Part shown: positions 1 through 64,000 of the stretch, piece by piece
Layout of the letters: each line of letters opens with the position of its first letter
Numbering within the stretch: the first letter of the stretch is position 1
Assembly: GCA_017506865.1 (NCBI GenBank)
Contig: JAFCMP010000113.1
Location: forward strand, 1,054,001-1,118,000
Source: Tribonema minus
Taxonomy: Eukaryota; Sar; Xanthophyceae; Tribonematales; Tribonemataceae
Length of the DNA: 64,000 bases
Direction of reading: 5' to 3'
Notes under the pieces: generated by a model
The model's database searches: none
What the model saw: the letters and a program-made list of their open reading frames with translations, nothing else
What the model was told of the DNA's origin: nothing
Position numbers and translations under genes: made by a program

Positions 1-851
1 ATCAGACGCATGGGAGTCGTGCAGGCGCAACAAGCATGCCTGACCCTAGCATTAACCACTCACCCTACCCATCTCTTACTCAATGCTCAGCTCGAGGCGG
101 ACTGCTTAAACTACAAGGTGCTCTTAACAGAAAGCATTCATGTCCACTGGTACAGGGACGGCTACGATATAAGAGCGCTCGATATAAGAGCGGTCACGGT
201 ATAAGAGCGGTCTGACGGCTGAACACGGATCTGGTCGACATAAGAGCGGTTTGGTGCTGCTCGGGGCTGACCGCTCTTATATCGTGTCCACCTACCACTA
301 GCCGCCTCAAGAACGATGCCTGAACAGCGGCTTTTGCATGATATTCAAAAACGCTCAAGCGCGCATCGACCAGTCACAGAGTATAGCGCACTGCGCGGTT
401 GCTTTCCGGCTTGATTCGCAGCCAACTTCAACTGGTGGCACACTAACCCTACCTAAATACTTCAAACCCTAGGTTTAGGGTTAGGGTTAGACTAGGGTTA
501 GGGCTAACCCTACTTAAGCACAAAGGACGATATAGGAGCGGTCACGGTATAAGAGCGGTGAAGTTGGCGGGACGGACCCGCTCTTATATCGTGACCCCCC
601 CTGTAGCACAGTGTCGCTCGCGCTTGGTACCCTTAGTGCGGTTTCTGTTCTTGCCATAGACTAAGTCTCCGTTTTTCATTTGCGACTTTGCACGTAGACT
701 AGGCTCTCCTCGAATGCACCTGGTCAACCGTTCCACACGCTTCGGTTTAAAGCTAGGTTTAGGGTTGGGGCTGGGGTTAGGGCAAGCGCACGCCGCCATA
801 AAACGGCACTCAGAAGCTATGCAGAGAAAGGTAATGTGCGTGGCGTGTCAC
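1..851. other. Dynein intron with inverted-repeat boxes and telomere-like runs
   Basis: No coding similarity was seen. By position this is an intron downstream of the stalk exon. It contains a cluster of a GATATAAGAGCGG-type box (162-595), degenerate CCTAAA/TTAGGG runs at 442-512 and 745-781, and no recognisable open gene. Confidence 0.6.
162..595. repeat. Cluster of CGATATAAGAGCGGTCA boxes with terminal inverted pairs (MITE-like)
   Basis: The box or a close variant occurs about eight times: direct near 165, 180, 197, 236, 528 and 546, and inverted near 268-284 and 577-593. Bases 180-196 and 268-284 are a perfect 17-base inverted pair enclosing about 105 bases. A second, imperfect pair encloses 528-593. 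The second copy repeats the same order (box, CACGG-variant box, spacer, inverted box), so this looks like two copies of one short non-coding element. No clear target-site duplication was found. Confidence 0.55.
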
Positions 852-1037
852 CTTCTTCTTCTCCAGCTCCGCGGACATGACTTCAACTTGCTGCCGCGCC
901 TGCTCGAGCTTGGTGAGGCCGTTGCCGAGCTTGCTGCAGGACTCGCTGAGCGACCCGCGCCTCTCCTCGAGCACTGACTTGTAGCCCTTGACCAGCTCTA
1001 GGTAGTTGGTGGGCGTCACGTAGTTGTGGCGCTTGAG
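852..1037 (-). other. Start of dynein stalk (coiled coil 1), exon 33
   Basis: Encodes [16 protein letters not shown] followed by a heptad-like helix rich in Leu, Glu and Lys that ends at a donor AAG|GTGACA (852/851). This is the junction between AAA4 and the antiparallel stalk that carries the microtubule-binding domain. No further dynein exon is seen between 851 and 1, so the remaining part of about 1,100 residues should lie to the left. Confidence 0.88.
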
Positions 1038-4000
1038 CTGTGGAGCGGTGAGTGCAGAAGGCACAAGCAGGATGTATGTGTCAACTCTGAGGCGTCGCGC
1101 GGTTGTGGCGCATAAGCTCTTCAGCATCAAATGCAGAAGGCACAAGCAGAACATGAGTGTCAACACTGAGGCGTCATGTAGTTGTGGCGCTTGAGCTGTC
1201 AAGCGGAGAGTGCAGAATGGCGCAAAGAAGATGTTGCATCCAAGTCTGTAGGGAGTGTTGTCAGTGTTGCGGAAAAAGAAAAAAAAGCAGTGCACCTGAC
1301 TCACAGAGTATGGTGGCTCACAATACATGCACATGAACAGGTACATATGTGTACTTCTGCTGAAGTAAGTGTCTGCAATGGCGTGCAGCGCGGAAACAAG
1401 GATTGAGGCTCTTCAATTTGTTTTGTGGTGAGCTCAGGACAACAAATTGTAGGGTATGAACTTGCAGCGCTTGGCGAGGAAGCGCAGCCGTGATGTGTAC
1501 CTTGCACCGGCATGCGGCCATACGCATGTATGCAAGGCATGTGCATGTATCACACATACCCCACGTCGTTCAGCATCAGCAGCTACTCCTGCGCACATGG
1601 CTTGACAAAAACGGTGATTTTCGCGCATGGCACGGGTCCACACAAAGCAAAAATCAAACTCTTAGACCTGCACCTACGGCAGTAGTGGTCCATGCGCACA
1701 CAGCATAACTCTTTCATCGGTGAGGGTTAGGGTAAGGGGGTCAAAGTTAGGGTTGGAATCAGTGCTAGGGCGTAGCACCGCCTCGGCCACAGCAGTGACA
1801 CTGCTCAGCAAGTGACAAAGTCGAGCACACCGAGCTGCTCAAATACAGTATTGTACACAACAGCAGGGCCCAGCCCCTACTAGAAGACAACAACAACGCA
1901 CCTCCTCCTGCATGCGCGCGCTCGCGTCGATGACGCTCGTGTGCATGTCGCTGAAGATGCCGGCGATCTTGGGCCGTGACCCCGCATCGTCCAGTTTGAC
2001 ATCGCTCAGGAACTTGTTGGCTACCTCCACGAGGGCGTCTGCGGGCCACTGCTGGAACCAGTCGATGGTCGTGCAGGAGACGAGGGCGGGGTACATGCGC
2101 ATGCGGTTGCGCAGCGCGTCGCCGATGGGCGACATGGCCAGGATGAGGTGGACGTTGTCGCGGACCCTGCGGTAGTTAGGGTTAGGGTTGGGTTAGAATA
2201 AGCTTGAGGATAGGGGCCAGGGTTAGGATTAGGGGATACTATTAGGGTAAGGCGGTTGCGCAGCGCGTCGCCGATGAGGGGACATGGCCAGGATCAGGTG
2301 GACATTGTCGCGGACCCTGCGAGAGTTCGAGTCAGGGTTGGGGCCAGTATTAGGGTTAGGTTAGGGTCAGCGTTAGGGGATTAAGGTTAGTATCAGGGTC
2401 AGGGGATTAGGGTTGGGCAGTCGCGCAGCGGGGGACATAGCCAGGATGAGGTGGACGTTGTCACGGACCCTGTGAGAGTTAGGGTTGGGGATAGGGTTAG
2501 GGTTAGGTCATGATGGTTAGAAGACAAAGCGGGCAGGCGGTGAATGCAAGAGCCAGGATAATGTTGAAAAATTTGGGGCAATAGGGGGGTGCGGGTAAAG
2601 GCGCTGCGTGGCTGGCAAGAAAGCGCAGCTGCTCCACAATGGTACATTGCCGAGTCATCGGCGATGGCTAGGCAGAGGTGCGCATTGGACATGCAGTACT
2701 ACTTTGCTACGTACTCTCTACGAACAAGCGCCACAGGCTGACCCCGTCTCATCCATGCCCGCAGCCTTAGCGGCCTTGCACACCCATCATACCTACATAC
2801 CCTATCAAGGTCACAATGTCTACATACCTGTCAACGACGAAGCGCCACAGACATCTCCCCCGTCTACACCAAAACGTACATACCCCATCAAGGCACAAAT
2901 GCATACCCCATATGCATACCTGTCAACGAAGAAGCGCCACAGGCTCTCGCCCGTCTCCTCCACGCCCGCCGCCTTCGCAGCCTTGCGCACACCGTCGAGA
3001 ACGGCAGGCAGCTCGTCGCGCGCGTACAGCCCCGGCACCTCGCCGCTCTGCAGCAGATTGTTAATGTCCTCCAGAAACCCCTCCTCCTTGATCTGGTTGT
3101 CGCTGAAGAGGAAGGCCACGGAGCGCCCCTCCACGCCCGCCTTTTCAAACAGCCTCTTGAGGTCTTCGCGGAACTCAATCTGGCGATAGCCCTTGGCGAT
3201 CTCTATGGAGAAGAGGTCGTGGCCGGCGATGTACGCCGCGAGGCGCGTGAGGCTCTGTCGGCCGCTGCCGCCGACGCCGACCAGCATCATGGAGCCGCGG
3301 CGCAGGCACAGGACGCGGTGGATGCGCGCGATGTGCAGGACGGCGTCGCGGAACAGGACCAGCGGCATGCTCACCAGCTTGGGCTCCATGTTGTAGTCCT
3401 GGCAGGGTAGGGTTGAGGTCAAAATTAGGGTTAGGGTTAGGGTTACGGTCAAGGTTAGGCGCAAACGCGTAGGATGAGACATTGCAGCGTCGCGGAGGAG
3501 AACCAGCGGCATGCCCACCAGCTTGGGCTCCATGTTGTAGTCCTGGCGGGGGAGGGGGAGGGTTGGGGTTCGGGTTCATGCTAGGGTTGCTTGGGTTTAT
3601 GTTGTAGTCCTGGCGGGATAGGGTTAGGGTCAGGGTTAGGGTTAGTACTAGGGTTGCTTGGGCTCCATGTTGTTCAGGGTTAGGGTTAGGCGCATACAGG
3701 CGAGAGCGGTGATGTGCGGTGCGTCGCGGGATGGGTACAACCGTGCTGAGCTGCGTTGCTGGTCCATTTTCTGAAACCTTGGTGTGCAAACTATGACGCT
3801 GATTGTTACTTAGGCAAGGTGACAACAGGCAACCGGTGTGCTGGCTGTGGCTGGGACATTGCTGATTGGCGTGTGCATGGAGTGCTGAGCACTGCTGGAA
3901 TACCTGCAACAGCCGTAACAGCAACAAACAGTTCACAGTTCATACCACTTTATGACGATCATGGTTGTTCGTGATGCTTCGCTGCGGCACAACCTTTTCA

Positions 4001-7000
4001 CGTGAATGCATCCCTGCACAAAAATCATGCAATCTACCTTCACACCACGACTGCGAAACTAGTTTCCAAATGCTCAGTCTGACTGCCTTTGCGCCAAGAC
4101 AGCAAGGCTTGTATCGGGTCCATGCCGTGTCTGTTCACTCACCTCAAGTCTCTCTTCAAGTGCAAACTTGAGCTTGGACACCCCCGCCACCTCAGCAATC
4201 ACCGGCTCCTCCCCCGCTGTGGTGAGCACTGCTGTGAACAGGGTACCCAGGTTCTCGTCTTCACACCCATTGAAGAGTGTAGACCAATCTGTGTCAAAGG
4301 CGGCTTTGAGCTGGTCGCGCAGTATTGCCTGGAATAAGGGTTAGGGGTAGGGTTAGGGTGAGGGCTAGGGGTAGTGGGGGATGGCGTGAATTTGTCGCGG
4401 TGCTGTTGCGCATCCGTGTGCTGCAGGGCGCTGCATACTGCGAGACATGACGAGTCCAACTTTGTCGATGCATGTTACTTTGTTCATGACGTATGCTGTG
4501 TTGATACTTCACGTCATTTATTCATAAGCAACGTGGTGCGAGGGGGTTTGGCTTAGGGGAGTTTGTGCTCAGCAGCATGCCGCTCGTTGCATACAAAGCA
4601 TCATGTGCATTTCACATAGCTGGATGCACGCACGCGATTGGTAGTTGTCAACCAGTATGGACGTATGGAACAGTTGCCAATCACGCTTCCGCAAGATTTG
4701 CAACTTGCGGTTTGAGCATGCACTCAGTGCACAGGAGCACACCTTGTGTTTGATACTGAGTCGTTATTATATGCGACGCGAGCGCGTCTACGGATTGTAC
4801 ACTTCAAGTTTATGAATTTCAACATTGAACTTCACCTTGAACCGCGCGTCGTCATTCGACGCGTCCGCCACGAAGCGGTCGCTGAACACGCGCTGCACCT
4901 CGTAACACGCGCTGCGCCTCATGCGCCAACAGGCACGCGAGCGCGTCGCGCAAGTCCACAACTGTACGTATGTACACTTCAAGTTCATGAAAGTCAACAT
5001 TGAATGACGACGCGTCGGCCACGAAGCGGTCGCTGAACACGCGCTGCGCCTCGTGCGCCCACAGGCGTGCGAGCGCGTTGCGCGAGTCCACTACGCATGT
5101 ACACTTCAAGTTCACAAACTTCAACATGGAACTTCACCTTGAACCGCGCGTCGTCGTTGGACGCGTCCGCCACGAAGCGGTCGCTGAACACGCGCTGCGC
5201 CTCGTGCGCCCACAGGCGCGCGAGCGCGTCACGCGAGTCCACCGCCTGCGGCCCCGCCTGCAGCACGCCCTCCACCACTTTACCCACGTCGCGCAGGCTG
5301 AAGAGGTAGTGCCCCTTGCGCGGCGTTGGCAGGAACGCCTCGCACGCGGCCTGGTAGACGCGCAAGCACGCCGCGGCGACGCGCGCGCCCAGCGGCCGCA
5401 CCTCGTTGTCAAAGTCGCACAGGCGCGCCGAGAGGATGGCGTCGAAGATGCGGATCGCCTGCGTGTGCGTGGGGGGGAAGTTGAAGTCGCGCGGCGATGT
5501 TGATATCCAATGATTGGGGACCAGGCGTAGAATGGGTACTTTTTGCAAGCCCCCGGGGGAAGTTGGCAGTATGCCAAATCACACCTCGTGCTGACAGGCA
5601 GCCAACGAGTGTTAGGCACAGCTGCAGTAGAGGCGATAGCTGGTGGGCACAGTTGAAAGGTGAACTGTTGGTGATTGGCAAACTCGCAAAGTCGCACCGC
5701 GAGGATGGCGTCAAAGATGCCGATGACCTGTGCTAGTTAAATGAGCCGGGCAAAGTGAATCCAGAACGCGACGGAGGACCCTCAACTTCAACTCAAAGTA
5801 TTCGAGTCCTCAAATGCGCCATAGTAGAGAGCAGCATCTGCCACGCCCACCTGAGCATCACTGGGGAAGGTGAGGTTGAGGAGGTTGAAGCGCGACTGGG
5901 TGCGCGCGCTGATGGCTGCGCGTGCCCCCCCCGGTGGCGCCATGGCGCACACCAGCTGCGTGTCCAGGATCCAGCGCCACGTGCACTTGGCACGGTCGAA
6001 CCAGCCCCCTGGGGGAAAGCAAAAGTTGAGCAAAGAGGGGGAACGGGGGGGGGGGGGGGGGGTCAGGGGCAGGGAGCCTTTACCTTGGAACAGAGACAGT
6101 GAAGATGGTTGTGTCACCGGCAATCTGTACACAGGGTTGACTGTAAGGCTGTTGATATGTACGTGAGTGATAACAATGGGTATGCTACGCATAAAGGAGG
6201 TGGTGTTTGCATCTGTGCGTTCACGTATGCACGCAGCGGGGGGGGGCTCCCCGGAAAAGCAAGCCATGACAATTGGCCATGGCATGCGCATGTGTACATA
6301 GCCCTGCTGATCGCTGAGGTAGATGGCCTAGTGAGCATCTCAACCTCTGCATTTGACAAGGCACGCAGGTCATTGTGACGGGCCACGCAGGGGGCACTCC
6401 CTTCCACAGAAACGCGGGGGGCGGGGGATAAAGAGGTGCTCTTCACGGCACGCGCATTGCTTTTACTCAGAGCTGCAGCGGCGCATCTCAGCAGAGCTGA
6501 GCACTGCCACCGCGACAGCGCTCACCGTGGTCCATCCAGAAGCGCAGCAGCTCCAGCGGCGGCTGGAAGGGGCTCTCGTGGCTCGTGCGCAGCGGCATGT
6601 TGAAGTCGTCGATGAAGCACAGCAGCTGCTTGCCGCCGATGGGCCCAAACTTCTCCTTGCTGCGCTTCTCCATGGCGGCCTCGATGGTCGCCTGCGTTGT
6701 GCCGGAGTCCGTGGTCGCGCTGCGGCAGCGCTCGACAACAGCAGGTGGCACCACACTCAGCAGCAGCTCTCAGCAGCAGCGGCAATCGGGAGCAGCGTAA
6801 AGCGGCACCGCTCAGCAGCAGCAGCAAGCACAGCGGCGCTCCACAGCAGCCATCAGCAGCGCTCGGCAGCAGCCGTCGGCAGTGGCAATTGGCAGCGCTC
6901 AGCAGCAGCGCGCTCAGCAGCAGCCATCAGCAGTGCTCAGCACCAGCATTCAGCAGCGCTCAGCAGCAGCAGCAGCAGCACTCAACAGCAGCAAGCAGCA

Positions 7001-10000
7001 GCGCTCAGTGAAAACAGCATTCAGCAGCGCTCAGCAGCAGCAATCAGCAGCGCTCAACAGCAGCGCTCAGCAGCAGCAGCAGCAGTCAGCAGCGCTCAGC
7101 GCCGCCACCGCCGCACCTGAAGTTGATGGCGAGCTGCGCGTGCGTGGGCGGCAGGTGCGCCAGCTCCGCGCGTGCGAGCGCCGTCTTGCCGCAGCCGCTC
7201 GCGCCGACCAGCAGCGCGTGGCGGCGCCCGCGCCACAGCGCGCGCAGGACGTAGCCGCTGCGCGCCGTGTCTACCGTGGGCACGACCATGGCGTGGAAGG
7301 GCATGCCCTTGCGGTGGCGGAAGGCGCCCACGCGCGCCTCCCACGGCTCCCAGTCCTTCTTGGCGGGGTCCACGGCGTAGTCGTAGATGGTCGCCACGGG
7401 CGGGAACTGTGCCTCGATGTCGCGCAGGAAGCCATCCAGGAGGATGCGGCCCTGGCGGCGGCGCGGTTATGAGAGGGTTGAGGGTGGGGTTAGGGTTTGC
7501 ACATCTGCGCAGGTATTATTTGCCCATGTCAAAAGTGATTGGCACTGTGTCAGTTTGTGGAGCGGCACTCTCTTCTCTTGCAGAGCGCGTAATGTTGCTA
7601 ATCTGGGCGATTTGGGCCTTTGGGGACACATGATGAAAGATGCTTGAGCGGCGCGCAGCGCTTGAGGAGTTGCGGTGTCAGGCATATCTGTTGTACCTCA
7701 AACTTTCACCCTACCCCTACCCCTCACCGTAACCCCCTTACCCCTCATCCCCTTCTTGAACCTGACATCATGTCACAGTTTGGCTCGCAGCACCAGGCAG
7801 AATGATGCCGCCATGTCGTTGTGCACCACACATCTGAGCAAAGTGCGTGTACGCGCCCTGATTCCTACCCTACCTCATGCTATATCGACAGGAACAGTCA
7901 CTTCATTCACGCAGCGTGGTTACAAGCCCGAGGTAGGCTAGAGCTAGGGTTGGGGGTAGGGCTGGGGACAGCCTCCGCATTCACCGCCATGCCAATGGAC
8001 CAGAGCAGTCGCCCGCGAGCGTTGCATCGGTCACAGCACAGCAGCACTAGAAGTAGGATTTAGGTTGGGGTTAAAGTTACGGCGCGCCTCACCTTCTCGT
8101 TCACCGCCGCGCAGGTGGACCAGATGACAGCTAAAACGAACCACTTCTCGGCGAGGCTGAGGTACGCGCTGTGGTCGCCTGCGAGCGCCGCGCCAATCAC
8201 AATATAGGACTAGGGCCAGGGCTAGGGTTAGGTTTAGCGCTATAGACTTAGGGTTGGAGACAGCGCGCCTCACCTTCTCGTTCACCGCCGCGCAGATGGA
8301 CCAGATGACGGCGAGCACAAACCACTTCTCGGCGAGACTCAGGTACGCGTTGTGGTCACCAGCGAGCGCCGCGCCGGCGGGCGTGCCCTTGTCGAGCGCG
8401 CTGTCTGCATCTGCCCAGAAGCTGCTGTACAGCGCGCAGAGGCTCTGGACAGCGTTGAAGTCGCCGATGGGCACAGGCTCCGCGCAGTTGGCGCGCTTGA
8501 AGTCGAGCAGCGGCGCGACGTACTTGTCAAAGAGCTCGTGGTGGAACGCGCGCAGCTCCTCCTCGCCCTGGCGCCGCAGAGGGATACATACATGCACGGA
8601 TGGTGAGTGTACTGTAAGTGTGCTCACATGTATGCTAGGCCTACCAGCTTGTCTTCTGCTGCGGCCGCGTGCCTGTCCTTGCTGGTCGATGCCATGCAAG
8701 GAGCGATGCACACGCTGCTGCATCTCCCAGACTCTTCGCAAAAACTTGACACTCTTCAAGGCCTGTGCCCGGTACAGAGATATATAGTCCATGCACTTCT
8801 GTTGAAGTGTGTGCACACCGACAATGCGTGAGTGGTCATGAGCACGTGATTGCAGTGCAGATGATTGTTGGCAAAACGGTCATGAGGTCAAGCTTGTTGG
8901 TTTTTTATATGAACACAGGCGTGCGTCGCGGGCCTTTTAAGTTGAGGCGTGCATCAGGCAACTTCAACTACTCAAATTGAAAAGTGGGAGTGAGGCGTTG
9001 CATGTTGAAGAAATCACGAACCCTGAACCCTAAAAATGGCCGTAAGGCAAAGCCTGTGCGCCTTCACCTCACCCTGCGGCAGCCAACAATACTTGCATGA
9101 TGAGCATTGAGGTATGCCCTGTTGCGCAAGGAGGCGAAGGTTAGAAGCATCGGGCACAGCCTACATGTATCTAGGATGCGTCAAGTCGGTCAATGGGCTT
9201 TGATGCTCCTTGACCAATGTGGTGGCAGGCGTGCAGCTCCTCTTCCTGTCAGGCATCAGGCGTACCAGATGGCACAGTAGCTCGTTGCTGGTAGCCCGCA
9301 GCCTGACCCTCGACCCATCGTTACCACTACCTTGCACACCAGACCTAAACTTCAAGTACAACGTGAGCGCTGCCGAGCACCTGCCGCACCACTAACAACC
9401 ATGTGCCTGATTGTACGCGCCCTTACGACCCCTGTTCCTAACCCTCCATTTATCAAGCCCCCCGCTATCTCACACTAACCGCGACACAGAGCACGGCACT
9501 GGCGCGCGCGCGCTCCCCTCGGATTAACTCGTGGGAAGCCTCGAGTTGACGCATATGCGCCCTTCATAAGCCCCCCCGTAACCCAGTCCCTACCCCTAAA
9601 GCCCGCCCCATGCCTCGTGGACCCCCCAGCTTCCTCACCCTAACCTCAACTCACAAGGTAGAGCACTGACGCGCGCTCACCTCCGGGAACTTCTTGAGCG
9701 GCCACGAGTTGACGTTACGGCTGCCTATGCGCTTGCCAACCCTCACCCTCCTCCTAACCCTAACCCTGACCCTGAGCCTCAATCTCTTAAACCCCGGCTT
9801 CCTCGCCCCAACCTCAACTCACGAGGTAGAGCACTGACGCGCGCTCACCTCGGGGAACTTCTTGAGCAGCCACGAGTTGACGTACGGCTGCCAGCCCATC
9901 TCGTCCGCATCCACAAATATCATGCCCGCGCGCGACACCGTGGCGGGCGACGCCACCGCCAGATCCTCAACTTCAAACACGAGCGACATGGTCGCGGTGA

Positions 10001-13000
10001 GCGGTATGCGGTCGCCGTTGATGAGCGTGAGGATCTTGTTGTCGTCCATGACGGAGTTCATGGACTCTATCCACAGGGCGTCGACCGGGCCGTCGAACAC
10101 GATCCACTTCTCCACGGGCTTGGCGTCCTCCGCGCAGGACTTGAAGATGGTGGAGAGGATGCCGTCGGACCACTCAAACGTCGCGAGGTCGTACGCGCCG
10201 TAGAGCTCATTGAGCGTGATGGACTTGGGGTTGATGACGTAGGGGGTGACGGGGAGGTGGCCCTCGACGCCGTCCTGCGCGCGCGCGCAGTCAACACGCG
10301 AGGGGGGGTATGCAGCGTGAATACATGCGCGCACTAAGTACATACCGTATATGATGCATGCGCGCTTTCAGCACGGGAGGGGTATGTAGCATGAATTAGT
10401 GCGTATCACATACCGTATGCACGCGTGTGTCGTACAGCTTGGTCACTGCGCTTGGTTGACTTGGGATACATATATGACGCCAGGGGTGATGGGGAGGTGT
10501 TCTTGCACGGTGTCCTGCGCAGCCGTTATGCAAACTGGGGGTATGTATTACTAGCAGAGGTGCTCTAGATTGGTGCTGCATAGCACACCGTGGCATCTGA
10601 GATTCCGTCGTTGTGCTGCTGGTGGCTTCTTTGTGCGATTAAACAGCACACTGCATGCACATGTGAATACTCTGTGCATCTCGGCGTCAGAGTGAGGGTC
10701 ACGGGCCGTAACAATGCTTCAAAGTATACACATGGTTTCGGCAAACGCAAGTAGATCATATGTGTATTGAGGCCGCGACTCCTCTGCACTGGCACAAAAC
10801 ACGTCATGTTGACCACTGCGCCACGAGCTGCCGAGTGCACACTAGCCCTAGCCTTTTTCCTAACCCTAAGAGAATCTGTAAGGGTGAGCGCCCTGACACA
10901 GGGTAAGGTTCAGGACAAGCATATAAATGACAAGCATGACATGGCACATACCTTGTGATCGCCAATATGCATCGAGGCACTTTCAAGGTGCTCTTAAGAA
11001 AGATGCAGATTCTGGTAGCAAGCCGCACATCCACCGTCTGAATTTTTGTCACGCCCCCCAAGCGAGAGTTCTAATACCTACATACCTTGTGCAGCTGCGC
11101 CTTGGCGTTGACGAGCGTCTGCCACGCGACCGTCTTGCCGGACAGCGTCCGCCCCACCAGCATGTTGCAGTGGCGCGTGGCCTTGCTGTCGTAGAGCTGG
11201 ATTATCTTCATGCACAGGAACGGGTGCTTCTCGAGGCCGTGCGCCGCCAGGTCCGCCTGAGCAACGCCACCAGGCACGGGGTCAGCACAGTCGAATGAGT
11301 CAGTGTATTGTTGACTAATAGTGTAGCTTGTCACTGAAGTACCGGAGAAGGCACTGTGCTGTCACAAAATGATGCAGTACAAAGTGCTCAGCCCCGTCGT
11401 TTGTAATTATCACCAGGCACGAGTTGGCACAGTCAGACGAGACGGTGTACTAGGTGAATTCATAGATCTAATGTGCCTGGAAAGGCCATGTGGTTTTGCG
11501 CAATGATGCAGTGCAATGCGCTCAGCCCTATCTCCATACAGCACCTCAAGCTTTGCATTGGTGTTTCCCATTCTTGAGCCCCTCTTTAAAGTACCCTCAC
11601 CACCTGAGATGGTGTAAAGACACCTGTTCGTTGAACTGTTGTAACTGTCGTAAGCGCAGCGCCAAGCCGTGCACCTGTTCTGTCAGAGCAAGATCATCAT
11701 CAGCGCACAGACATCCGCATTCGCCTTGCCGCACGCCACAATGGTTGAGCGTGGTGGCATGCCCACCGAGCGCTGACATACACATGCGCTGCTGCTGGCG
11801 TTACTGCCGTGGTCAGCATCAGTGCCCAACAGCAGCGCTCATCCTTGGTGCTCAATGCGCACGTGCACGCCACGACCATGCCCAACTCAAATCTCCACTG
11901 CAGGCAACACCCCATAGAGTGCCAGTGCCCCCCATCCCCGCCACAGCTGTCGGTGCTGCCGGACCTCAGTGCTCAACGCCTGTGTCAATACTCAACCCCA
12001 GTGCTCGGCGCACACGCCGACGTACCTCAATGGCCAGCTGCAGTGCGCCCATCTCCCCGGCGGGCAGCTCGAGCGACGGGAACAGGTCCGAGAGCAGCAG
12101 CCGGAACAGGCGCTCGTCGTCGCGGATGAACTTGGGCAGGTTCATGTCGCGCAGCGCGCGCATGAGGATCGCCTCCTCGTTCATGGCGGGGTCCGCGCGC
12201 TTGAGCGCGCCGGCCATGTTGAGCACTGACTTGAGGTTGCGCAGGCCGTAGTCGTAGTGGTCCTGCTTGGACAGCTGCTGCGCCATGAGGGAGTAGAGGG
12301 TGACGGTCTTTCTTGCGAGCGCGCGCGCCTCGCGGAACCCCTCCGCCGCGAGCATGACCTCCGCGATCATGGCCAGGTCGGGGGTCATCATCGCGACGGG
12401 GCGCATGAGGGCCTGCGGGGGGTGGGTAGGAGTGGGGGGTTTGGATTAGGGTTAGAGGAGAATTCGGGGGGTATGTGTAGTGCTGATTGGCGCTAGGGTG
12501 GGACCAGGTCGGGGGGTCATCGTCTCGACGAGGCGCATGAGGGAGTGTGTGGGTGGAGCACTGGGGGGATCGTGCAGGACTGATGTCAGGGTCAGTGGCT
12601 GAGATAGGATCTGTGGTGAGCAGGATTGTTCCAAATCATGTGCGCATGTGGGCCAAGCGACCCGTGCAGCAGACGCAACACCAACCTTGGGCGTGCGCTT
12701 TGCGCCATCGCGTGCCATTGAGCACCGCTCAAGCTCAAGTCTCAGTTCAGGTGTAACTTCATGCAAAAAATCTGAAAACTTAACTCGCCTTGAGGCTGTC
12801 GAGCAGCTCCGTGCGTGCGGCCCCGTTCCCCGGGTTCATGGTCACAAAGGTGCAAGTTGAAGATTTAACTTCAAGTACTTCGTATGAAACTTCAAGACTC
12901 GCCTTGAGGTTGTCGGGCAGCTCTGTGCGGCCCGCGTACCCGGGGTTCATGGTGACAAAGATGCCCGTCGCGGGGTGGCAGCGGATGGTGTTGCCCATGA

Positions 13001-16000
13001 ACGTGAAGCTCTCGCGGCGCGCCGACAGCGCGTTGACGATGCTCAGCACCTGCATGGCGACGACCGAGATGACCTCGATCTTGATGCGGTTGAACTCGTC
13101 AAAGCACCCCCAGCTGCCGCTCTGCACGAGCCCGCTGAAGATGCGCCCCACGGACTTGTAGTCCATGCCGTCGGAGCAGTTGATGACCACGACGTACTTG
13201 GCCAGGTTCTTGCCGAGATCCTTGACAGTTTCGGTTTTGCCCGTGCCCGCGGGCCCCAGAGGGTTGCCGCCGCGATGCAGGTACATGGCGGTCGTGAGCG
13301 TGAGGACGCAGCGGTCGGTGAGGGGCGTCACCACCAGGCGCCCGTTGTTGCCCTGGTACTCGTAGCTGTACTCCAGCTGCAGTGAGGTCAGGAAAAAGAA
13401 GGTTTAGAATTAGGGCTAAGATTAGGATTGGGTTAGGGGTTAGGGTCGGGCGCAGAGAGTATAGGGTTGGCGTTGGGAGCGGGCAACAGGCGCCCGTTGG
13501 TGCCCCTGGTACTCGTAGCGCAACTGAACGCGTAGCGCGCGCAGCTGGCTGACCCCGGTAAAAAATGTACTTCCGAAGTAAACACAATAACAAAAGCAGC
13601 TCAATATACATACTTCCAAAGTACACACAATCAGGACCGCACATGGTAAAACATATGTACCTCGCAGTTGGTACCGCACACCCCCTGCACGTGCCGTGCG
13701 CGCCCTCATCGCAGTCAACACGCAGCGCAGCTGGCTGAGATAATATACACGTTATACTTAAGAGGATTTGTTAAGACGCGTATATTGCACAAGCACGCCA
13801 AAACACACCATACGCAGTAGTACACACGCACCTCGCAGTTGGTCTGGCGCACCCTGCACGTGCCGTGCGCGCCCTCGTCGCGGTCGAACACGTAGCGCAG
13901 CTGGCTGAGCCACTCAAAGTCCTGCACGCTCGCGCAGCCCGCGCGCAGCATGCGCTCCATGACGTCACGGTTGTGTATCTCCATGGTGATGAGCGCCACG
14001 ACTTTATCGCGTTCGACGCGCGTCAGCTGCCCGCGCACCATGTCGCTCAGCCTGTTGAGATACGCGACCTGCCGGCACAGCGCAAGAGCACGTTGCATTC
14101 ATTATCTTTGTGATGAGTGTATGGTACAGCGTCGTGGTAAGATATTGCTGAGTGCTGCTGTGTGATAGCGCTCGACGCGCGTCAGCTGCCCACGCACCAT
14201 GTCGCTGAGCCTAATGAGGTACGCCACCTGCCAGCGATGCGCGCGAGTGCATCGCGTGCCTGGTGGTCAGTGTATGGGTTGGTGATGTGATGACATGTTG
14301 CACAATGCTGAGCGCTGCTGTGTGACAGCGCTCGACACTCGCATCAGCTGCCCGTGCACCACGTACACGTGGCTTCACGCACTTCAACTCTGAAGTTGAC
14401 ACACCTGCTTCTTGAGCCACTTGAGCGCGACTCATTGCCTGCGCCGGCAGCGGCGAGCGCCTCCAATGCTCTCAGCAAAGCAATACTCGGTCTTCATTTA
14501 AGCCAACATTGAAGGTGACGCACCTGCTTCTTCTTGATGCTTGAGCGCGAGCTTATTGCCCCCCGCGTCTACACGTGCCTCTACATACCTCAACCCTGAC
14601 TTACCTCACCATTGAAGTTGACGCACCTGCTTCTTCTTGAGCTGCTTGGGCGCGAGCTTGTTGCCCGCGCCACCAACCGCCGCGAGCGCGTGCGCGCAGT
14701 CCGCCGTCCACCGCACCTTTACTCACTTCAACATTGAAGTTACTTCAACACTGAAGTTGACGCACCTGCTTCTTCTTGGGCTGGTTGAGCGCGAGCTTGT
14801 TGCCCACGCCGACCGCCGCGAGCGCGCGCGCAGTCCGCCGTCCACCGCACCTTTACTCACTTCAACATTGAAGTTACTTCACCATTGAAATTGACGCACC
14901 TGCTTCTTCTTGAGCTGCTTGAGCGCGAGCTTGTTGCCCGCGCCGACCGCCGCGAGCGCGCGCGCGCAGTCCGCCGTCCACTGCACCGCGCCCGTGGTGA
15001 TGAGCAGCTGGCCCTGGAAGTCCTTCACCCAGCGCTCCTTCTTGCCCTTGTACGCCGCGATGGCAGCGCTCAGCTGCTTGGCGAGCGCCGCCTGCATGGC
15101 CTGCAGCAGCGCCGCGAGCCACAGTTCCACGGGGCCGTCCACTGGCATGGGCGCGATGAGATCCAGGATCTCGCCGTCCGGCGAGGTGATGGATGTGGCC
15201 TCCCAGGTCTTGTTGGCGTTCTTGCCGGGGGGGGTCAGCGCGAGGTCCTTGATGCCCTGCGCAGGCGCACGTACATACACCAGACACGTACATGTATCAG
15301 TTACATACTTGGCCTGTATGCATGTGACACAGGGGGGATGCGCGCGAGGTCATTGATGCCCTGTGCACGTGCGCATGCGTGGTGCACAGGACATAAATAT
15401 ATGTACATCAGTAGTATACTTTACCTGTATGTATGCATGCAAACAGGGGGGGTAAGCACGGTTCTTGATGCCTTGTGCAGGTGCGCATACATCGTGCACG
15501 AACATATGTCAATGGCATGGAGTTTCCGTAGCATAAGTACGATGGACGACCGGGGCGTGGGCGCTATGTCCTAACCCATGGACTGCTGCACGCACCATTT
15601 GACACTCACCGACTGCAAACGACTATTGCACATGGGCATCAGGGAGAATGCATGAGTCCAACCTGCACTGCATCTGTGATGTCACTGATGTAATGTGACA
15701 AAGATGAAGTTGACTTGCCTCAAAGCACTTCTTCAAGTGCTTCCTGACGGCGGAGGGGTCCCTGCTCTGCCCCAGTATCTCCAGCAGGTCGTCGTCGGAG
15801 ACAAAGTAGAAGCGCGGGAACAGCATGCGCTTGGTCTCCAGGTACTGGTCCAGGGACTTCTGTATCTGCTCGAGCTTGCCGTCCATGGCGCCGATGGCCT
15901 CCAGCATGCCGGGGTCGCCGCAGCTGAGCCGTGGCACATTTGTTGAGCGATGTGGACAATGGGGCAGCGGGTCAGTACAACATTGTGTAGCGGCAAGTAG

Positions 16001-19000
16001 GTGCCTGAATGAAGCACAGTGATGGTGCGTGCCACTGTGATTGATGTCTGTGGGTTTGGCGCCGATGGCCTTGGGTCGCTGCAGCTGAGCCGTTGCACGT
16101 TCGTTGAGCAATGTGTACGGGGAGGCAGCGGGTCAGTACGTTGATGTGTAGCAGGCAGGTGCCTGCCAGTAGCACGATGGTGCCACTTTAATGAGCTTCT
16201 ATTGTTGCTTGCCTGTCACAGATATAAAGTCCGCGACCACAGCGCCTGATGGTTTAGCAATGCTGCCACGAGGAGGCTGCACTTGACACGTGGGTGGGTG
16301 CTTGAGTTGCCCCAATTTCAATCGTAGCAACGAGTCGACAGAGCGCTGCCGGAGAGAGGGCCGTTCTTTAAGCCTTTGGTGTCCGGAAGCAAGTGTGCAG
16401 AGTATACATTTGGGACTGCCCAACCAGAGTGCCGAGCGTGCAGCATTACTCAGGTCAGTGTTAGGGTTAAAGTTAGGGTTACCTCTTTTTTTTTTCCCAT
16501 GCCGAGTCCAGCAACAGTGCTTCTCTCCCAAAGGCCACTCAAGTAATTTCACTCCTCAGCGGGTGACGTTTCACTTCAGCAGGTGACTCACCACGCGCAG
16601 TGGGCGCTGGGGTCGTGGCAGATGCGCCCCACAAGTACTTCACACTTCAGCAGAAGTGCCATGGTCATTGAGCTACACCAGAAAGATTTGTTGCACTGCA
16701 GCGGGTGACGCTCTCTACTTCAGCAGGCGACTCACCATGCGCGGTGGGCGTTGGGGTCGTAGTATGTAGATGAAACATATAAGTACTGCATACTCTAGCA
16801 GGTTTTGCGGACGTCGAGCTACATAACTACTGTTGTACTTCAGCAGGTGACGCTCCACTTCAGCAGGCGACTCACCACGCGCGGTGGGCGTTGGGGTCGT
16901 GGTAGATGCGCTCCATGGTGAGCGTGAACGCCTTGTTCACCTCCATGAACAGCGCGGACTCCACGGGCAGCTGCTTGCAGATGTCCTCCGACGCCATGAA
17001 GATGCTCTCCAGGTACATCCACTTGCGCTGAACCACCAGCAGCGCCTCCACGACCTCGCCGATCGTGTTGAGCGCTGTCTCCCACTCGTCCACCTGGAAG
17101 GCAGAAATGCAGGTTTGAAGTTACGAATGGGGTGTGCCGTGCACTGCAGCCAGCCAGGAGAGCACGTGTGAAGGTGCACGAAGCAAGATGGGAGGGGGGG
17201 GCGGGGGGGAGAGAGTGCACACTCGTGGTCTGCATAGACAATACATCAACACCTGCGCCCGGTGCATGCGCCGACATATTTGCACACTGCCTCGCTACAA
17301 CAGTTCCCCATGCTCCATGAAACTGCAAAGGCGAAGCAAAACGGGGAACTCAACCAACCTCCAACTAAAAGCCGCCTCACCTGCGCGGCGAAGGACGCGC
17401 GGAACTTGGACGCCTTGATGCCCCCTTGAATCTCAGTCAACTCTTCCCTGGCCCAAGCAACCATGAACAGCTCTACGACTCAAATATGCCTTGAACGCCG
17501 GCGCTGAACCAGATGGACTTGCACATGGGCAGCGAAGCAAAACGACAACGTCGAACCACGACACAACAGCGCCTCACCTGTGCTGCAAAGTACGCGTATA
17601 ACTCTTGCGCCTTGATGCCGCCCTTCAACGAAATCAGCTCTTCCCCTGATCGCCGGCGCTGAACCAAATCAGCTTTCACACGGGACCAAATCCACTTGCA
17701 CACACGCGCAGCGAAGCGAAGCGAGTCGTGGAACCGGCACTCAGCGGCGCCTCACCTGTGCAGCGAAGGACGCGTAGAACTTGGACGCCTTGATTCCCCC
17801 GAGCTGCACCCCATCATCCTCCGACGCCAGGAACAGGTCATCCGTGGAGCGTATCTTGAAGTACGCGTCCTTGTACGGCGCGACGTCCAGGTCGATGCCC
17901 TCCCAGCGCCGCGCGAGCGCCGCGAGGCCGTGCTCGATGCTCAGCTCCTTGTCCGCATTCGCGCTCAGCTCGCCGATGAAGTCCGCGTGCGTGTGCAGCC
18001 CCAGCGTAAAGACGGCTTCGAGCGTGAAGTCGGGCGCGGCGGGGTCGAAGAAGCGGCCGACCTCGGCGCGCAGCTTGTCCCAGTGGCGCGCGCGCAGCGC
18101 GGGGTTCTTGAGGTCCTGGATGAGCGGCATGGTCTGCAGGAACTGCTGGATCTTCTCCTTCATGCCCTCCCACACCTGCGGCGCGAGGGTCGGTCAGGAG
18201 TACAACTAGGGTTAGGATTAGGTCAGACCAGACCTGCGCTGCGAGGGCCACTCCGGCGGAGGGTAGGGCAAGATGCATGGGGTAAGAGCCCTGCCTAGCG
18301 GTAGCAAAGCCAGAAGAGCCAGCTGGCCTTAGGGTTAGGTTTAGGGTTAGGGTTAGGGTCATTGCCTCGCATCCATCCAAACGCCGCACAACAATGAATG
18401 AATACTCGTACCTTCCACTTCTTGATGTCGCGGCCGAGCTGCGCGACGCGCTTGTTGAACAGCGCGCCCGCCGCCTCCATGGCGTCCACGCGCAGCGCGC
18501 CAAACAGCTGCGCCTTCCAGCCGTCCCACGCCGCCTCCCACTCGCGCGCGACCGCCCACACCTGCTCCAACAACTCCAAGTCTCGCTCCAACTCTTTCAG
18601 CTCCTTGTGCTGCGGCGGGTCCATGTGGAAGACGTCCAGGCCCGCCTGCATGGCGGACTGCGCCGCGCGCACGGCGGCGCAGCGCCGCTTGAAGGCGGCC
18701 ACTGTGTCGAGCGCTGCCGCGGCGGCGGCGCTGGGGGGCGTGCCCGCGGGCGCGCTGAAGGCGTAGGGCAGCTCGTTCACGGACTCCTCGTGGAGGCCCA
18801 TGACGCTGTGCGCGAGGGTTTTTTTGTTTTGTGTGTGGGGGGGGGGAATGGGGTTAGTGGGGTTGCGAGTAGTGAGGGCCGGGTTTGAGGTTTGGGCTTA
18901 TGCATGTAGTTAGGGTTAGGGTTACGAGCAGGCGATGCAGAGGGGGCAAGTTACTATTGTTGTTGAAGGCGTAGGTAGGGCAGCTCGTCGACGGACTCCT

Positions 19001-22000
19001 CGTGGAGGCTCATGACGCTGCGTGCAGGGGGTTGTATAGGGGGGGGGGGGCGTTGGGGGTTGGGGTTAGGGGCGCTGCATGCAGTGAGGGTCGATGTGTG
19101 TAGTTAGGGTTAGGGTCAGGGGATGCAGAGGGGGCAAGCTACGAGTGGTGAACGGCGATGGTTTGAGAAGCTCGTTGACGGACTCCTCGAGGAGGCTCAT
19201 GACGCTGCGTGCGTTCGGGGTGGGTGGGGTGGGGTGGGGGGGGGTTAGGGGCGCTGCGTGTAGTGAGGGCCAGGGTTGAGGTTAGGTTTTATGCGTGTAG
19301 TTGGGGGTTAATGTTAGGGCTGATGTGTGTAGTTTGGGTTAGGGTTAGGGGATGCAGAGGGGCCACGCTACAAGAGGTGAACGGCGATGGTTTGTTGTTG
19401 GGAAGATACCGCTGCTCGTGCTCAGCACTGTTGACCAGCACCACCCTGATGCTTCTGTGTTTCAAGGGTGGTCTAGCTCTAGTCAAGGGCGACTAACCCT
19501 AGTCTCAGGCTTAAATTTGCCCTCAACGGCGCAGCACACACACACAGCTTGGAAACAGAACATACTATACAGAACACGCCAATGAGGGTAAGGGTAAGGG
19601 TTTGCAGAGCAGCACTGCTCAGCACACAGCCCAAGCCGCTGCCACACACAAATGTGCAGGGCATAAACCTATACGCTCACATCACACGTCCTGACAATTT
19701 GTATGATTCTGTACACAGCATATACATGCTTTCACACGCGGGAGTATGCCTGCCTGTGAATGGCAAGATGTAGTGTCATGTCTTTGCGCAGACAGCGCAT
19801 TAACACTTTTACATGCATGCATACCTGTCGCTGTACGGAAGTGATGCTGCTCTCGAGGTCACGCCTTATGTTAACAATGTAACGTCATGACAGCATGGCA
19901 GGGATGTCCTTGCGCATACACTCACTCACATGAAATGCATATACATACATACCTGTCATTGTAGGAGGTGATGCTGCTCTCTAGGTCGCGCTTCATGTTG
20001 ACCTTGCAGCGCCCCAGCATCCCCTCCACCTCGCGCAGCGTCTCTCTGAAGGCCTCCGCTGCGGGGCGCAGGTTGGCAAGCATGCCCTGCTCTTCTTCGC
20101 TCACCGCAACCTCGAACTTATTGAGCAGCGCGTACATCTGCATGGCACGAGCACCATCACGCGGAGCACGTGCAGATATACGTTAGCTAGCTCAGTCCTG
20201 CATCTGGCAATGACGCTACGCGTCAGGAGTAAGAGCGTCACGGGTATTAGGGGGAGGGGAAGGATTGGCTGGCAAAGCTTCCATCGTAAACATAAAATGC
20301 CCTGCTCTTAGGGTTAGGGTTCGGGTTAGGGTTAGGGTTAGGGTTGGTCACCGCCACCTCAAACGTGTGGAGCAGTGCATGCATCTGCATGACACTAAGG
20401 CCATGACAAGGAGCATTGACAGATCCGTCAGCTAACATTCTACGATGACAATAATTGTTGGGAGTAAGACCAAAGTGGAATGAGGGCAAGGGTTGGCTGA
20501 AATAGTAATCCAGGGTGAGCTACAGAACCCTGATCCTGACCATAGCATGCCATGCTGGCCACCAGCTCATACTCGTTGAGCAGCGCATACATCTGCATAC
20601 GGTGAACGTTATTGAAATTGCCTTTTGCGATAACGTCATCTCTTGCTGACCTCTGCATCTCGCACGTCGGAATGCAAGAAGTTTACCCCACTTGTCTACT
20701 TTTGACCTAATCTTACAATATTACCATGAGGGGCGCAGCAAGTGAAGTCACCTCGTCCAGCAGAACAGGCTTCTCCTTTGCCGACACCAGGGGCTGTGCA
20801 CTTGGCAGCCTTAACCCCAACTGCAACCCTGACCCTCACCCTGAATCTTCACCTACTATACCATGATGGACGCAGCCAGTAAGTTGAAATTACCTCTTCC
20901 AGCGGCACAAACTTCTCCTCCGCTGCCGGGAGATCCGCGCACTTGATGACCCTCGCTGTCAGTCCACCTGACCCTAACCCTAATCCTGCACCGTGCCCTG
21001 AGCGCTGCAGCAAGTTGAACTTACCTCTTCCAGCGGCACAAACTTCTCCTCCGCAGCGGGCAGATCCGCGCGCTTGGTCTGCTCCAGCAGATTCCAGCTC
21101 TCGCTGAGGTGCGCGAGCGTCGTCGGCGTCTGCCTGAGCCGTGCTGTGGTGGTGGCAAACAGCTCGTGCAGCGCGCGCAGGTCGGTGACGGCGTTGGTGT
21201 TGAGGAGCCCCGTGAGCTTGCCCTGCCACTGGACGCAGTGCGCCGCGAGCGCCGCCTTGAGCGCGGTGCAGTCGATCTTGATGAAGTTGATGTTGTGCGC
21301 AACTTCCTCGCCCTGCAGCAGCAGTACATAGCGTTGAATCAGTGAATGTGGGTTAGGTTTTGCTGGGGGTCAGGGCTAGGGTCAGAGCAGTGCGCCGCGA
21401 GTGCCGCCTTGAGCGCAGTGCAGTCGATCTCGATGAAGTTGATGTTGTGAAGTTGTGGTAAAAGTTGCGGTTACACCGAGGTATCCTGAACTCATTCCTA
21501 AATGTAAATGAATCAGATGCTCAGCGCTCACCTGGATGTCGGCCTGCAGCTCCTTGTAGCGCGTGACATCCGCATCAAACTGGTTCAGCGCCCGCGAGGC
21601 CTTGGCGTAGCGCCGTATGAACCCGTCCTTGTCGTTCTCCCACACGTACTTGTACTTGTCCCAGTAGCCCAGGTACTTCTGCAGCTCCGTCGCGCTCGCG
21701 CTCATCCCGTTCATTATGTGCACCACAATCTTCAACGTGTCCTCGTCATTACTAATCAAGCTATAGAACGACGGCACCGCGGCGCCGCCACCCCCCGCAC
21801 CCGCCGCTGCCGCCGCCGCCGCCGCCGCCGCCGCACCACCGCTTGCCTCCCCCGCGCCGCCGCCGTGCTCTTGCTGCTGGGAGTCGGCGGCAGTGGCAGT
21901 GACCATAAGTTCAACTTTGGAGCGTCCCTCGCCCTCGGCGTCGGCGAGCGACTCGCGCAGGCGCGGCACGACGGTGACGGTGGAGATGAGCTCCTTGGCG

Positions 22001-24433
22001 ACGATGTTGACGGCGTGTGTGAGGTTCATCACCGTCGGCCGGTAGTCCATGCGCGTGCCCTCCAGCACGATGCTCACGCGGAAGAGCTGCGGGGGGCGGG
22101 GGAAGCGCGCCGGGAGGGTGGGGGGGGGGGGGGCGGGGCAAGCGGCGGGGTATTCTGTCAACTTTTGAAAGCGTTCCAAGTGTGAGCGCGTGCGTGAGGT
22201 TCATCACGGTGGGCCGGTAGTCCATGCGCGTGCCCTCCAGCACGATACTCACGCAGAACAGCTGCGCGCGGGGGCGGGAGCAGGGGGGGGGGGGGGGGCG
22301 AGGGGGCGGGGGTAACTTCAACTCAAGGTTCAGTGAGAGCAGCGAGGTTCATGACCGTGGGCCGCTAGTCCATGCGCGTGCCCTCCAGCACGATGCTCAC
22401 GCGGAAGAGCTGCGCGCAGCGGGGGGGGAGGGGGCATTGAAGTTCAACTTGTGCTTCAACGAGAGCGAGCATCATGTGACATTTGCATGCACATGCCCTT
22501 CAACACGATGCTCACGCGGCAGAGCTGCACAAGGGAAGATGTGTGGGGGGGGTGGGGGAATGCTTTTTGAGGCAAACCTTTCTTGAGCCATGCTGTGGGC
22601 AGTAGGCGGCCACGTTCATGACGACTGGCTAAGTGCCATGGTCCCCTTAAACACGATGCTCATGGAACAAGCTGCACGAGGGATGATGTGCCAGGGCTAC
22701 CTCCAAGTGCATCAACAGCATTCAGCAGCCCTTGTGGTTCAGTTTCATGGCGTAATCATGAAACCCCTTGCCCTTACCCTAACCCTAACCCTATTCCTGA
22801 CCCTAACAAGGCGCGCGCGCGCGCGCACGCACCGTCTGCGGCTCCGTCTTGGCGTCGCCGTTGATGGCGCAGTTGAGCTCCTGCAGGCCGCACTTGACGC
22901 ATCAAACCCTAGCGCTAACACTAGCCCATTTCCCAGCCCTAATCTTAACCTTACCCCTTTTCCTGACCCCAATGCCGCACGCGCGCACGCACCGTCTGCG
23001 GCTCCGTCTTGGCGTCGCCGTTGATGGCGCGGTTGAGCTCCTGCAGGCCGCGCTTGACGCATCAAACCCTAACGCTAACATTAGCCCATTTCCCAGCCCT
23101 AATTTTCACCTTACCCCTTTTCCTGACCCCAATGCCGCACGCGCGCACGCACCGTCTGCGGCTCCGTCTTGGCGTCGCCGTTGATGGCGCGATTGAGCTC
23201 CTGCAGGCCGCGCTTGACGGCCTGGCGCAGCGCGACCTCCATGTCGCGGTCCGTCTGTGTGACGAGGCTGCGCCACTCGCGCCGCACCTCGGGCGCGCCG
23301 TCGCGGAAGTGCGCGTACACCTCGCGCAGCGCACGCAGGATGGCGTCCTGCGCGCCCCGCAGCCGCGCGCGCGCGCCCGCGGCGTGCTCCGCCTGCCGCG
23401 CCGCGAACACCTTATCGTCGTACACGGCGTTCTTGTCCAGGGCGAGGAGGGAGAGGGCGGCGAGCGCGCGGCACCCGCGCGCGATCGCGCCCTGGTGGCG
23501 GTGCACGGCGGCGACGGCGGCGTGCGTCTCGGCGGCGTGCGCGCAGCAGTCGCGCACAAAGACCTCCACGACGCCCTTGGCGGCCCACGTGAGCTTGGCG
23601 GCGCCCTGCGCGACGCGCTTGTCGAGGCGGCGCAGGTGGTCCGCGAAGAGGCGGCGCTCCGCGGGCGAGAGGTCGGCGAGGATCGCGTTGTACGCGCGCA
23701 CGACGAGGAGGACGTGCTCGCGCAGCGCGCGCAGCTTCTCGCGCCCGCTGCAGAGGTCGTGCGCCACGTACGGGACGCTGCGGGGGGGGGGGTTGAGGGG
23801 GGAAGGGGGGGGGGGAGAGGGCAGTGGCAAGAAGCGTTACTCAGATGTCAAGGAATGAGGAGATGGGGGGGTTGATTTGTGCGTGCGGCTACCCTGAAGA
23901 GTGCGGGAGGAAGGCTTCTTGTCTGTGCGCTCTGGGCAGATTGTGCAGCACGTAAGATAAGAGACGCTGTGCACCTGGACCGAAGACCCCTATGCTGAAC
24001 CGTACCCCGCCCCTTGACCTGACCCCAACGCAGGCACATATATGCGGTGATGAGCAACAGGGACACGCGCGGCAGGGGTCAGCGGCCATGCTGCGTCGGC
24101 TCGCCCGTCGCTGACTTCAACTTCCACTTCAACTTCAACTGCAGAGACACGTCGGCTGGACAGATAGTCTGCAACAGAAGCGGTCCTAGTAGAGGCAGCG
24201 CTCGCGAGACGGAGGCGCGCGCCGAGCGCAGCCGAGCAACTCACGTGAACTCGCCCTGGAACTTCTCCCAGTACGACACCTCCGTGAACAGTGCCAGCAG
24301 GCCGGGGTTGAAGTTGCACACGAGGTGCTGCCCCTGCTTGAGCGCGCCGCCGCTCGCCTCCACGTCCTCCGCCGTGGCACGTCTCAGCAGCGGCACGTCC
24401 AGCCTGCCGCCGAGCGCCGCGGGCTTCTTGGCG

Positions 24434-24476
<43 letters not shown>

Positions 24477-27400
24477 TGCCGTCTGCGCTGCCGCCGCTGC
24501 CGCCGTCGAGAAGCGTCGCCGTGAGGTGGTCCACCCACGCCTGGTAGCGCGCGGCCTTGAAGTCGGCGATGATGGCGGCGAAGGCCGTGTGCGCGGCCTC
24601 GGCGTCGTGCGCGGCGGTCATGATGAAGTTCAGGTTGAAGTTAAAGTTCGACGCCAGCCGCCCCTCCTCGCTGCGCGAGAGGAGGGGGGGGAGGGGGGGA
24701 GGGCATGCAATTTGATTATATATGATAATAATTGTTGTCGAACCTAGCCTTGCGTCTAATCCAGCATTCCTATGGCCAATGTTGCGGCCTCTGTCCAGCT
24801 GCAGCCACAGCTGATCAGACAGCTGCAAATGTATCGTCGGCGACGGCTGAGAGTGGGCCCTCTTCCTGGTGTTGCAGGCAGCGTGCAAGGCAAGCGGTGG
24901 CGGGCAGCACGCACGGCAAGCTCAACGCTGATGTAGATCCATCTCCAGTTGTTTTTGCACCACAAGCTCGTAGACTACACCAACGCCTACCAAAGCATGA
25001 CCATAGAAGCGAGGCGTCTACGTTCTACTTCAACAACATTTCAGGGTTATGGTCAAGTAGGGTCAGGACAGGAGCCGAAGGATCTCCCCTTCCCCTTTCG
25101 TGCAAACCCCAAACCTACCCAATCCACACTCTATAGCAGAGCTCCGCCGCCCTAGCTCCGCAGCTACCCCAAACCCTCACCCCAACTCCACACCGCTCCC
25201 CCACCTGACTGCGGCGCGCGCCATGTGCTTGCAGTTCTTGACCAGCTCCCACGACGCCTCTGCCATCTTGGCCAGGGACGCGCCCCACAGCGCGCTGCCC
25301 GCGAACTGCGGCTCGTTGGGGCCCAGCGGTGGCGCGCGGCGACGCTCGTCGAACTCGCGGCGCAGGCCACCGACGTAGGCCGTGAACTGAACGTACACGT
25401 CCGCCTGGCAAATGGAAAGCAAGTGGAAGTGAAGCAGTGAGTAAGTGAGTAAGTGAGTCAGCATGTGAGTCATCGGACTCGCGGCGCAGGCTGCCGACGT
25501 ACGCCGTGAACTGAACGTACACGTCCGCCTGGATGGGGAAGTGAGTGGAGTAATCAAGTGAGCAGGTGAGTCAATGACTCGGTAGTGGCGCGCAGCGGCG
25601 CTCGTCGAACTCGCGACGCAGGCCGCCGACGTAGGCCGTGAACTGTACGTACACGTCCGCCTAAGTCTGGAGATGAGTGAGAGGGTCAGTGAACTAGCAT
25701 GCAGGTGAGTGAAGCGCGCAGCAGCGTTCAGCAAGGTTCACCCCACAGGCCACCCGCATTCGTTTGCAAGTAAACTGAAGACATGCACCGCCTGCAACGC
25801 ACAAAGTGCGAGCGGTGCCGCATTCGTGTATGTGTGAGAGGGAGTGAGTGAACGTGTGAGCGAGTGAGTCAGTAAGTGAGTGAGTGAGTTGGTCAGTGAT
25901 TACAGCGGCACAGAGCGCGCCCTTCTTGAGGCACGTCTGTTGAGGCACGTCTGTTTGATGTGGCGGGCGGCACGCAAGCGTGTGAGTGAGTACTTGAGTG
26001 AGTCAGTTGTCTATTCCAGAAGCAGGGAGCGCCCTCGCCGTCATCTTGAGGCACGTCTGCCTGATGTGCTGGCGGCGCGCGAGCGTGCTTATGAGTGAGT
26101 CAGTGAGTGAGTCAGCGAGTGAGTTACTAGGGCAGAAGCGCCGTCTCACCGTCTTCTTGAGGCACGTCTGCTTGATGTGCGGGCGGCGCGCGAGCGTGTA
26201 GAACATCTCCAGCAGCGCGACGGCGTCCGCGACGCGCGCGACGCCGTCGAACGCCGCGTTGATCACGTTGCTGTACATGACCTCCAGGTCCTTGGCGAGC
26301 GTGGTAAACGTCGCAAAGTCGTCATGCCAGCGCCCGATCTTGACATCCAGCACATCATAGTCGAGAGCGCGTAGCCGCGCAGCGTGCGCTCCAAACGCCG
26401 CGGCGATGCCCTCTAGCGCCTTGCCGAGCTCCTGCCCGCGCGTGCCGCCAAACTCGGGCAGGTCGAGGGCGCGGCCGCGGGAGGCGCTCGTCGCGCGCGC
26501 GAACTGCACCTGCCCCTCGCACAGCTCCAGCAGGTCGCTGCAGCGCTGCGCGAAGGCGTCGATTTGTGCAAACAGCGACGCGTCGTCAAAGGTCCTGGGG
26601 GGAACGGGGGAGGGGGAGGGGGGGGGGGGGGGGGGGGGGGGTACGGGGAAGGGGGCAGGAGTGAGTGATAACACATGAGTGATGGCACAATATATACTTC
26701 AAGTAGGTGTGACCTACAATATTCGTGCTTTCGAGTGTAAACTGCCAAAGTGTGTGTGTATATATCACCAGTGCCAAGCGTGATGTTCGCTGGCCCGTGC
26801 TGCCAGCGTCGCCGCTGTGCTGCACATGGCTTTTTTGCACGCAACACAGTGTGTACTACAGGTGTTGGAAGTGCACAAAAGCATGGAACACCATCTCACT
26901 GATGACGTACAGGATCTTACTTATGACATGCAGGATGTGACGCGCTATACGCGCCATTCAACACCGTACTTCAAGTTGTTTTGAAGAAGTGACTCACCAG
27001 TGCCGCGCGGGATCTGACGCGCTCTGCGCCACTAGCGCCGCTGTCTTGCGGCACACGGGTTTCCACATCATGGTGTAAGATATCGTGCGGTCCCTCTCAG
27101 TCATCAGTGCGCACAAGGAAAGAAGATTGTATCATCATCATCTCACCAGTGCCGTGCAGGATCTGAAGCGCTCTGCGCCACCAGCGCCGCTGTCTTGCGG
27201 TACACGGCCTTCCACGTGGATGCGCAGGCGCGCGCCTGGTGCAGCACCACCATGACCGTGTCAACGCGCCCGCTGTAAAGGTCCTCCAGGCTGATGGCAG
27301 CGCAGCACCTGTGCACGCACGCCATGCACGCACGTCATGGCACCGTAGCGTTAGTGGCAGTGAAGCGCATGGTACGTATATAGAGTGTATATGGCAAACA

Positions 27401-30400
27401 CATACTTTCAGGTCCTCTCGGCTGATGGCAGCGCAGCACCTGCTCACGCACGCCATGGCATTGTATTGAGGTCATGACGCAGAGGCGGCCGTGTGCCATG
27501 CGTACATGTGCATGCGGTGAGGCAATTGCCGATGGCGGCGCAGCTCTCGCGCACGCACGGTATGTCACCGCAAAAGTGATGATGTGCTGTCAGTGGCGGC
27601 TGTGTGCGCTCCGAAGTATATACACAATTGCTGGTGTAACTCCGAAGTATATACATAATTGCTGATGGCGGCACGTCATGGCATCGCAATGGCTGTGACG
27701 CGCTGCAGTGGCGTTCGAGCGCAAGTGTTAGGTATGCTGACACACACTTGCAATCACATCCTGATGACAGAGCAGCGCCTGCGCACGGAAGCAATGGCAT
27801 CGCAAAGGTCGTGTGGTGGCGGCCAAGTTGAAGTTGATGACTTCGGGAATGGGTACACGAATGACAACTTTGGGGCTGCCCCAACTGCTGTCTACCTTGT
27901 ACATAACCCTACGCGAGACCTACAGGATTTGAGCTAGTGCCAGCGTGTGCCGCACTCACCTGTGAATAATCTGATTGGAGATCTTTCTGAGGAGGCTGGA
28001 GAGCCTTTCTTCGGTGTTGTAGTACTTGCTGAGCGTCCAGATCATGCGGATGCAGTTGAGCAGGTTGGGCAGCAGCGCCGGGATGCCCGCCGGCGTGGCG
28101 ACTGCAAGCGCCTGCACAGATTGAGTCACAGTTATGCGACAGTTACAATAATTGGATTGACACAGCGGGATGCCCGCCGCGGTGGCCACTGCAAGCGCCT
28201 GCACCGATTGAAGTACAGTTACGTGACAGTTACGGACAGTTGCATCGTTTGGTGGCATGCTTTTGTGAAATGATGGCCAGTCAAGGTGCATCACATACAA
28301 GTTCATGTTGAAGTACATGACTTGCAGGGCATCGCCTACATGCCTACATGCCTTCATGTGCATCACGCACATACCCTTCCCACGCATTTCATAGCAGCCC
28401 CCCCCCCCCCCTCCCCTTCCTTGCATCTCAAAGACACGATGTACGCACCTTGCAGGGCATTGCAATGGCGGTCTGCAGGAACTTGACGCATACACGCATA
28501 ACCCCCCTGCGCTTCACGCACACACGCACGCACGCACCTTTGCACGGCGCGACGATCGTCTGCAAGAACTTTACGCCATACATGCATTTACCCCCCCCCC
28601 CCCCCCCCGCCTTTCACGCAATCGCACCCACCTTGCAGGGCAATGCAATAACAGTGCAGCTTAACGCATACATGCACACACACCCCTCCCGCGCGCTTCA
28701 CGCACGCAAGCACACCCACCTTACACGGCGCGACGATCGTCTGCAGGAACTTCAAGTTGTTCTCGGCCTCCGCGCTGCCCTCCTTGATGCGCTGGCTCAG
28801 CGTCAGGAAGGGCCCCAGGTAGCTGCTGTTGGCAGCCTCGAGCACCGCCACGAGCTGCTTGACGTCGCGCCTCACGAGCTGAGCGCTGATGCCGCTGAGG
28901 TCCACGGTGCGGCTGCGCCAGAACTGGACCTCCTCGAGCGGGCCGAGGGTCTCGGCGTCTAGCGCCATGTCGTAGTTGCTGATCTGAAATCGGCAATGTG
29001 AAGTTGCGCGATGAGTGATGAGCGTTTTTCACGCTCAGGTGCATGCGTACAAAGCATGTACTTCACAGTGTACACACCAGGGTGTCCGCAGCCAGCGCCA
29101 TGTCGTAGTTGCTGATGTGACAGTGCAACAGAATGCAGGTGCCGGGTTCCTGTAGTCTAGGAGTTCTGAGCACTGCTTTGAGAAGTGCCTAGAGTACGCT
29201 TATTTCTATACTCATTTTTTACGCAGCGCCATGTCATCATTGCTGATCTGCACGTGCGCAGGCGCAGCTGCCACTCAGCTATGCTGAACAGCAAACAGCA
29301 ATGATAAGTATCTCACGACAAGAATGGCGCTAGTAGGCATCATTCTTGAATGATGACAATGACTGCTCCACGGCACTGCACTCGCACCTCCTGCCAGGGG
29401 CGCCATAACCCATTATAATTCTTAACCCCAGTTAACCCTCATTCACTCGCCACATCATTCAATTGCCGCGTCCCCAAGCACTTCAAACCCCAACCCTCAT
29501 TCAATCACTATATCCATCAGTTGCCGCGCCCCCAGATGCTGCAAACCCTAACCTTAACGTTGACCCCAACCCTACGAACTTCTGTCCGAAGCGCGCACGC
29601 AGCTTGAAATTGGGGTAGATCTGCCCTAACCCTAACCCTAATCCTAACCGTAACCCTAGCTAACTCTAATGCACTCACCACATCCTTTATCTGCCGCGTC
29701 CAGTGTATGACAACGCTCTCAAGGTGCTGCACCAGGTCCTTGTCGGTGGCGCGCGCGGCAATGGCGGCGGCGTCGTATGTGGCCATGTCCTCCAGCTCTC
29801 GCGGTAGGTATAGCACTGTCTTGCCCTCCACCTGATTAGAGGCCTCAACCTGCATAAACATATCCATGAAAGCACTGTGAGAGTGCAATGGTGCATGATG
29901 TACATAAGCTCGTGTGCGCTGTAGCCCAATCACTTTGAAGTGCACCAGTTAGATTTGGGGTTTGGGTTAGGGTTACAGTTGGCCTGATCCCAATCTCCAC
30001 CCTAATACCCCGCACTTGTGTGAGTTGGTGTCCGGCGAGACCAGATGCAGCTCTCCAATAAAGGCGCTCTGGCAACTGTGCATTACCTTGAGAGACAGGT
30101 CGAGCACATGTGATGCCATTGCACACTTCTGCCACCCGTATCACCCTTAGAGGTAGATCATTCGACTGAATGACGATATCCAAGTAACTGCAGAGCTGCA
30201 GTGACTGCCACGCGTACCGCGCGGCTCCGCTGTGCACCTGCAATGCTCAGCGTGTGTTCACGTACGCGCAGCCCATACGTACCACACCCTATGACTCAAG
30301 ACTCGTGACTCGCGGCGCTGGCCATGGATCGTTGGAATGCAGCACCAGCGCGCCCTCTGATCCTTAGGGTTAGAGTTAGGGTTAGGCTAACCCTGCAGCA

Positions 30401-33400
30401 GCTGTCATACCCATGCATACCTCTACACACCCCTCACCCCAACGGCAGCATTGCGCGGTTCAGTGCAGAGCATTGAGGCGCCAGCTTTGCTGCCATACCT
30501 CATGACTCCCGACTCACAGCAGCACGGGAGTAACTCAAGGTCTCAGCCATGTGCGCTAAACCCCGTCAATTATTGAAACCTCACAGTGTTGTCAAGCGCC
30601 GCTGCTCAGCCACAGACGACCGCAGCGTCGTACATAAAGCTGCAGCCCAGGCATCCGATCCCTGATTCGACATGGAAGACATGAGTCGGCAACGGCCTCA
30701 ACGGCTCTCAAAGCCAAACACATGCACTCCGACCCGAGACTCATGACTTGAGACTCACAACTCACCAGGCTAGCCATGAACTTGTGGTAGTGGGACACCA
30801 AGTCCTTGGTCACGCTCTCCGGCCACGGCTGCTGCTGCTTCTGCGCCGCCGCCGCCGCCGCCACCTGCCCCCGCCGCCCCCCCCCCTGCTGCGCCGACAG
30901 CACCTTGGGGCCGTACACGCTCTGCATCGCGCGCAGCAACGACTGCGCGGCATGACCCGACACCGTGCCATACTGCACCAGTTCCTGCACATGCATGTCG
31001 CCGCCATAAAAAATTGTGTCAGCTGCGGGGTTAGGGTCAGTGGTTCCTCCACGTGGTATGAATGCGGGGTAGGGTAGGGTTACGTTGTATGCATTGCACG
31101 CAGCAGCGATTGCGCAGCGTGGCCTGACACTGTGCCGTACTGCACCAAGTCCTCCAAATCAATGGCACCGCCATTGAAGTTTGTGTCAGCTTTGAAGCTA
31201 GGGTTAGGGTTGCATTACAAGTTTCTTGCAGGTATGTGTGGGTATGTACATTTGGCACATTTGCGTGTAGTTCGCCACAGGTGATGCACCACAGTGCAGG
31301 ACGGTGACTGAGCAGCAAGGACCTTGTGCTCAATGGTCAGGGTAAGGGTAAGGGTAAGGGTTAGGTTAGCGCCAGCGGCGGCGGAAGAGCTACGATTCGG
31401 TGTCCACGGTCATTGTCTGTTGTTCCTGTCGACAGGCGGTGTGTCATGCCAGACATTGAGCATTGCGCTCTGCTGCTCGCCACGCAGTGAGTGAGTGACA
31501 TATGTGGCCTAACCCTAACCCTAACCCTTATTGCAAGGCTAACCCTACGCCTAGCCCTAACCCTAAGCTGCTGAGTGCTGCAACTGCGTGCGCAGTGGCT
31601 CTCTGCCTTGGTCACTGTGCATAAGTTATACTTCGAAGTACTAACAGGTCACCAGAATATATCAGCAAGGACGATCAGGCATAGCGTTGTGCTGTGCGCC
31701 AACGCTACTGCGCTATGCGGCCACAACCCAACCCTAAACCTAACCCTAGCAGCTACTGAGCCACGCTGCCGCGCCCACGCCTGCATATCAGTTTGGACTT
31801 GAAAGCAAACATATCATGTCATTCAACACTCGTGATGTCAGATCAGTACTGACTTTGTACATGTATGCTACGGCATGGAAAGGCGGCCGCAAGTTGTCTG
31901 ATACCTCGAATCATTTTCAGGCATCATGCATTGCGCCGCGGCGCTACGCACGGCGCTGTCTGACACCGTGAGCCGTCATGCGCTGGGCTCCGCATTTCAG
32001 CGGCGGCAATGATGCTTTAGCATTGGGTCCGAGTCAGGGTGAGGGCAGGGCTAACTGCGCGTCTGCTGCACAAACCCTAACCCTAACACGCTGCCTACAT
32101 CCATATCATCAATACCAGGCCGGGATGCGGTAGCTTCTGTGTTGCAGCGGCAGCCGCAACACCGTGGTGGCGTAGGCTCACGTCTACCAATGCATCTGCG
32201 GTACTGCCCGCTGCCTACCTCCACACGAGGTTACTGACCAAGGCGCAATGACTGTCACGGTACCCACGCACCCACTACACATTGACACTTTCCTCGCTAT
32301 ATATATGAAATCATGGCAAATACAAACATACCTACCTACCTCCACATGTGATCATTCACCAAGCGCCACGCCACACACGCACTCACTACACATCAACGCT
32401 CTTCTCACCATATTTATAAACGATGCATACATGCACACCAGCACGCTGTCGCCTGTAACGGGCGCCTGCCCTCCGGGCACAAAACATCAAATCAACATAC
32501 TTTCCTCACTCTATACATGATGCATACATGCATACCTGCACGCTGTCCGCTGTAACGGGCGCCTTCCCTCCGTGCACAAAGTACGCGAGCGGCCCCCCGC
32601 CCGGCAGCAACGCTCCGCCAACGCTGCTGCTCCCGCTGCTGGGCGCATATGTGCCCGCAACATGGCCGCCCGCGTTGCTGCCGGGGCTGACCGCTGCTGC
32701 CGCAGTGGCAGCGAGCAGCTGATTGGGCGAGGTGCCCACGATGAGCTTGCCATCGGACATGCAGAGGAACAGGCGCGCCGCGGCCTCGCTCGCTGCGAAC
32801 TCCACCGCCGCCTGCGTGTGCGGCGCGCAGAGGTTGAAGATTAGGAGGTCAAAGATATGAATAGTTGTCGCATTGAACGTTGATTGTTTTGCTGAAGATA
32901 GGGTTGAGATTAGGGAATAGGGCCCAGGGGCGCGCAGAAGTTGAACATGAAGGAAGTTGAAGGTACGCACGGTTGTCGCATTCGAGAGGTTGAAAGCTGG
33001 AGATTTAAATCTACTTTGAAGTATCGTTTCTTCAATTCTGGTGTCGCAGCTGCCGTCAAAGTGTGCTGTTGGTGGTACTTTGGTGGGCGCGCCAGCAGCT
33101 GTGGCAGTGCTCCAGTTGCTATTCCTCTAACCCGGCCCCTAGCCCTAATCCTAAACCTAACACAAATGCTAACCTGACCCTAAGCAGCTGTGGCAGTGCT
33201 CCGGATCGCCATTCCTCTACATACTGCCACGCTCGGCGGCGCCCTCACAGAGTGCATGTGCTGTGAAACAATCATTAGATTCAGCAGGCTTGAATTCATA
33301 CCAGCCACAACGATAGTTCTGTCTCAACGCAGTACTCTACAGAAGTTCAAGAGGCCCACCCCATCTTGCGTCAAGTTCCGCTCTGCCCACGAATCCCAAG

Positions 33401-34443
33401 CCGAATGGTTGTTACATGAGCAATGCAGCCCCAATCCTATTGCAACACTGGAGGTACAGCTTCAGCTTGCTTGTAGCACGGGTCATGCTGCAGCGGCAAA
33501 AGGTTGACAGTCTCACCTGCTTCATTCGACAACTGGCTATCAACTGCAGGGCTCTGCGTAACACTGCTACTTGTGACTGCTTATACATGACGGTCCGCCT
33601 TGCCTGTGCCTGCTCAGTACACTAGATCAAACCAGGCAGCCGTGATAGCGATGGCGAGGCACGGGCCCACCGGAGGCTAACAACACAGGGCTGGCGTCAA
33701 GTTGCGTCAACATCGTCGCGCAAACAAGAAGGAGTACATAACGTTGTTGATATTCTCTACAGAATCTTGTCGTGTTCTCTTTGGGAACTCAGCTCAGCCG
33801 CCACCCATTCACTGCAACTTCATATACTTAAAGTAATCAGATTGACAGAAAACTGCACTTCAACATGGTTCTGCTAATTGTTCGTGCTTTGCTGTGTTGG
33901 CGACCCCGCAATCAACGAAAGCACAGACTGAGCCACCCTGTAAATTGCAACTGACAAAGATAGGTTTACCGCGGCGGCAGTGATTGTGCAATTGTCACCA
34001 CAGGTGTGCATCTTCAAAACCACAAGTTCATGCATGCTCACTTCTGCCTTGTGGCTGTCATCAGCGTGTACCTGAGTGTGGTGTTGTAGCCAGTGGTGCT
34101 CACTGGAGTAGCCAGGCAGCAGCACGTGGGACCGCATCCACGCCACCAGTCTGTCCGTATCGTCAGTCCCTCCATCGTCTCCCCCTCCCGCTCCCGCTGC
34201 TGCGTCGTCGGCAGCATTGCCAACCTCATGGGACGCCAACACGAGGCCATCGGCTGCTATAGCAGCTGGGATGTCATCGCCATTCAAGCTGCCGTTTGCC
34301 GCTCCTTGCTGATCGCCTGGTAGGCTGCCGGTACCGTCCAGCGTTCGTGAAAATGAGGAACGGCGACTCTGGCCAGAAGGGGAGAGATCTGCTTGCGGTG
34401 AAAGATCGCCTCCTAAGGGACTGGGCTCCAGTGCCACGCTCAT
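852..34443 (-). CDS. DNAH2: Axonemal inner-arm dynein heavy chain, DNAH2/DHC10-like (3' end outside window)
   Basis: ATP-driven ciliary motor; the DNAH2/DHC10 class is the 1-beta chain of inner-arm dynein I1/f. Exons placed (high to low): 34443-34072, 32811-32536, 30984-30766, 29849-29679, 28983-28720, 28111-27960, 27308-27147, 26594-26150, 25404-25205, 24670-24245, 23777-23153, 22086-21532, 21312-21025, 20137-19953, 18805-18412, 18175-17756, 17093-16876, 15923-15719, 15256-14900, 14068-13832, 13376-12903, 12412-12026, 11256-11086, 10274-9849, 8567-8274, 7451-7117, 6719-6526, 6008-5851, 5458-5138, 4328-4143, 3398-2920, 2166-1902, 1037-852. Phases agree at every junction and the total is 3,349 codons. 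P-loops lie near residues 2098 (AAA1), 2378 (AAA2), 2724 (AAA3) and 3080 (AAA4). The DNAH2 assignment rests on remembered similarity in AAA4 and at the stalk start ([14 protein letters not shown]) and is less certain than 'axonemal dynein'. Stalk tip, AAA5, AAA6 and C-terminus are off the left edge. Confidence 0.93.
2234..2475 (-). repeat. Exon-edge echoes of dynein exon 32 (acceptor side, 2 copies)
   Basis: Two decayed copies of the first 50-70 bases of exon 32 plus its acceptor CAG lie upstream of it in transcript order, separated by TTAGGG-rich spacer. Both keep an AG directly before the GGTCCG that starts the real exon. Confidence 0.75.
2715..2870 (-). repeat. Exon-edge echoes of dynein exon 31 (donor side, 2 copies)
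   Basis: Copies of the last part of exon 31, around the AGCGCCACAGGCT (plus-strand) segment of the real 2926-2990 exon end, recur at about 2725-2785 and 2825-2865. Confidence 0.7.
3474..3680 (-). repeat. Exon-edge echoes of dynein exon 31 (acceptor side)
   Basis: The start of exon 31 with its acceptor (plus-strand GGGCTCCATGTTGTAGTCCTGGC) is copied at about 3480-3550 and in shorter form near 3598-3620 and 3658-3675. Telomere-like runs fill the spacers. Confidence 0.75.
4835..5100 (-). repeat. Exon-edge echoes of dynein exon 29 (donor side, 2 copies)
   Basis: The CCACGAAGCGGTCGCTGAAC-containing end of exon 29 (real copy from 5138) is repeated with a period of about 150 bases, together with an intronic ACTTCAA/TTGAAGT-rich spacer. 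Confidence 0.8.
6740..7110. repeat. CAGCAGCGCT minisatellite filling a dynein intron
   Basis: Nearly the whole 397-base intron between exons 26 and 27 consists of CAG/GCAGCGCTCAG units on the plus strand (CTG on the transcript). It gives Ser/Gln/Ala-rich open frames on the plus strand that are not genes. Confidence 0.85.
8083..8205 (-). repeat. Exon-edge echo of dynein exon 25 (donor side)
   Basis: About 120 bases copying the end of exon 25 including its donor (plus-strand CGCGCCTCACCTTCTCGTTC), about 180 bases from the real one at 8265-8360. A few substitutions separate the copies. Confidence 0.85.
9485..9725 (-). repeat. Exon-edge echoes of dynein exon 24 (donor side, 2 copies)
   Basis: Plus-strand GACGCGCGCTCACCTC plus the following exon bases occur at about 9652-9723 (close copy) and 9485-9562 (decayed) beside the real exon end at 9849. 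Confidence 0.8.
9849..11256 (-). other. Dynein AAA2, exons 23-24
   Basis: Walker A is VGRTLSGKT (exon 23, 11086-11256). Exon 24 carries the Walker B block [18 protein letters not shown] and [12 protein letters not shown]2 normally binds nucleotide without hydrolysis. The 810-base intron between the two exons contains CCCTAA-type runs near 10845-10870 and no other exon that I can support. Confidence 0.9.
12026..13376 (-). other. Dynein AAA1 (main ATPase site), exons 21-22
   Basis: AAA1 is the principal hydrolytic site of all dyneins. Walker A reads [10 protein letters not shown]; Walker B lies in [10 protein letters not shown]; the ring block [17 protein letters not shown] follows. Exon 22 continues with [10 protein letters not shown] and [11 protein letters not shown]. 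All catalytic residues expected of an active site are present. The exons are joined by a GC-AG intron: donor AAG|GCGAGT at 12903/12902, the conventional acceptor before 12412. Splicing there restores the conserved [12 protein letters not shown] sequence, which supports the non-GT donor. Confidence 0.92.
12780..12855 (-). repeat. Exon-edge echo of dynein exon 21 (GC-donor side)
   Basis: Copies the last 65 bases of the AAA1 exon with its GC donor region (plus-strand ACTCGCCTTGAGG), so the unusual donor was duplicated too. Confidence 0.8.
13480..13735 (-). repeat. Echoes of exon 21 acceptor edge and exon 20 donor edge in one intron
   Basis: Bases 13480-13545 copy the start of exon 21 (real copy 13320-13380). 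Bases 13655-13735 copy the end of exon 20 (real copy 13828-13905). Both edges of the same intron have therefore been duplicated inward. Confidence 0.8.
14165..14375 (-). repeat. Exon-edge echoes of dynein exon 20 (acceptor side, 2 copies)
   Basis: The segment starting at plus-strand GCGCTCGACGCGCGTCAGCT recurs at about 14168-14235 and, more decayed, 14330-14370; the real exon copy is 14008-14075. Confidence 0.75.
14393..14870 (-). repeat. Ladder of four donor-side echoes of dynein exon 19
   Basis: The real donor edge (plus-strand GACGCACCTGCTTCTTCTTG, from 14893) recurs near 14759, 14620, 14517 and 14398, spaced 103-139 bases. Each keeps a possible donor, and short ACTTCAA/TTGAAGT runs lie between copies. 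Confidence 0.85.
16555..16780 (-). repeat. Exon-edge echoes of dynein exon 17 (donor side, 2 copies)
   Basis: Copies of plus-strand CTTCAGCAGGCGACTCACCA and the next 40 bases occur near 16575-16630 and 16700-16765; the real edge is at 16860-16925. Confidence 0.8.
17378..17650 (-). repeat. Exon-edge echoes of dynein exon 16 (donor side, 2 copies)
   Basis: Copies of the FAAQ-encoding donor edge lie at about 17380-17430 and 17570-17645; the real edge starts at 17756. The spacers also repeat. Confidence 0.8.
18970..19210 (-). repeat. Exon-edge echoes of dynein exon 15 (acceptor side, 2 copies)
   Basis: Plus-strand GACGGACTCCTCGTGGAGG with the following CATGACGCTG occurs at 18985-19022 and, variant, at 19175-19208, copying the real exon start at 18775-18805. 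Confidence 0.75.
19826..20605 (-). repeat. Echoes on both sides of dynein exon 14
   Basis: The donor edge is copied at about 19826-19885. The acceptor edge (plus-strand GAGCAGCGCGTACATCTGCA) is copied at about 20340-20400 and 20555-20602. The real exon is 19953-20137. Confidence 0.7.
20745..21450 (-). repeat. Echoes on both sides of dynein exon 13
   Basis: Donor-edge copies (plus-strand ACCTCTTCCAGCGGCACAAA type) lie at about 20750-20800 and 20888-20945. An acceptor-edge copy lies at about 21385-21450. The real exon is 21025-21312. Confidence 0.75.
22188..22680 (-). repeat. Ladder of about four acceptor-side echoes of dynein exon 12
   Basis: Plus-strand GTAGTCCATGCGCGTGCCCT and neighbours recur near 22190-22265, 22340-22415, 22475-22530 and 22605-22675, progressively more decayed away from the real exon start (22086). 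G-runs of 8-11 bases separate several copies. Confidence 0.8.
22820..23060 (-). repeat. Donor-side echoes of dynein exon 11 (2 near-identical copies, period ~160)
   Basis: Two copies of about 75 exon bases plus the donor and about 85 bases of intron precede (on the plus strand) the real exon end at 23153. These are the best preserved echoes in the window and look recent. Confidence 0.9.
25465..26095 (-). repeat. Echoes of exon 9 acceptor edge and exon 8 donor edge
   Basis: Exon 9 start copies lie at about 25480-25535 and 25595-25662. Exon 8 end copies (plus-strand TTGAGGCACGTCTG) lie at about 25925-25985 and 26045-26092. Spacers are GTGA/GAGT microsatellite, which reads CTCACT in the transcript. 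Confidence 0.8.
26611..26642. repeat. G-run forming a poly-C acceptor tract of dynein exon 8
   Basis: An almost pure G tract of about 30 bases on the plus strand. In the transcript it is a C-rich tract ending close to the acceptor CAG|GAC of exon 8 (26594). Similar tracts precede dynein exons 11 and 12 and plus-strand exons 7, 8 and 9. Confidence 0.85.
27000..27075 (-). repeat. Donor-side echo of dynein exon 7
   Basis: Copies plus-strand CACCAGTGCCG and the next 60 bases of the real exon end (27142-27215). Confidence 0.7.
28165..29250 (-). repeat. Echoes around dynein exons 5 and 6
   Basis: One acceptor-side copy of exon 6 lies at about 28165-28205. Donor-side copies of exon 5 lie near 28448-28490, 28535-28570 and 28628-28655. 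Acceptor-side copies of exon 5 lie near 29090-29130 and 29222-29250. The true exons 5 and 6 are intact. A C-run at 28591-28609 lies between copies. Confidence 0.65.
30985..32535. other. Long dynein intron 2 with a telomere-repeat polarity switch
   Basis: No coding similarity was seen. Plus-strand TTAGGG-like runs lie near 31070, 31200 and 31340; CCCTAA-like runs lie near 31510-31565, 31725-31750 and 32080. In transcript sense this is GGGTTA type in the donor half and CCCTAA type in the acceptor half. Confidence 0.6.
31085..31170 (-). repeat. Acceptor-side echo of dynein exon 3
   Basis: Copies the ACTGTGCCGTACTGCACCA (plus-strand) start of exon 3, real copy at 30925-30984. Confidence 0.7.
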
Positions 34444-34996
34444 AGCGGCAGCTGCGGCTATCTATATCGGCATAACCTGCTAAGCGAACACTGTGAAGGG
34501 CTCTAGGCTGTAATATCGCTAGAGCACAGGATCACACGATAGGTTCAACTCCCAGATTCACCCGTCAAGACTGTGCCGATCGCTGTTGTGTATGAGCATG
34601 ATGGCACACAGTCTCCGTTGTCTGGGTAGTGATATTCCTGACCGCCACGACTGTGTGTTGGTGCTCGTTCAGCCTGCGCAGCTTCTCTTTTTGCTCAACA
34701 ACGGAAACTGTTTCAGACAACCCTGAACAACTTCAACTGAGGCGGTCACCAAGCTATGTGTGGAATGATCGATCGTGGCGGGCAGCGTAGTAAAACGAAC
34801 TACACAACGGCAGCACCCTTGCCCCACGGCTTCGAAAATGGGCGCTGGCAGTACACCTGCGGCACGCTCATCGATCAGGTGCTTCGGAACAATTTCCATA
34901 TCCTGACACACACACACACAAGCATTCGACATTGCCGATGTTCTGTTTTGTATGTTCTGACTTAAGTGATCGCGCATCTGACTACCCTCTGGAGGC
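34444..34996. promoter_or_regulatory. Divergent promoter region between dynein heavy chain and Hva1-like gene
   Basis: The two start codons are 553 bases apart on opposite strands, so both promoters must lie here or overlap. I see no TATA box I would defend. A short CA run sits near 34908-34922 and a tRNA-like hairpin at about 34487-34570. Function is inferred from position only. Confidence 0.45.
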
Positions 34997-35350
34997 ATGC
35001 GCAAGGCAGTTGCGATCCTGTGTGTGTTTTCAATCAGGCAGTACATAGCTTCCGGCTTCCCGTTGGCGAACACGCTTCTACGACAAGCCCAAAGACAGCA
35101 GCGATTTGCAAGCAGACATCTTCTCAGCAACATGGCAGACCGTGAGGTGCAACCCGGTGACCACGTCGCGTGGAGCACATCTAACGGCCAGACGCAGGGC
35201 GAGGCAGTGGACATCATCACTGAGGACACGAAGATCAAGCGGTTCACCGCCAAGGCTAGCGAGGAAAATCCCAAGGTGCTGGTCAAGAGCGACAAGACTG
35301 GATCTAAGGCCGCACATAAGCCGGAGTCGCTAGAGGTGCTGGACGACTAA
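34997..35350 (+). CDS. Hva1/DUF2945 TUDOR-like small protein, possibly organelle-targeted
   Basis: A 117-codon intronless gene. Residues about 50-117 match the hypervirulence-associated TUDOR-like family (DUF2945): PGDHVAW near the start, then SEENPKVLVKSDKTGSKAAH and a C-terminal SLEVLDD. The biochemical role of the family is not known. Residues 1-45 contain many Arg and no acidic residue, as in a mitochondrial or plastid presequence. An internal ATG at 35132 (MADREVQPGD) matches the usual family start, so the protein may instead be 72 residues. Two forms from two starts are possible. An AATAAA lies at 35620-35625. The gene is transcribed away from the dynein gene and toward CCR4. Confidence 0.75.
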   Translation: MRKAVAILCVFSIRQYIASGFPLANTLLRQAQRQQRFASRHLLSNMADREVQPGDHVAWSTSNGQTQGEAVDIITEDTKIKRFTAKASEENPKVLVKSDKTGSKAAHKPESLEVLDD

Positions 35351-36985
35351 GCCGCAGTTTTTAGGAGGCCGTCAAAGGTTGCTACTGTCCTGGGATACCA
35401 CTCGCAAGTCATTCGCAATCCGGTGAACCCACAACACAACGGGCGAGTTGTTTGTACAAGTATTTCGTCGGTGTTGCAACATGCAGCAACCAACAACACC
35501 AACACGCAATCGACTATGAGGCAGCAATAGTTTTCTCCTGCCTCACTGTGCTGGAGCACACTTACCTAGCTAGCCTGAGCGGCTCGCCTACACATGTATA
35601 TCCTTGAAGTTTATGCATAAATAAACATACATACCAGTAAGACACTTGGGGGTGCTTTCTGTTATCTTGTGCGCAACTGCAATGCTTGATGACAGTGCTT
35701 GTGCCAGTGTACTATGCCTGAAACACTACCCACGTAGTCAATCCAGACAGCATATATGGCTACCTTGTGCACCATGGTCATTGGTACACAGATGCATGCG
35801 TGTCCCCTAATGATGTGTTGTCTTGGCAGCGGCATGGCATATTGCTAATGTTGAGTTCTAGTGGTGCCTGCATGGTGTGCCATGTGACAAGCATGCTTCC
35901 CGTCTTGTCTGGTTTGCCACAGCAATCTGCTGCTGTCAAGTTGATACAGCAGATGACTGGCCATGCACTTGCGTGCTCACCAATTTCATGTCTTGCGCCA
36001 GCGGCTGATTTACGTACAGTAGCTGCTCATTTGCTGTCTCGACAAAGCAATCTGCGACATGTGTCATGCATTGGCAAATAGCACAAGGTAGGCACTTCAA
36101 CATCACCTAGCACGCACTGTAAGCAACATATTGCAGCAAGGTGCAAAAGGAAGACTTCAGCAACCAGGATAGGCTGTCAAACATGCGACCGTGTGTATTC
36201 AACGCAGCAGTGTGAGCCAGCATGTGGCTGCTCAACCTCTTCGCTGAGCACTGCCACCAAACCCCTGCAATGAGCTGCACAAGCGCGTGCACACACGCTG
36301 TTGCCGACTCCAGGACAGTTCGCGCTTGCCCACAGCCCCTACGCGCGCACAGGCCGTGTCGGAACACATGCAGCAAGCGGCATGTGCAATGCTCCGCTGC
36401 TTCCAGACAAGCGTGCAAATGCTTCGCAAGAGTGACGAGAGGGGGTAGGGGGAGTGTTGCACACATACATTGGTACTACACAATTATGTGCCGGCTGGGT
36501 AGGCAAGCCCCCAGCCCCCCCCCCCCCCCCTCCCCTCCACTCCTTGATCCATAGCATACCTCGAGTGTACGATACCTATCTTCACTCCTTTTCTCCCCGT
36601 GCCTCGGTTCTTGTGGTTGCATACCTAGTTGCCCCTGCCCCCCCATGTATCCTTCCCACCGCTGCTACCGCGGTGTCGTTGCGCGCCAAAATAAGCCCTG
36701 CGCTATCCCTTCGAGTAATATTTCTGGGGCTGGAAGAGCGGCGACGTAGACGATGGCCCTGCTCCCAACTGCACATTCACCAACACAAGGCAATCACAAA
36801 AACAAGAGAACACCCAAAGTATTAGGGGCGAGAATTGGCGCTTCATATGCACGTACTGCGTGCGGGCGATAGCAGGGGGTATGCTCAATCCGGGCCTGCA
36901 CCCGCATTTGCCAGCTGCATCTGGGCAACACCAAGAAGTGAACCGCATCATGTTCAGCACACACTGATTCACTGATGCGTCAGGA
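35351..36985. other. Intergenic or 3' UTR region between Hva1-like gene and CCR4
   Basis: About 1.6 kb without a gene I can support. It includes the probable 3' end of the Hva1-like transcript and possibly the tail of CCR4, plus a C-run near 36513-36532. Short open frames here lack any family signature. Confidence 0.5.
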
Positions 36986-37139
36986 TCCATCTGAAAAGCA
37001 GGTAACAATTGTGCTAGCGCGTGATTGCAAGCACTGGAACATCATGCTCATCTCATCTCAAGCTAGGAACCAGAGGTATCTGAAAATCACCGCACGGCAG
37101 CGGACAGTCTGAACTGGCGGCCATATTGGGCATGCTCGG

Positions 37140-37560
37140 CCCCGCAGCGCCGCATGTCAACCTCTTCAACACTACTCACCAACGTAGCTCAACTCAAGGC
37201 AGACACTGAACATCTCCGCACAGCAGCGCACAGTCTGAGCTGGCCGCCACATCGGGCATGCTCAGCCCGCAGAGCCGAATGTCAACCTCCACAACAATGC
37301 TGTGCAACTTACTATAATCTATCTGGACTCAAGGCAGGCAGGGTACGTACCTGGACATCAGAGGCACATGGTCCGAGTTGGCGGCCACATTGGGCACGCT
37401 CGGTCCGCACCGCCGCATACCCTTTCTACAGCAAAGCTCAGCACATACTACAGCAGCGCTCGACGCGCACCTGGACGTCGGCGCACAGCAGCACATGGTC
37501 CGAGCTAGCGGCCACGTTGGACATGCTGGGGCCGCACCGCCGCCTGTCCACCTCCACCAC
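37140..37560 (-). repeat. Donor-side echoes of the last placed CCR4 exon (3 copies)
   Basis: The edge encoding SDHVLLCADVQ plus its donor recurs near 37470-37535, 37345-37420 and 37200-37285, period about 130 bases. Each copy keeps the CGGCCACATTGGGCATGCT-type core on the plus strand. Confidence 0.8.
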
Positions 37561-37606
37561 AACGAACAGCAACTCATCTCGACTCGAGGCAGACAGCGGT
37601 ACATAC

Positions 37607-40600
37607 CTGGACGTCAGCGCACAGCAGCACGTGGTCCGAGCTGGCGGCCACGTTGGGCATGCTGGGGCCGCAGCGCCGTATGTCGTCCTCGCTGGGCACC
37701 TGCATGACGGCCAGCGGCCGCAGGTCCGGCGCGCTGCACCAGATGTAGTCCAGGGTGCCGCGGAACGAGTCCGTGTAGTTGGTGTAGGGGGGCTCGTCCA
37801 GCGTGACGGCGGCGTACGCGGACTGGAAGGGGGAAGGGGGGGGGGGAGAGGGGGGGGGGGGGAGGAGAGTTGACCTGGGATGATTGGTCGGAATGGTGTG
37901 ATTTTATGCATCACTTGAAATTGAGTTCGTAGAGCAGCTAAGCCTGACCCTTGCCTCGATACCATGAAAATGGCCTGGGGTTTTTGACAACCTGTAAACC
38001 TGCAAGCCAAATATGTGATGAGGCCATGAAGACACGACACGGGTCGTGAAACACGTGCACACATGTGCACGCAATGTACAGAGCAACAAAACAGCGTGCA
38101 TTCTAAAGCATGTATACTTGCAGTTTTGAGCGCTGTGCAGAACTAAGCACATGAGTACGTATAAGGTGAAACGTACTCATGCAGGACTGCTGTACGTATG
38201 CACACGCCCACGCACTTGCAGGTGCGACTTGCGCGCGAGCTCCGCCGCATCCGGCACATGAGGCGCAGGTCAGCATGTACTTTTTAACTACTTATTAATG
38301 TGTAACAACACTGCAGTCATGGCGATGCGCGCGCACCTGCAGGTGCAGGTTGTGCGTGATCTCTGCCGCGTTTGGCAGCACATGACACGGGTCGGCATGT
38401 ATAGGAGGACATACTGATGGCAGGTACAATGCAAGCGCACGCACCTGCAGGTGCAGGTTGTGCGTGAGCTCCGACGCGTCAGGCAGAACGTGGCACGGGT
38501 CCTGCGACAGGTCCGGGTGGTCCGCGCTGACGCGCTGCGTGGAGATGAGCTCGTATACGGCGCTGCTGGGCTCGCTGTTGAGGTCGCCGCACACCATCAG
38601 GGGCAGCTGGCGGCTCATCACAAAGTGCTCCAGCTCCTGCAGGGGGGGGGCGGGGGGGGGGAGACAAGGGGGGGATGGGTGTATGCACGTTTACATGGGC
38701 ATGTATGTCTGAGGGGCAGCTGGCGGCTCACGACCAAGTGCTCCAGCTCCTGCAGGGCGGGCCGCGGGGGGGTATGCACGTTATAATAGGTAGGTAGGTG
38801 TGTACAGGAACTAGGTAACTAAACGTTCTCACGCAGCTGGCGGCTCATGGCAAAGTGCTCCAGCTCTTGCGGGGGGGGGGGAGGGGGATGGGGGGGGGCA
38901 TGGGGGGTATGCACATTACATGGGTAGGTATGCAAGCATATACAGGCTGTATTTACAACACTAGGTAGGTAGGTCCATTTTGACACGAAATATGGGGCAG
39001 CTGGCATCCCATCACAAAGTGCTCCAGCGCCTGCGTCGTCCACTGGTGAAGGAGGTGCGAGCGCGCTATGCGGTGTGCGGTGAGGGCATGTATGTATGCT
39101 GAACATTGACAAGTTAGAAAAACTGTGGGTCTGGTGAGAAGAGGGGCGAGTGCGTTGGTTGGACCTGCAACAAAGGTATGTATGTGCATGTCAATGTGTC
39201 GGTACGTGCATGATGCAAGTGGAGGGATGGGCTGTGTTAAAGACATTCGCCCTAACCCTAACCCTAACCCACCGGCAACAGCGGAGGCATGCACGTCACT
39301 CGTGCAGCAAACATATGCACGCGTTGACGTGTACATAGCACGCACATACCAGCATACCCATGCGGCCTGACCAATCTGAACAGGGTGCAGCGCCATTGAG
39401 ACTACACATCACAACAGTAAAGCTGAGCAATTGATGCTGCTATAGTATGCAGCAATGCTATGGGCACCATACCTGTAGCAGCGCGTGACACTGCCAGAGC
39501 TTCACGTCCGGCAACTCGGGATTGCTGCAGAGGCACATGGACGCAGTTGGCAGAGAGCAGAATGAGACAGCCGGTTTGCGAATTGCACAATTGATGGGCG
39601 ACATGCGCCTGGCTGGCGCTTGGCCTGCAGGTACCGTAGTACCCCAATCCTCACACCGCGCTGTCGGCAAGCGCTGACACAGGCTGTGCGCAGCACATGA
39701 TGAAAACTTGGGGTAAGGGTTACCCATGGTTTTGATTATGTTAATATCATAACCCTTATTCTAACCCTCACCCTAAGTCAGCCTTTTAACGTGCACTGCA
39801 TCATGCTCATCAACTTCTGCCTTCATTCAAGCAGCGGAGGCACACAAAGGTGTTATCAGCAACATTGCCTGAGCACATAGCGACCTGGAGCAGGAGTACA
39901 AATGCAGGATATAGCTTGTGATTCTGGAATAAGTGTGAACAGTACTAAAGGTTGAAACAATACGCATGATGTGACAGCATCCACCGGTAAGAAAGACATT
40001 TACACCATTACACCTACTAGAATGACACCGGGCTGTTACACAGCAGCATGCACTCATTTCCCGGGCGGACACCTCGCAAAACAGCACTTCTAGCAACATG
40101 TGTGTTTCAAGTGCAGATGATGCCACACACCGGCTGTGCACGCATCTTGTGCCGGAGCATCGATGTAATACATCGATGTCGACAACGAGTTTTTCATTTT
40201 CACGCCAGCTCTCTGTTGCCACGCTTGCCTGTAAAGGTGGGTGTTGGCTATGCATAGCTGCTGCGGCCCCCCCATCCTCCCCGCCCGCGGCCGCTGCAGC
40301 AGCTCCAGCACCGCCACCTGAGCAATGTTGTCCTGCGGACGCGCGGCAGCACACATCAAGTTGAAGTTGAAGTGCCCGGGCATCATCGAAAAGGGCTTTT
40401 AGAAGCATTGTGATGAAGCGCCTAGGCACCATCATATAGAGGCTGAGCATCATCAGACAGCACCTGAGCGTCACCACAAAAGTTACAGACAGCCGGAAGG
40501 AGGCACAGAAGAACCGCCGCGCAGAAAGACCACAGGCTGGTGAGTGTGCATACGCTTGGTCCGCTCCCTGCCAAAGTCCACACTGAGAGAGCGCAGCAAC

Positions 40601-43600
40601 GGCACCGAAATACACACGTGCCTGAGCGCAGCAGCAACCAGAAACCGTGGCATACACATCCCAGCAACGCATCAAAACATACCATACACCTACATGCATA
40701 CCCCCCGCTCACCTTGCTGAGCCTGTGCATGTACTGATTCCCCTCCTCCGTATTGGGGGACAAGCCTATCGCTCCCGCCGACCGCCGCGCGCACTCATTG
40801 AACTCAATCGCATAGTTCTCCACCAGTCGGAAGCGGTTGCGCCGCCAGAACAGCGCGCATCCGTCGACCTGTGCGACGCACACGCGCATTGATTCGTAAT
40901 TCAAAAGAACACAGCATGAGATTTTGTTAACAGGCACTCATTCCGAGCATACGCGTATGCCAGAACAATGTCATCAGATGATCATCACTGCATACATACA
41001 TGCATGCCAGAACAGTGCGCATCCGACCACCTGTGGCGGGCGCGTTCATTGTAGTGCACTCCAGAAAAGCAAGAGCCTCTGGAAGTAGTTTGTGCATTGA
41101 GGGCAGTCACCAGTGCATGCACGTTTGCCGATCTGTCAAGCTGCAGCGCAAGAGTGAATCGAGTCGTTGTAGATTGCTGTTGCATTCGTTGACGTTCTAG
41201 GTGCATAGCCCCAAAAAGCGGCAGGGATACATATAATACACCTATGTGCCCAAATGAGATCCATTGTCTCAAGGGTGGAGGCACAGCGTCGGAGTTTTGT
41301 TGTGCAAACGCTTGTGCATGAAAACGCCAGCTAAAGGCGATGATTACGCTCCTGCAATCACTGTGTCATGACGTGTCCTCTGCGCAAACAGCGCAACTGT
41401 CATGTAACTGCCGCGCAACTGTCAACAGTGCTCAGCGGGCTGTTTAAGCGTTTGCATAAATTCATGTCTTCACAAACGTGACCGTCTGACACGCCTCTAC
41501 AGTCCGGGCCATCATGTGATTCCCATACTTGCAATATGTAGACACCCACATGTGATGGCTAGTTTATTTGTCACAATGCGCTGCACGCAATTTGCGGCAA
41601 AGAAGCAAACGGCGCTGCTGCAATGTCTAGTGGACTGGACTAATAACTTTGGGTAGCGCACAAGCAGCAAACAAACTGCCGTACACCAGCTCGTATACTG
41701 ATGCAATGACAACGCGTGAACGCCTGTAGAAACAAAAACCATCGACGATGATGTGTTGTGAAAGCACAAGCGCGCGTAAAGTAAATATATATATATATAT
41801 AGTCATGTATCACTGAATGCAGTACACATTTGACACCAGAACAGGCGCCTGCGAGAGGCACGCTCCTACGCACCTTCCCTACCAGCCCCATGCTCTCCCT
41901 AGTTTTGCTCTTGTACAGCCCGTCAAACCCCTTCTCCAGCAGCAGCGGCTGGAAGAAAGCGTGGTACGCGTCCGCTTGCACTTCCTGTGCCGTGCAGACA
42001 GGACACATGCGCTTGTAAAACGCCTCTTACACAGCCAAAAGCGATGATGGCAATGGCAGGCAGTGCGTCGCTTGAACAAGCCATTGAATGTGAGAACAGT
42101 GCGGACAGGCGAATGGCCACATTGAACGGGTTAGACTAACCATCACCGCCATCAAAAAAGGCATTTCCGGGAATGCTCAGTAGCAGTTATGAGCAGTTAC
42201 GTCACATCAAAAACACACATGGGGCCCACAACTTCAAGACCGCGAGGAGAGTGAACGCCGCCTCTATGTATGCATGTCTCCACAGCGCTACAGCACCTGC
42301 AGTGAAGCACCAGCACAGCACCCCACGCAGTCCACAACGTGTGGCGGCAGTGCGGCGGGCGGCAGTGCTGGCGGGGGCTGCGAGAGTGGCGTCGGGCCGC
42401 GCAAGATGCAGCACAGGGGCAGGGGCAAGCGGTGAGCCCCGCAGAGCAGCGACAGGGACATAGCGCAGCTGCGCTGTGCTGTGTGGGCTGCGCTATGTCG
42501 CTGTCGCTGCTCTAGCAGACCGCTTGCCCCCGCCCCGTGCTGCTTCTGAGCGACCCGGCGCCACGCACGGAGCCCGCGCCGGCACTTCCGCCCGCCGCAC
42601 TGCGTCCGGCCGCGCAAGCAGCAGCACAGGGGCAGGGGCAAGCGGTCCGCCCTGCAGAGCCGCGCCACGGACAAAGCGCAGGCCGCGCAGGCGGCAGCGG
42701 GGCGCATACGTGCCGCCGCGCATTTCGCTGCGCAGCTGCGCTGTGTCCCTGCCGTTGTTCTGTAGGGCGGGCCGCTCGCCCCCGCCCCTGTGCTGCTTCT
42801 GAGCGGCTCGGCGCCACTCGCAGAGCCCGCGGCAGCGCTGCTGCCCACGCTGCACTGCCGCCACACACTCAGTACACCACGCAGTCCACACGCAGTACGC
42901 TGTGCAGTACACGCACCTGCAGGCACAGCACGTCCGCGGCGCTCTCCACCAGCTCCCGCGCCAGGTTCGCCCTGCGGTAGTTCCAGCTCAGCGCCCAGAA
43001 GTCGCACGAGGGGTACGCCTGCTGCGTAGCGTAGATCTCCGCCAGCAGGTTGTACGATACGATCCGGAACCGCCCCGCTGCAGTGGGGGGGCGCATCAGC
43101 GGGACGCGTGATTATGCGGCTGCCTCAGCGATTGTGTAAACATTTGCAATGTCACGAACACTGCTGTAGGCGTGGTCAGCACTCATACCAAGTCCAAGTT
43201 GAAGTTGAACTTGCCCCAAATTGCGTTCCATCGCTCAGTACCTGTGCCAAGTGCACGCTTCACAGGACCGCCTCGCTGCATCCTGAGGTTTGCAGCACCT
43301 GCATGCTGGAAGGCCCCTAAGAGTTGACACATGCTTGTAAATAGCTGACCACGGTTATAGCCTGTACCGTACTGCTAACAGGTCACGTACTCCAATACCG
43401 CAACCAAAGTTGCTGCTACAGGTAGCGGAGGCCCCTTGCGGACAGTCACCGGCGACCGCGACAGGTGCGGCAAGGCCAATGTGCACGCTTGTGAATACAT
43501 GACATAGCTCATGAATTGAGGGCATCATAACTCATGAGCCAAGAGGCGCCGTGCTGTCGTTTGACTGTGGCTAGTGACTAGCAGGCAAATGACTGCTGCG

Positions 43601-46600
43601 CCCGCTGCTCGCGCGGAGACGGCCCCTTGCTGGCAGTCACCACCTGACTCCATGACTTCTTGATCGAGGAAATGATTCATAAGTGACTTAAGCCCGATGC
43701 TTCCAGACCACCGGCTCTACTGTCTACAGCACCTCGCAATCGACCTCTGCGCGACTGCTGCGCCCATGTGCCTACACCTAACCTCAACCCTAAACCCACA
43801 TACTCACGTGGCGGTGGCCCCTTGCTGGCGGCCAGCAGCGCGCGCCGCGGCGGCGGCGGCGGCACGCTCAGCACCGGCTCCGTGCTGACGCTGCGCGGCA
43901 TGCACACGAGGCTGCCGTCGGGCAGCACCGCTCGACATTCGAGCCGCAAGCAGTGGCCCACGTCAGCAGCGCTCGGCGTTATGCACGGCTCGGTAGAGAA
44001 GAGCTCCCATTGGTCCTCGCCGTTGTCCTCGTGCTCCTCCGGTAACAGCTCCCCCTTGAGGGATTGCAGGGATTGCAGTGGCAGTGGCGAACGAGTAAGG
44101 TCGCGGGTATGGTGAGGTGGCAGGTGGCATCGGCCGCGGAGCGATGCTCAGTTGCGTGATGGTGCTCTGTCAGCCACCAGTGCAGCCGCGATGGATGTGT
44201 CGCACATTCAGCTGTAGATTGTCACCACAAGCACAGGCCAACGATGAGGGTTGCAGTTTGACGTAAACTTCACTGGAATAGTTCAACCTCCGAACAAGCT
44301 GCCTTGCGCTGCTTTGCGAGGTCAGCGCCTCGGCTAGTTGAACACGGCTGTAGCATACAAAGGCTAAGTCGTGGCGTCTGTGTTCAACTGCTGTTAGAAA
44401 CCTCAACAAACTGGGTTCCCTGATAAAGCTTATGGACAAGGAAGTACACAACAAAATTGCCGATGACAGTTCGTCGACTACAAAGCACCAATATTCTACA
44501 AGACATTCATTTTCATCATGATTGATTTTCGCGCAATACTCGTGCATTGATCTCCTGGCCCTTGGTGTGCCCCAAACCCCCTACTCCAGCACTATTCGAC
44601 TTCAACTTCAACTCCTACTTCAACTTCAATGTGCAAGATGTAGCCCCGTTGCTGCGACAGCAGTGCCAAAGCTTCGGCGTTGCGCTAAATGTGATACTTA
44701 CAATAGGATATACATACCCTGAACTTCAAGTGGGCGCTGGCGAGCATCACTGTACCTCTCAATTCCTCGGCCCCCAGCCAAAAATGGCAAGAATTAAGAG
44801 CCTCATCTCTCTTACAGCTGAGAGCTGGCTGCAAAGGGTAAGGCTCAGCCAATACCCTAACTTTGCACTACAAGAAGCATATGAGTATGATGTCACCAGT
44901 TGCAGCGTTATCACCACAAGCACAATGATGAGAACATGATGAGAACATCGTGATGCAATAACCTCAAGACGCTTAACGGAAGCGTCTGGCGCCGTCTCTG
45001 ATCATCGATCTGACCATTTCGCAATTCACTCCTCCCCACCGGGCACGCTGCCCAATATTCCTACAATATTTAGTGCTGCACCAGTGCGAACAATGCCGCA
45101 AAGTGTGATCATGCGCGGCAGCGAGCAGCGACATCGGGAGCAAGTCTTCAATGCAACTGTGAGGCCATGAGTAGGGTAGCATACTTCGCAGCTTGCAGAA
45201 TTGTCGTGTTGTCCATGTCAATGAACACCTTTGAGAACCGAGTGAGCCGGGCAGCTATGTGTGCCTGCCACCTGTGAAATGCATTGGTTTCGCACCAGAC
45301 GACAAAGTAGAGTGAACATTGACAGCTGTCGCCCCTTAGTGTCTGGCGCCGGCTCACACATGCGCCATGTCACCTGATCCTACTCAGCGTCATACTGCAC
45401 TGATGTACACAAGGCTTCAAGTGTTGGCACAAGTTGCCACATGGGGCCGGTGCTGCCTGTAACAGCTCCGTAAATCAGCGCAGCAGGCGTCAGTGCTGGC
45501 ATGCGAGGCCAACTGCAACTGCAGTGCCTGCAAAAGTGACGCTCCTGTGCCCACGCAAGTACATGGGTGTGTATACATCAGCACATACCCAAGCCTCACC
45601 TTAAGCAGTCCCGTCGCGCTCAGCCCCGTCGCTATGCTCAGCAGCTCCGAATGTATAGACACCCCCAGCGCCCCCCCTCCCTCCCCACTCCCCACAGTCA
45701 CCATATCAACCCCATCTCCCGCCAGCGACGGGCTGCTGGGGTCCGAGCCTGTTCCTGGCGCAGTGTTGGTTGCCTTTTTCTGCGCCTGCGCAACTGCTGC
45801 GTGCGTCGCCCGGTGCTCCTTCCACGCCTGCTTGAAGCACTTGGCGTTGCAGAAGATGGACTTGTGGCGCGGGACCTGCATTGCAGACATGCAGCAGCGG
45901 GTCTGTGGGTAAGTATGCTCTACGACCGGGGCGTGGTTCCGAGGTCTCTCGGTGCTCTCTCTGGGCAGTGCCTGGGCTGCTGCACGTCAGGTGCAGTATT
46001 TTGAAACAAGCAATCGACATACACACGTCCAGAAACAGGTTGTGTTCAGGGCAGCAAGCATCCACAATGCCTACGGTGATGAGAAAGTTGCATGCCACTC
46101 AGGGTCCGAGGTGCAAGTTGCAGTTAAACTTCAACAGTTACAGTGGCAGCAACTTTGTAACATCAATGCTGCATTTTCCTGACATGCAGCTGCGGGTCTC
46201 TGACCTTGAGCCTGCTGCAGATGATGCACTGTATTCTGCATCCCTGCAGCGCGTAAGTGGACCACTCTAGGGGGCTGAAGGAGGCTGCGCGTGGGCAGAG
46301 GGCGTTGGCGCACGCCTGCCGCTCCGGACCGCGGTACCATTTAAACTCGAACGTGTGGTCGCTCTGCGAATAGGCCTTGTTGGCTAAGCCCGTGGACGTG
46401 CGCTGCGTTGAGTAGACATAAGCCCTGAGTGGGCCGCGACAGATGCAACGCAGATGTCATTCGGTGAACAGAGGGCAACATGTGGTGTGCCAGCGGACAG
46501 GCGCGCAGAATTGCATGAGAGTATGGAGAGCTGGGCATGGCGTCATGGCAGAATCTGCAGTGCGACGACAATAGGTCCCTGAGAAGCTGCAACAGAGTGC

Positions 46601-46774
46601 CGCAGTCAAATGCGATCTTGCTTACCTGGGGCGTATTCCACAGCCTTCGACGGGCCTGTCAATGCGCAAATTGATATGGTGCCTGACCGAGCCAAGCGTG
46701 CTGTCGCCATTGGACGTAGCTAGCTGCACGCCTGCTGCCGCCAGATGGAGCGCGCTGGTGATAATGCCATCCGG
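37607..46774 (-). CDS. CCR4: Plant-type CCR4 poly(A) deadenylase (first and last exons unresolved)
   Basis: 3'-5' exoribonuclease that shortens mRNA poly(A) tails in the CCR4-NOT complex. Exons placed: 46774-46626, 46424-46205, 45875-45600, 44054-43808, 43077-42917, 41984-41874, 40868-40713, 40332-40229, 39524-39473, 38636-38445, 37822-37607. Phases agree throughout (628 codons). The exonuclease-endonuclease-phosphatase (EEP) core is complete: SYNLLAEIYATQ, the EVQ glutamate, GCALFWRRNRF, ANTHLYSNPELPDVKLWQ, CGDLNSEP and the final SDH histidine. The N-terminus has a MYND-like zinc motif (CIIC, then FCNAKCFKQAWKEHR) and a second domain (PSAADVGHCLRLEC), as in land-plant CCR4a/b. The start codon lies upstream of 46774. 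After 37607 a donor follows; one possible last exon starts at 36990 (MDPDASVNQ), unproven. The exon at 40229 ends in a GC donor. Confidence 0.88.
38205..38395 (-). repeat. Donor-side echoes of CCR4 exon 38636-38445 (2 copies)
   Basis: Copies of plus-strand GCACCTGCAGGTGCAGGTTG and following exon bases lie at about 38333-38395 and 38210-38278. Confidence 0.75.
38710..39035 (-). repeat. Acceptor-side echoes of CCR4 exon 38636-38445 (3 copies)
   Basis: Copies of GCAGCTGGCGGCTCA with AAGTGCTCCAGCTCCTGC (plus strand) lie near 38713-38757, 38835-38872 and 38998-39035. G-runs follow the first two, so the duplicated unit includes a poly-C tract in transcript sense. Confidence 0.8.
42335..42875. mobile_element. 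Fold-back element of alternating inverted repeats in a CCR4 intron
   Basis: A GC-rich unit beginning GTGTGGCGGCAGTGC and containing CAGCACAGGGGCAGGGGCAA appears in alternating orientation: forward from about 42340 and again from about 42600, inverted around 42480-42600 and 42720-42870. The outermost 60 or so bases form an imperfect inverted pair. No transposase is seen. It could be a non-autonomous fold-back DNA transposon or a locally generated palindrome. Confidence 0.55.
43808..46424 (-). other. CCR4 N-terminal MYND-like and plant-specific domains
   Basis: Exons two to four encode FEFKWYRGPERQ, then a Cys cluster CRIQCIICSRLK spliced to VPRHKSIFCNAKCF and a His pair, together the MYND-like finger. 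A Ser/Gly linker follows, then EDQWELFSTEPCITPSAADV and PPPPPRR, the segment that precedes the nuclease in plant CCR4. Fungal and animal CCR4 carry leucine-rich repeats in this position, so this architecture marks the plant lineage. Confidence 0.82.
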
Positions 46775-48212
46775 CTGACAGGAAACAAAAGCCATCACAT
46801 CCGTGGCCTGCTGCGCATGTCTGCTGCTGCCTTATGCTCCTTCCCACGTCCCAGCCACGAAAGCTGCCTGTAAAACTTCGCCCGCCAGCTGCGCTGCGTC
46901 TCAGCTGCTCCACACCTCCGCACCTACCATTGGAGGCAAAAATTTGATTCCCGAGTGGATGGAAATCAATCAGCAAATTGGCTACATGGACATGAGTTCG
47001 CAACAGCATCATTAGGTATTGATTGCTGACAGACAGAAGCATTGCATTGCTGCCCTATGCATTGCTGACTCACCTGCTGGCCTCGTGATCGCTGCTCTTC
47101 CCCATGCCAAGCGAATCCAGGTGTGTCCATACATACGGTATGCTGCCCAAAAGTTGAAGTTCAACTTTTCATTTCTTGCTGGCATCATGAGTAAGGTATC
47201 ACTTGTACTTGATATGATCGTCAATGTGCACTGAGTCAGTGGACGTCACTTAAAATGATCGTCAATGCGCACTGTAAATCTTCGCCACGGGGTATATGTA
47301 CACTCTGGCAACAAGCTTGACAGTCATGTAGAAGTATTGTTCTTTTCGTGTGCCTCGCGCAAGAATAAAATGTATGTGAGATGTCATCAACCAAACAACA
47401 TTCCTCAGTATGCCATTCAGAAATGCACACCTCCGCAGCACCCCGATGCAACCTGCAGAAGCTGCATGCGTACAACCTCTCGAAAGGGAGCGGGCACTTC
47501 GGGGTACCAGAATATTAGCTTTGCTTAATGTTATTCAGCGTTCATCATTGCCAGTCTCGGTCCGCCGTGTTCTTCGCTGCCCTGAGTGCTGTTTCTTGTG
47601 AAAATCACGCAAGGTGCGAAAGCGTGTATGCTGCCACTGATTGCATGCCAAGCCCTGTTCAGAGGAACCCTGGCAACCGCCGGTGGACCTTGCTGACTAT
47701 GTGCCTGATGCAGTCAACGATGCTGGGTACTGTGCATGACGCCAGTGTGTTATCATTGCGCGAAATGGCTGTGTTGCTCACGTTTACACGCGACCTGCCA
47801 GATGCCAACAACAGCGCTCACGATGCAGTCCCCCAACATGGCCCTCAGAGCAGAAGCTGCAGCGGCGGTCTCACGTGGAACACAAACTGTCTGTTAACGA
47901 CATCTTTGGGCTGCATTCTTCATCACGCAAAGCTGATCGGTCAAGTGAACGCCAACAAGTCAAGCTCAAATGAATGCAACAGGTCACGCGTTTTAATCAC
48001 ACCATTCGCATACATATGCTCATCACACCTTGTGTGCGTCATCAGTAAGATGCTTGACTGTCAAGAATGCAAAAATGCGCATGCACCTCGCCGACGAGAC
48101 AGACTGCAGCAGTACTAGCTGAAGCACATGCAAAAACAAACAGCACAGAAGACCACCCATGCAGCTGCCATGGGTCCAGCAAGGCACGCACTCAAGCAGC
48201 TTGCAGCTTGTA
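46775..48212. other. Region between CCR4 first placed exon and NOL10 stop codon
   Basis: Must contain the CCR4 5' exon(s) and promoter and the NOL10 3' UTR. Possible donors in minus sense exist at about 46934 and 47079, but none joins in phase to exon 46774 with a start codon that I could defend. No other gene is seen. Confidence 0.45.
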
Positions 48213-50432
48213 TTATCCTCGTTTCCGCTTGCCAGCGCTACCACTTCGTTGTTGTTGTCGCCCGCCTCCCCTCCCGCCGCCGCCGCCACTGCGCCCGCCG
48301 CCGCCGCCGCTACTGTGCCCGCCGCCGCCGCGCCCGCCGCGCCCACTCTTAGGGGTAAACGTGAACTCCCTCACCAGCCCCGCGCTCGTTTTCACCACCT
48401 TGTCCCTGCCGACCCTCCTCTCCTCCTGCGTCATTTCACGCAGCCGGTCTTCCAGGGGCAGCGAGCGCTGCTGCGCGCGCTCGCGCGCCTGCGCGCGGTC
48501 CCTCTCCCCGCCGAGCGCCAGCACCGCGCTCGTGTCCTCCCCCTCGTTCAGCTCGAAGAACTTGGGTTTCGCACGCGTCGCCGGCGCCGTCTTCGGCCGC
48601 TTCGCACCCGCCGCCTTCGCCTTAGGCGTCGCCGTGCCGCCGCCGCCGCCGAGCGATCTGCGCGCCGCCGCCGCAGAGGCATCGCGCCGCGGCATCTCCA
48701 TGTCGTCGCCGTCGTCGTCGCCGCTGTCGCTGAAGCCGCCGCCGTCGCTGTCATCGTCGTCCGCGCCGACGCGCGTGAACCTGTCGCCGAGCAGCGCCGC
48801 GTCCTCCGCGCCGCTGTCCAGGTCGTCCGAGTCGCTCTCGCGCGCGCCGCCGCGGCGCCCGCGCCCCCCTCCCGGCGCGCCGCTGGGGTGGTGCCGCAGG
48901 AACTCCGCGGAGGTGTCGTCCACCTCGAAGTCGCGCGACTGGAACATCTGCGCAAAGCGGTCGTCGCCAAGGGGGTTGCTGGCGGCGACGGCGTCCGCGT
49001 CCGCGGCGGCAGCGGCGCCGCCGCGCTTGGCGAGCAGCTTCTCCGCGAGGGGGCGATTGACCGCGGGCAGCGCGCGCCGCAGCGCGATGCGCGACTTGCG
49101 CTTCTCCTCGACGCGCTCGCGCAGCTTGGCGCGCCGGTACGCCTCGTACGCGAACGGCTCGCTGACCGCGCGCAGGCGGTTGTGCAGCTGCGCCGCCATG
49201 AAGAAGCCGTGCATGTAGCCGCGCAGCAGCGGCGTGCCGACGAGGGACGCGATGCCGAGCGCCTCCACCTCGTCGCGCGTGACAAACTTGTAGTCGTCGT
49301 ACACGGTCGCCGCGTCGCCCTCCTCCAGCTCCTCCGTGAGGCTGTCGAGGAACGAGCACCAGCGCGGCGCGGGCCCCAGGGTAGGTATGTAGTACGCCAT
49401 CACGCGCGCCTGCTCGCCCGCCAGCATCAGCAGCCCGGAGTCGCCGCGCGCGTCGTGCGCGACGCACACGCCGTTGACGTTCGCCGGCGCCTCCACATTG
49501 GCCAGCACCGCGCCGTCCGCGCAGTCCCACGCCTTGACGATCTTGGCGTCGGACGAGAGCACGGCGCCGCCGCGCGCGCCGCCGCCGCCGGCGCCGCCGC
49601 CGCTGTGGAACTTGACGTCCGTCACCGGCAGGCCGTACTGGTGGTCCTTGGTGAGGAGCGGGTCGCTGGAGCGGAGGTCGTACAGCAGGCACTGCGCGGC
49701 GCTCGTGCCGACGCCCAGCGTCAGCCCGTCCGGCGCGAACGCCAGCGCCGTGACCTCCGTCTCCGCGCCCCCCCCCCCCAAGTGGAGCGACGCCACGGGC
49801 GCCTTCCCCCGCCCCCCCGCGCGCGTGTCGAACATGTGTACCCAGCCGTCGTCCGTGCCCGCGCCCAGCAGCTGGTGCACGGAGCTGAGCGCGAGCTTGT
49901 TGGTGCCGCCGTCGCCGGGCAGTGTGAGCGGCGCGCGGTAGCGGCCCTCGTCCAGGTTGAGCCTGTAGAGCTCGGGCCCGGCGCCGCCGACGATGAGGTC
50001 GCAGGCAGCCTGCTGATAGGCGAGGTCCCTGCCGAAGCGCGGTATGCGGACGGCGTGGTGCATGCCGTACGCGGCGTGGAAGGCCAGCGTGCGGTCCGCC
50101 TGCAGGAAGACGAGCTTCTCGAAGCCCGCGCTGAGGACCTCCATCGCCACGCACTCCGCGTCCAGGTGGCGCTCGAACTTCATGCTGAGCTCGGCTACCT
50201 CGTAGACTTTGACTTGCGGGGGATAGGTTCCCGTCACTATTACGAATTGCCCATCCGGAGACATTTTGATGGTCTGGCTGGCTGTGGGAAACTCGAAGTC
50301 CTGCAGAAGCTCAATTCGTCTTCGGTAGCCATCGTCTTTGCTCAGTGCCCGCTTCTGCTTGTCGTTGAGCCATTGAGGCAGCGTTTTGCCAGAGCTGAGA
50401 TTGTATATCTTGACGCCATGGATGGCGGACAT
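48213..50432 (-). CDS. NOL10: NOL10/Enp2 ribosome-biogenesis WD40 protein (intronless)
   Basis: Nucleolar protein of the small-subunit processome. About 739 residues in one exon. It matches NOL10 from its first residues (VKIYNLSSGKTLPQWL; RRRIELLQDFEFP) through the beta-propeller (CDLIVGG, YRLNLDEGRYRAPL, KDHQYGLPVTDVKF), the highly conserved LGPAPRWCSFLDSLTEELEE and TVYDDYKFVT, AYMHGFFM-like sequence, and a NUC153 motif (DDRFAQMFQSRDFEVDD). I chose the ATG at 50432 because it aligns with the family start; an in-frame ATG at 50480 would add 16 residues. The C-terminal 60 residues are an RGG/poly-Gly tail ending KRKRG, an addition typical of RNA-binding nucleolar proteins. It is the only long gene here without introns. 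Confidence 0.95.
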   Translation of the reverse strand: MSAIHGVKIYNLSSGKTLPQWLNDKQKRALSKDDGYRRRIELLQDFEFPTASQTIKMSPDGQFVIVTGTYPPQVKVYEVAELSMKFERHLDAECVAMEVLSAGFEKLVFLQADRTLAFHAAYGMHHAVRIPRFGRDLAYQQAACDLIVGGAGPELYRLNLDEGRYRAPLTLPGDGGTNKLALSSVHQLLGAGTDDGWVHMFDTRAGGRGKAPVASLHLGGGGAETEVTALAFAPDGLTLGVGTSAAQCLLYDLRSSDPLLTKDHQYGLPVTDVKFHSGGGAGGGGARGGAVLSSDAKIVKAWDCADGAVLANVEAPANVNGVCVAHDARGDSGLLMLAGEQARVMAYYIPTLGPAPRWCSFLDSLTEELEEGDAATVYDDYKFVTRDEVEALGIASLVGTPLLRGYMHGFFMAAQLHNRLRAVSEPFAYEAYRRAKLRERVEEKRKSRIALRRALPAVNRPLAEKLLAKRGGAAAAADADAVAASNPLGDDRFAQMFQSRDFEVDDTSAEFLRHHPSGAPGGGRGRRGGARESDSDDLDSGAEDAALLGDRFTRVGADDDDSDGGGFSDSGDDDGDDMEMPRRDASAAAARRSLGGGGGTATPKAKAAGAKRPKTAPATRAKPKFFELNEGEDTSAVLALGGERDRAQARERAQQRSLPLEDRLREMTQEERRVGRDKVVKTSAGLVREFTFTPKSGRGGRGGGGHSSGGGGGRSGGGGGRGGGRQQQRSGSAGKRKRG

Positions 50433-50850
50433 GTTGGCGCCGCCCGAGACAGCAACTTTGGACCGCAAAGAGCGCTGCAAGCCGCAAAGGTCTGTTGTCG
50501 GTACTTGATGTGCCGAGAGAGTGGTTCCTCAAGCTTCGCGCGCTCGTGACGGATGTACTGAACACGACCCCCTGCGGCGACGAGCAGCAACCCTGAACGA
50601 ACACCTTTGCCGCCACCACCCTCGCAAACTTCTACATCAACTGTAGACATCAACTGCAACTTGACAATCACTTCCCTCTTGAAGTTTTTTTCGATGAGAT
50701 GAGTCATGCACCCGCACGCCATCCTTTGATGCTGCGCAGTACCTCACGCAGTCCAGTAGCTCTGTTCTCAGTCGAGCGCTGCTAAACAACCCGCGCGGTT
50801 TGCGAGCTAAGCAACAAAACACTGCGGTGCGGAGCTAGTCCGCCAGAATC
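50433..50850. promoter_or_regulatory. Divergent promoter region, NOL10 and SCP2-FYVE-ABC1 gene
   Basis: The start codons are about 420 bases apart on opposite strands. No core promoter motif is clear. Bidirectional control is inferred from spacing only. Confidence 0.4.
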
Positions 50851-51490
50851 ATGAGGGAGGAGGCGATTACTCAGCTGCTAAGCGATGTGGTGCTGATGGT
50901 GAAAGGAGATGCGGATAAGGCAGCGGGTACACCGATGACTGCTTATCACCTGATCGTCAAGTCATGCTCCAAGTCCTGGATAATTACCTCAACTGGAGAG
51001 CTGCACCAACTGGCCGGCCCCAGACCACGTGCGTAATTTCGATGCACAGCAGCGCCTCCGCCGCCGTTGCTGCACATCCGGTGCAAGATACGATTCTTCA
51101 GCATTCATGGCGCAAGCTGACGTGTGTACACATCATTTGCAGTTGTACTTTTTGTTGTTGTAATTCACGAGTTGCTGCAGCATTATGTGTGTACACCCAT
51201 GCATCTTTTGTAGTTGTAATCGAGGACTTGCTTCAGCAGTAGTTCAATGGGAAATCTTTCTCCATTCGGAACTCGCTCATGGTCTCATCACCTCTCCGTG
51301 CGGCCCGTGTAATGCCCTTGCGCAGCGCTCCCTGTCCAGCCAGATGTCACCCTGACCTACGGCAGCCCGGATGTCTTCTTCAAGCTCGCCCGAGGGGAGC
51401 TCAAGGGCCAGACAGCAGTCCTCACGGGGCGCCTGGGCTTCAAAGGCGACCTCAAAAAGCTCAAGCTTCTTGCAGAGTGGTTCAAGGCCG
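50851..51490 (+). other. SCP2-like sterol-carrier domain
   Basis: Exon 1 gives the first half (VVLMVKGD, KSWIITSTGEL). Exon 2 gives the diagnostic second half, PDVTLTYGSPDVFFKLARGE followed by GQTAVLTGRLGFKGDLKKLK, the usual SCP2 pattern of a DVTL strand, a helix and a final G-x-L-x-x-K-G turn. SCP2 domains bind sterols or acyl lipids in a hydrophobic tunnel. Confidence 0.75.
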
Positions 51491-54400
51491 CGCAGGACGC
51501 CGTCGCCGCCAGCGCCAGCAGCGCCGCCTCCGAAGGCGGCCGCCGCCGCGCCTCCGCCGGCGCGCTGATGCACCGCTCGCAGTGGCAGGCCGACCACGAG
51601 GCGGCGCGCTGCAGCGTGTGCGACGCGCCCTTCGCCGTGTACCGGCGCCGCCACCACTGCCGCGTGTGCGGCCTCGTGTGCTGCGCGTCCTGCTCCACCA
51701 GCAAGGTGCGCGGGGCGCGCTGCTGCGACGCGTGCCGCCAGGAGCTGCTGCGCGGCCGCCGCGGCAGCGGCGGCGGCGGCACTGTCGCCGCCTCGCTGCG
51801 CGATGACAGCAGCAGCGTGGACGGGGGACTGGACGCGCGCGGCGGGCCCAAAGCGCTTACGGAGGAGTCAGAGGTGGTGGAGGCGCTGAAACAGCATGTT
51901 TTGGACCTGGAGCACAAGATGAAGGTCATGGACAGGGAGGTGCACTACGCGCGCGCGCGCGCGCTGCTGCGGCGCCTCAACGTCGCGCACGCGCTGCTCA
52001 TCGGCGTGCTGACGCTGACGTATTTTGCGCTCGCGCACCTGCTCGCGGCGGCCGTGCACGCTTACGTGTCGCCGACCCTCGGCAGCGTGCCGCTGCCGCT
52101 CTGGGCGGCAGCAGCGGCGACGGCGCCCCTCGCAGCGGCGGTGGCGCCGCCGGCGGCGGCAGCGCTGGCGGCGGCGGAGTGCGCGGCGGCGCCTACGCTG
52201 GCGGCTGCGGCGGCTGTCGCGGCGGTGGCGCAGCGCACGTGCACGATCGGCAACTGCTCCGAGCACCCAGCATGCGGCGGCGCTGTTCACGAGGCTGCCG
52301 CCAACAGCAGCGACGGCTATTATGGGGCGCTGGACGATGACGTGTCAACGCTCAGCAGCGGCGGCGGCAGCACAGCCGCTGCTGCCGCTGCCGCTGCGGT
52401 GCTCGACATACCTACCTACTGGGCGCTGATGCTGGTGGCAGCGCTCGCGCTCGCCGCGCACCAGGCGCTCACGCACCTGAGCTTCCAGCGGCGCGTGCGC
52501 ACGTTCATGGTGGCGAGCACCATTGTGTTCTCGCTGCGCGCGACGCGGCGCCGCACGCAGGGGATAAGCGCTGCTGAGAGCGACGAGGCGTGGGAGTCTG
52601 CGCACAAGCTGCTGGCGCCGTTCCTGTACTGGAGCATCCTGCGGCTCAAGGGACTCTGGGTCAAGGTGCGATTGGTAGCTGCCGGTATGAATGTATCATG
52701 TATGTATTGCCCTCATCGTTTCTCTGTTGCAGTGACATGAAGCAACAAGAGCCATACGTTTACATTCTGTATGCGACAAAGATGTGGTAAGCATCGCAGC
52801 TTCAATACGGGTCTCGGCTGCTATTTCAGGGCTCTAGACCACTGAAGTGCTTGCAGGGTTTTGACACTGATGTTGTGTTCGCTACAGGGCATGGTACAGG
52901 CCCTCGACGCTCTACAAAGCATCTCCAGTAATGTACCCTTTACCGCTGGGTGAGATGGCTCCTGTATCGCCGTCAGCGCTCAGCACGGGCCACATCTTGG
53001 TCATGTTCAGGCTCAGCATCGCAGCCAAATAGGGGGCTGCACTTTGTCTTATGCCAAGCCTGGCATCGCGCTGCACTCCCTGCCCGATAGGCTGCCGTAC
53101 AGCAATCCGTTCACGCTCACAGCATTCCATTCACGCTCACCGCGCTGACCACGCCCTTGAACTTCGCGCGCAGGCGTGCGCTCCTCCTCTGCAGACGCAA
53201 GGCGGTTAAGGTTATGAGCGGTGACGCGTACGCGCAGCATTTGCCAGAATGTGTACACACATACTTCAACTTGAAGTTGCAAACAGCCTCACGCTGCGCC
53301 GCGCATGCCCCCGTCTGCCCCATGCTCCACCTCCGCAGTTCGGGCAGTTCGCGTCATCGCGCGGCGACGTCATGCCGCAGGCCTTCATCGACGAGCTATC
53401 CAAACTTCAAGACTCCGTCCCCGCGTCCCCCTGGCGTGAGATCCGCAAGACCATCGAGTCAGCGCTCGGCGCGCGCGTGGAGGACGCCTTTGGGTCGGTC
53501 AGTGAGAAGGCGCTGGCGAGCGCGAGCGTCGCGCAAGTTCACAGGGGGACGCTCCACGATGGGACGGCGATCGTGGTGAAGGCGCAGCACGCGGACGTGC
53601 AGCGGCTGATGCTCAGCGACCTGAGCGACATCATGACCATCGCGCGCCTCGTCGCGTGGGCGGACCCGCAGTACAACTTCAAGCCCATCTGCGAGGAGTG
53701 GACGCGTGAGGTGAGACATTGGGTTAGGGTTAGGGTCAAAGAGGATTGAGATTAGGGTTACAGTTGGGCTGGTGGGCGGGACCTGCAGTACAACTTCAAG
53801 CCCATCTGCGAGGAGTGGACGCGCGAGGTGAGGCAGAACTAGGGTTAGGGCTAGGGCAAGGGCTAGAGCTGGGGCTAGGGTTAGGTTTCAGATCACGGAT
53901 GAGGGTTGACTTGGCGCCTTGCTATGTGGTGGATCCAAAGTACACAATCAAGCCCATGTGCAAGGAGTGGACGCGCAAAGTGCACCATAGGGTTAGGGTG
54001 AGGCTAAGAGAGATTTGTCAGAATGTTTTGGGTCAGGGTTGCGGGCAGACACACTACAATTTGAAACCCCTTTTGCGAGGGGTGGACGTGAGAGGCGGGA
54101 TGTGAGGAGCGAGGCAACGGGCCAGGGCTAGGGGTAGGGTTGGAACTTAGCGAGCCAACCTGATCCTTGGTTCAAGGTCAAAGTTGAGATGCAGGGCAGC
54201 CAAGTTTTAGTTTAGGGTGAGAGTTGGTTTCCAGCGGCGGCTGGCCTTCGCTCTGACTCACATCAAGGCTGTCAGTGTGACATTGTTGAATTTGCGCGCT
54301 TGCAAGGTCAGCAAGGGGCCCTTGGAGTTTCTCGCATCTTGGGATTCGTTCATGGCGCGCGCCACGGGCACGAAATCAAAGTTCAACTCCAATCACATCA

Positions 54401-57400
54401 CCTTTTGTTTCTTTTAAACCTAGCGGGTAGTTACAGCACCCTGAGAGGCGCTCAATGTAGCGGCACATGCAGTAGAGGCGCAGAGGATCCACAGATCAGT
54501 CAAGAGTGTGGAGATGGGGACTAGTTGAAGGGTCAGGGTCAGCTGGCCATATTGTCGACCTGCGTCAACACACGCTGGCACTCACCACCTTAACCTCTCA
54601 CTTGCTCTACAGCACCACCCCCTCACTCCACCACTCACTTGGCAAGCTGGAGCTGAACTTCAACTTATTCTGCTTTGAAACACGCATTCCCCGCGACGCA
54701 ACAGCTGGACGTCTGCTGTCCCCAGCGTCAACACCCTTAAGCACGCTTTCCACTCTCCGCCTCACTCACTTACTCACTCACTCACTTGCACCACCACCCA
54801 CTCACCCGCTCCGCAGGTGCGCAAGGAGCTGGACTTCAACTTTGAAGCCGACAACCTCGTCTGCCTGCGGCGCGCCATGGCCGACAGCGGCCTCGACGTC
54901 AAGATTCCCGAGCTCGTGCCGCAGTTCACGCGGCGCTCGCTGCTCGTCATGCGCTTCTGCCCCGGCTTCAAGGTCACCGACACGACGGCGATGGAGCGCG
55001 CCAGCCTCGACCGGCTCGCCATCATGGAGGCCGTGTGCAGGAGTTTTGCGTACCAGGTGCACATCCTGGGGCGGTTCAACGGTGACCCGCACCCCGGTAC
55101 GTGCTGCTGCTGCCGCAACCCTTGCACTAGGGTTGGCGTAGCGATTATGCCCTAGGGTTAGGGTTCATGTCGTTCGGGTAAGGTTGTGTCAGGTTTAATG
55201 GCGACCCGCACCCCGGTACGTGCTGCTGCCGCCGCAACCCTTGCACTGGGGTTGGCGTGTGGCGATTATGCCCTCGGGTTAGGGTTTAGGTCATGCTCAG
55301 TCAAGGGTTGGTTCGTGTCAGATTCAATGGTGACCCGCATCCCGGTACGTGCTGCTGCAGCCGTAACCCTTTCACTAGGGTTACTCCCGCCGCCCTTGCA
55401 CTAAGTGGGGTTAGTTTTTGTAGTGGTTATACCCTAGGGTAAAGGTTCAGGTCATGCTCATTTAAGGGTAGGGTGTGTCAGTTGCAACGGGGACCCGCAC
55501 CCTGGTACGTGTGTCCCGCGCTGCAACCCTTGCACTAGAGTTACTGTTGCCGCCCTTGCACTAGGGTTACTGTTGCCGCCCTTGCACTAGGGTCAGCTAG
55601 TAGCGGTTGTGCCCTAAAGTTAGGGTCAAGGCCGTTCTTTTGCTCTATATAACTTTTCAGAAGAAAAATCCAAGCAAGGTCAGGGTCAGGTTGTGTCAGG
55701 TTCAACGGTGACCCGCCCGCCGCCGGCACCCTGCCCTAGGGTGTAGTTGATGCATTTGTGGTATTATTAGGTTGCGTCAGGGTCAACGGTGACCTGCTGT
55801 ATGTGCCGCCACCGCCGTTGCACTAGGGTTAGCGTCTTATGGTCATGCCCTAGGGTAGGTAAGGCTAGGTTATGCGAGGTGCACGGTTCACCGGCCACCT
55901 GCGCCTCGCCTAACCCTAACCCTCAGTTTAACCTAACCCTTCGCACCGGGCATGTGTGCCGCGGCTGCCTTCGTCTCAGCATCATAAGGTCTAGGTAATG
56001 GTGAGGGTCAGGTTAGGGTTAGGGTTAGGGTTAGGGTGAGGGCCAGGGCCCCTATTTTGATTGCTGATGTGTCTGGACTTCGGCCCAAGGTTTTGATACC
56101 GCGTCCTCACCCTTGTGTTTAGACTCCCGTGTAGGATGAAATGCCTGTGTATGTCACCTCAGTGTATCGTTGCTCCTCGATCTTGCAGGCAACATTTAAA
56201 GTAATTGAGACGTTTGTGAGGGTCCTCACCGTCCTATATGAAAAACGAATCAAAAAGATCGTTGAGCTCTAGGTGACAAGGGATGGTTAGCTGCAAGTGC
56301 CTTCCACCGATAACCGTGGTCGCCGCTGCTGCAGTCATTGGCCACGAGTCAAACAGTGCCACCATAACCACAGTAGGCAAAAAGACTTCTGTGTGCAAGC
56401 TTTTAAGCGTTCGAGGCATGGGTGTTCAGTATGGACAGGTCTCACGTGTTCGGTAGGCCAGCTCCAGCCGGCAGCCCAACACAGAGGTTCAGCAGCTAGT
56501 GACAGCGCTCTTGAATGCGCGTAGTGCAGAGGTGATGGGCGGGTTTTGAACCAATCCATGCGGCGACATTGAGGCTCCAGGTTGTTTAGTACGAGCTATC
56601 CGTAGCTATATATGTAACCTCAGTGCGCCGCTGTCCTAGTACCTCGCAGGCAACATTCTCATCGAGACTTTCACTGATGAAGCCGGCTGCCCCAGCGCTC
56701 GCCCCGTGCTGCTCGACTGGGGCCTCGCCAAGCAGCTGCCGGAGCACCTTCGCCTCGCGTTCAGCAAGTTTGTGTACGCGGCCAGCGAGATGGACGTCGT
56801 CAACATGCTGGAGAGCCTCGACGACATGGGCATGGTGCTCAACAGGTGACGCCCCAACTGTAACCCTCATCCCGCAGCCCTAGTTCAACCTTGACATGGA
56901 ATCTCCAACATATAACTCCTTGTAGGATTGTAGCGGGGGCATGGTACTCAGCAGGTGGGACGAACAGGTCAGTGAATCAATCTGACTGTCTTTGGTGAAT
57001 CTGACAAGTAGTTCAAGTTCAAGATGAACTTTCCCAACCCGCATGCATTCTAACATAGAATTCCTCATTTGAACAGGGTTATGGGACTCAACAGGTGTGG
57101 TGAGCCAGTCGCGCTTCCTTCGGCACGCAGACAGATGCTTGCGGTCTTTCTCTGACTCCAATGCCAAGCAATCCCAAGCACCTGGACTTTCAACTGGAAA
57201 CCGCAGCGCAGCCTGAACAGTCACTTGCGATATGGCGGAAGCTGCAGGATTCGTGTCATCATGCAAGAAGGTCACTGTGTGAGTATCACATCTGCGGTAC
57301 TTGTAAATCATCAGTTCATTCAACCCTGACGCCAGATCTGAACTTACCTTGTCACGATCACCATTAATATACCGGCACTGTCTGGAGCCTGACCTTATCA

Positions 57401-60400
57401 TATTACCATGATTGTTTTACCATCACCGTCACTGTTACTGTATCATTATTACCATCATCATTGTTATGACCGCCACCACTGGTATTGTCTGGATTTTGAC
57501 CACTAATGCTTGCCGGCGTTGCGATGGGTGTCATCTGACATGGTGTTTGCAGATTTGACCCCATGGAGGACATGACCAACATCAGGTATGTACATAGAGT
57601 ATGCATATGTGAGAGTGTACCTTTACTTAAATCTTGAACAATTGTGCAGCCTGGTGTGGCTCGCTTTGCCACAAGTCATGGCTTGCAGTTCGCTTGCGGC
57701 TTGCAGTGCCCAGTCGTGCGCACTGAACGGTGAACTGTGCTCTGTGTACTGCACCCTGTTACCTCGAAATGTTTGTTTGTCGAATACGGATGTACATGGC
57801 CCTCAGAGCGAGAGTGCAGCATTGCCTTGCGTTCCTATTCCAACTGCAGTATGCATGTCGCTGCACACACAGCTGCCCGCCCGAGAGATGCTGGTTATGA
57901 GCATCCTGCTGACGTGGTGGCATCGCTGGACAGGCTCTTCCCTCGTTTTAAAGTTAAGCTGTTGCTACTTGATGTTGAAGTGCCATGGCGCATCGCTTGA
58001 GGTTAAATTGCCGCCCAAACAGAGCGTGGCGCAGGCAGACCGACCCCTCGTGACGACCCCCCCCCCCCCCCCCTTCCCCCCTTGTGTACCCCTTCTCGTC
58101 AGGTTCATGATGCGCGACACGGCTCCACCAGACGAAGCCAAGGCCGAGACGCAGGTCTTCAAGAAGGTCATGATCAAGCGCTACCAGGCCGGCAAGCGCA
58201 ACCCCATGGAGGCGTACCCGGGCGACCTCCTCTTCTTCATGCGCGTCACGCAGCTGCTGCACGGCCTGGGCTCGCGCCTACACGTCCGCGGTGAGCTGCG
58301 CGTGTGACTCTCCGCTTCTGCTGTTTGTGGCAGCGCTCAATTGCTTCGTGGCTGCGCGTCAGAGGTAGCTGTAGATGCTGCACGGCCTGGGCTCGCGCCT
58401 ATACGTCCGCGGTGAGCCAGCTGCATGTGACTCTCCCTTGTATTTGGATGATGGTGGCAGCGCTCGTTGCTCTGTGGCTGCGCGTCAGAGGCGGATGTAG
58501 TCGCCGCAGCTCCTGGTGATGCTGGAACAACAGAAGTAGTAGTAGTGGTGCAACGAAGAGAGCTGCTGCACGGCCTATGCTCACGCCTCCACGTCCGCGG
58601 TGAGCTGCACGTGTGATCCTCTTCTGCTGATGATTGGTGGCAGCGCTCATTGCGTGCATTCGTTGCCTAACCCTAACCCTAACCCTAACCGCATTCGTTG
58701 CGGCCTGCGGAGAAGAGGTAGATGTAGCGTTGCGGCAGCTCCTGGTTAATGGGGTGGCAGCGCTCAATCTCTTTGCAGGCTGCAAGTGAGATGTGGATGT
58801 AGTGCCGCGGCGCCCCCCTGCTATGCTGGGCAGCAGAGGTAGTAGGATTGGTGCAACGCAGAGAGCTGCTGGGCAACAGAGGTACTATTACATGAGTACT
58901 CACCACGATCGCTTGCAAGTTTGCTGTAATGTAAGGGCTGGCGTTTGGCGCTGCTTCATGTTCAGGTGACGCACTATGCACATGCAGCAGACACCGCAGC
59001 TTTGCGTCAGCAGTAAACCAGGGCTAGGGCTATGCACTGTCACCACAGCTAGGGCTTGGCACCATTTCATGTTTGGGCGATGCACAAATAAAAACACACA
59101 AGTTGCTACCACTTGCACAAAGTTGCCGCTTGCGCCACGTTGACCCCCCCCCCCCTCCCCCCTGATACTGCCCCTAACGCTGCTTGCAGCCAAGTATATG
59201 GACTTCATGGCGCCGGAGGCGCAGCGCGCGCTGCGTGAGTCGGTGCCGCGCGCTGCCTGGGCCTCAGCGCTCATCTACGCCTCCCCCGCGCTGTCCCCCC
59301 TGGAGACCAAGGTCCGAGCGCTGCTGCGCGCGCTGCACGACGAGGGCGAGCTCAACGGCTGCCAGGTGACTGTATTTCGCATGCATGCAAAGAGGAAGTT
59401 TAGGGTCAGGCTTGGCTGCCTCGAGACGCCTTGAAGCACCGCACCGCTCACTAGTGGCCCGCCTTAATGGGCCCAGGCTCTGTGCTGGCCGGATTTCCAT
59501 GTGCTGCTGCGCATGCCTGATGTCACCAGTGTTTTGCCGTCTCGGTGAAAAATAATTATCAATGATCACCTATGAATCATCATGTTTGAAATACTTAACA
59601 GCAAAGGTTATGATGACATGATTAATGATCACAAGCATTCCTCGCGGCTCCGCCAGGTGTGTGTCTTCCGCCACGGCGCGTGCCTCGTGGACACAAGCGC
59701 GGGCGCGCATACATGATTAAACTATTCATACTTTCTAAATAAATTCAATACTCCGCAGCGAACATTATAATACAAGTAATCAATGATACTTTCGTAATAA
59801 TGATTCTTCGCGTTCCCCCCAGGTGTGCGTGTTCCGCCACGGCGCGTGCCTCGTGGACACGTGCGCGGGCGCGCAGGGCCCCATCGTAACACCTGAACTA
59901 CAGTAGAACTAATTTGCTGACCAAACTTCAAAATAATGTTGAACTATAAAGCAAATTTCATGATGACATTAGTAATGACTGTAAATATTCTCCCGCCCCC
60001 CCCCAGGTGTGCGTCTTCCGCCACGGCGCGTGCCTCGTGGACACGTGCGCCGGCGCGCAGGGCCCCATTGACCCGCGCCCCGTCACCCCCGACACCCTCT
60101 TCCCCGCCTTCAGCGTCACCAAGGTCGTCGCCGCCGCGGCGCTGCACGCGCTCATCGACCGCGGCGCGGCAGCGCTCGACACGCCGCTCGCGTCGTTCTG
60201 GCCGGCGTTCGCGAAACGCGGCAAGGGCGCGACGACGCTGCGCCACGTGCTGACGCACGCGACGGGCCTGCAGCACGCGCTGCCGCGCGACGCGAACCTG
60301 CGCGTGCTGTGCGACTGGCGCGCGGTGCTCGCGGCGCTGGAGGACGCGGCCCCCGTTTGGCCGCCGGGCACGCGCAGCGCGTACCACTACTTCAACTTTG

Positions 60401-62919
60401 GCTTCCTCGCCGGCGCGTGCGTGGAGAAGCTCAGGTGAGGTGACAGCTTTTCTTTCGACATCATGTTGCCTTTGCAATGTTGCCTTTGCATCGCTGGGTG
60501 AGATGGCCGTCATTTTTTACCGTGGGTCAGCAGCGGGCTTGCGGTTGGCGTCGAGGGTCAGGATCGCTATGAGGTAGAACTGCTGCGGTACGTACAACAC
60601 CATATGTCTGGCATTGCGCTAATGCTGTGTGCCGTGTAGCACCCGTTGTTGTGTGTGCCGAGAGCGTCCACATTGCCCAGGGACTGCCATCGTCAGGTGC
60701 ACGTGTCAAAGTCTGCACCCTCACGAGAATGTTGTGCACTGACATCAACTTCAACTTCAACATCCTCTGCAGAAGCCTGACGTTACTGCAACCGCATCAC
60801 TGACTATCAGCAGGCGTCACTGTTCACACCACTCTCCATTGACCACATCCATGCTGCGCCTCCTCCGCGCATCACAGCGGCATGCCCTTCGGCGAGTTTG
60901 TGCGCACCGAGATTGCCGCGCCGCTCGGCCTCTCTGCGCACATGTTCATTGGCGGCGTCGCGGCGGCGGGCGTGCCGCGCTCGCGCATCGCCGCCGTCGA
61001 AATGGCCGCGTTCAAAGAGGCGTTCGGCAGCGCGGACCAGGGGGAAATTGGAGATGTGATGAGGGAAGAGGAGGAGGCAGAGGAGGAGGAAGGGGCAGAG
61101 GGGGGTGCGGAGGGGGGTGTTAGGGCCGGCAAAGGGGGCGGCAGGGGGTTCCTTCACCTGATGGCGGAGGCTATCAAGGAGGAGGACCCTCAGGAGGGGG
61201 CTGCGCTGGAGGAACTGGCGGATAAGCTGCGGCGGCGAGAGTACCTGTTGGACCCGAGGTGAGGTGGTGGCAGCGCTCCGCTGGTGCAGCGCGCTTGGCA
61301 GCAGTGGTTATTGTACTGTAGCAGCTGTTGGGGTTACCGTGCTGTGTCACGTGGTGTGCTGTTGCCGCGGCGCACTGCTGCTTAGCAATGTGGCTTCCGC
61401 AAGGGGCGGGGGGGGGTTACCTGCGACTTGCGACTGCTGTGAAGTCGGGCTCAACAAGTACTGACGGTAGGGCACGATTCGCTCAGAGAAACGTTCTTGG
61501 CACTGGCTGTACGCACAGCTTTTTGTTGTGGCAGCGCTCACCATGTGTCACACCGCCATGGCCCTGCAGCCCAACGGCGCTGCTCAGCAAGGCCCAGAAC
61601 CAGGGCACCCCTGTGGACGGGGGGCAGTGCTCAGGTGGCAGCGCTGCAGCAGTGCAGCAGCGCTCCAGCGTCTGGTGGTGGTGCGGCAGTACATGAGTGT
61701 TTTCTGTGGCTACTACGCTCACGCACCAGGTGTCCCCCAGGTATGCCCCCTCCCTGCCCCTCGTCAGGCCCCCTGTAGTAGGGGGGTATATAGAGGTGGA
61801 TTCCCAGGGGCGATGCAGCATTGCTGCGCACGGTCGCACTGCTGATATTCACAAGCAGGGTGCCTTCACGCGTGTCATTGCGCTCGTGTCCCCTGCCTTC
61901 GCTCAGCGCGCACTGCTCAAACGCATATGCAGCAGCGCTCGCAAAACACCCTCACGGCAGCGCTCAACACCCCCACAGCACCGCTCAACACCCTTCGCTG
62001 CTCCACCGCCGCCGCGCGCGCGCGCGTCCTGCCCTCCCAGGATCTTCAATAGCAAGGACGTGCAGGAGGCGTGCATTCCGTCCGCCAACGGCCTCTTCAC
62101 GGCGCGTGCGCTCGCGACGCTCCACAACGACTTCCTACTCTCCCTCGGCGCCGTCGACGCCGCTGCTGCCGCTTCCGATACTTCCGCCTCCACACCCGCG
62201 GCAGCAAATGGAGGACGCCATGCGCATTCCGCCGGCGGCGGCGCAGCGTTTGCAGGCGTGAACGGGACAGCGGCGGCGGCGGCGCAGCGCGGCGGACTGC
62301 TGTCGCGTGAGCGCGTGGAAGAGTTTAGGTCGTACGCGGCGAGCGACTCGAGCGCGATGCACCGGCTGTTTGGCCTGCGCAACCGCATGCGCTACGGCCT
62401 CGGCTGCCAGCTGTTCGGGTTCAAGGAGGAGGGGCCGGAGGGGGCGCGCAGGACACGGCTCAGCGGCTTTGGGTGAGCACACCAACTTCACACTTGAAGT
62501 TTGCATGGAACTGTGTACCCATCGAGCGTGAAGTTTGGCATGGGGTCACGGCATCCTCGCGCGTGACCAAGAGGCTCAAAGGGTGGAGCGCACCGCAACA
62601 CTCAAAATTTCAAGATGAATTTTCGGATTGGTAATCTATCTGGGCATGTAGTACAACTTCGCGCTCTCGTACTCACTCACTTACTCACTCCTTTACTGAC
62701 TCACACACTCACTCGGCCGCGCCGCTCTCACACACCCCCTGCGCCAGGCACGTGGGCGTCGGCGGCAGCGCGGCCCTCTGCGACCCCGCCACCGGCGTTA
62801 GTTTCGCCATGACGGTCAACCGCATCCGCCCGGGGCGGCGCGCGACGACGCAGGTGTTTGAGCTAGTCTGCAAGGAGCTGGGCATGGGGGAGCCTGTGCC
62901 GCTGTTTGCCAACTCGTAG
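50851..62919 (+). CDS. SCP2-FYVE-transmembrane-ABC1 kinase-beta-lactamase fusion protein
   Basis: Twelve exons: 50851-51028, 51326-52665, 53339-53710, 54817-55096, 56650-56845, 57553-57585, 58103-58290, 59190-59365, 60007-60434, 60878-61258, 62041-62472, 62748-62919. All phases agree; 4,176 bases, 1,391 residues. Order: SCP2-like domain (about 1-115), FYVE finger (about 145-200), coiled coil (240-274), hydrophobic segments (about 275-300 and 427-448), ABC1/ADCK kinase (about 470-850) and a class C-like beta-lactamase fold (about 900-1391). The kinase-hydrolase half corresponds to plant At5g24810-type proteins, down to WADPQYNFKPI, KELDFNFEADN and IPSANG. The SCP2-FYVE half is not part of that plant protein. 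It is likely a membrane-anchored, lipid-linked enzyme; its substrate is unknown. Acceptor choice for exon 2 (51326 or 51340) matters; only 51326 keeps phase with the exon 1 donor. Confidence 0.85.
51580..51760 (+). other. FYVE zinc finger
   Basis: All signatures are present: WQAD (the WxxD motif), paired cysteines CSVC, the basic RRRHHCRVCG patch that binds phosphatidylinositol 3-phosphate, then CCASC and the closing GARCCDAC. It should direct the protein to PI3P-rich endosomal or autophagic membranes. It lies in the same uninterrupted exon as the start of the ABC1 domain, so the fusion does not depend on splice prediction. Confidence 0.9.
51960..52520 (+). other. Hydrophobic and Ala-rich membrane region
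   Basis: A 25-30 residue apolar segment (ALLIGVLTLTYFALAHLLAA) follows a basic coiled coil. An Ala-rich stretch with a small Cys-containing loop follows, then a second apolar segment (YWALMLVAALALAAHQAL). Two membrane spans would put kinase and FYVE on the same side. Part of the Ala tract is GCG/GCC repeat expansion. Confidence 0.6.
53780..54090 (+). repeat. Donor-side echoes of exon 3 (3 copies)
   Basis: TACAACTTCAAGCCCATCTG and the rest of the donor edge recur at about 53786-53832, 53940-53985 (decayed) and 54052-54090 (more decayed), each near TTAGGG-like runs. Confidence 0.85.
55180..55920 (+). repeat. Ladder of about six donor-side echoes of exon 4
   Basis: The real edge GACCCGCACCCCG|GTACGT (donor after 55096) recurs near 55202, 55332, 55492, then as weaker copies near 55708, 55790 and 55885. 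The first two keep CACCCCGGTACGT or CATCCCGGTACGT, and the third keeps the GTACGT donor. Confidence 0.88.
56145..56220 (+). repeat. Acceptor-side echo of exon 5
   Basis: Contains TTGCAGGCAACATT and ATTGAGACGTTT, matching the acceptor and first codons of exon 5 (GCAGGCAACATTCTCATCGA at 56646). It lies about 470 bases upstream. Confidence 0.75.
58368..58612 (+). repeat. Donor-side echoes of exon 7 (2 copies)
   Basis: CTGCACGGCCTGGGCTCGCG with the donor CCGCGGTGAGC recurs at 58375-58416 and, with substitutions, at 58562-58605; the real edge is 58255-58296. Confidence 0.85.
59190..62919 (+). other. Serine beta-lactamase-like (class C fold) domain
   Basis: Exon 9 has the nucleophile motif SVTK (Ser about 957, Lys about 960) after PVTPDTLFPAF, then LTHATGLQ and YHYFNFG (a Y-x-N motif). 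Exon 10 opens GMPFGEF. Exon 11 has IPSANGLFTARALA. The last exon has GHVGVGGSAALCDP, the H-x-G third motif. The triad is complete, so hydrolase or esterase activity is possible; eukaryotic members are not antibiotic resistance enzymes. Exon 10 carries a Glu-rich insert near 61065-61130 and exon 11 an Ala/Gly-rich insert. Confidence 0.87.
59650..59885 (+). repeat. Two acceptor-side echoes of exon 9 resembling cassette exons
   Basis: GCCAGGTGTGTGTCTTCCGC (from 59655) and the equivalent GTGTGCGTGTTCCGCCACGG copy (from 59822) repeat the acceptor and first 55-65 bases of exon 9 (60007) almost exactly. The second copy runs into GGCCCCATC|GTAACA, a weak donor-like site. Confidence 0.85.
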
Positions 62920-62934
62920 TAGCTGCGCTGAGCA

Positions 62935-63080
62935 CGTACAGTACATGTGCTGCAGCAGACGCACAGCTAACTCATAGTAGCTGCGCTGAACGCGTACTAT
63001 GTACGCGGGGGCGGGTGGGCGTGTGCTGCAGCGGATGCTCAGCTTACTCAGCCAACTCAACAAACTGCGCTGAATGTGAC
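62935..63080 (+). repeat. Echoes of the stop-codon region
   Basis: CTCGTAGTAGCTGCGCTGA at 62913-62931 is copied as CTCATAGTAGCTGCGCTGA near 62973 and in weaker form near 63050-63073, so the duplication process is not limited to introns. Confidence 0.7.
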
Positions 63081-63764
63081 GCTGGCGCGTGCTGCGGCGT
63101 GTGGTTAACGCTCAGCATGGGACGCCACGCGGCGCGCTGCTGCGACGCTGTGAGGCATTCGCGCAAACGCACGGCAACGCTGTGGTGGCACGTGCTGCAG
63201 CGCTCAGCATAGCCCCCCCCCCCCCCCCCCCCGTGACAGCGCTCGCCGCTGCTGCAGCTGCGAAGCTGCCCCTGGGGCACAGTGCCACGGGCGCAGGTGC
63301 TGTCGTCCGCTTCTGTGCCAAGGCGAACAGTGCTTGCGGCGCGAATGTGGTGGCTGCAGCCTCTGGAGCTTCAAGTTCGGGGCACCACTTCGCGAGTGAC
63401 CCCCTAGCACCACTTGGTAGTTGACAGTCATCTGTACATGATTCACCATACCGGCAACTTCGCTGATGCAAAGGGTGAGCACTGTTACCAACAGCTGCAG
63501 ACAGGGCTTCACCGGTTTGTACCATGCCCCGGCTGTCATTCCCCCACAGCTGCGTGGTACAATGAGAGTGTTTTGGCAGTTTGAATGCCAGAGTAAGGTT
63601 GCCGATAGGGCTCAAGGTGGCGGTGTGGCAATTGCGCAGCTGTAGCCCTTTTGGCCAAGCAGGCAAGGAGCGCGCGCGGTCATCTCCTGCGCCCTTGTGG
63701 TGGCCATCAACATTTTGCCGTGCCTGATGGCATAGGTGTACTGCATCCGGGTGTGGGAGTGTGT

Positions 63765-63795
63765 AGGGTTAGGGTTAGGGTTAGGGTTAGGGTTT
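63765..63795. repeat. Interstitial (TTAGGG)n, about five units
   Basis: One of the longest uninterrupted telomere-like runs in the window; unique sequence continues on both sides, so it is not a chromosome end here. Confidence 0.9.
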
Positions 63796-64000
63796 GTACA
63801 TGCGGGGGATGTACAGTGAACGATTCAGACAACAATCATGGCCTGCTCACATGGCCCTGCGTAGCAGGGCATTCAAGTGTCACCACTGAATATACCACTG
63901 TTCCTTATAGATGGGATCACCAAGACCGTGGGCTTCATCGCATGTTGTTAATGGCATTCAATGGCATAATTGGTTGCCCATGCTTGTTAAGGCGTGTTCT

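Follow-up and report, generated by a model that had tools for sequence, protein, structure and literature searches.

Exon-edge arrays at the locus

We analyzed a window of 64,000 nt from Tribonema minus (GCA_017506865.1, contig JAFCMP010000113.1, positions 1,054,001–1,118,000, forward strand), in which gene models were called as part of this analysis. The window holds a dynein region, a gene read as ABC1-kinase plus beta-lactamase-like, and exons with one called intron at 37.6–38.6 kb. Light-harvesting and axonemal dynein genes are present in this genome and point to a photosynthetic flagellate; the first light-harvesting fragment tried was without a match among solved structures, and NOL10 was without one among phages.

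Local repeat arrays were frequent in the window, and 42 of 45 crossed a called exon edge. These 42 are listed below by window coordinates, strand and the exon (with its called edges) whose edge is copied. Two kinds of evidence were used: an edge match, in which the exon edge was aligned with the intron, and a repeat scan, which collected local arrays crossing a called edge. Both apply unless the line says "repeat scan". Places already named in the initial annotation are marked "named initially".

1012–1234, minus: acceptor-side echo array, exon 852–1037
2103–2508, minus: acceptor-side array, exon 1902–2166
2714–2990, minus: donor-side array, exon 2920–3398
3343–3690, minus: acceptor-side array, exon 2920–3398
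4788–5242, minus: donor-side array, exon 5138–5458, ~105 exon bases per unit
5406–5730, minus: acceptor-side array, exon 5138–5458
8079–8375, minus: donor-side array, exon 8269–8567
9624–9892, minus: donor-side array, exon 9849–10274, first copy 93% identical
12373–12568, minus: acceptor-side array, exon 12026–12412
12783–12964, minus: donor-side array, GC donor, exon 12903–13376
13332–13519, minus: acceptor-side array, exon 12903–13376, named initially as a both-sides place with 13651–13909
13651–13909, minus: donor-side array, exon 13832–14068, paired with 13332–13519
14006–14364, minus: acceptor-side array, exon 13832–14068
14381–14987, minus: donor-side array, exon 14900–15256, four intronic copies, named initially
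15228–15506, minus: acceptor-side array, exon 14900–15256
15886–16183, minus: acceptor-side array, exon 15719–15923, repeat scan
16556–16915, minus: donor-side array, exon 16876–17093
17373–17800, minus: donor-side array, exon 17756–18175
18756–19394, minus: acceptor-side array, exon 18412–18805
19813–20002, minus: donor-side array, exon 19953–20137, named initially as a both-sides place with 20101–20415
20101–20415, minus: acceptor-side array, exon 19953–20137, paired with 19813–20002, repeat scan
20722–21076, minus: donor-side array, exon 21025–21312
21235–21449, minus: acceptor-side echo, exon 21025–21312, 95% identity over 63 nt
22013–22690, minus: acceptor-side array, exon 21532–22086, named initially
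22770–23219, minus: donor-side array, exon 23153–23777, 160-nt unit, little decayed, named initially
25329–25713, minus: acceptor-side array, exon 25205–25404
25859–26199, minus: donor-side array, exon 26150–26594
26993–27215, minus: donor-side array, exon 27147–27308, repeat scan
27279–27457, minus: acceptor-side array, exon 27147–27308, repeat scan
28079–28233, minus: acceptor-side array, exon 27960–28111, repeat scan
28400–28752, minus: donor-side array, exon 28720–28983
28946–29120, minus: acceptor-side array, exon 28720–28983
29423–29701, minus: doubtful donor-side array, exon 29679–29831, 58-nt unit with only ~22 exon bases, repeat scan, weak (counted in the 42)
30923–31211, minus: acceptor-side array, exon 30766–30984
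32211–32580, minus: donor-side array, exon 32536–32811
37080–37690, minus: donor-side array, exon 37607–37822, four copies
38203–38501, minus: donor-side array, exon 38445–38636
38599–39034, minus: acceptor-side array, exon 38445–38636, named initially
53656–54095, plus: donor-side array, ABC1 kinase-like exon 53339–53710
55073–55856, plus: donor-side array, exon 54817–55096, named initially
58252–58871, plus: donor-side array, exon 58103–58290
59586–60068, plus: acceptor-side array, beta-lactamase-family exon 60007–60434, named initially

The gene finder placed the edge of exon 14900–15256 at 14904, and the junction is backed by alignment with the DNAH2 chain. At exon 54817–55096, the repeat scan joined 55073–55563, and two more copies extend the array to ~55856. 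All eight places named initially proved to be arrays (three on the donor side, three on the acceptor side and two on both sides). Arrays were present in 22/30 introns of the dynein region (by our own gene models), 4/8 introns of the ABC1-kinase/beta-lactamase-like gene and the single called intron at 37.6–38.6 kb (1/1), so the initial description of most introns of three genes as array-bearing is true of the dynein region only.

Specificity for the own exon and enrichment at junctions

For the echo test, each 60-nt exon edge was compared with its own intron (cut at 1500 nt), and a Smith-Waterman score of at least 40 was taken as positive. We tested 225 junctions: 84 in the window and 141 from 20 other 10-kb loci spread over four contigs, the window's own contig among these. 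A strong same-strand copy was found at 58/225 junctions (window, 35/84; other loci, 23/141). At the same score, mid-exon pieces 60–120 nt from the edge were positive in 5/225 cases and pieces at 120–180 nt in 1/177, while exon edges gave 0/225 against reverse-complemented introns and 0/225 against introns from another locus. Chance similarity was rejected on these controls. Six junctions, drawn from 60 scoring at least 36, were set aside because they represent coding repeats or low-complexity sequence (L013 twice, L015, L016, L017 and window position 42579); because all six scored at least 40, 52/225 junctions remained positive (window, 34/84; other loci, 18/141). The own-exon specificity, the tandem copies and the junction enrichment are thus real, as is the same-orientation copying of exon edge, splice site and intron first noted in the window. 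The initial annotation had named two findings that would refute its claim: long reads lacking the copies, and no genome-wide excess of edge copies over random intron positions. In the sample of 20 loci on four contigs an excess over controls is present, which answers the second in part. That the copies are assembly artefacts or chance matches is scarcely credible, given their mean divergence of about 9–10% from the exon, the near-zero controls and sampled contigs of up to 1.9 Mb.

Uniform tandem duplication would place ~22% of arrays at junctions and was rejected for the window, where 24/27 arrays still lay at junctions when called exons were masked. The case is less clear in the 20 other loci, where enrichment is weaker: their 51 arrays comprised 26 at junctions, 23 in noncoding DNA and 2 internal to exons, and masking the exons left 13 arrays at junctions against 23 in noncoding DNA. 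Possible uncalled exons were found at 9/23 of these noncoding arrays, compared with 44/200 control stretches, a difference that is not decisive.

Anatomy of the repeated unit

The unit measures ~140 nt, of which ~50 nt is exon and 80–95 nt is intron, with the splice site between them; its length was 91–184 nt in 49/54 arrays. Units lie head-to-tail on the same strand, each derived from its own exon, with one to seven intronic copies per array. The intron part is often unalignable: 35/52 nearest copies beat all 50 shuffles, and 17/52 did not. When 110 exon bases were offered, the exon part had medians of 52 and 53 nt, versus 81 nt under random breakpoints (KS p = 1e-10), and among retained arrays with up to 250 exon bases offered, no exon part exceeded 107 nt. 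A model in which the exon serves purely as a fresh template does not explain this narrowness. Adjacent copies had a common exon boundary within 3 nt in 25/56 pairs, compared with 12% expected by reshuffling. Boundaries within an array thus repeat in register, so that no separate breakage is required for each copy.

These dimensions bear on whether splice junctions themselves attract duplication, be it through nucleosome positioning, R-loops, or nicks linked to transcription or splicing, so that ~50 nt of exon and 80–95 nt of intron are copied repeatedly. The narrow exon part and the unit size, alike on donor and acceptor sides, would fit such attraction, as would the result with masked exons and a unit near nucleosome size. 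However, 23/51 arrays in the other loci are noncoding only, and we regard this explanation as possible but rather doubtful. As a splicing-free control, gene ends say little for or against junction targeting: of 13 called ends only four have a stop codon, and 0/4 of these carried an echo.

Decay of the copies

The copies decay like noncoding DNA beside a constrained exon. Changes unique to the exon were distributed over codon positions as 4/3/16, while those unique to single copies in the 12 arrays with at least three copies were distributed as 8/11/14, 7/14/8 and 18/18/16. Against this, the two nearest copies showed a lean toward third positions (20/14/28 and 27/20/45), which may come from changes in the exon between duplication events, from mutability or from some constraint, and the exon parts of two copies differed less than their alignable intron parts (11.6% vs 17.0%). 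Only 3/42 indels were multiples of three (5/50 on another copy set). Alternative coding exons are disfavoured by the few indels in multiples of three and the noncoding-like codon-position pattern.

The initial annotation also expected many competing splice sites in the arrays. GT or GC was kept in 53/62 donor copies and AG in 29/37 acceptor copies, and 60% of donor copies and 54% of acceptor copies scored at least as high as the weakest tenth of real array-junction sites, so that numerous putative sites are present. Together with the third-position lean, this retention could suggest that the echoes persist under selection, whether as spare or decoy splice sites or in the role of alternative exons. 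A divergence of 9% alone, however, predicts ~83% dinucleotide retention, few of the indels have lengths divisible by three, and one-copy changes are even over codon positions in arrays with at least three copies, which makes such selection very improbable.

Order of the copies and intron growth

Copies further from the exon had been described as usually more decayed, and the data lean weakly in this direction. Rank 1 was closer than rank 2 to the exon sequence in 20/29 arrays (p = 0.06), and quartet sites E1|23, E2|13 and E3|12 numbered 13, 2 and 4; the 13 E1|23 sites come from 5/12 arrays, and five arrays hold conflicting sites. Common unit boundaries and quartet sites speak for growth in register, beside the exon. 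Each array might instead stem from one burst of repeated template switching, which would account for the boundaries common to its copies and for the scarcity of changes in two copies but not in the exon (at codon positions 1 and 2, 7 such changes versus 81 confined to a single copy). Against a burst, copy 2 has more unique changes than copy 1 (92 vs 62) and the quartet counts are unequal, and we consider it unlikely.

At seven junctions of the dynein region, the joined protein aligned with the solved DNAH2 chain with no insertion exceeding one residue. The echoes there are absent from the predicted protein and lie inside single introns. Rogers-type intron birth was not seen: the intron-creating AGGT pattern was found in 0/38 introns, and the upstream exon end recurred at the intron 3′ end in 0/38. 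The downstream exon start appeared at the intron 5′ end in 2/38; these two introns measure 392 and 219 nt, short enough for the 300-nt search to run into acceptor-side echoes. The effect of the arrays is to make introns that already exist longer.

The paralogues L031 and L030 are 90% identical; L031 carries an array, and none was found in L030. At sites distinguishing the two exons, copy 1 of L031 matches its own exon in 12 cases and L030 in 4, and 4/5 of its differences from its own exon are the L030 state, all at third codon positions. The near-identical contig pairs C70/C489 and C296/C490 (3-kb stretches) had no array, so no allelic change in copy number was seen in them.

Proposed mechanism

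On balance, we think the arrays are probably best read as segments duplicated in tandem across splice junctions and renewed from an exon preserved by selection. These duplications would be small, mostly of 90–185 nt, and would each span a splice junction; as the exon body would still be joined through the outermost splice site, the extra exon edge would land inside the intron and be tolerated. The copy would then decay as noncoding DNA while the exon is held intact by selection and therefore acts as a permanent fresh repeat. Judging from the boundary and quartet data, slippage or unequal exchange between the exon and the youngest copy would add in-register copies beside the exon and push older ones inward. 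The outcome would be an array of echoes of the own exon, with many intact-looking splice sites and a longer intron. We infer how the segments were duplicated, that the copies arose one after another, and that the echo splice sites are passed over. The initial proposal that introns grow by repeated duplication across junctions thus gains from the head-to-tail own-exon units and the paralogue difference; its age gradient is weak. More tentatively, and with considerable doubt on our part, a junction-anchored process might repeatedly duplicate a segment of fixed size (~50 nt of exon and 80–95 nt of intron) in tandem, with the living exon as its source; introns would then extend outward, starting at their splice sites, and preserve earlier exon sequence as an ordered fossil record.

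Comparison with known systems

Intron lengthening has mostly been argued from transposons; here the source of growth appears to be the edges of the adjoining exons. Each array would hold copies of earlier exon states, placing a selected exon and unselected copies side by side, and would offer a natural test of how the spliceosome chooses among near-identical sites within a few hundred bases. No published description of exon-edge echo arrays appeared among the titles and abstract openings covered, in which subscription journals are thinly represented.

Introners (introner-like elements), known from some algae, also affect introns genome-wide. They place one sequence in many genes, whereas the arrays copy their own exon edge, in line with the initial distinction; exon edges scored 40 or more in 0/225 foreign introns. 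No element boundary was found at which target-site duplications or terminal repeats could be sought. Intronic minisatellites resemble the arrays, whose units lie head-to-tail with boundaries in register, number one to seven in the intron and, in the 49/54 arrays with units of 91–184 nt, fall in the minisatellite range of 10–200 nt; here, however, an exon edge under selection and a splice site belong to the unit, and the window arrays lie almost entirely at called junctions. Tandem exon duplication and mutually exclusive exons likewise leave exon-like copies in an intron beside their source. Mutually exclusive exons should be open, in frame and flanked by both splice sites, whereas in the arrays only the edge is copied, with one splice side, frameshifting indels and no codon-position bias where at least three copies exist.

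A further likeness is tandem genomic duplication of gene segments carrying splice signals, as in the potato RdRp case, where the upstream intron-exon structure was duplicated (Ma et al. 2016, PMC4974935). As there, a head-to-tail segment carries exon, splice site and adjacent intron, the last detectable in most nearest copies. The potato type of duplication creates a new intron; here existing introns grow instead, with the protein unchanged at the seven junctions checked, no AGGT pattern, and arrays of one to seven copies in many introns per gene.

Repeat arrays lie at exon edges in the window

The assembly that holds the window comprises 158 Mb in 554 contigs. Genes in the window include a DNAH2-type axonemal dynein heavy chain, NOL10/ENP2 and a gene for a FYVE-domain protein, and we read the ABC1-kinase and beta-lactamase family exons as a single gene. 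To call exons, a gene finder based on codon periodicity was trained first on the window and then on an enlarged set that added 20 other 10-kb loci, drawn from four contigs. Donors of the confident exons in this combined set were GT in 92/117 cases and GC in 25/117, a high share for GC. A CAG-rich simple repeat (6725-7103) adjoins dynein exon 6526-6719.

Self-comparison of the window gave 95 same-strand repeat pairs spaced by less than 3 kb. When pairs with shifts of 40-400 nt were grouped, 45 arrays were obtained, and 42 of them crossed a called exon edge, although array 29423-29701 is a doubtful member of these 42. Donor-side rows stacked by unit appeared as head-to-tail repeats of exon edge, splice site and intron. 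These results bear out the initial annotation, which had described same-orientation copying of exactly these parts. After called exons were masked, 27 arrays were left, 24 of which belonged to junction arrays.

The picture was weaker in the other 20 loci, with 26 junction, 23 noncoding and two exon-internal arrays, or 13 junction versus 23 noncoding arrays once exons were masked. A check for uncalled exons was positive for 9/23 noncoding arrays versus 44/200 controls; part of these arrays may flank uncalled exons. At locus L015, an array with steps of ~81 nt (1771-2947) runs inside and beyond a called exon. This is perhaps an in-frame protein repeat and was excluded from the echo counts.

Copies match their own exon edge

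The 60-nt edge at 225 junctions of confident exons was compared with its own intron, and 58 junctions scored at least 40. The same threshold was reached by a mid-exon piece in 5/225 cases and by the next piece beyond it in 1/177, while the reverse-complemented and foreign intron controls each gave 0/225. The earlier claim that each array copies its own exon is supported. Matches were found at 36/110 donors and 22/115 acceptors, and at 35/84 junctions in the window versus 23/141 in the other loci, where gene models are less complete. Six of the 60 junctions scoring at least 36 were dropped as coding repeats or low complexity, leaving 52/225 at the threshold of 40.

A set of 54 arrays contained 96 copies (one copy in 25 arrays, two in 22 and three to seven in 7). 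Median unit length was 141.5 nt (quartiles 123 and 167). Exon parts had a median of 52 nt in 33 donor-side arrays and 53 nt in 23 acceptor-side arrays; the corresponding medians for intron parts were 79 and 95 nt. Retained arrays included at most 107 exon bases, with up to 250 offered. Random placement of such units predicts a median exon part of 81 nt and, counting junction versus interior placements, 22% of arrays at junctions. Between neighboring copies, the exon boundary differed by no more than 3 nt in 25/56 pairs, versus 12% after reshuffling.

Hexamers resembling telomere repeats occur often in noncoding DNA, and several array spacers contain them. Of 215 exact TTAGGG or CCCTAA sites in the window and loci L009-L028, 210 were not in a called exon, and both orientations with respect to the gene were seen.

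Echoes are probably untranslated and appear to decay as noncoding DNA

An 823-aa stretch from eight joined exons was aligned to the solved DNAH2 chain 9fqr_D0 over seven junctions. No insertion larger than one residue was found at these junctions, the single residue belonging to the 16876/15923 junction. Judging from this alignment, the true splice sites there would be those on the exon bodies, with the echoes left untranslated. Splice dinucleotides were kept in 53/62 donor and 29/37 acceptor copies, about as expected from divergence alone.

Comparing the exon with its nearest and second copies, we counted unique changes at codon positions 1/2/3 of 4/3/16 for the exon, 20/14/28 for copy 1 (the nearest) and 27/20/45 for copy 2. 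In arrays with at least three copies (n = 12), copy-unique changes were even over codon positions (8/11/14, 7/14/8 and 18/18/16). Only 3/42 indels in copies were multiples of three (5/50 in another copy set). The copies thus seem to be decaying like noncoding DNA, next to an exon that is under constraint. In copy 2, the lean towards third positions fits exon change between duplication events, whereas that in copy 1 does not.

Farther copies had been described as usually more decayed. Mean identity to the exon did drop from rank 1 to rank 4 (0.913, 0.903, 0.894 and 0.851; 54, 29, 7 and 3 copies), but rank 1 exceeded rank 2 in just 20/29 arrays. Quartet sites, drawn from few arrays, joined the exon with its nearest copy in 13 cases, versus 2 and 4 for the alternatives.

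An array in one of two light-harvesting paralogues

Light-harvesting genes L030 (contig C79) and L031 (contig C1) have a 768-nt stretch in common at 90% identity. L031 carries an acceptor-side array; in L030, neither a local repeat nor an echo at the equivalent edge was found. At sites distinguishing the two exons, copy 1 of L031 matched its own exon at 12 and the paralogue at 4, and copy 2 at 8 and 1. Since the copies mostly agree with their own exon, the array is younger than the split from L030. At the four paralogue-like sites of copy 1, all third codon positions, it is the L031 exon that has altered; copy 1 retains an earlier state of the exon.

The light-harvesting family has 92 exon-level matches in the genome. 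Among the best solved relatives of L030/L031 are long light-harvesting chains of several domains (9vfj), which may be polyproteins. Over ~2.95 kb, identity is 99.9% between contigs C70 and C489 and 100% between C296 and C490; these pairs may be unmerged haplotypes or assembly duplicates.

Possible origin and comparison with known systems

We favor a reading in which tandem duplication would span the splice junction, followed by in-register regrowth out of the exon, which selection would keep fresh. Own-exon specificity, junction enrichment, noncoding decay, common boundaries and the ladder lean all fit it. Such regrowth does not account for the narrow exon part of the unit, leaving room for a junction-targeted process, in which splice junctions themselves would attract duplication.

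No description of a genome-wide own-exon echo pattern was found in the literature searched at the level of titles and abstract openings. The arrays are unlike alternative exons in their indels (3/42 multiples of three) and, where at least three copies are present, in their even codon-position changes. They also seem unlike introners (one sequence common to many introns), as each array matches its own exon. Tandem duplication has been described as a route to new introns, with a potato example in which intron-exon structure is duplicated (PMC4974935). The arrays here are unlike Rogers-type new introns, whose AGGT pattern was seen in 0/38 introns.
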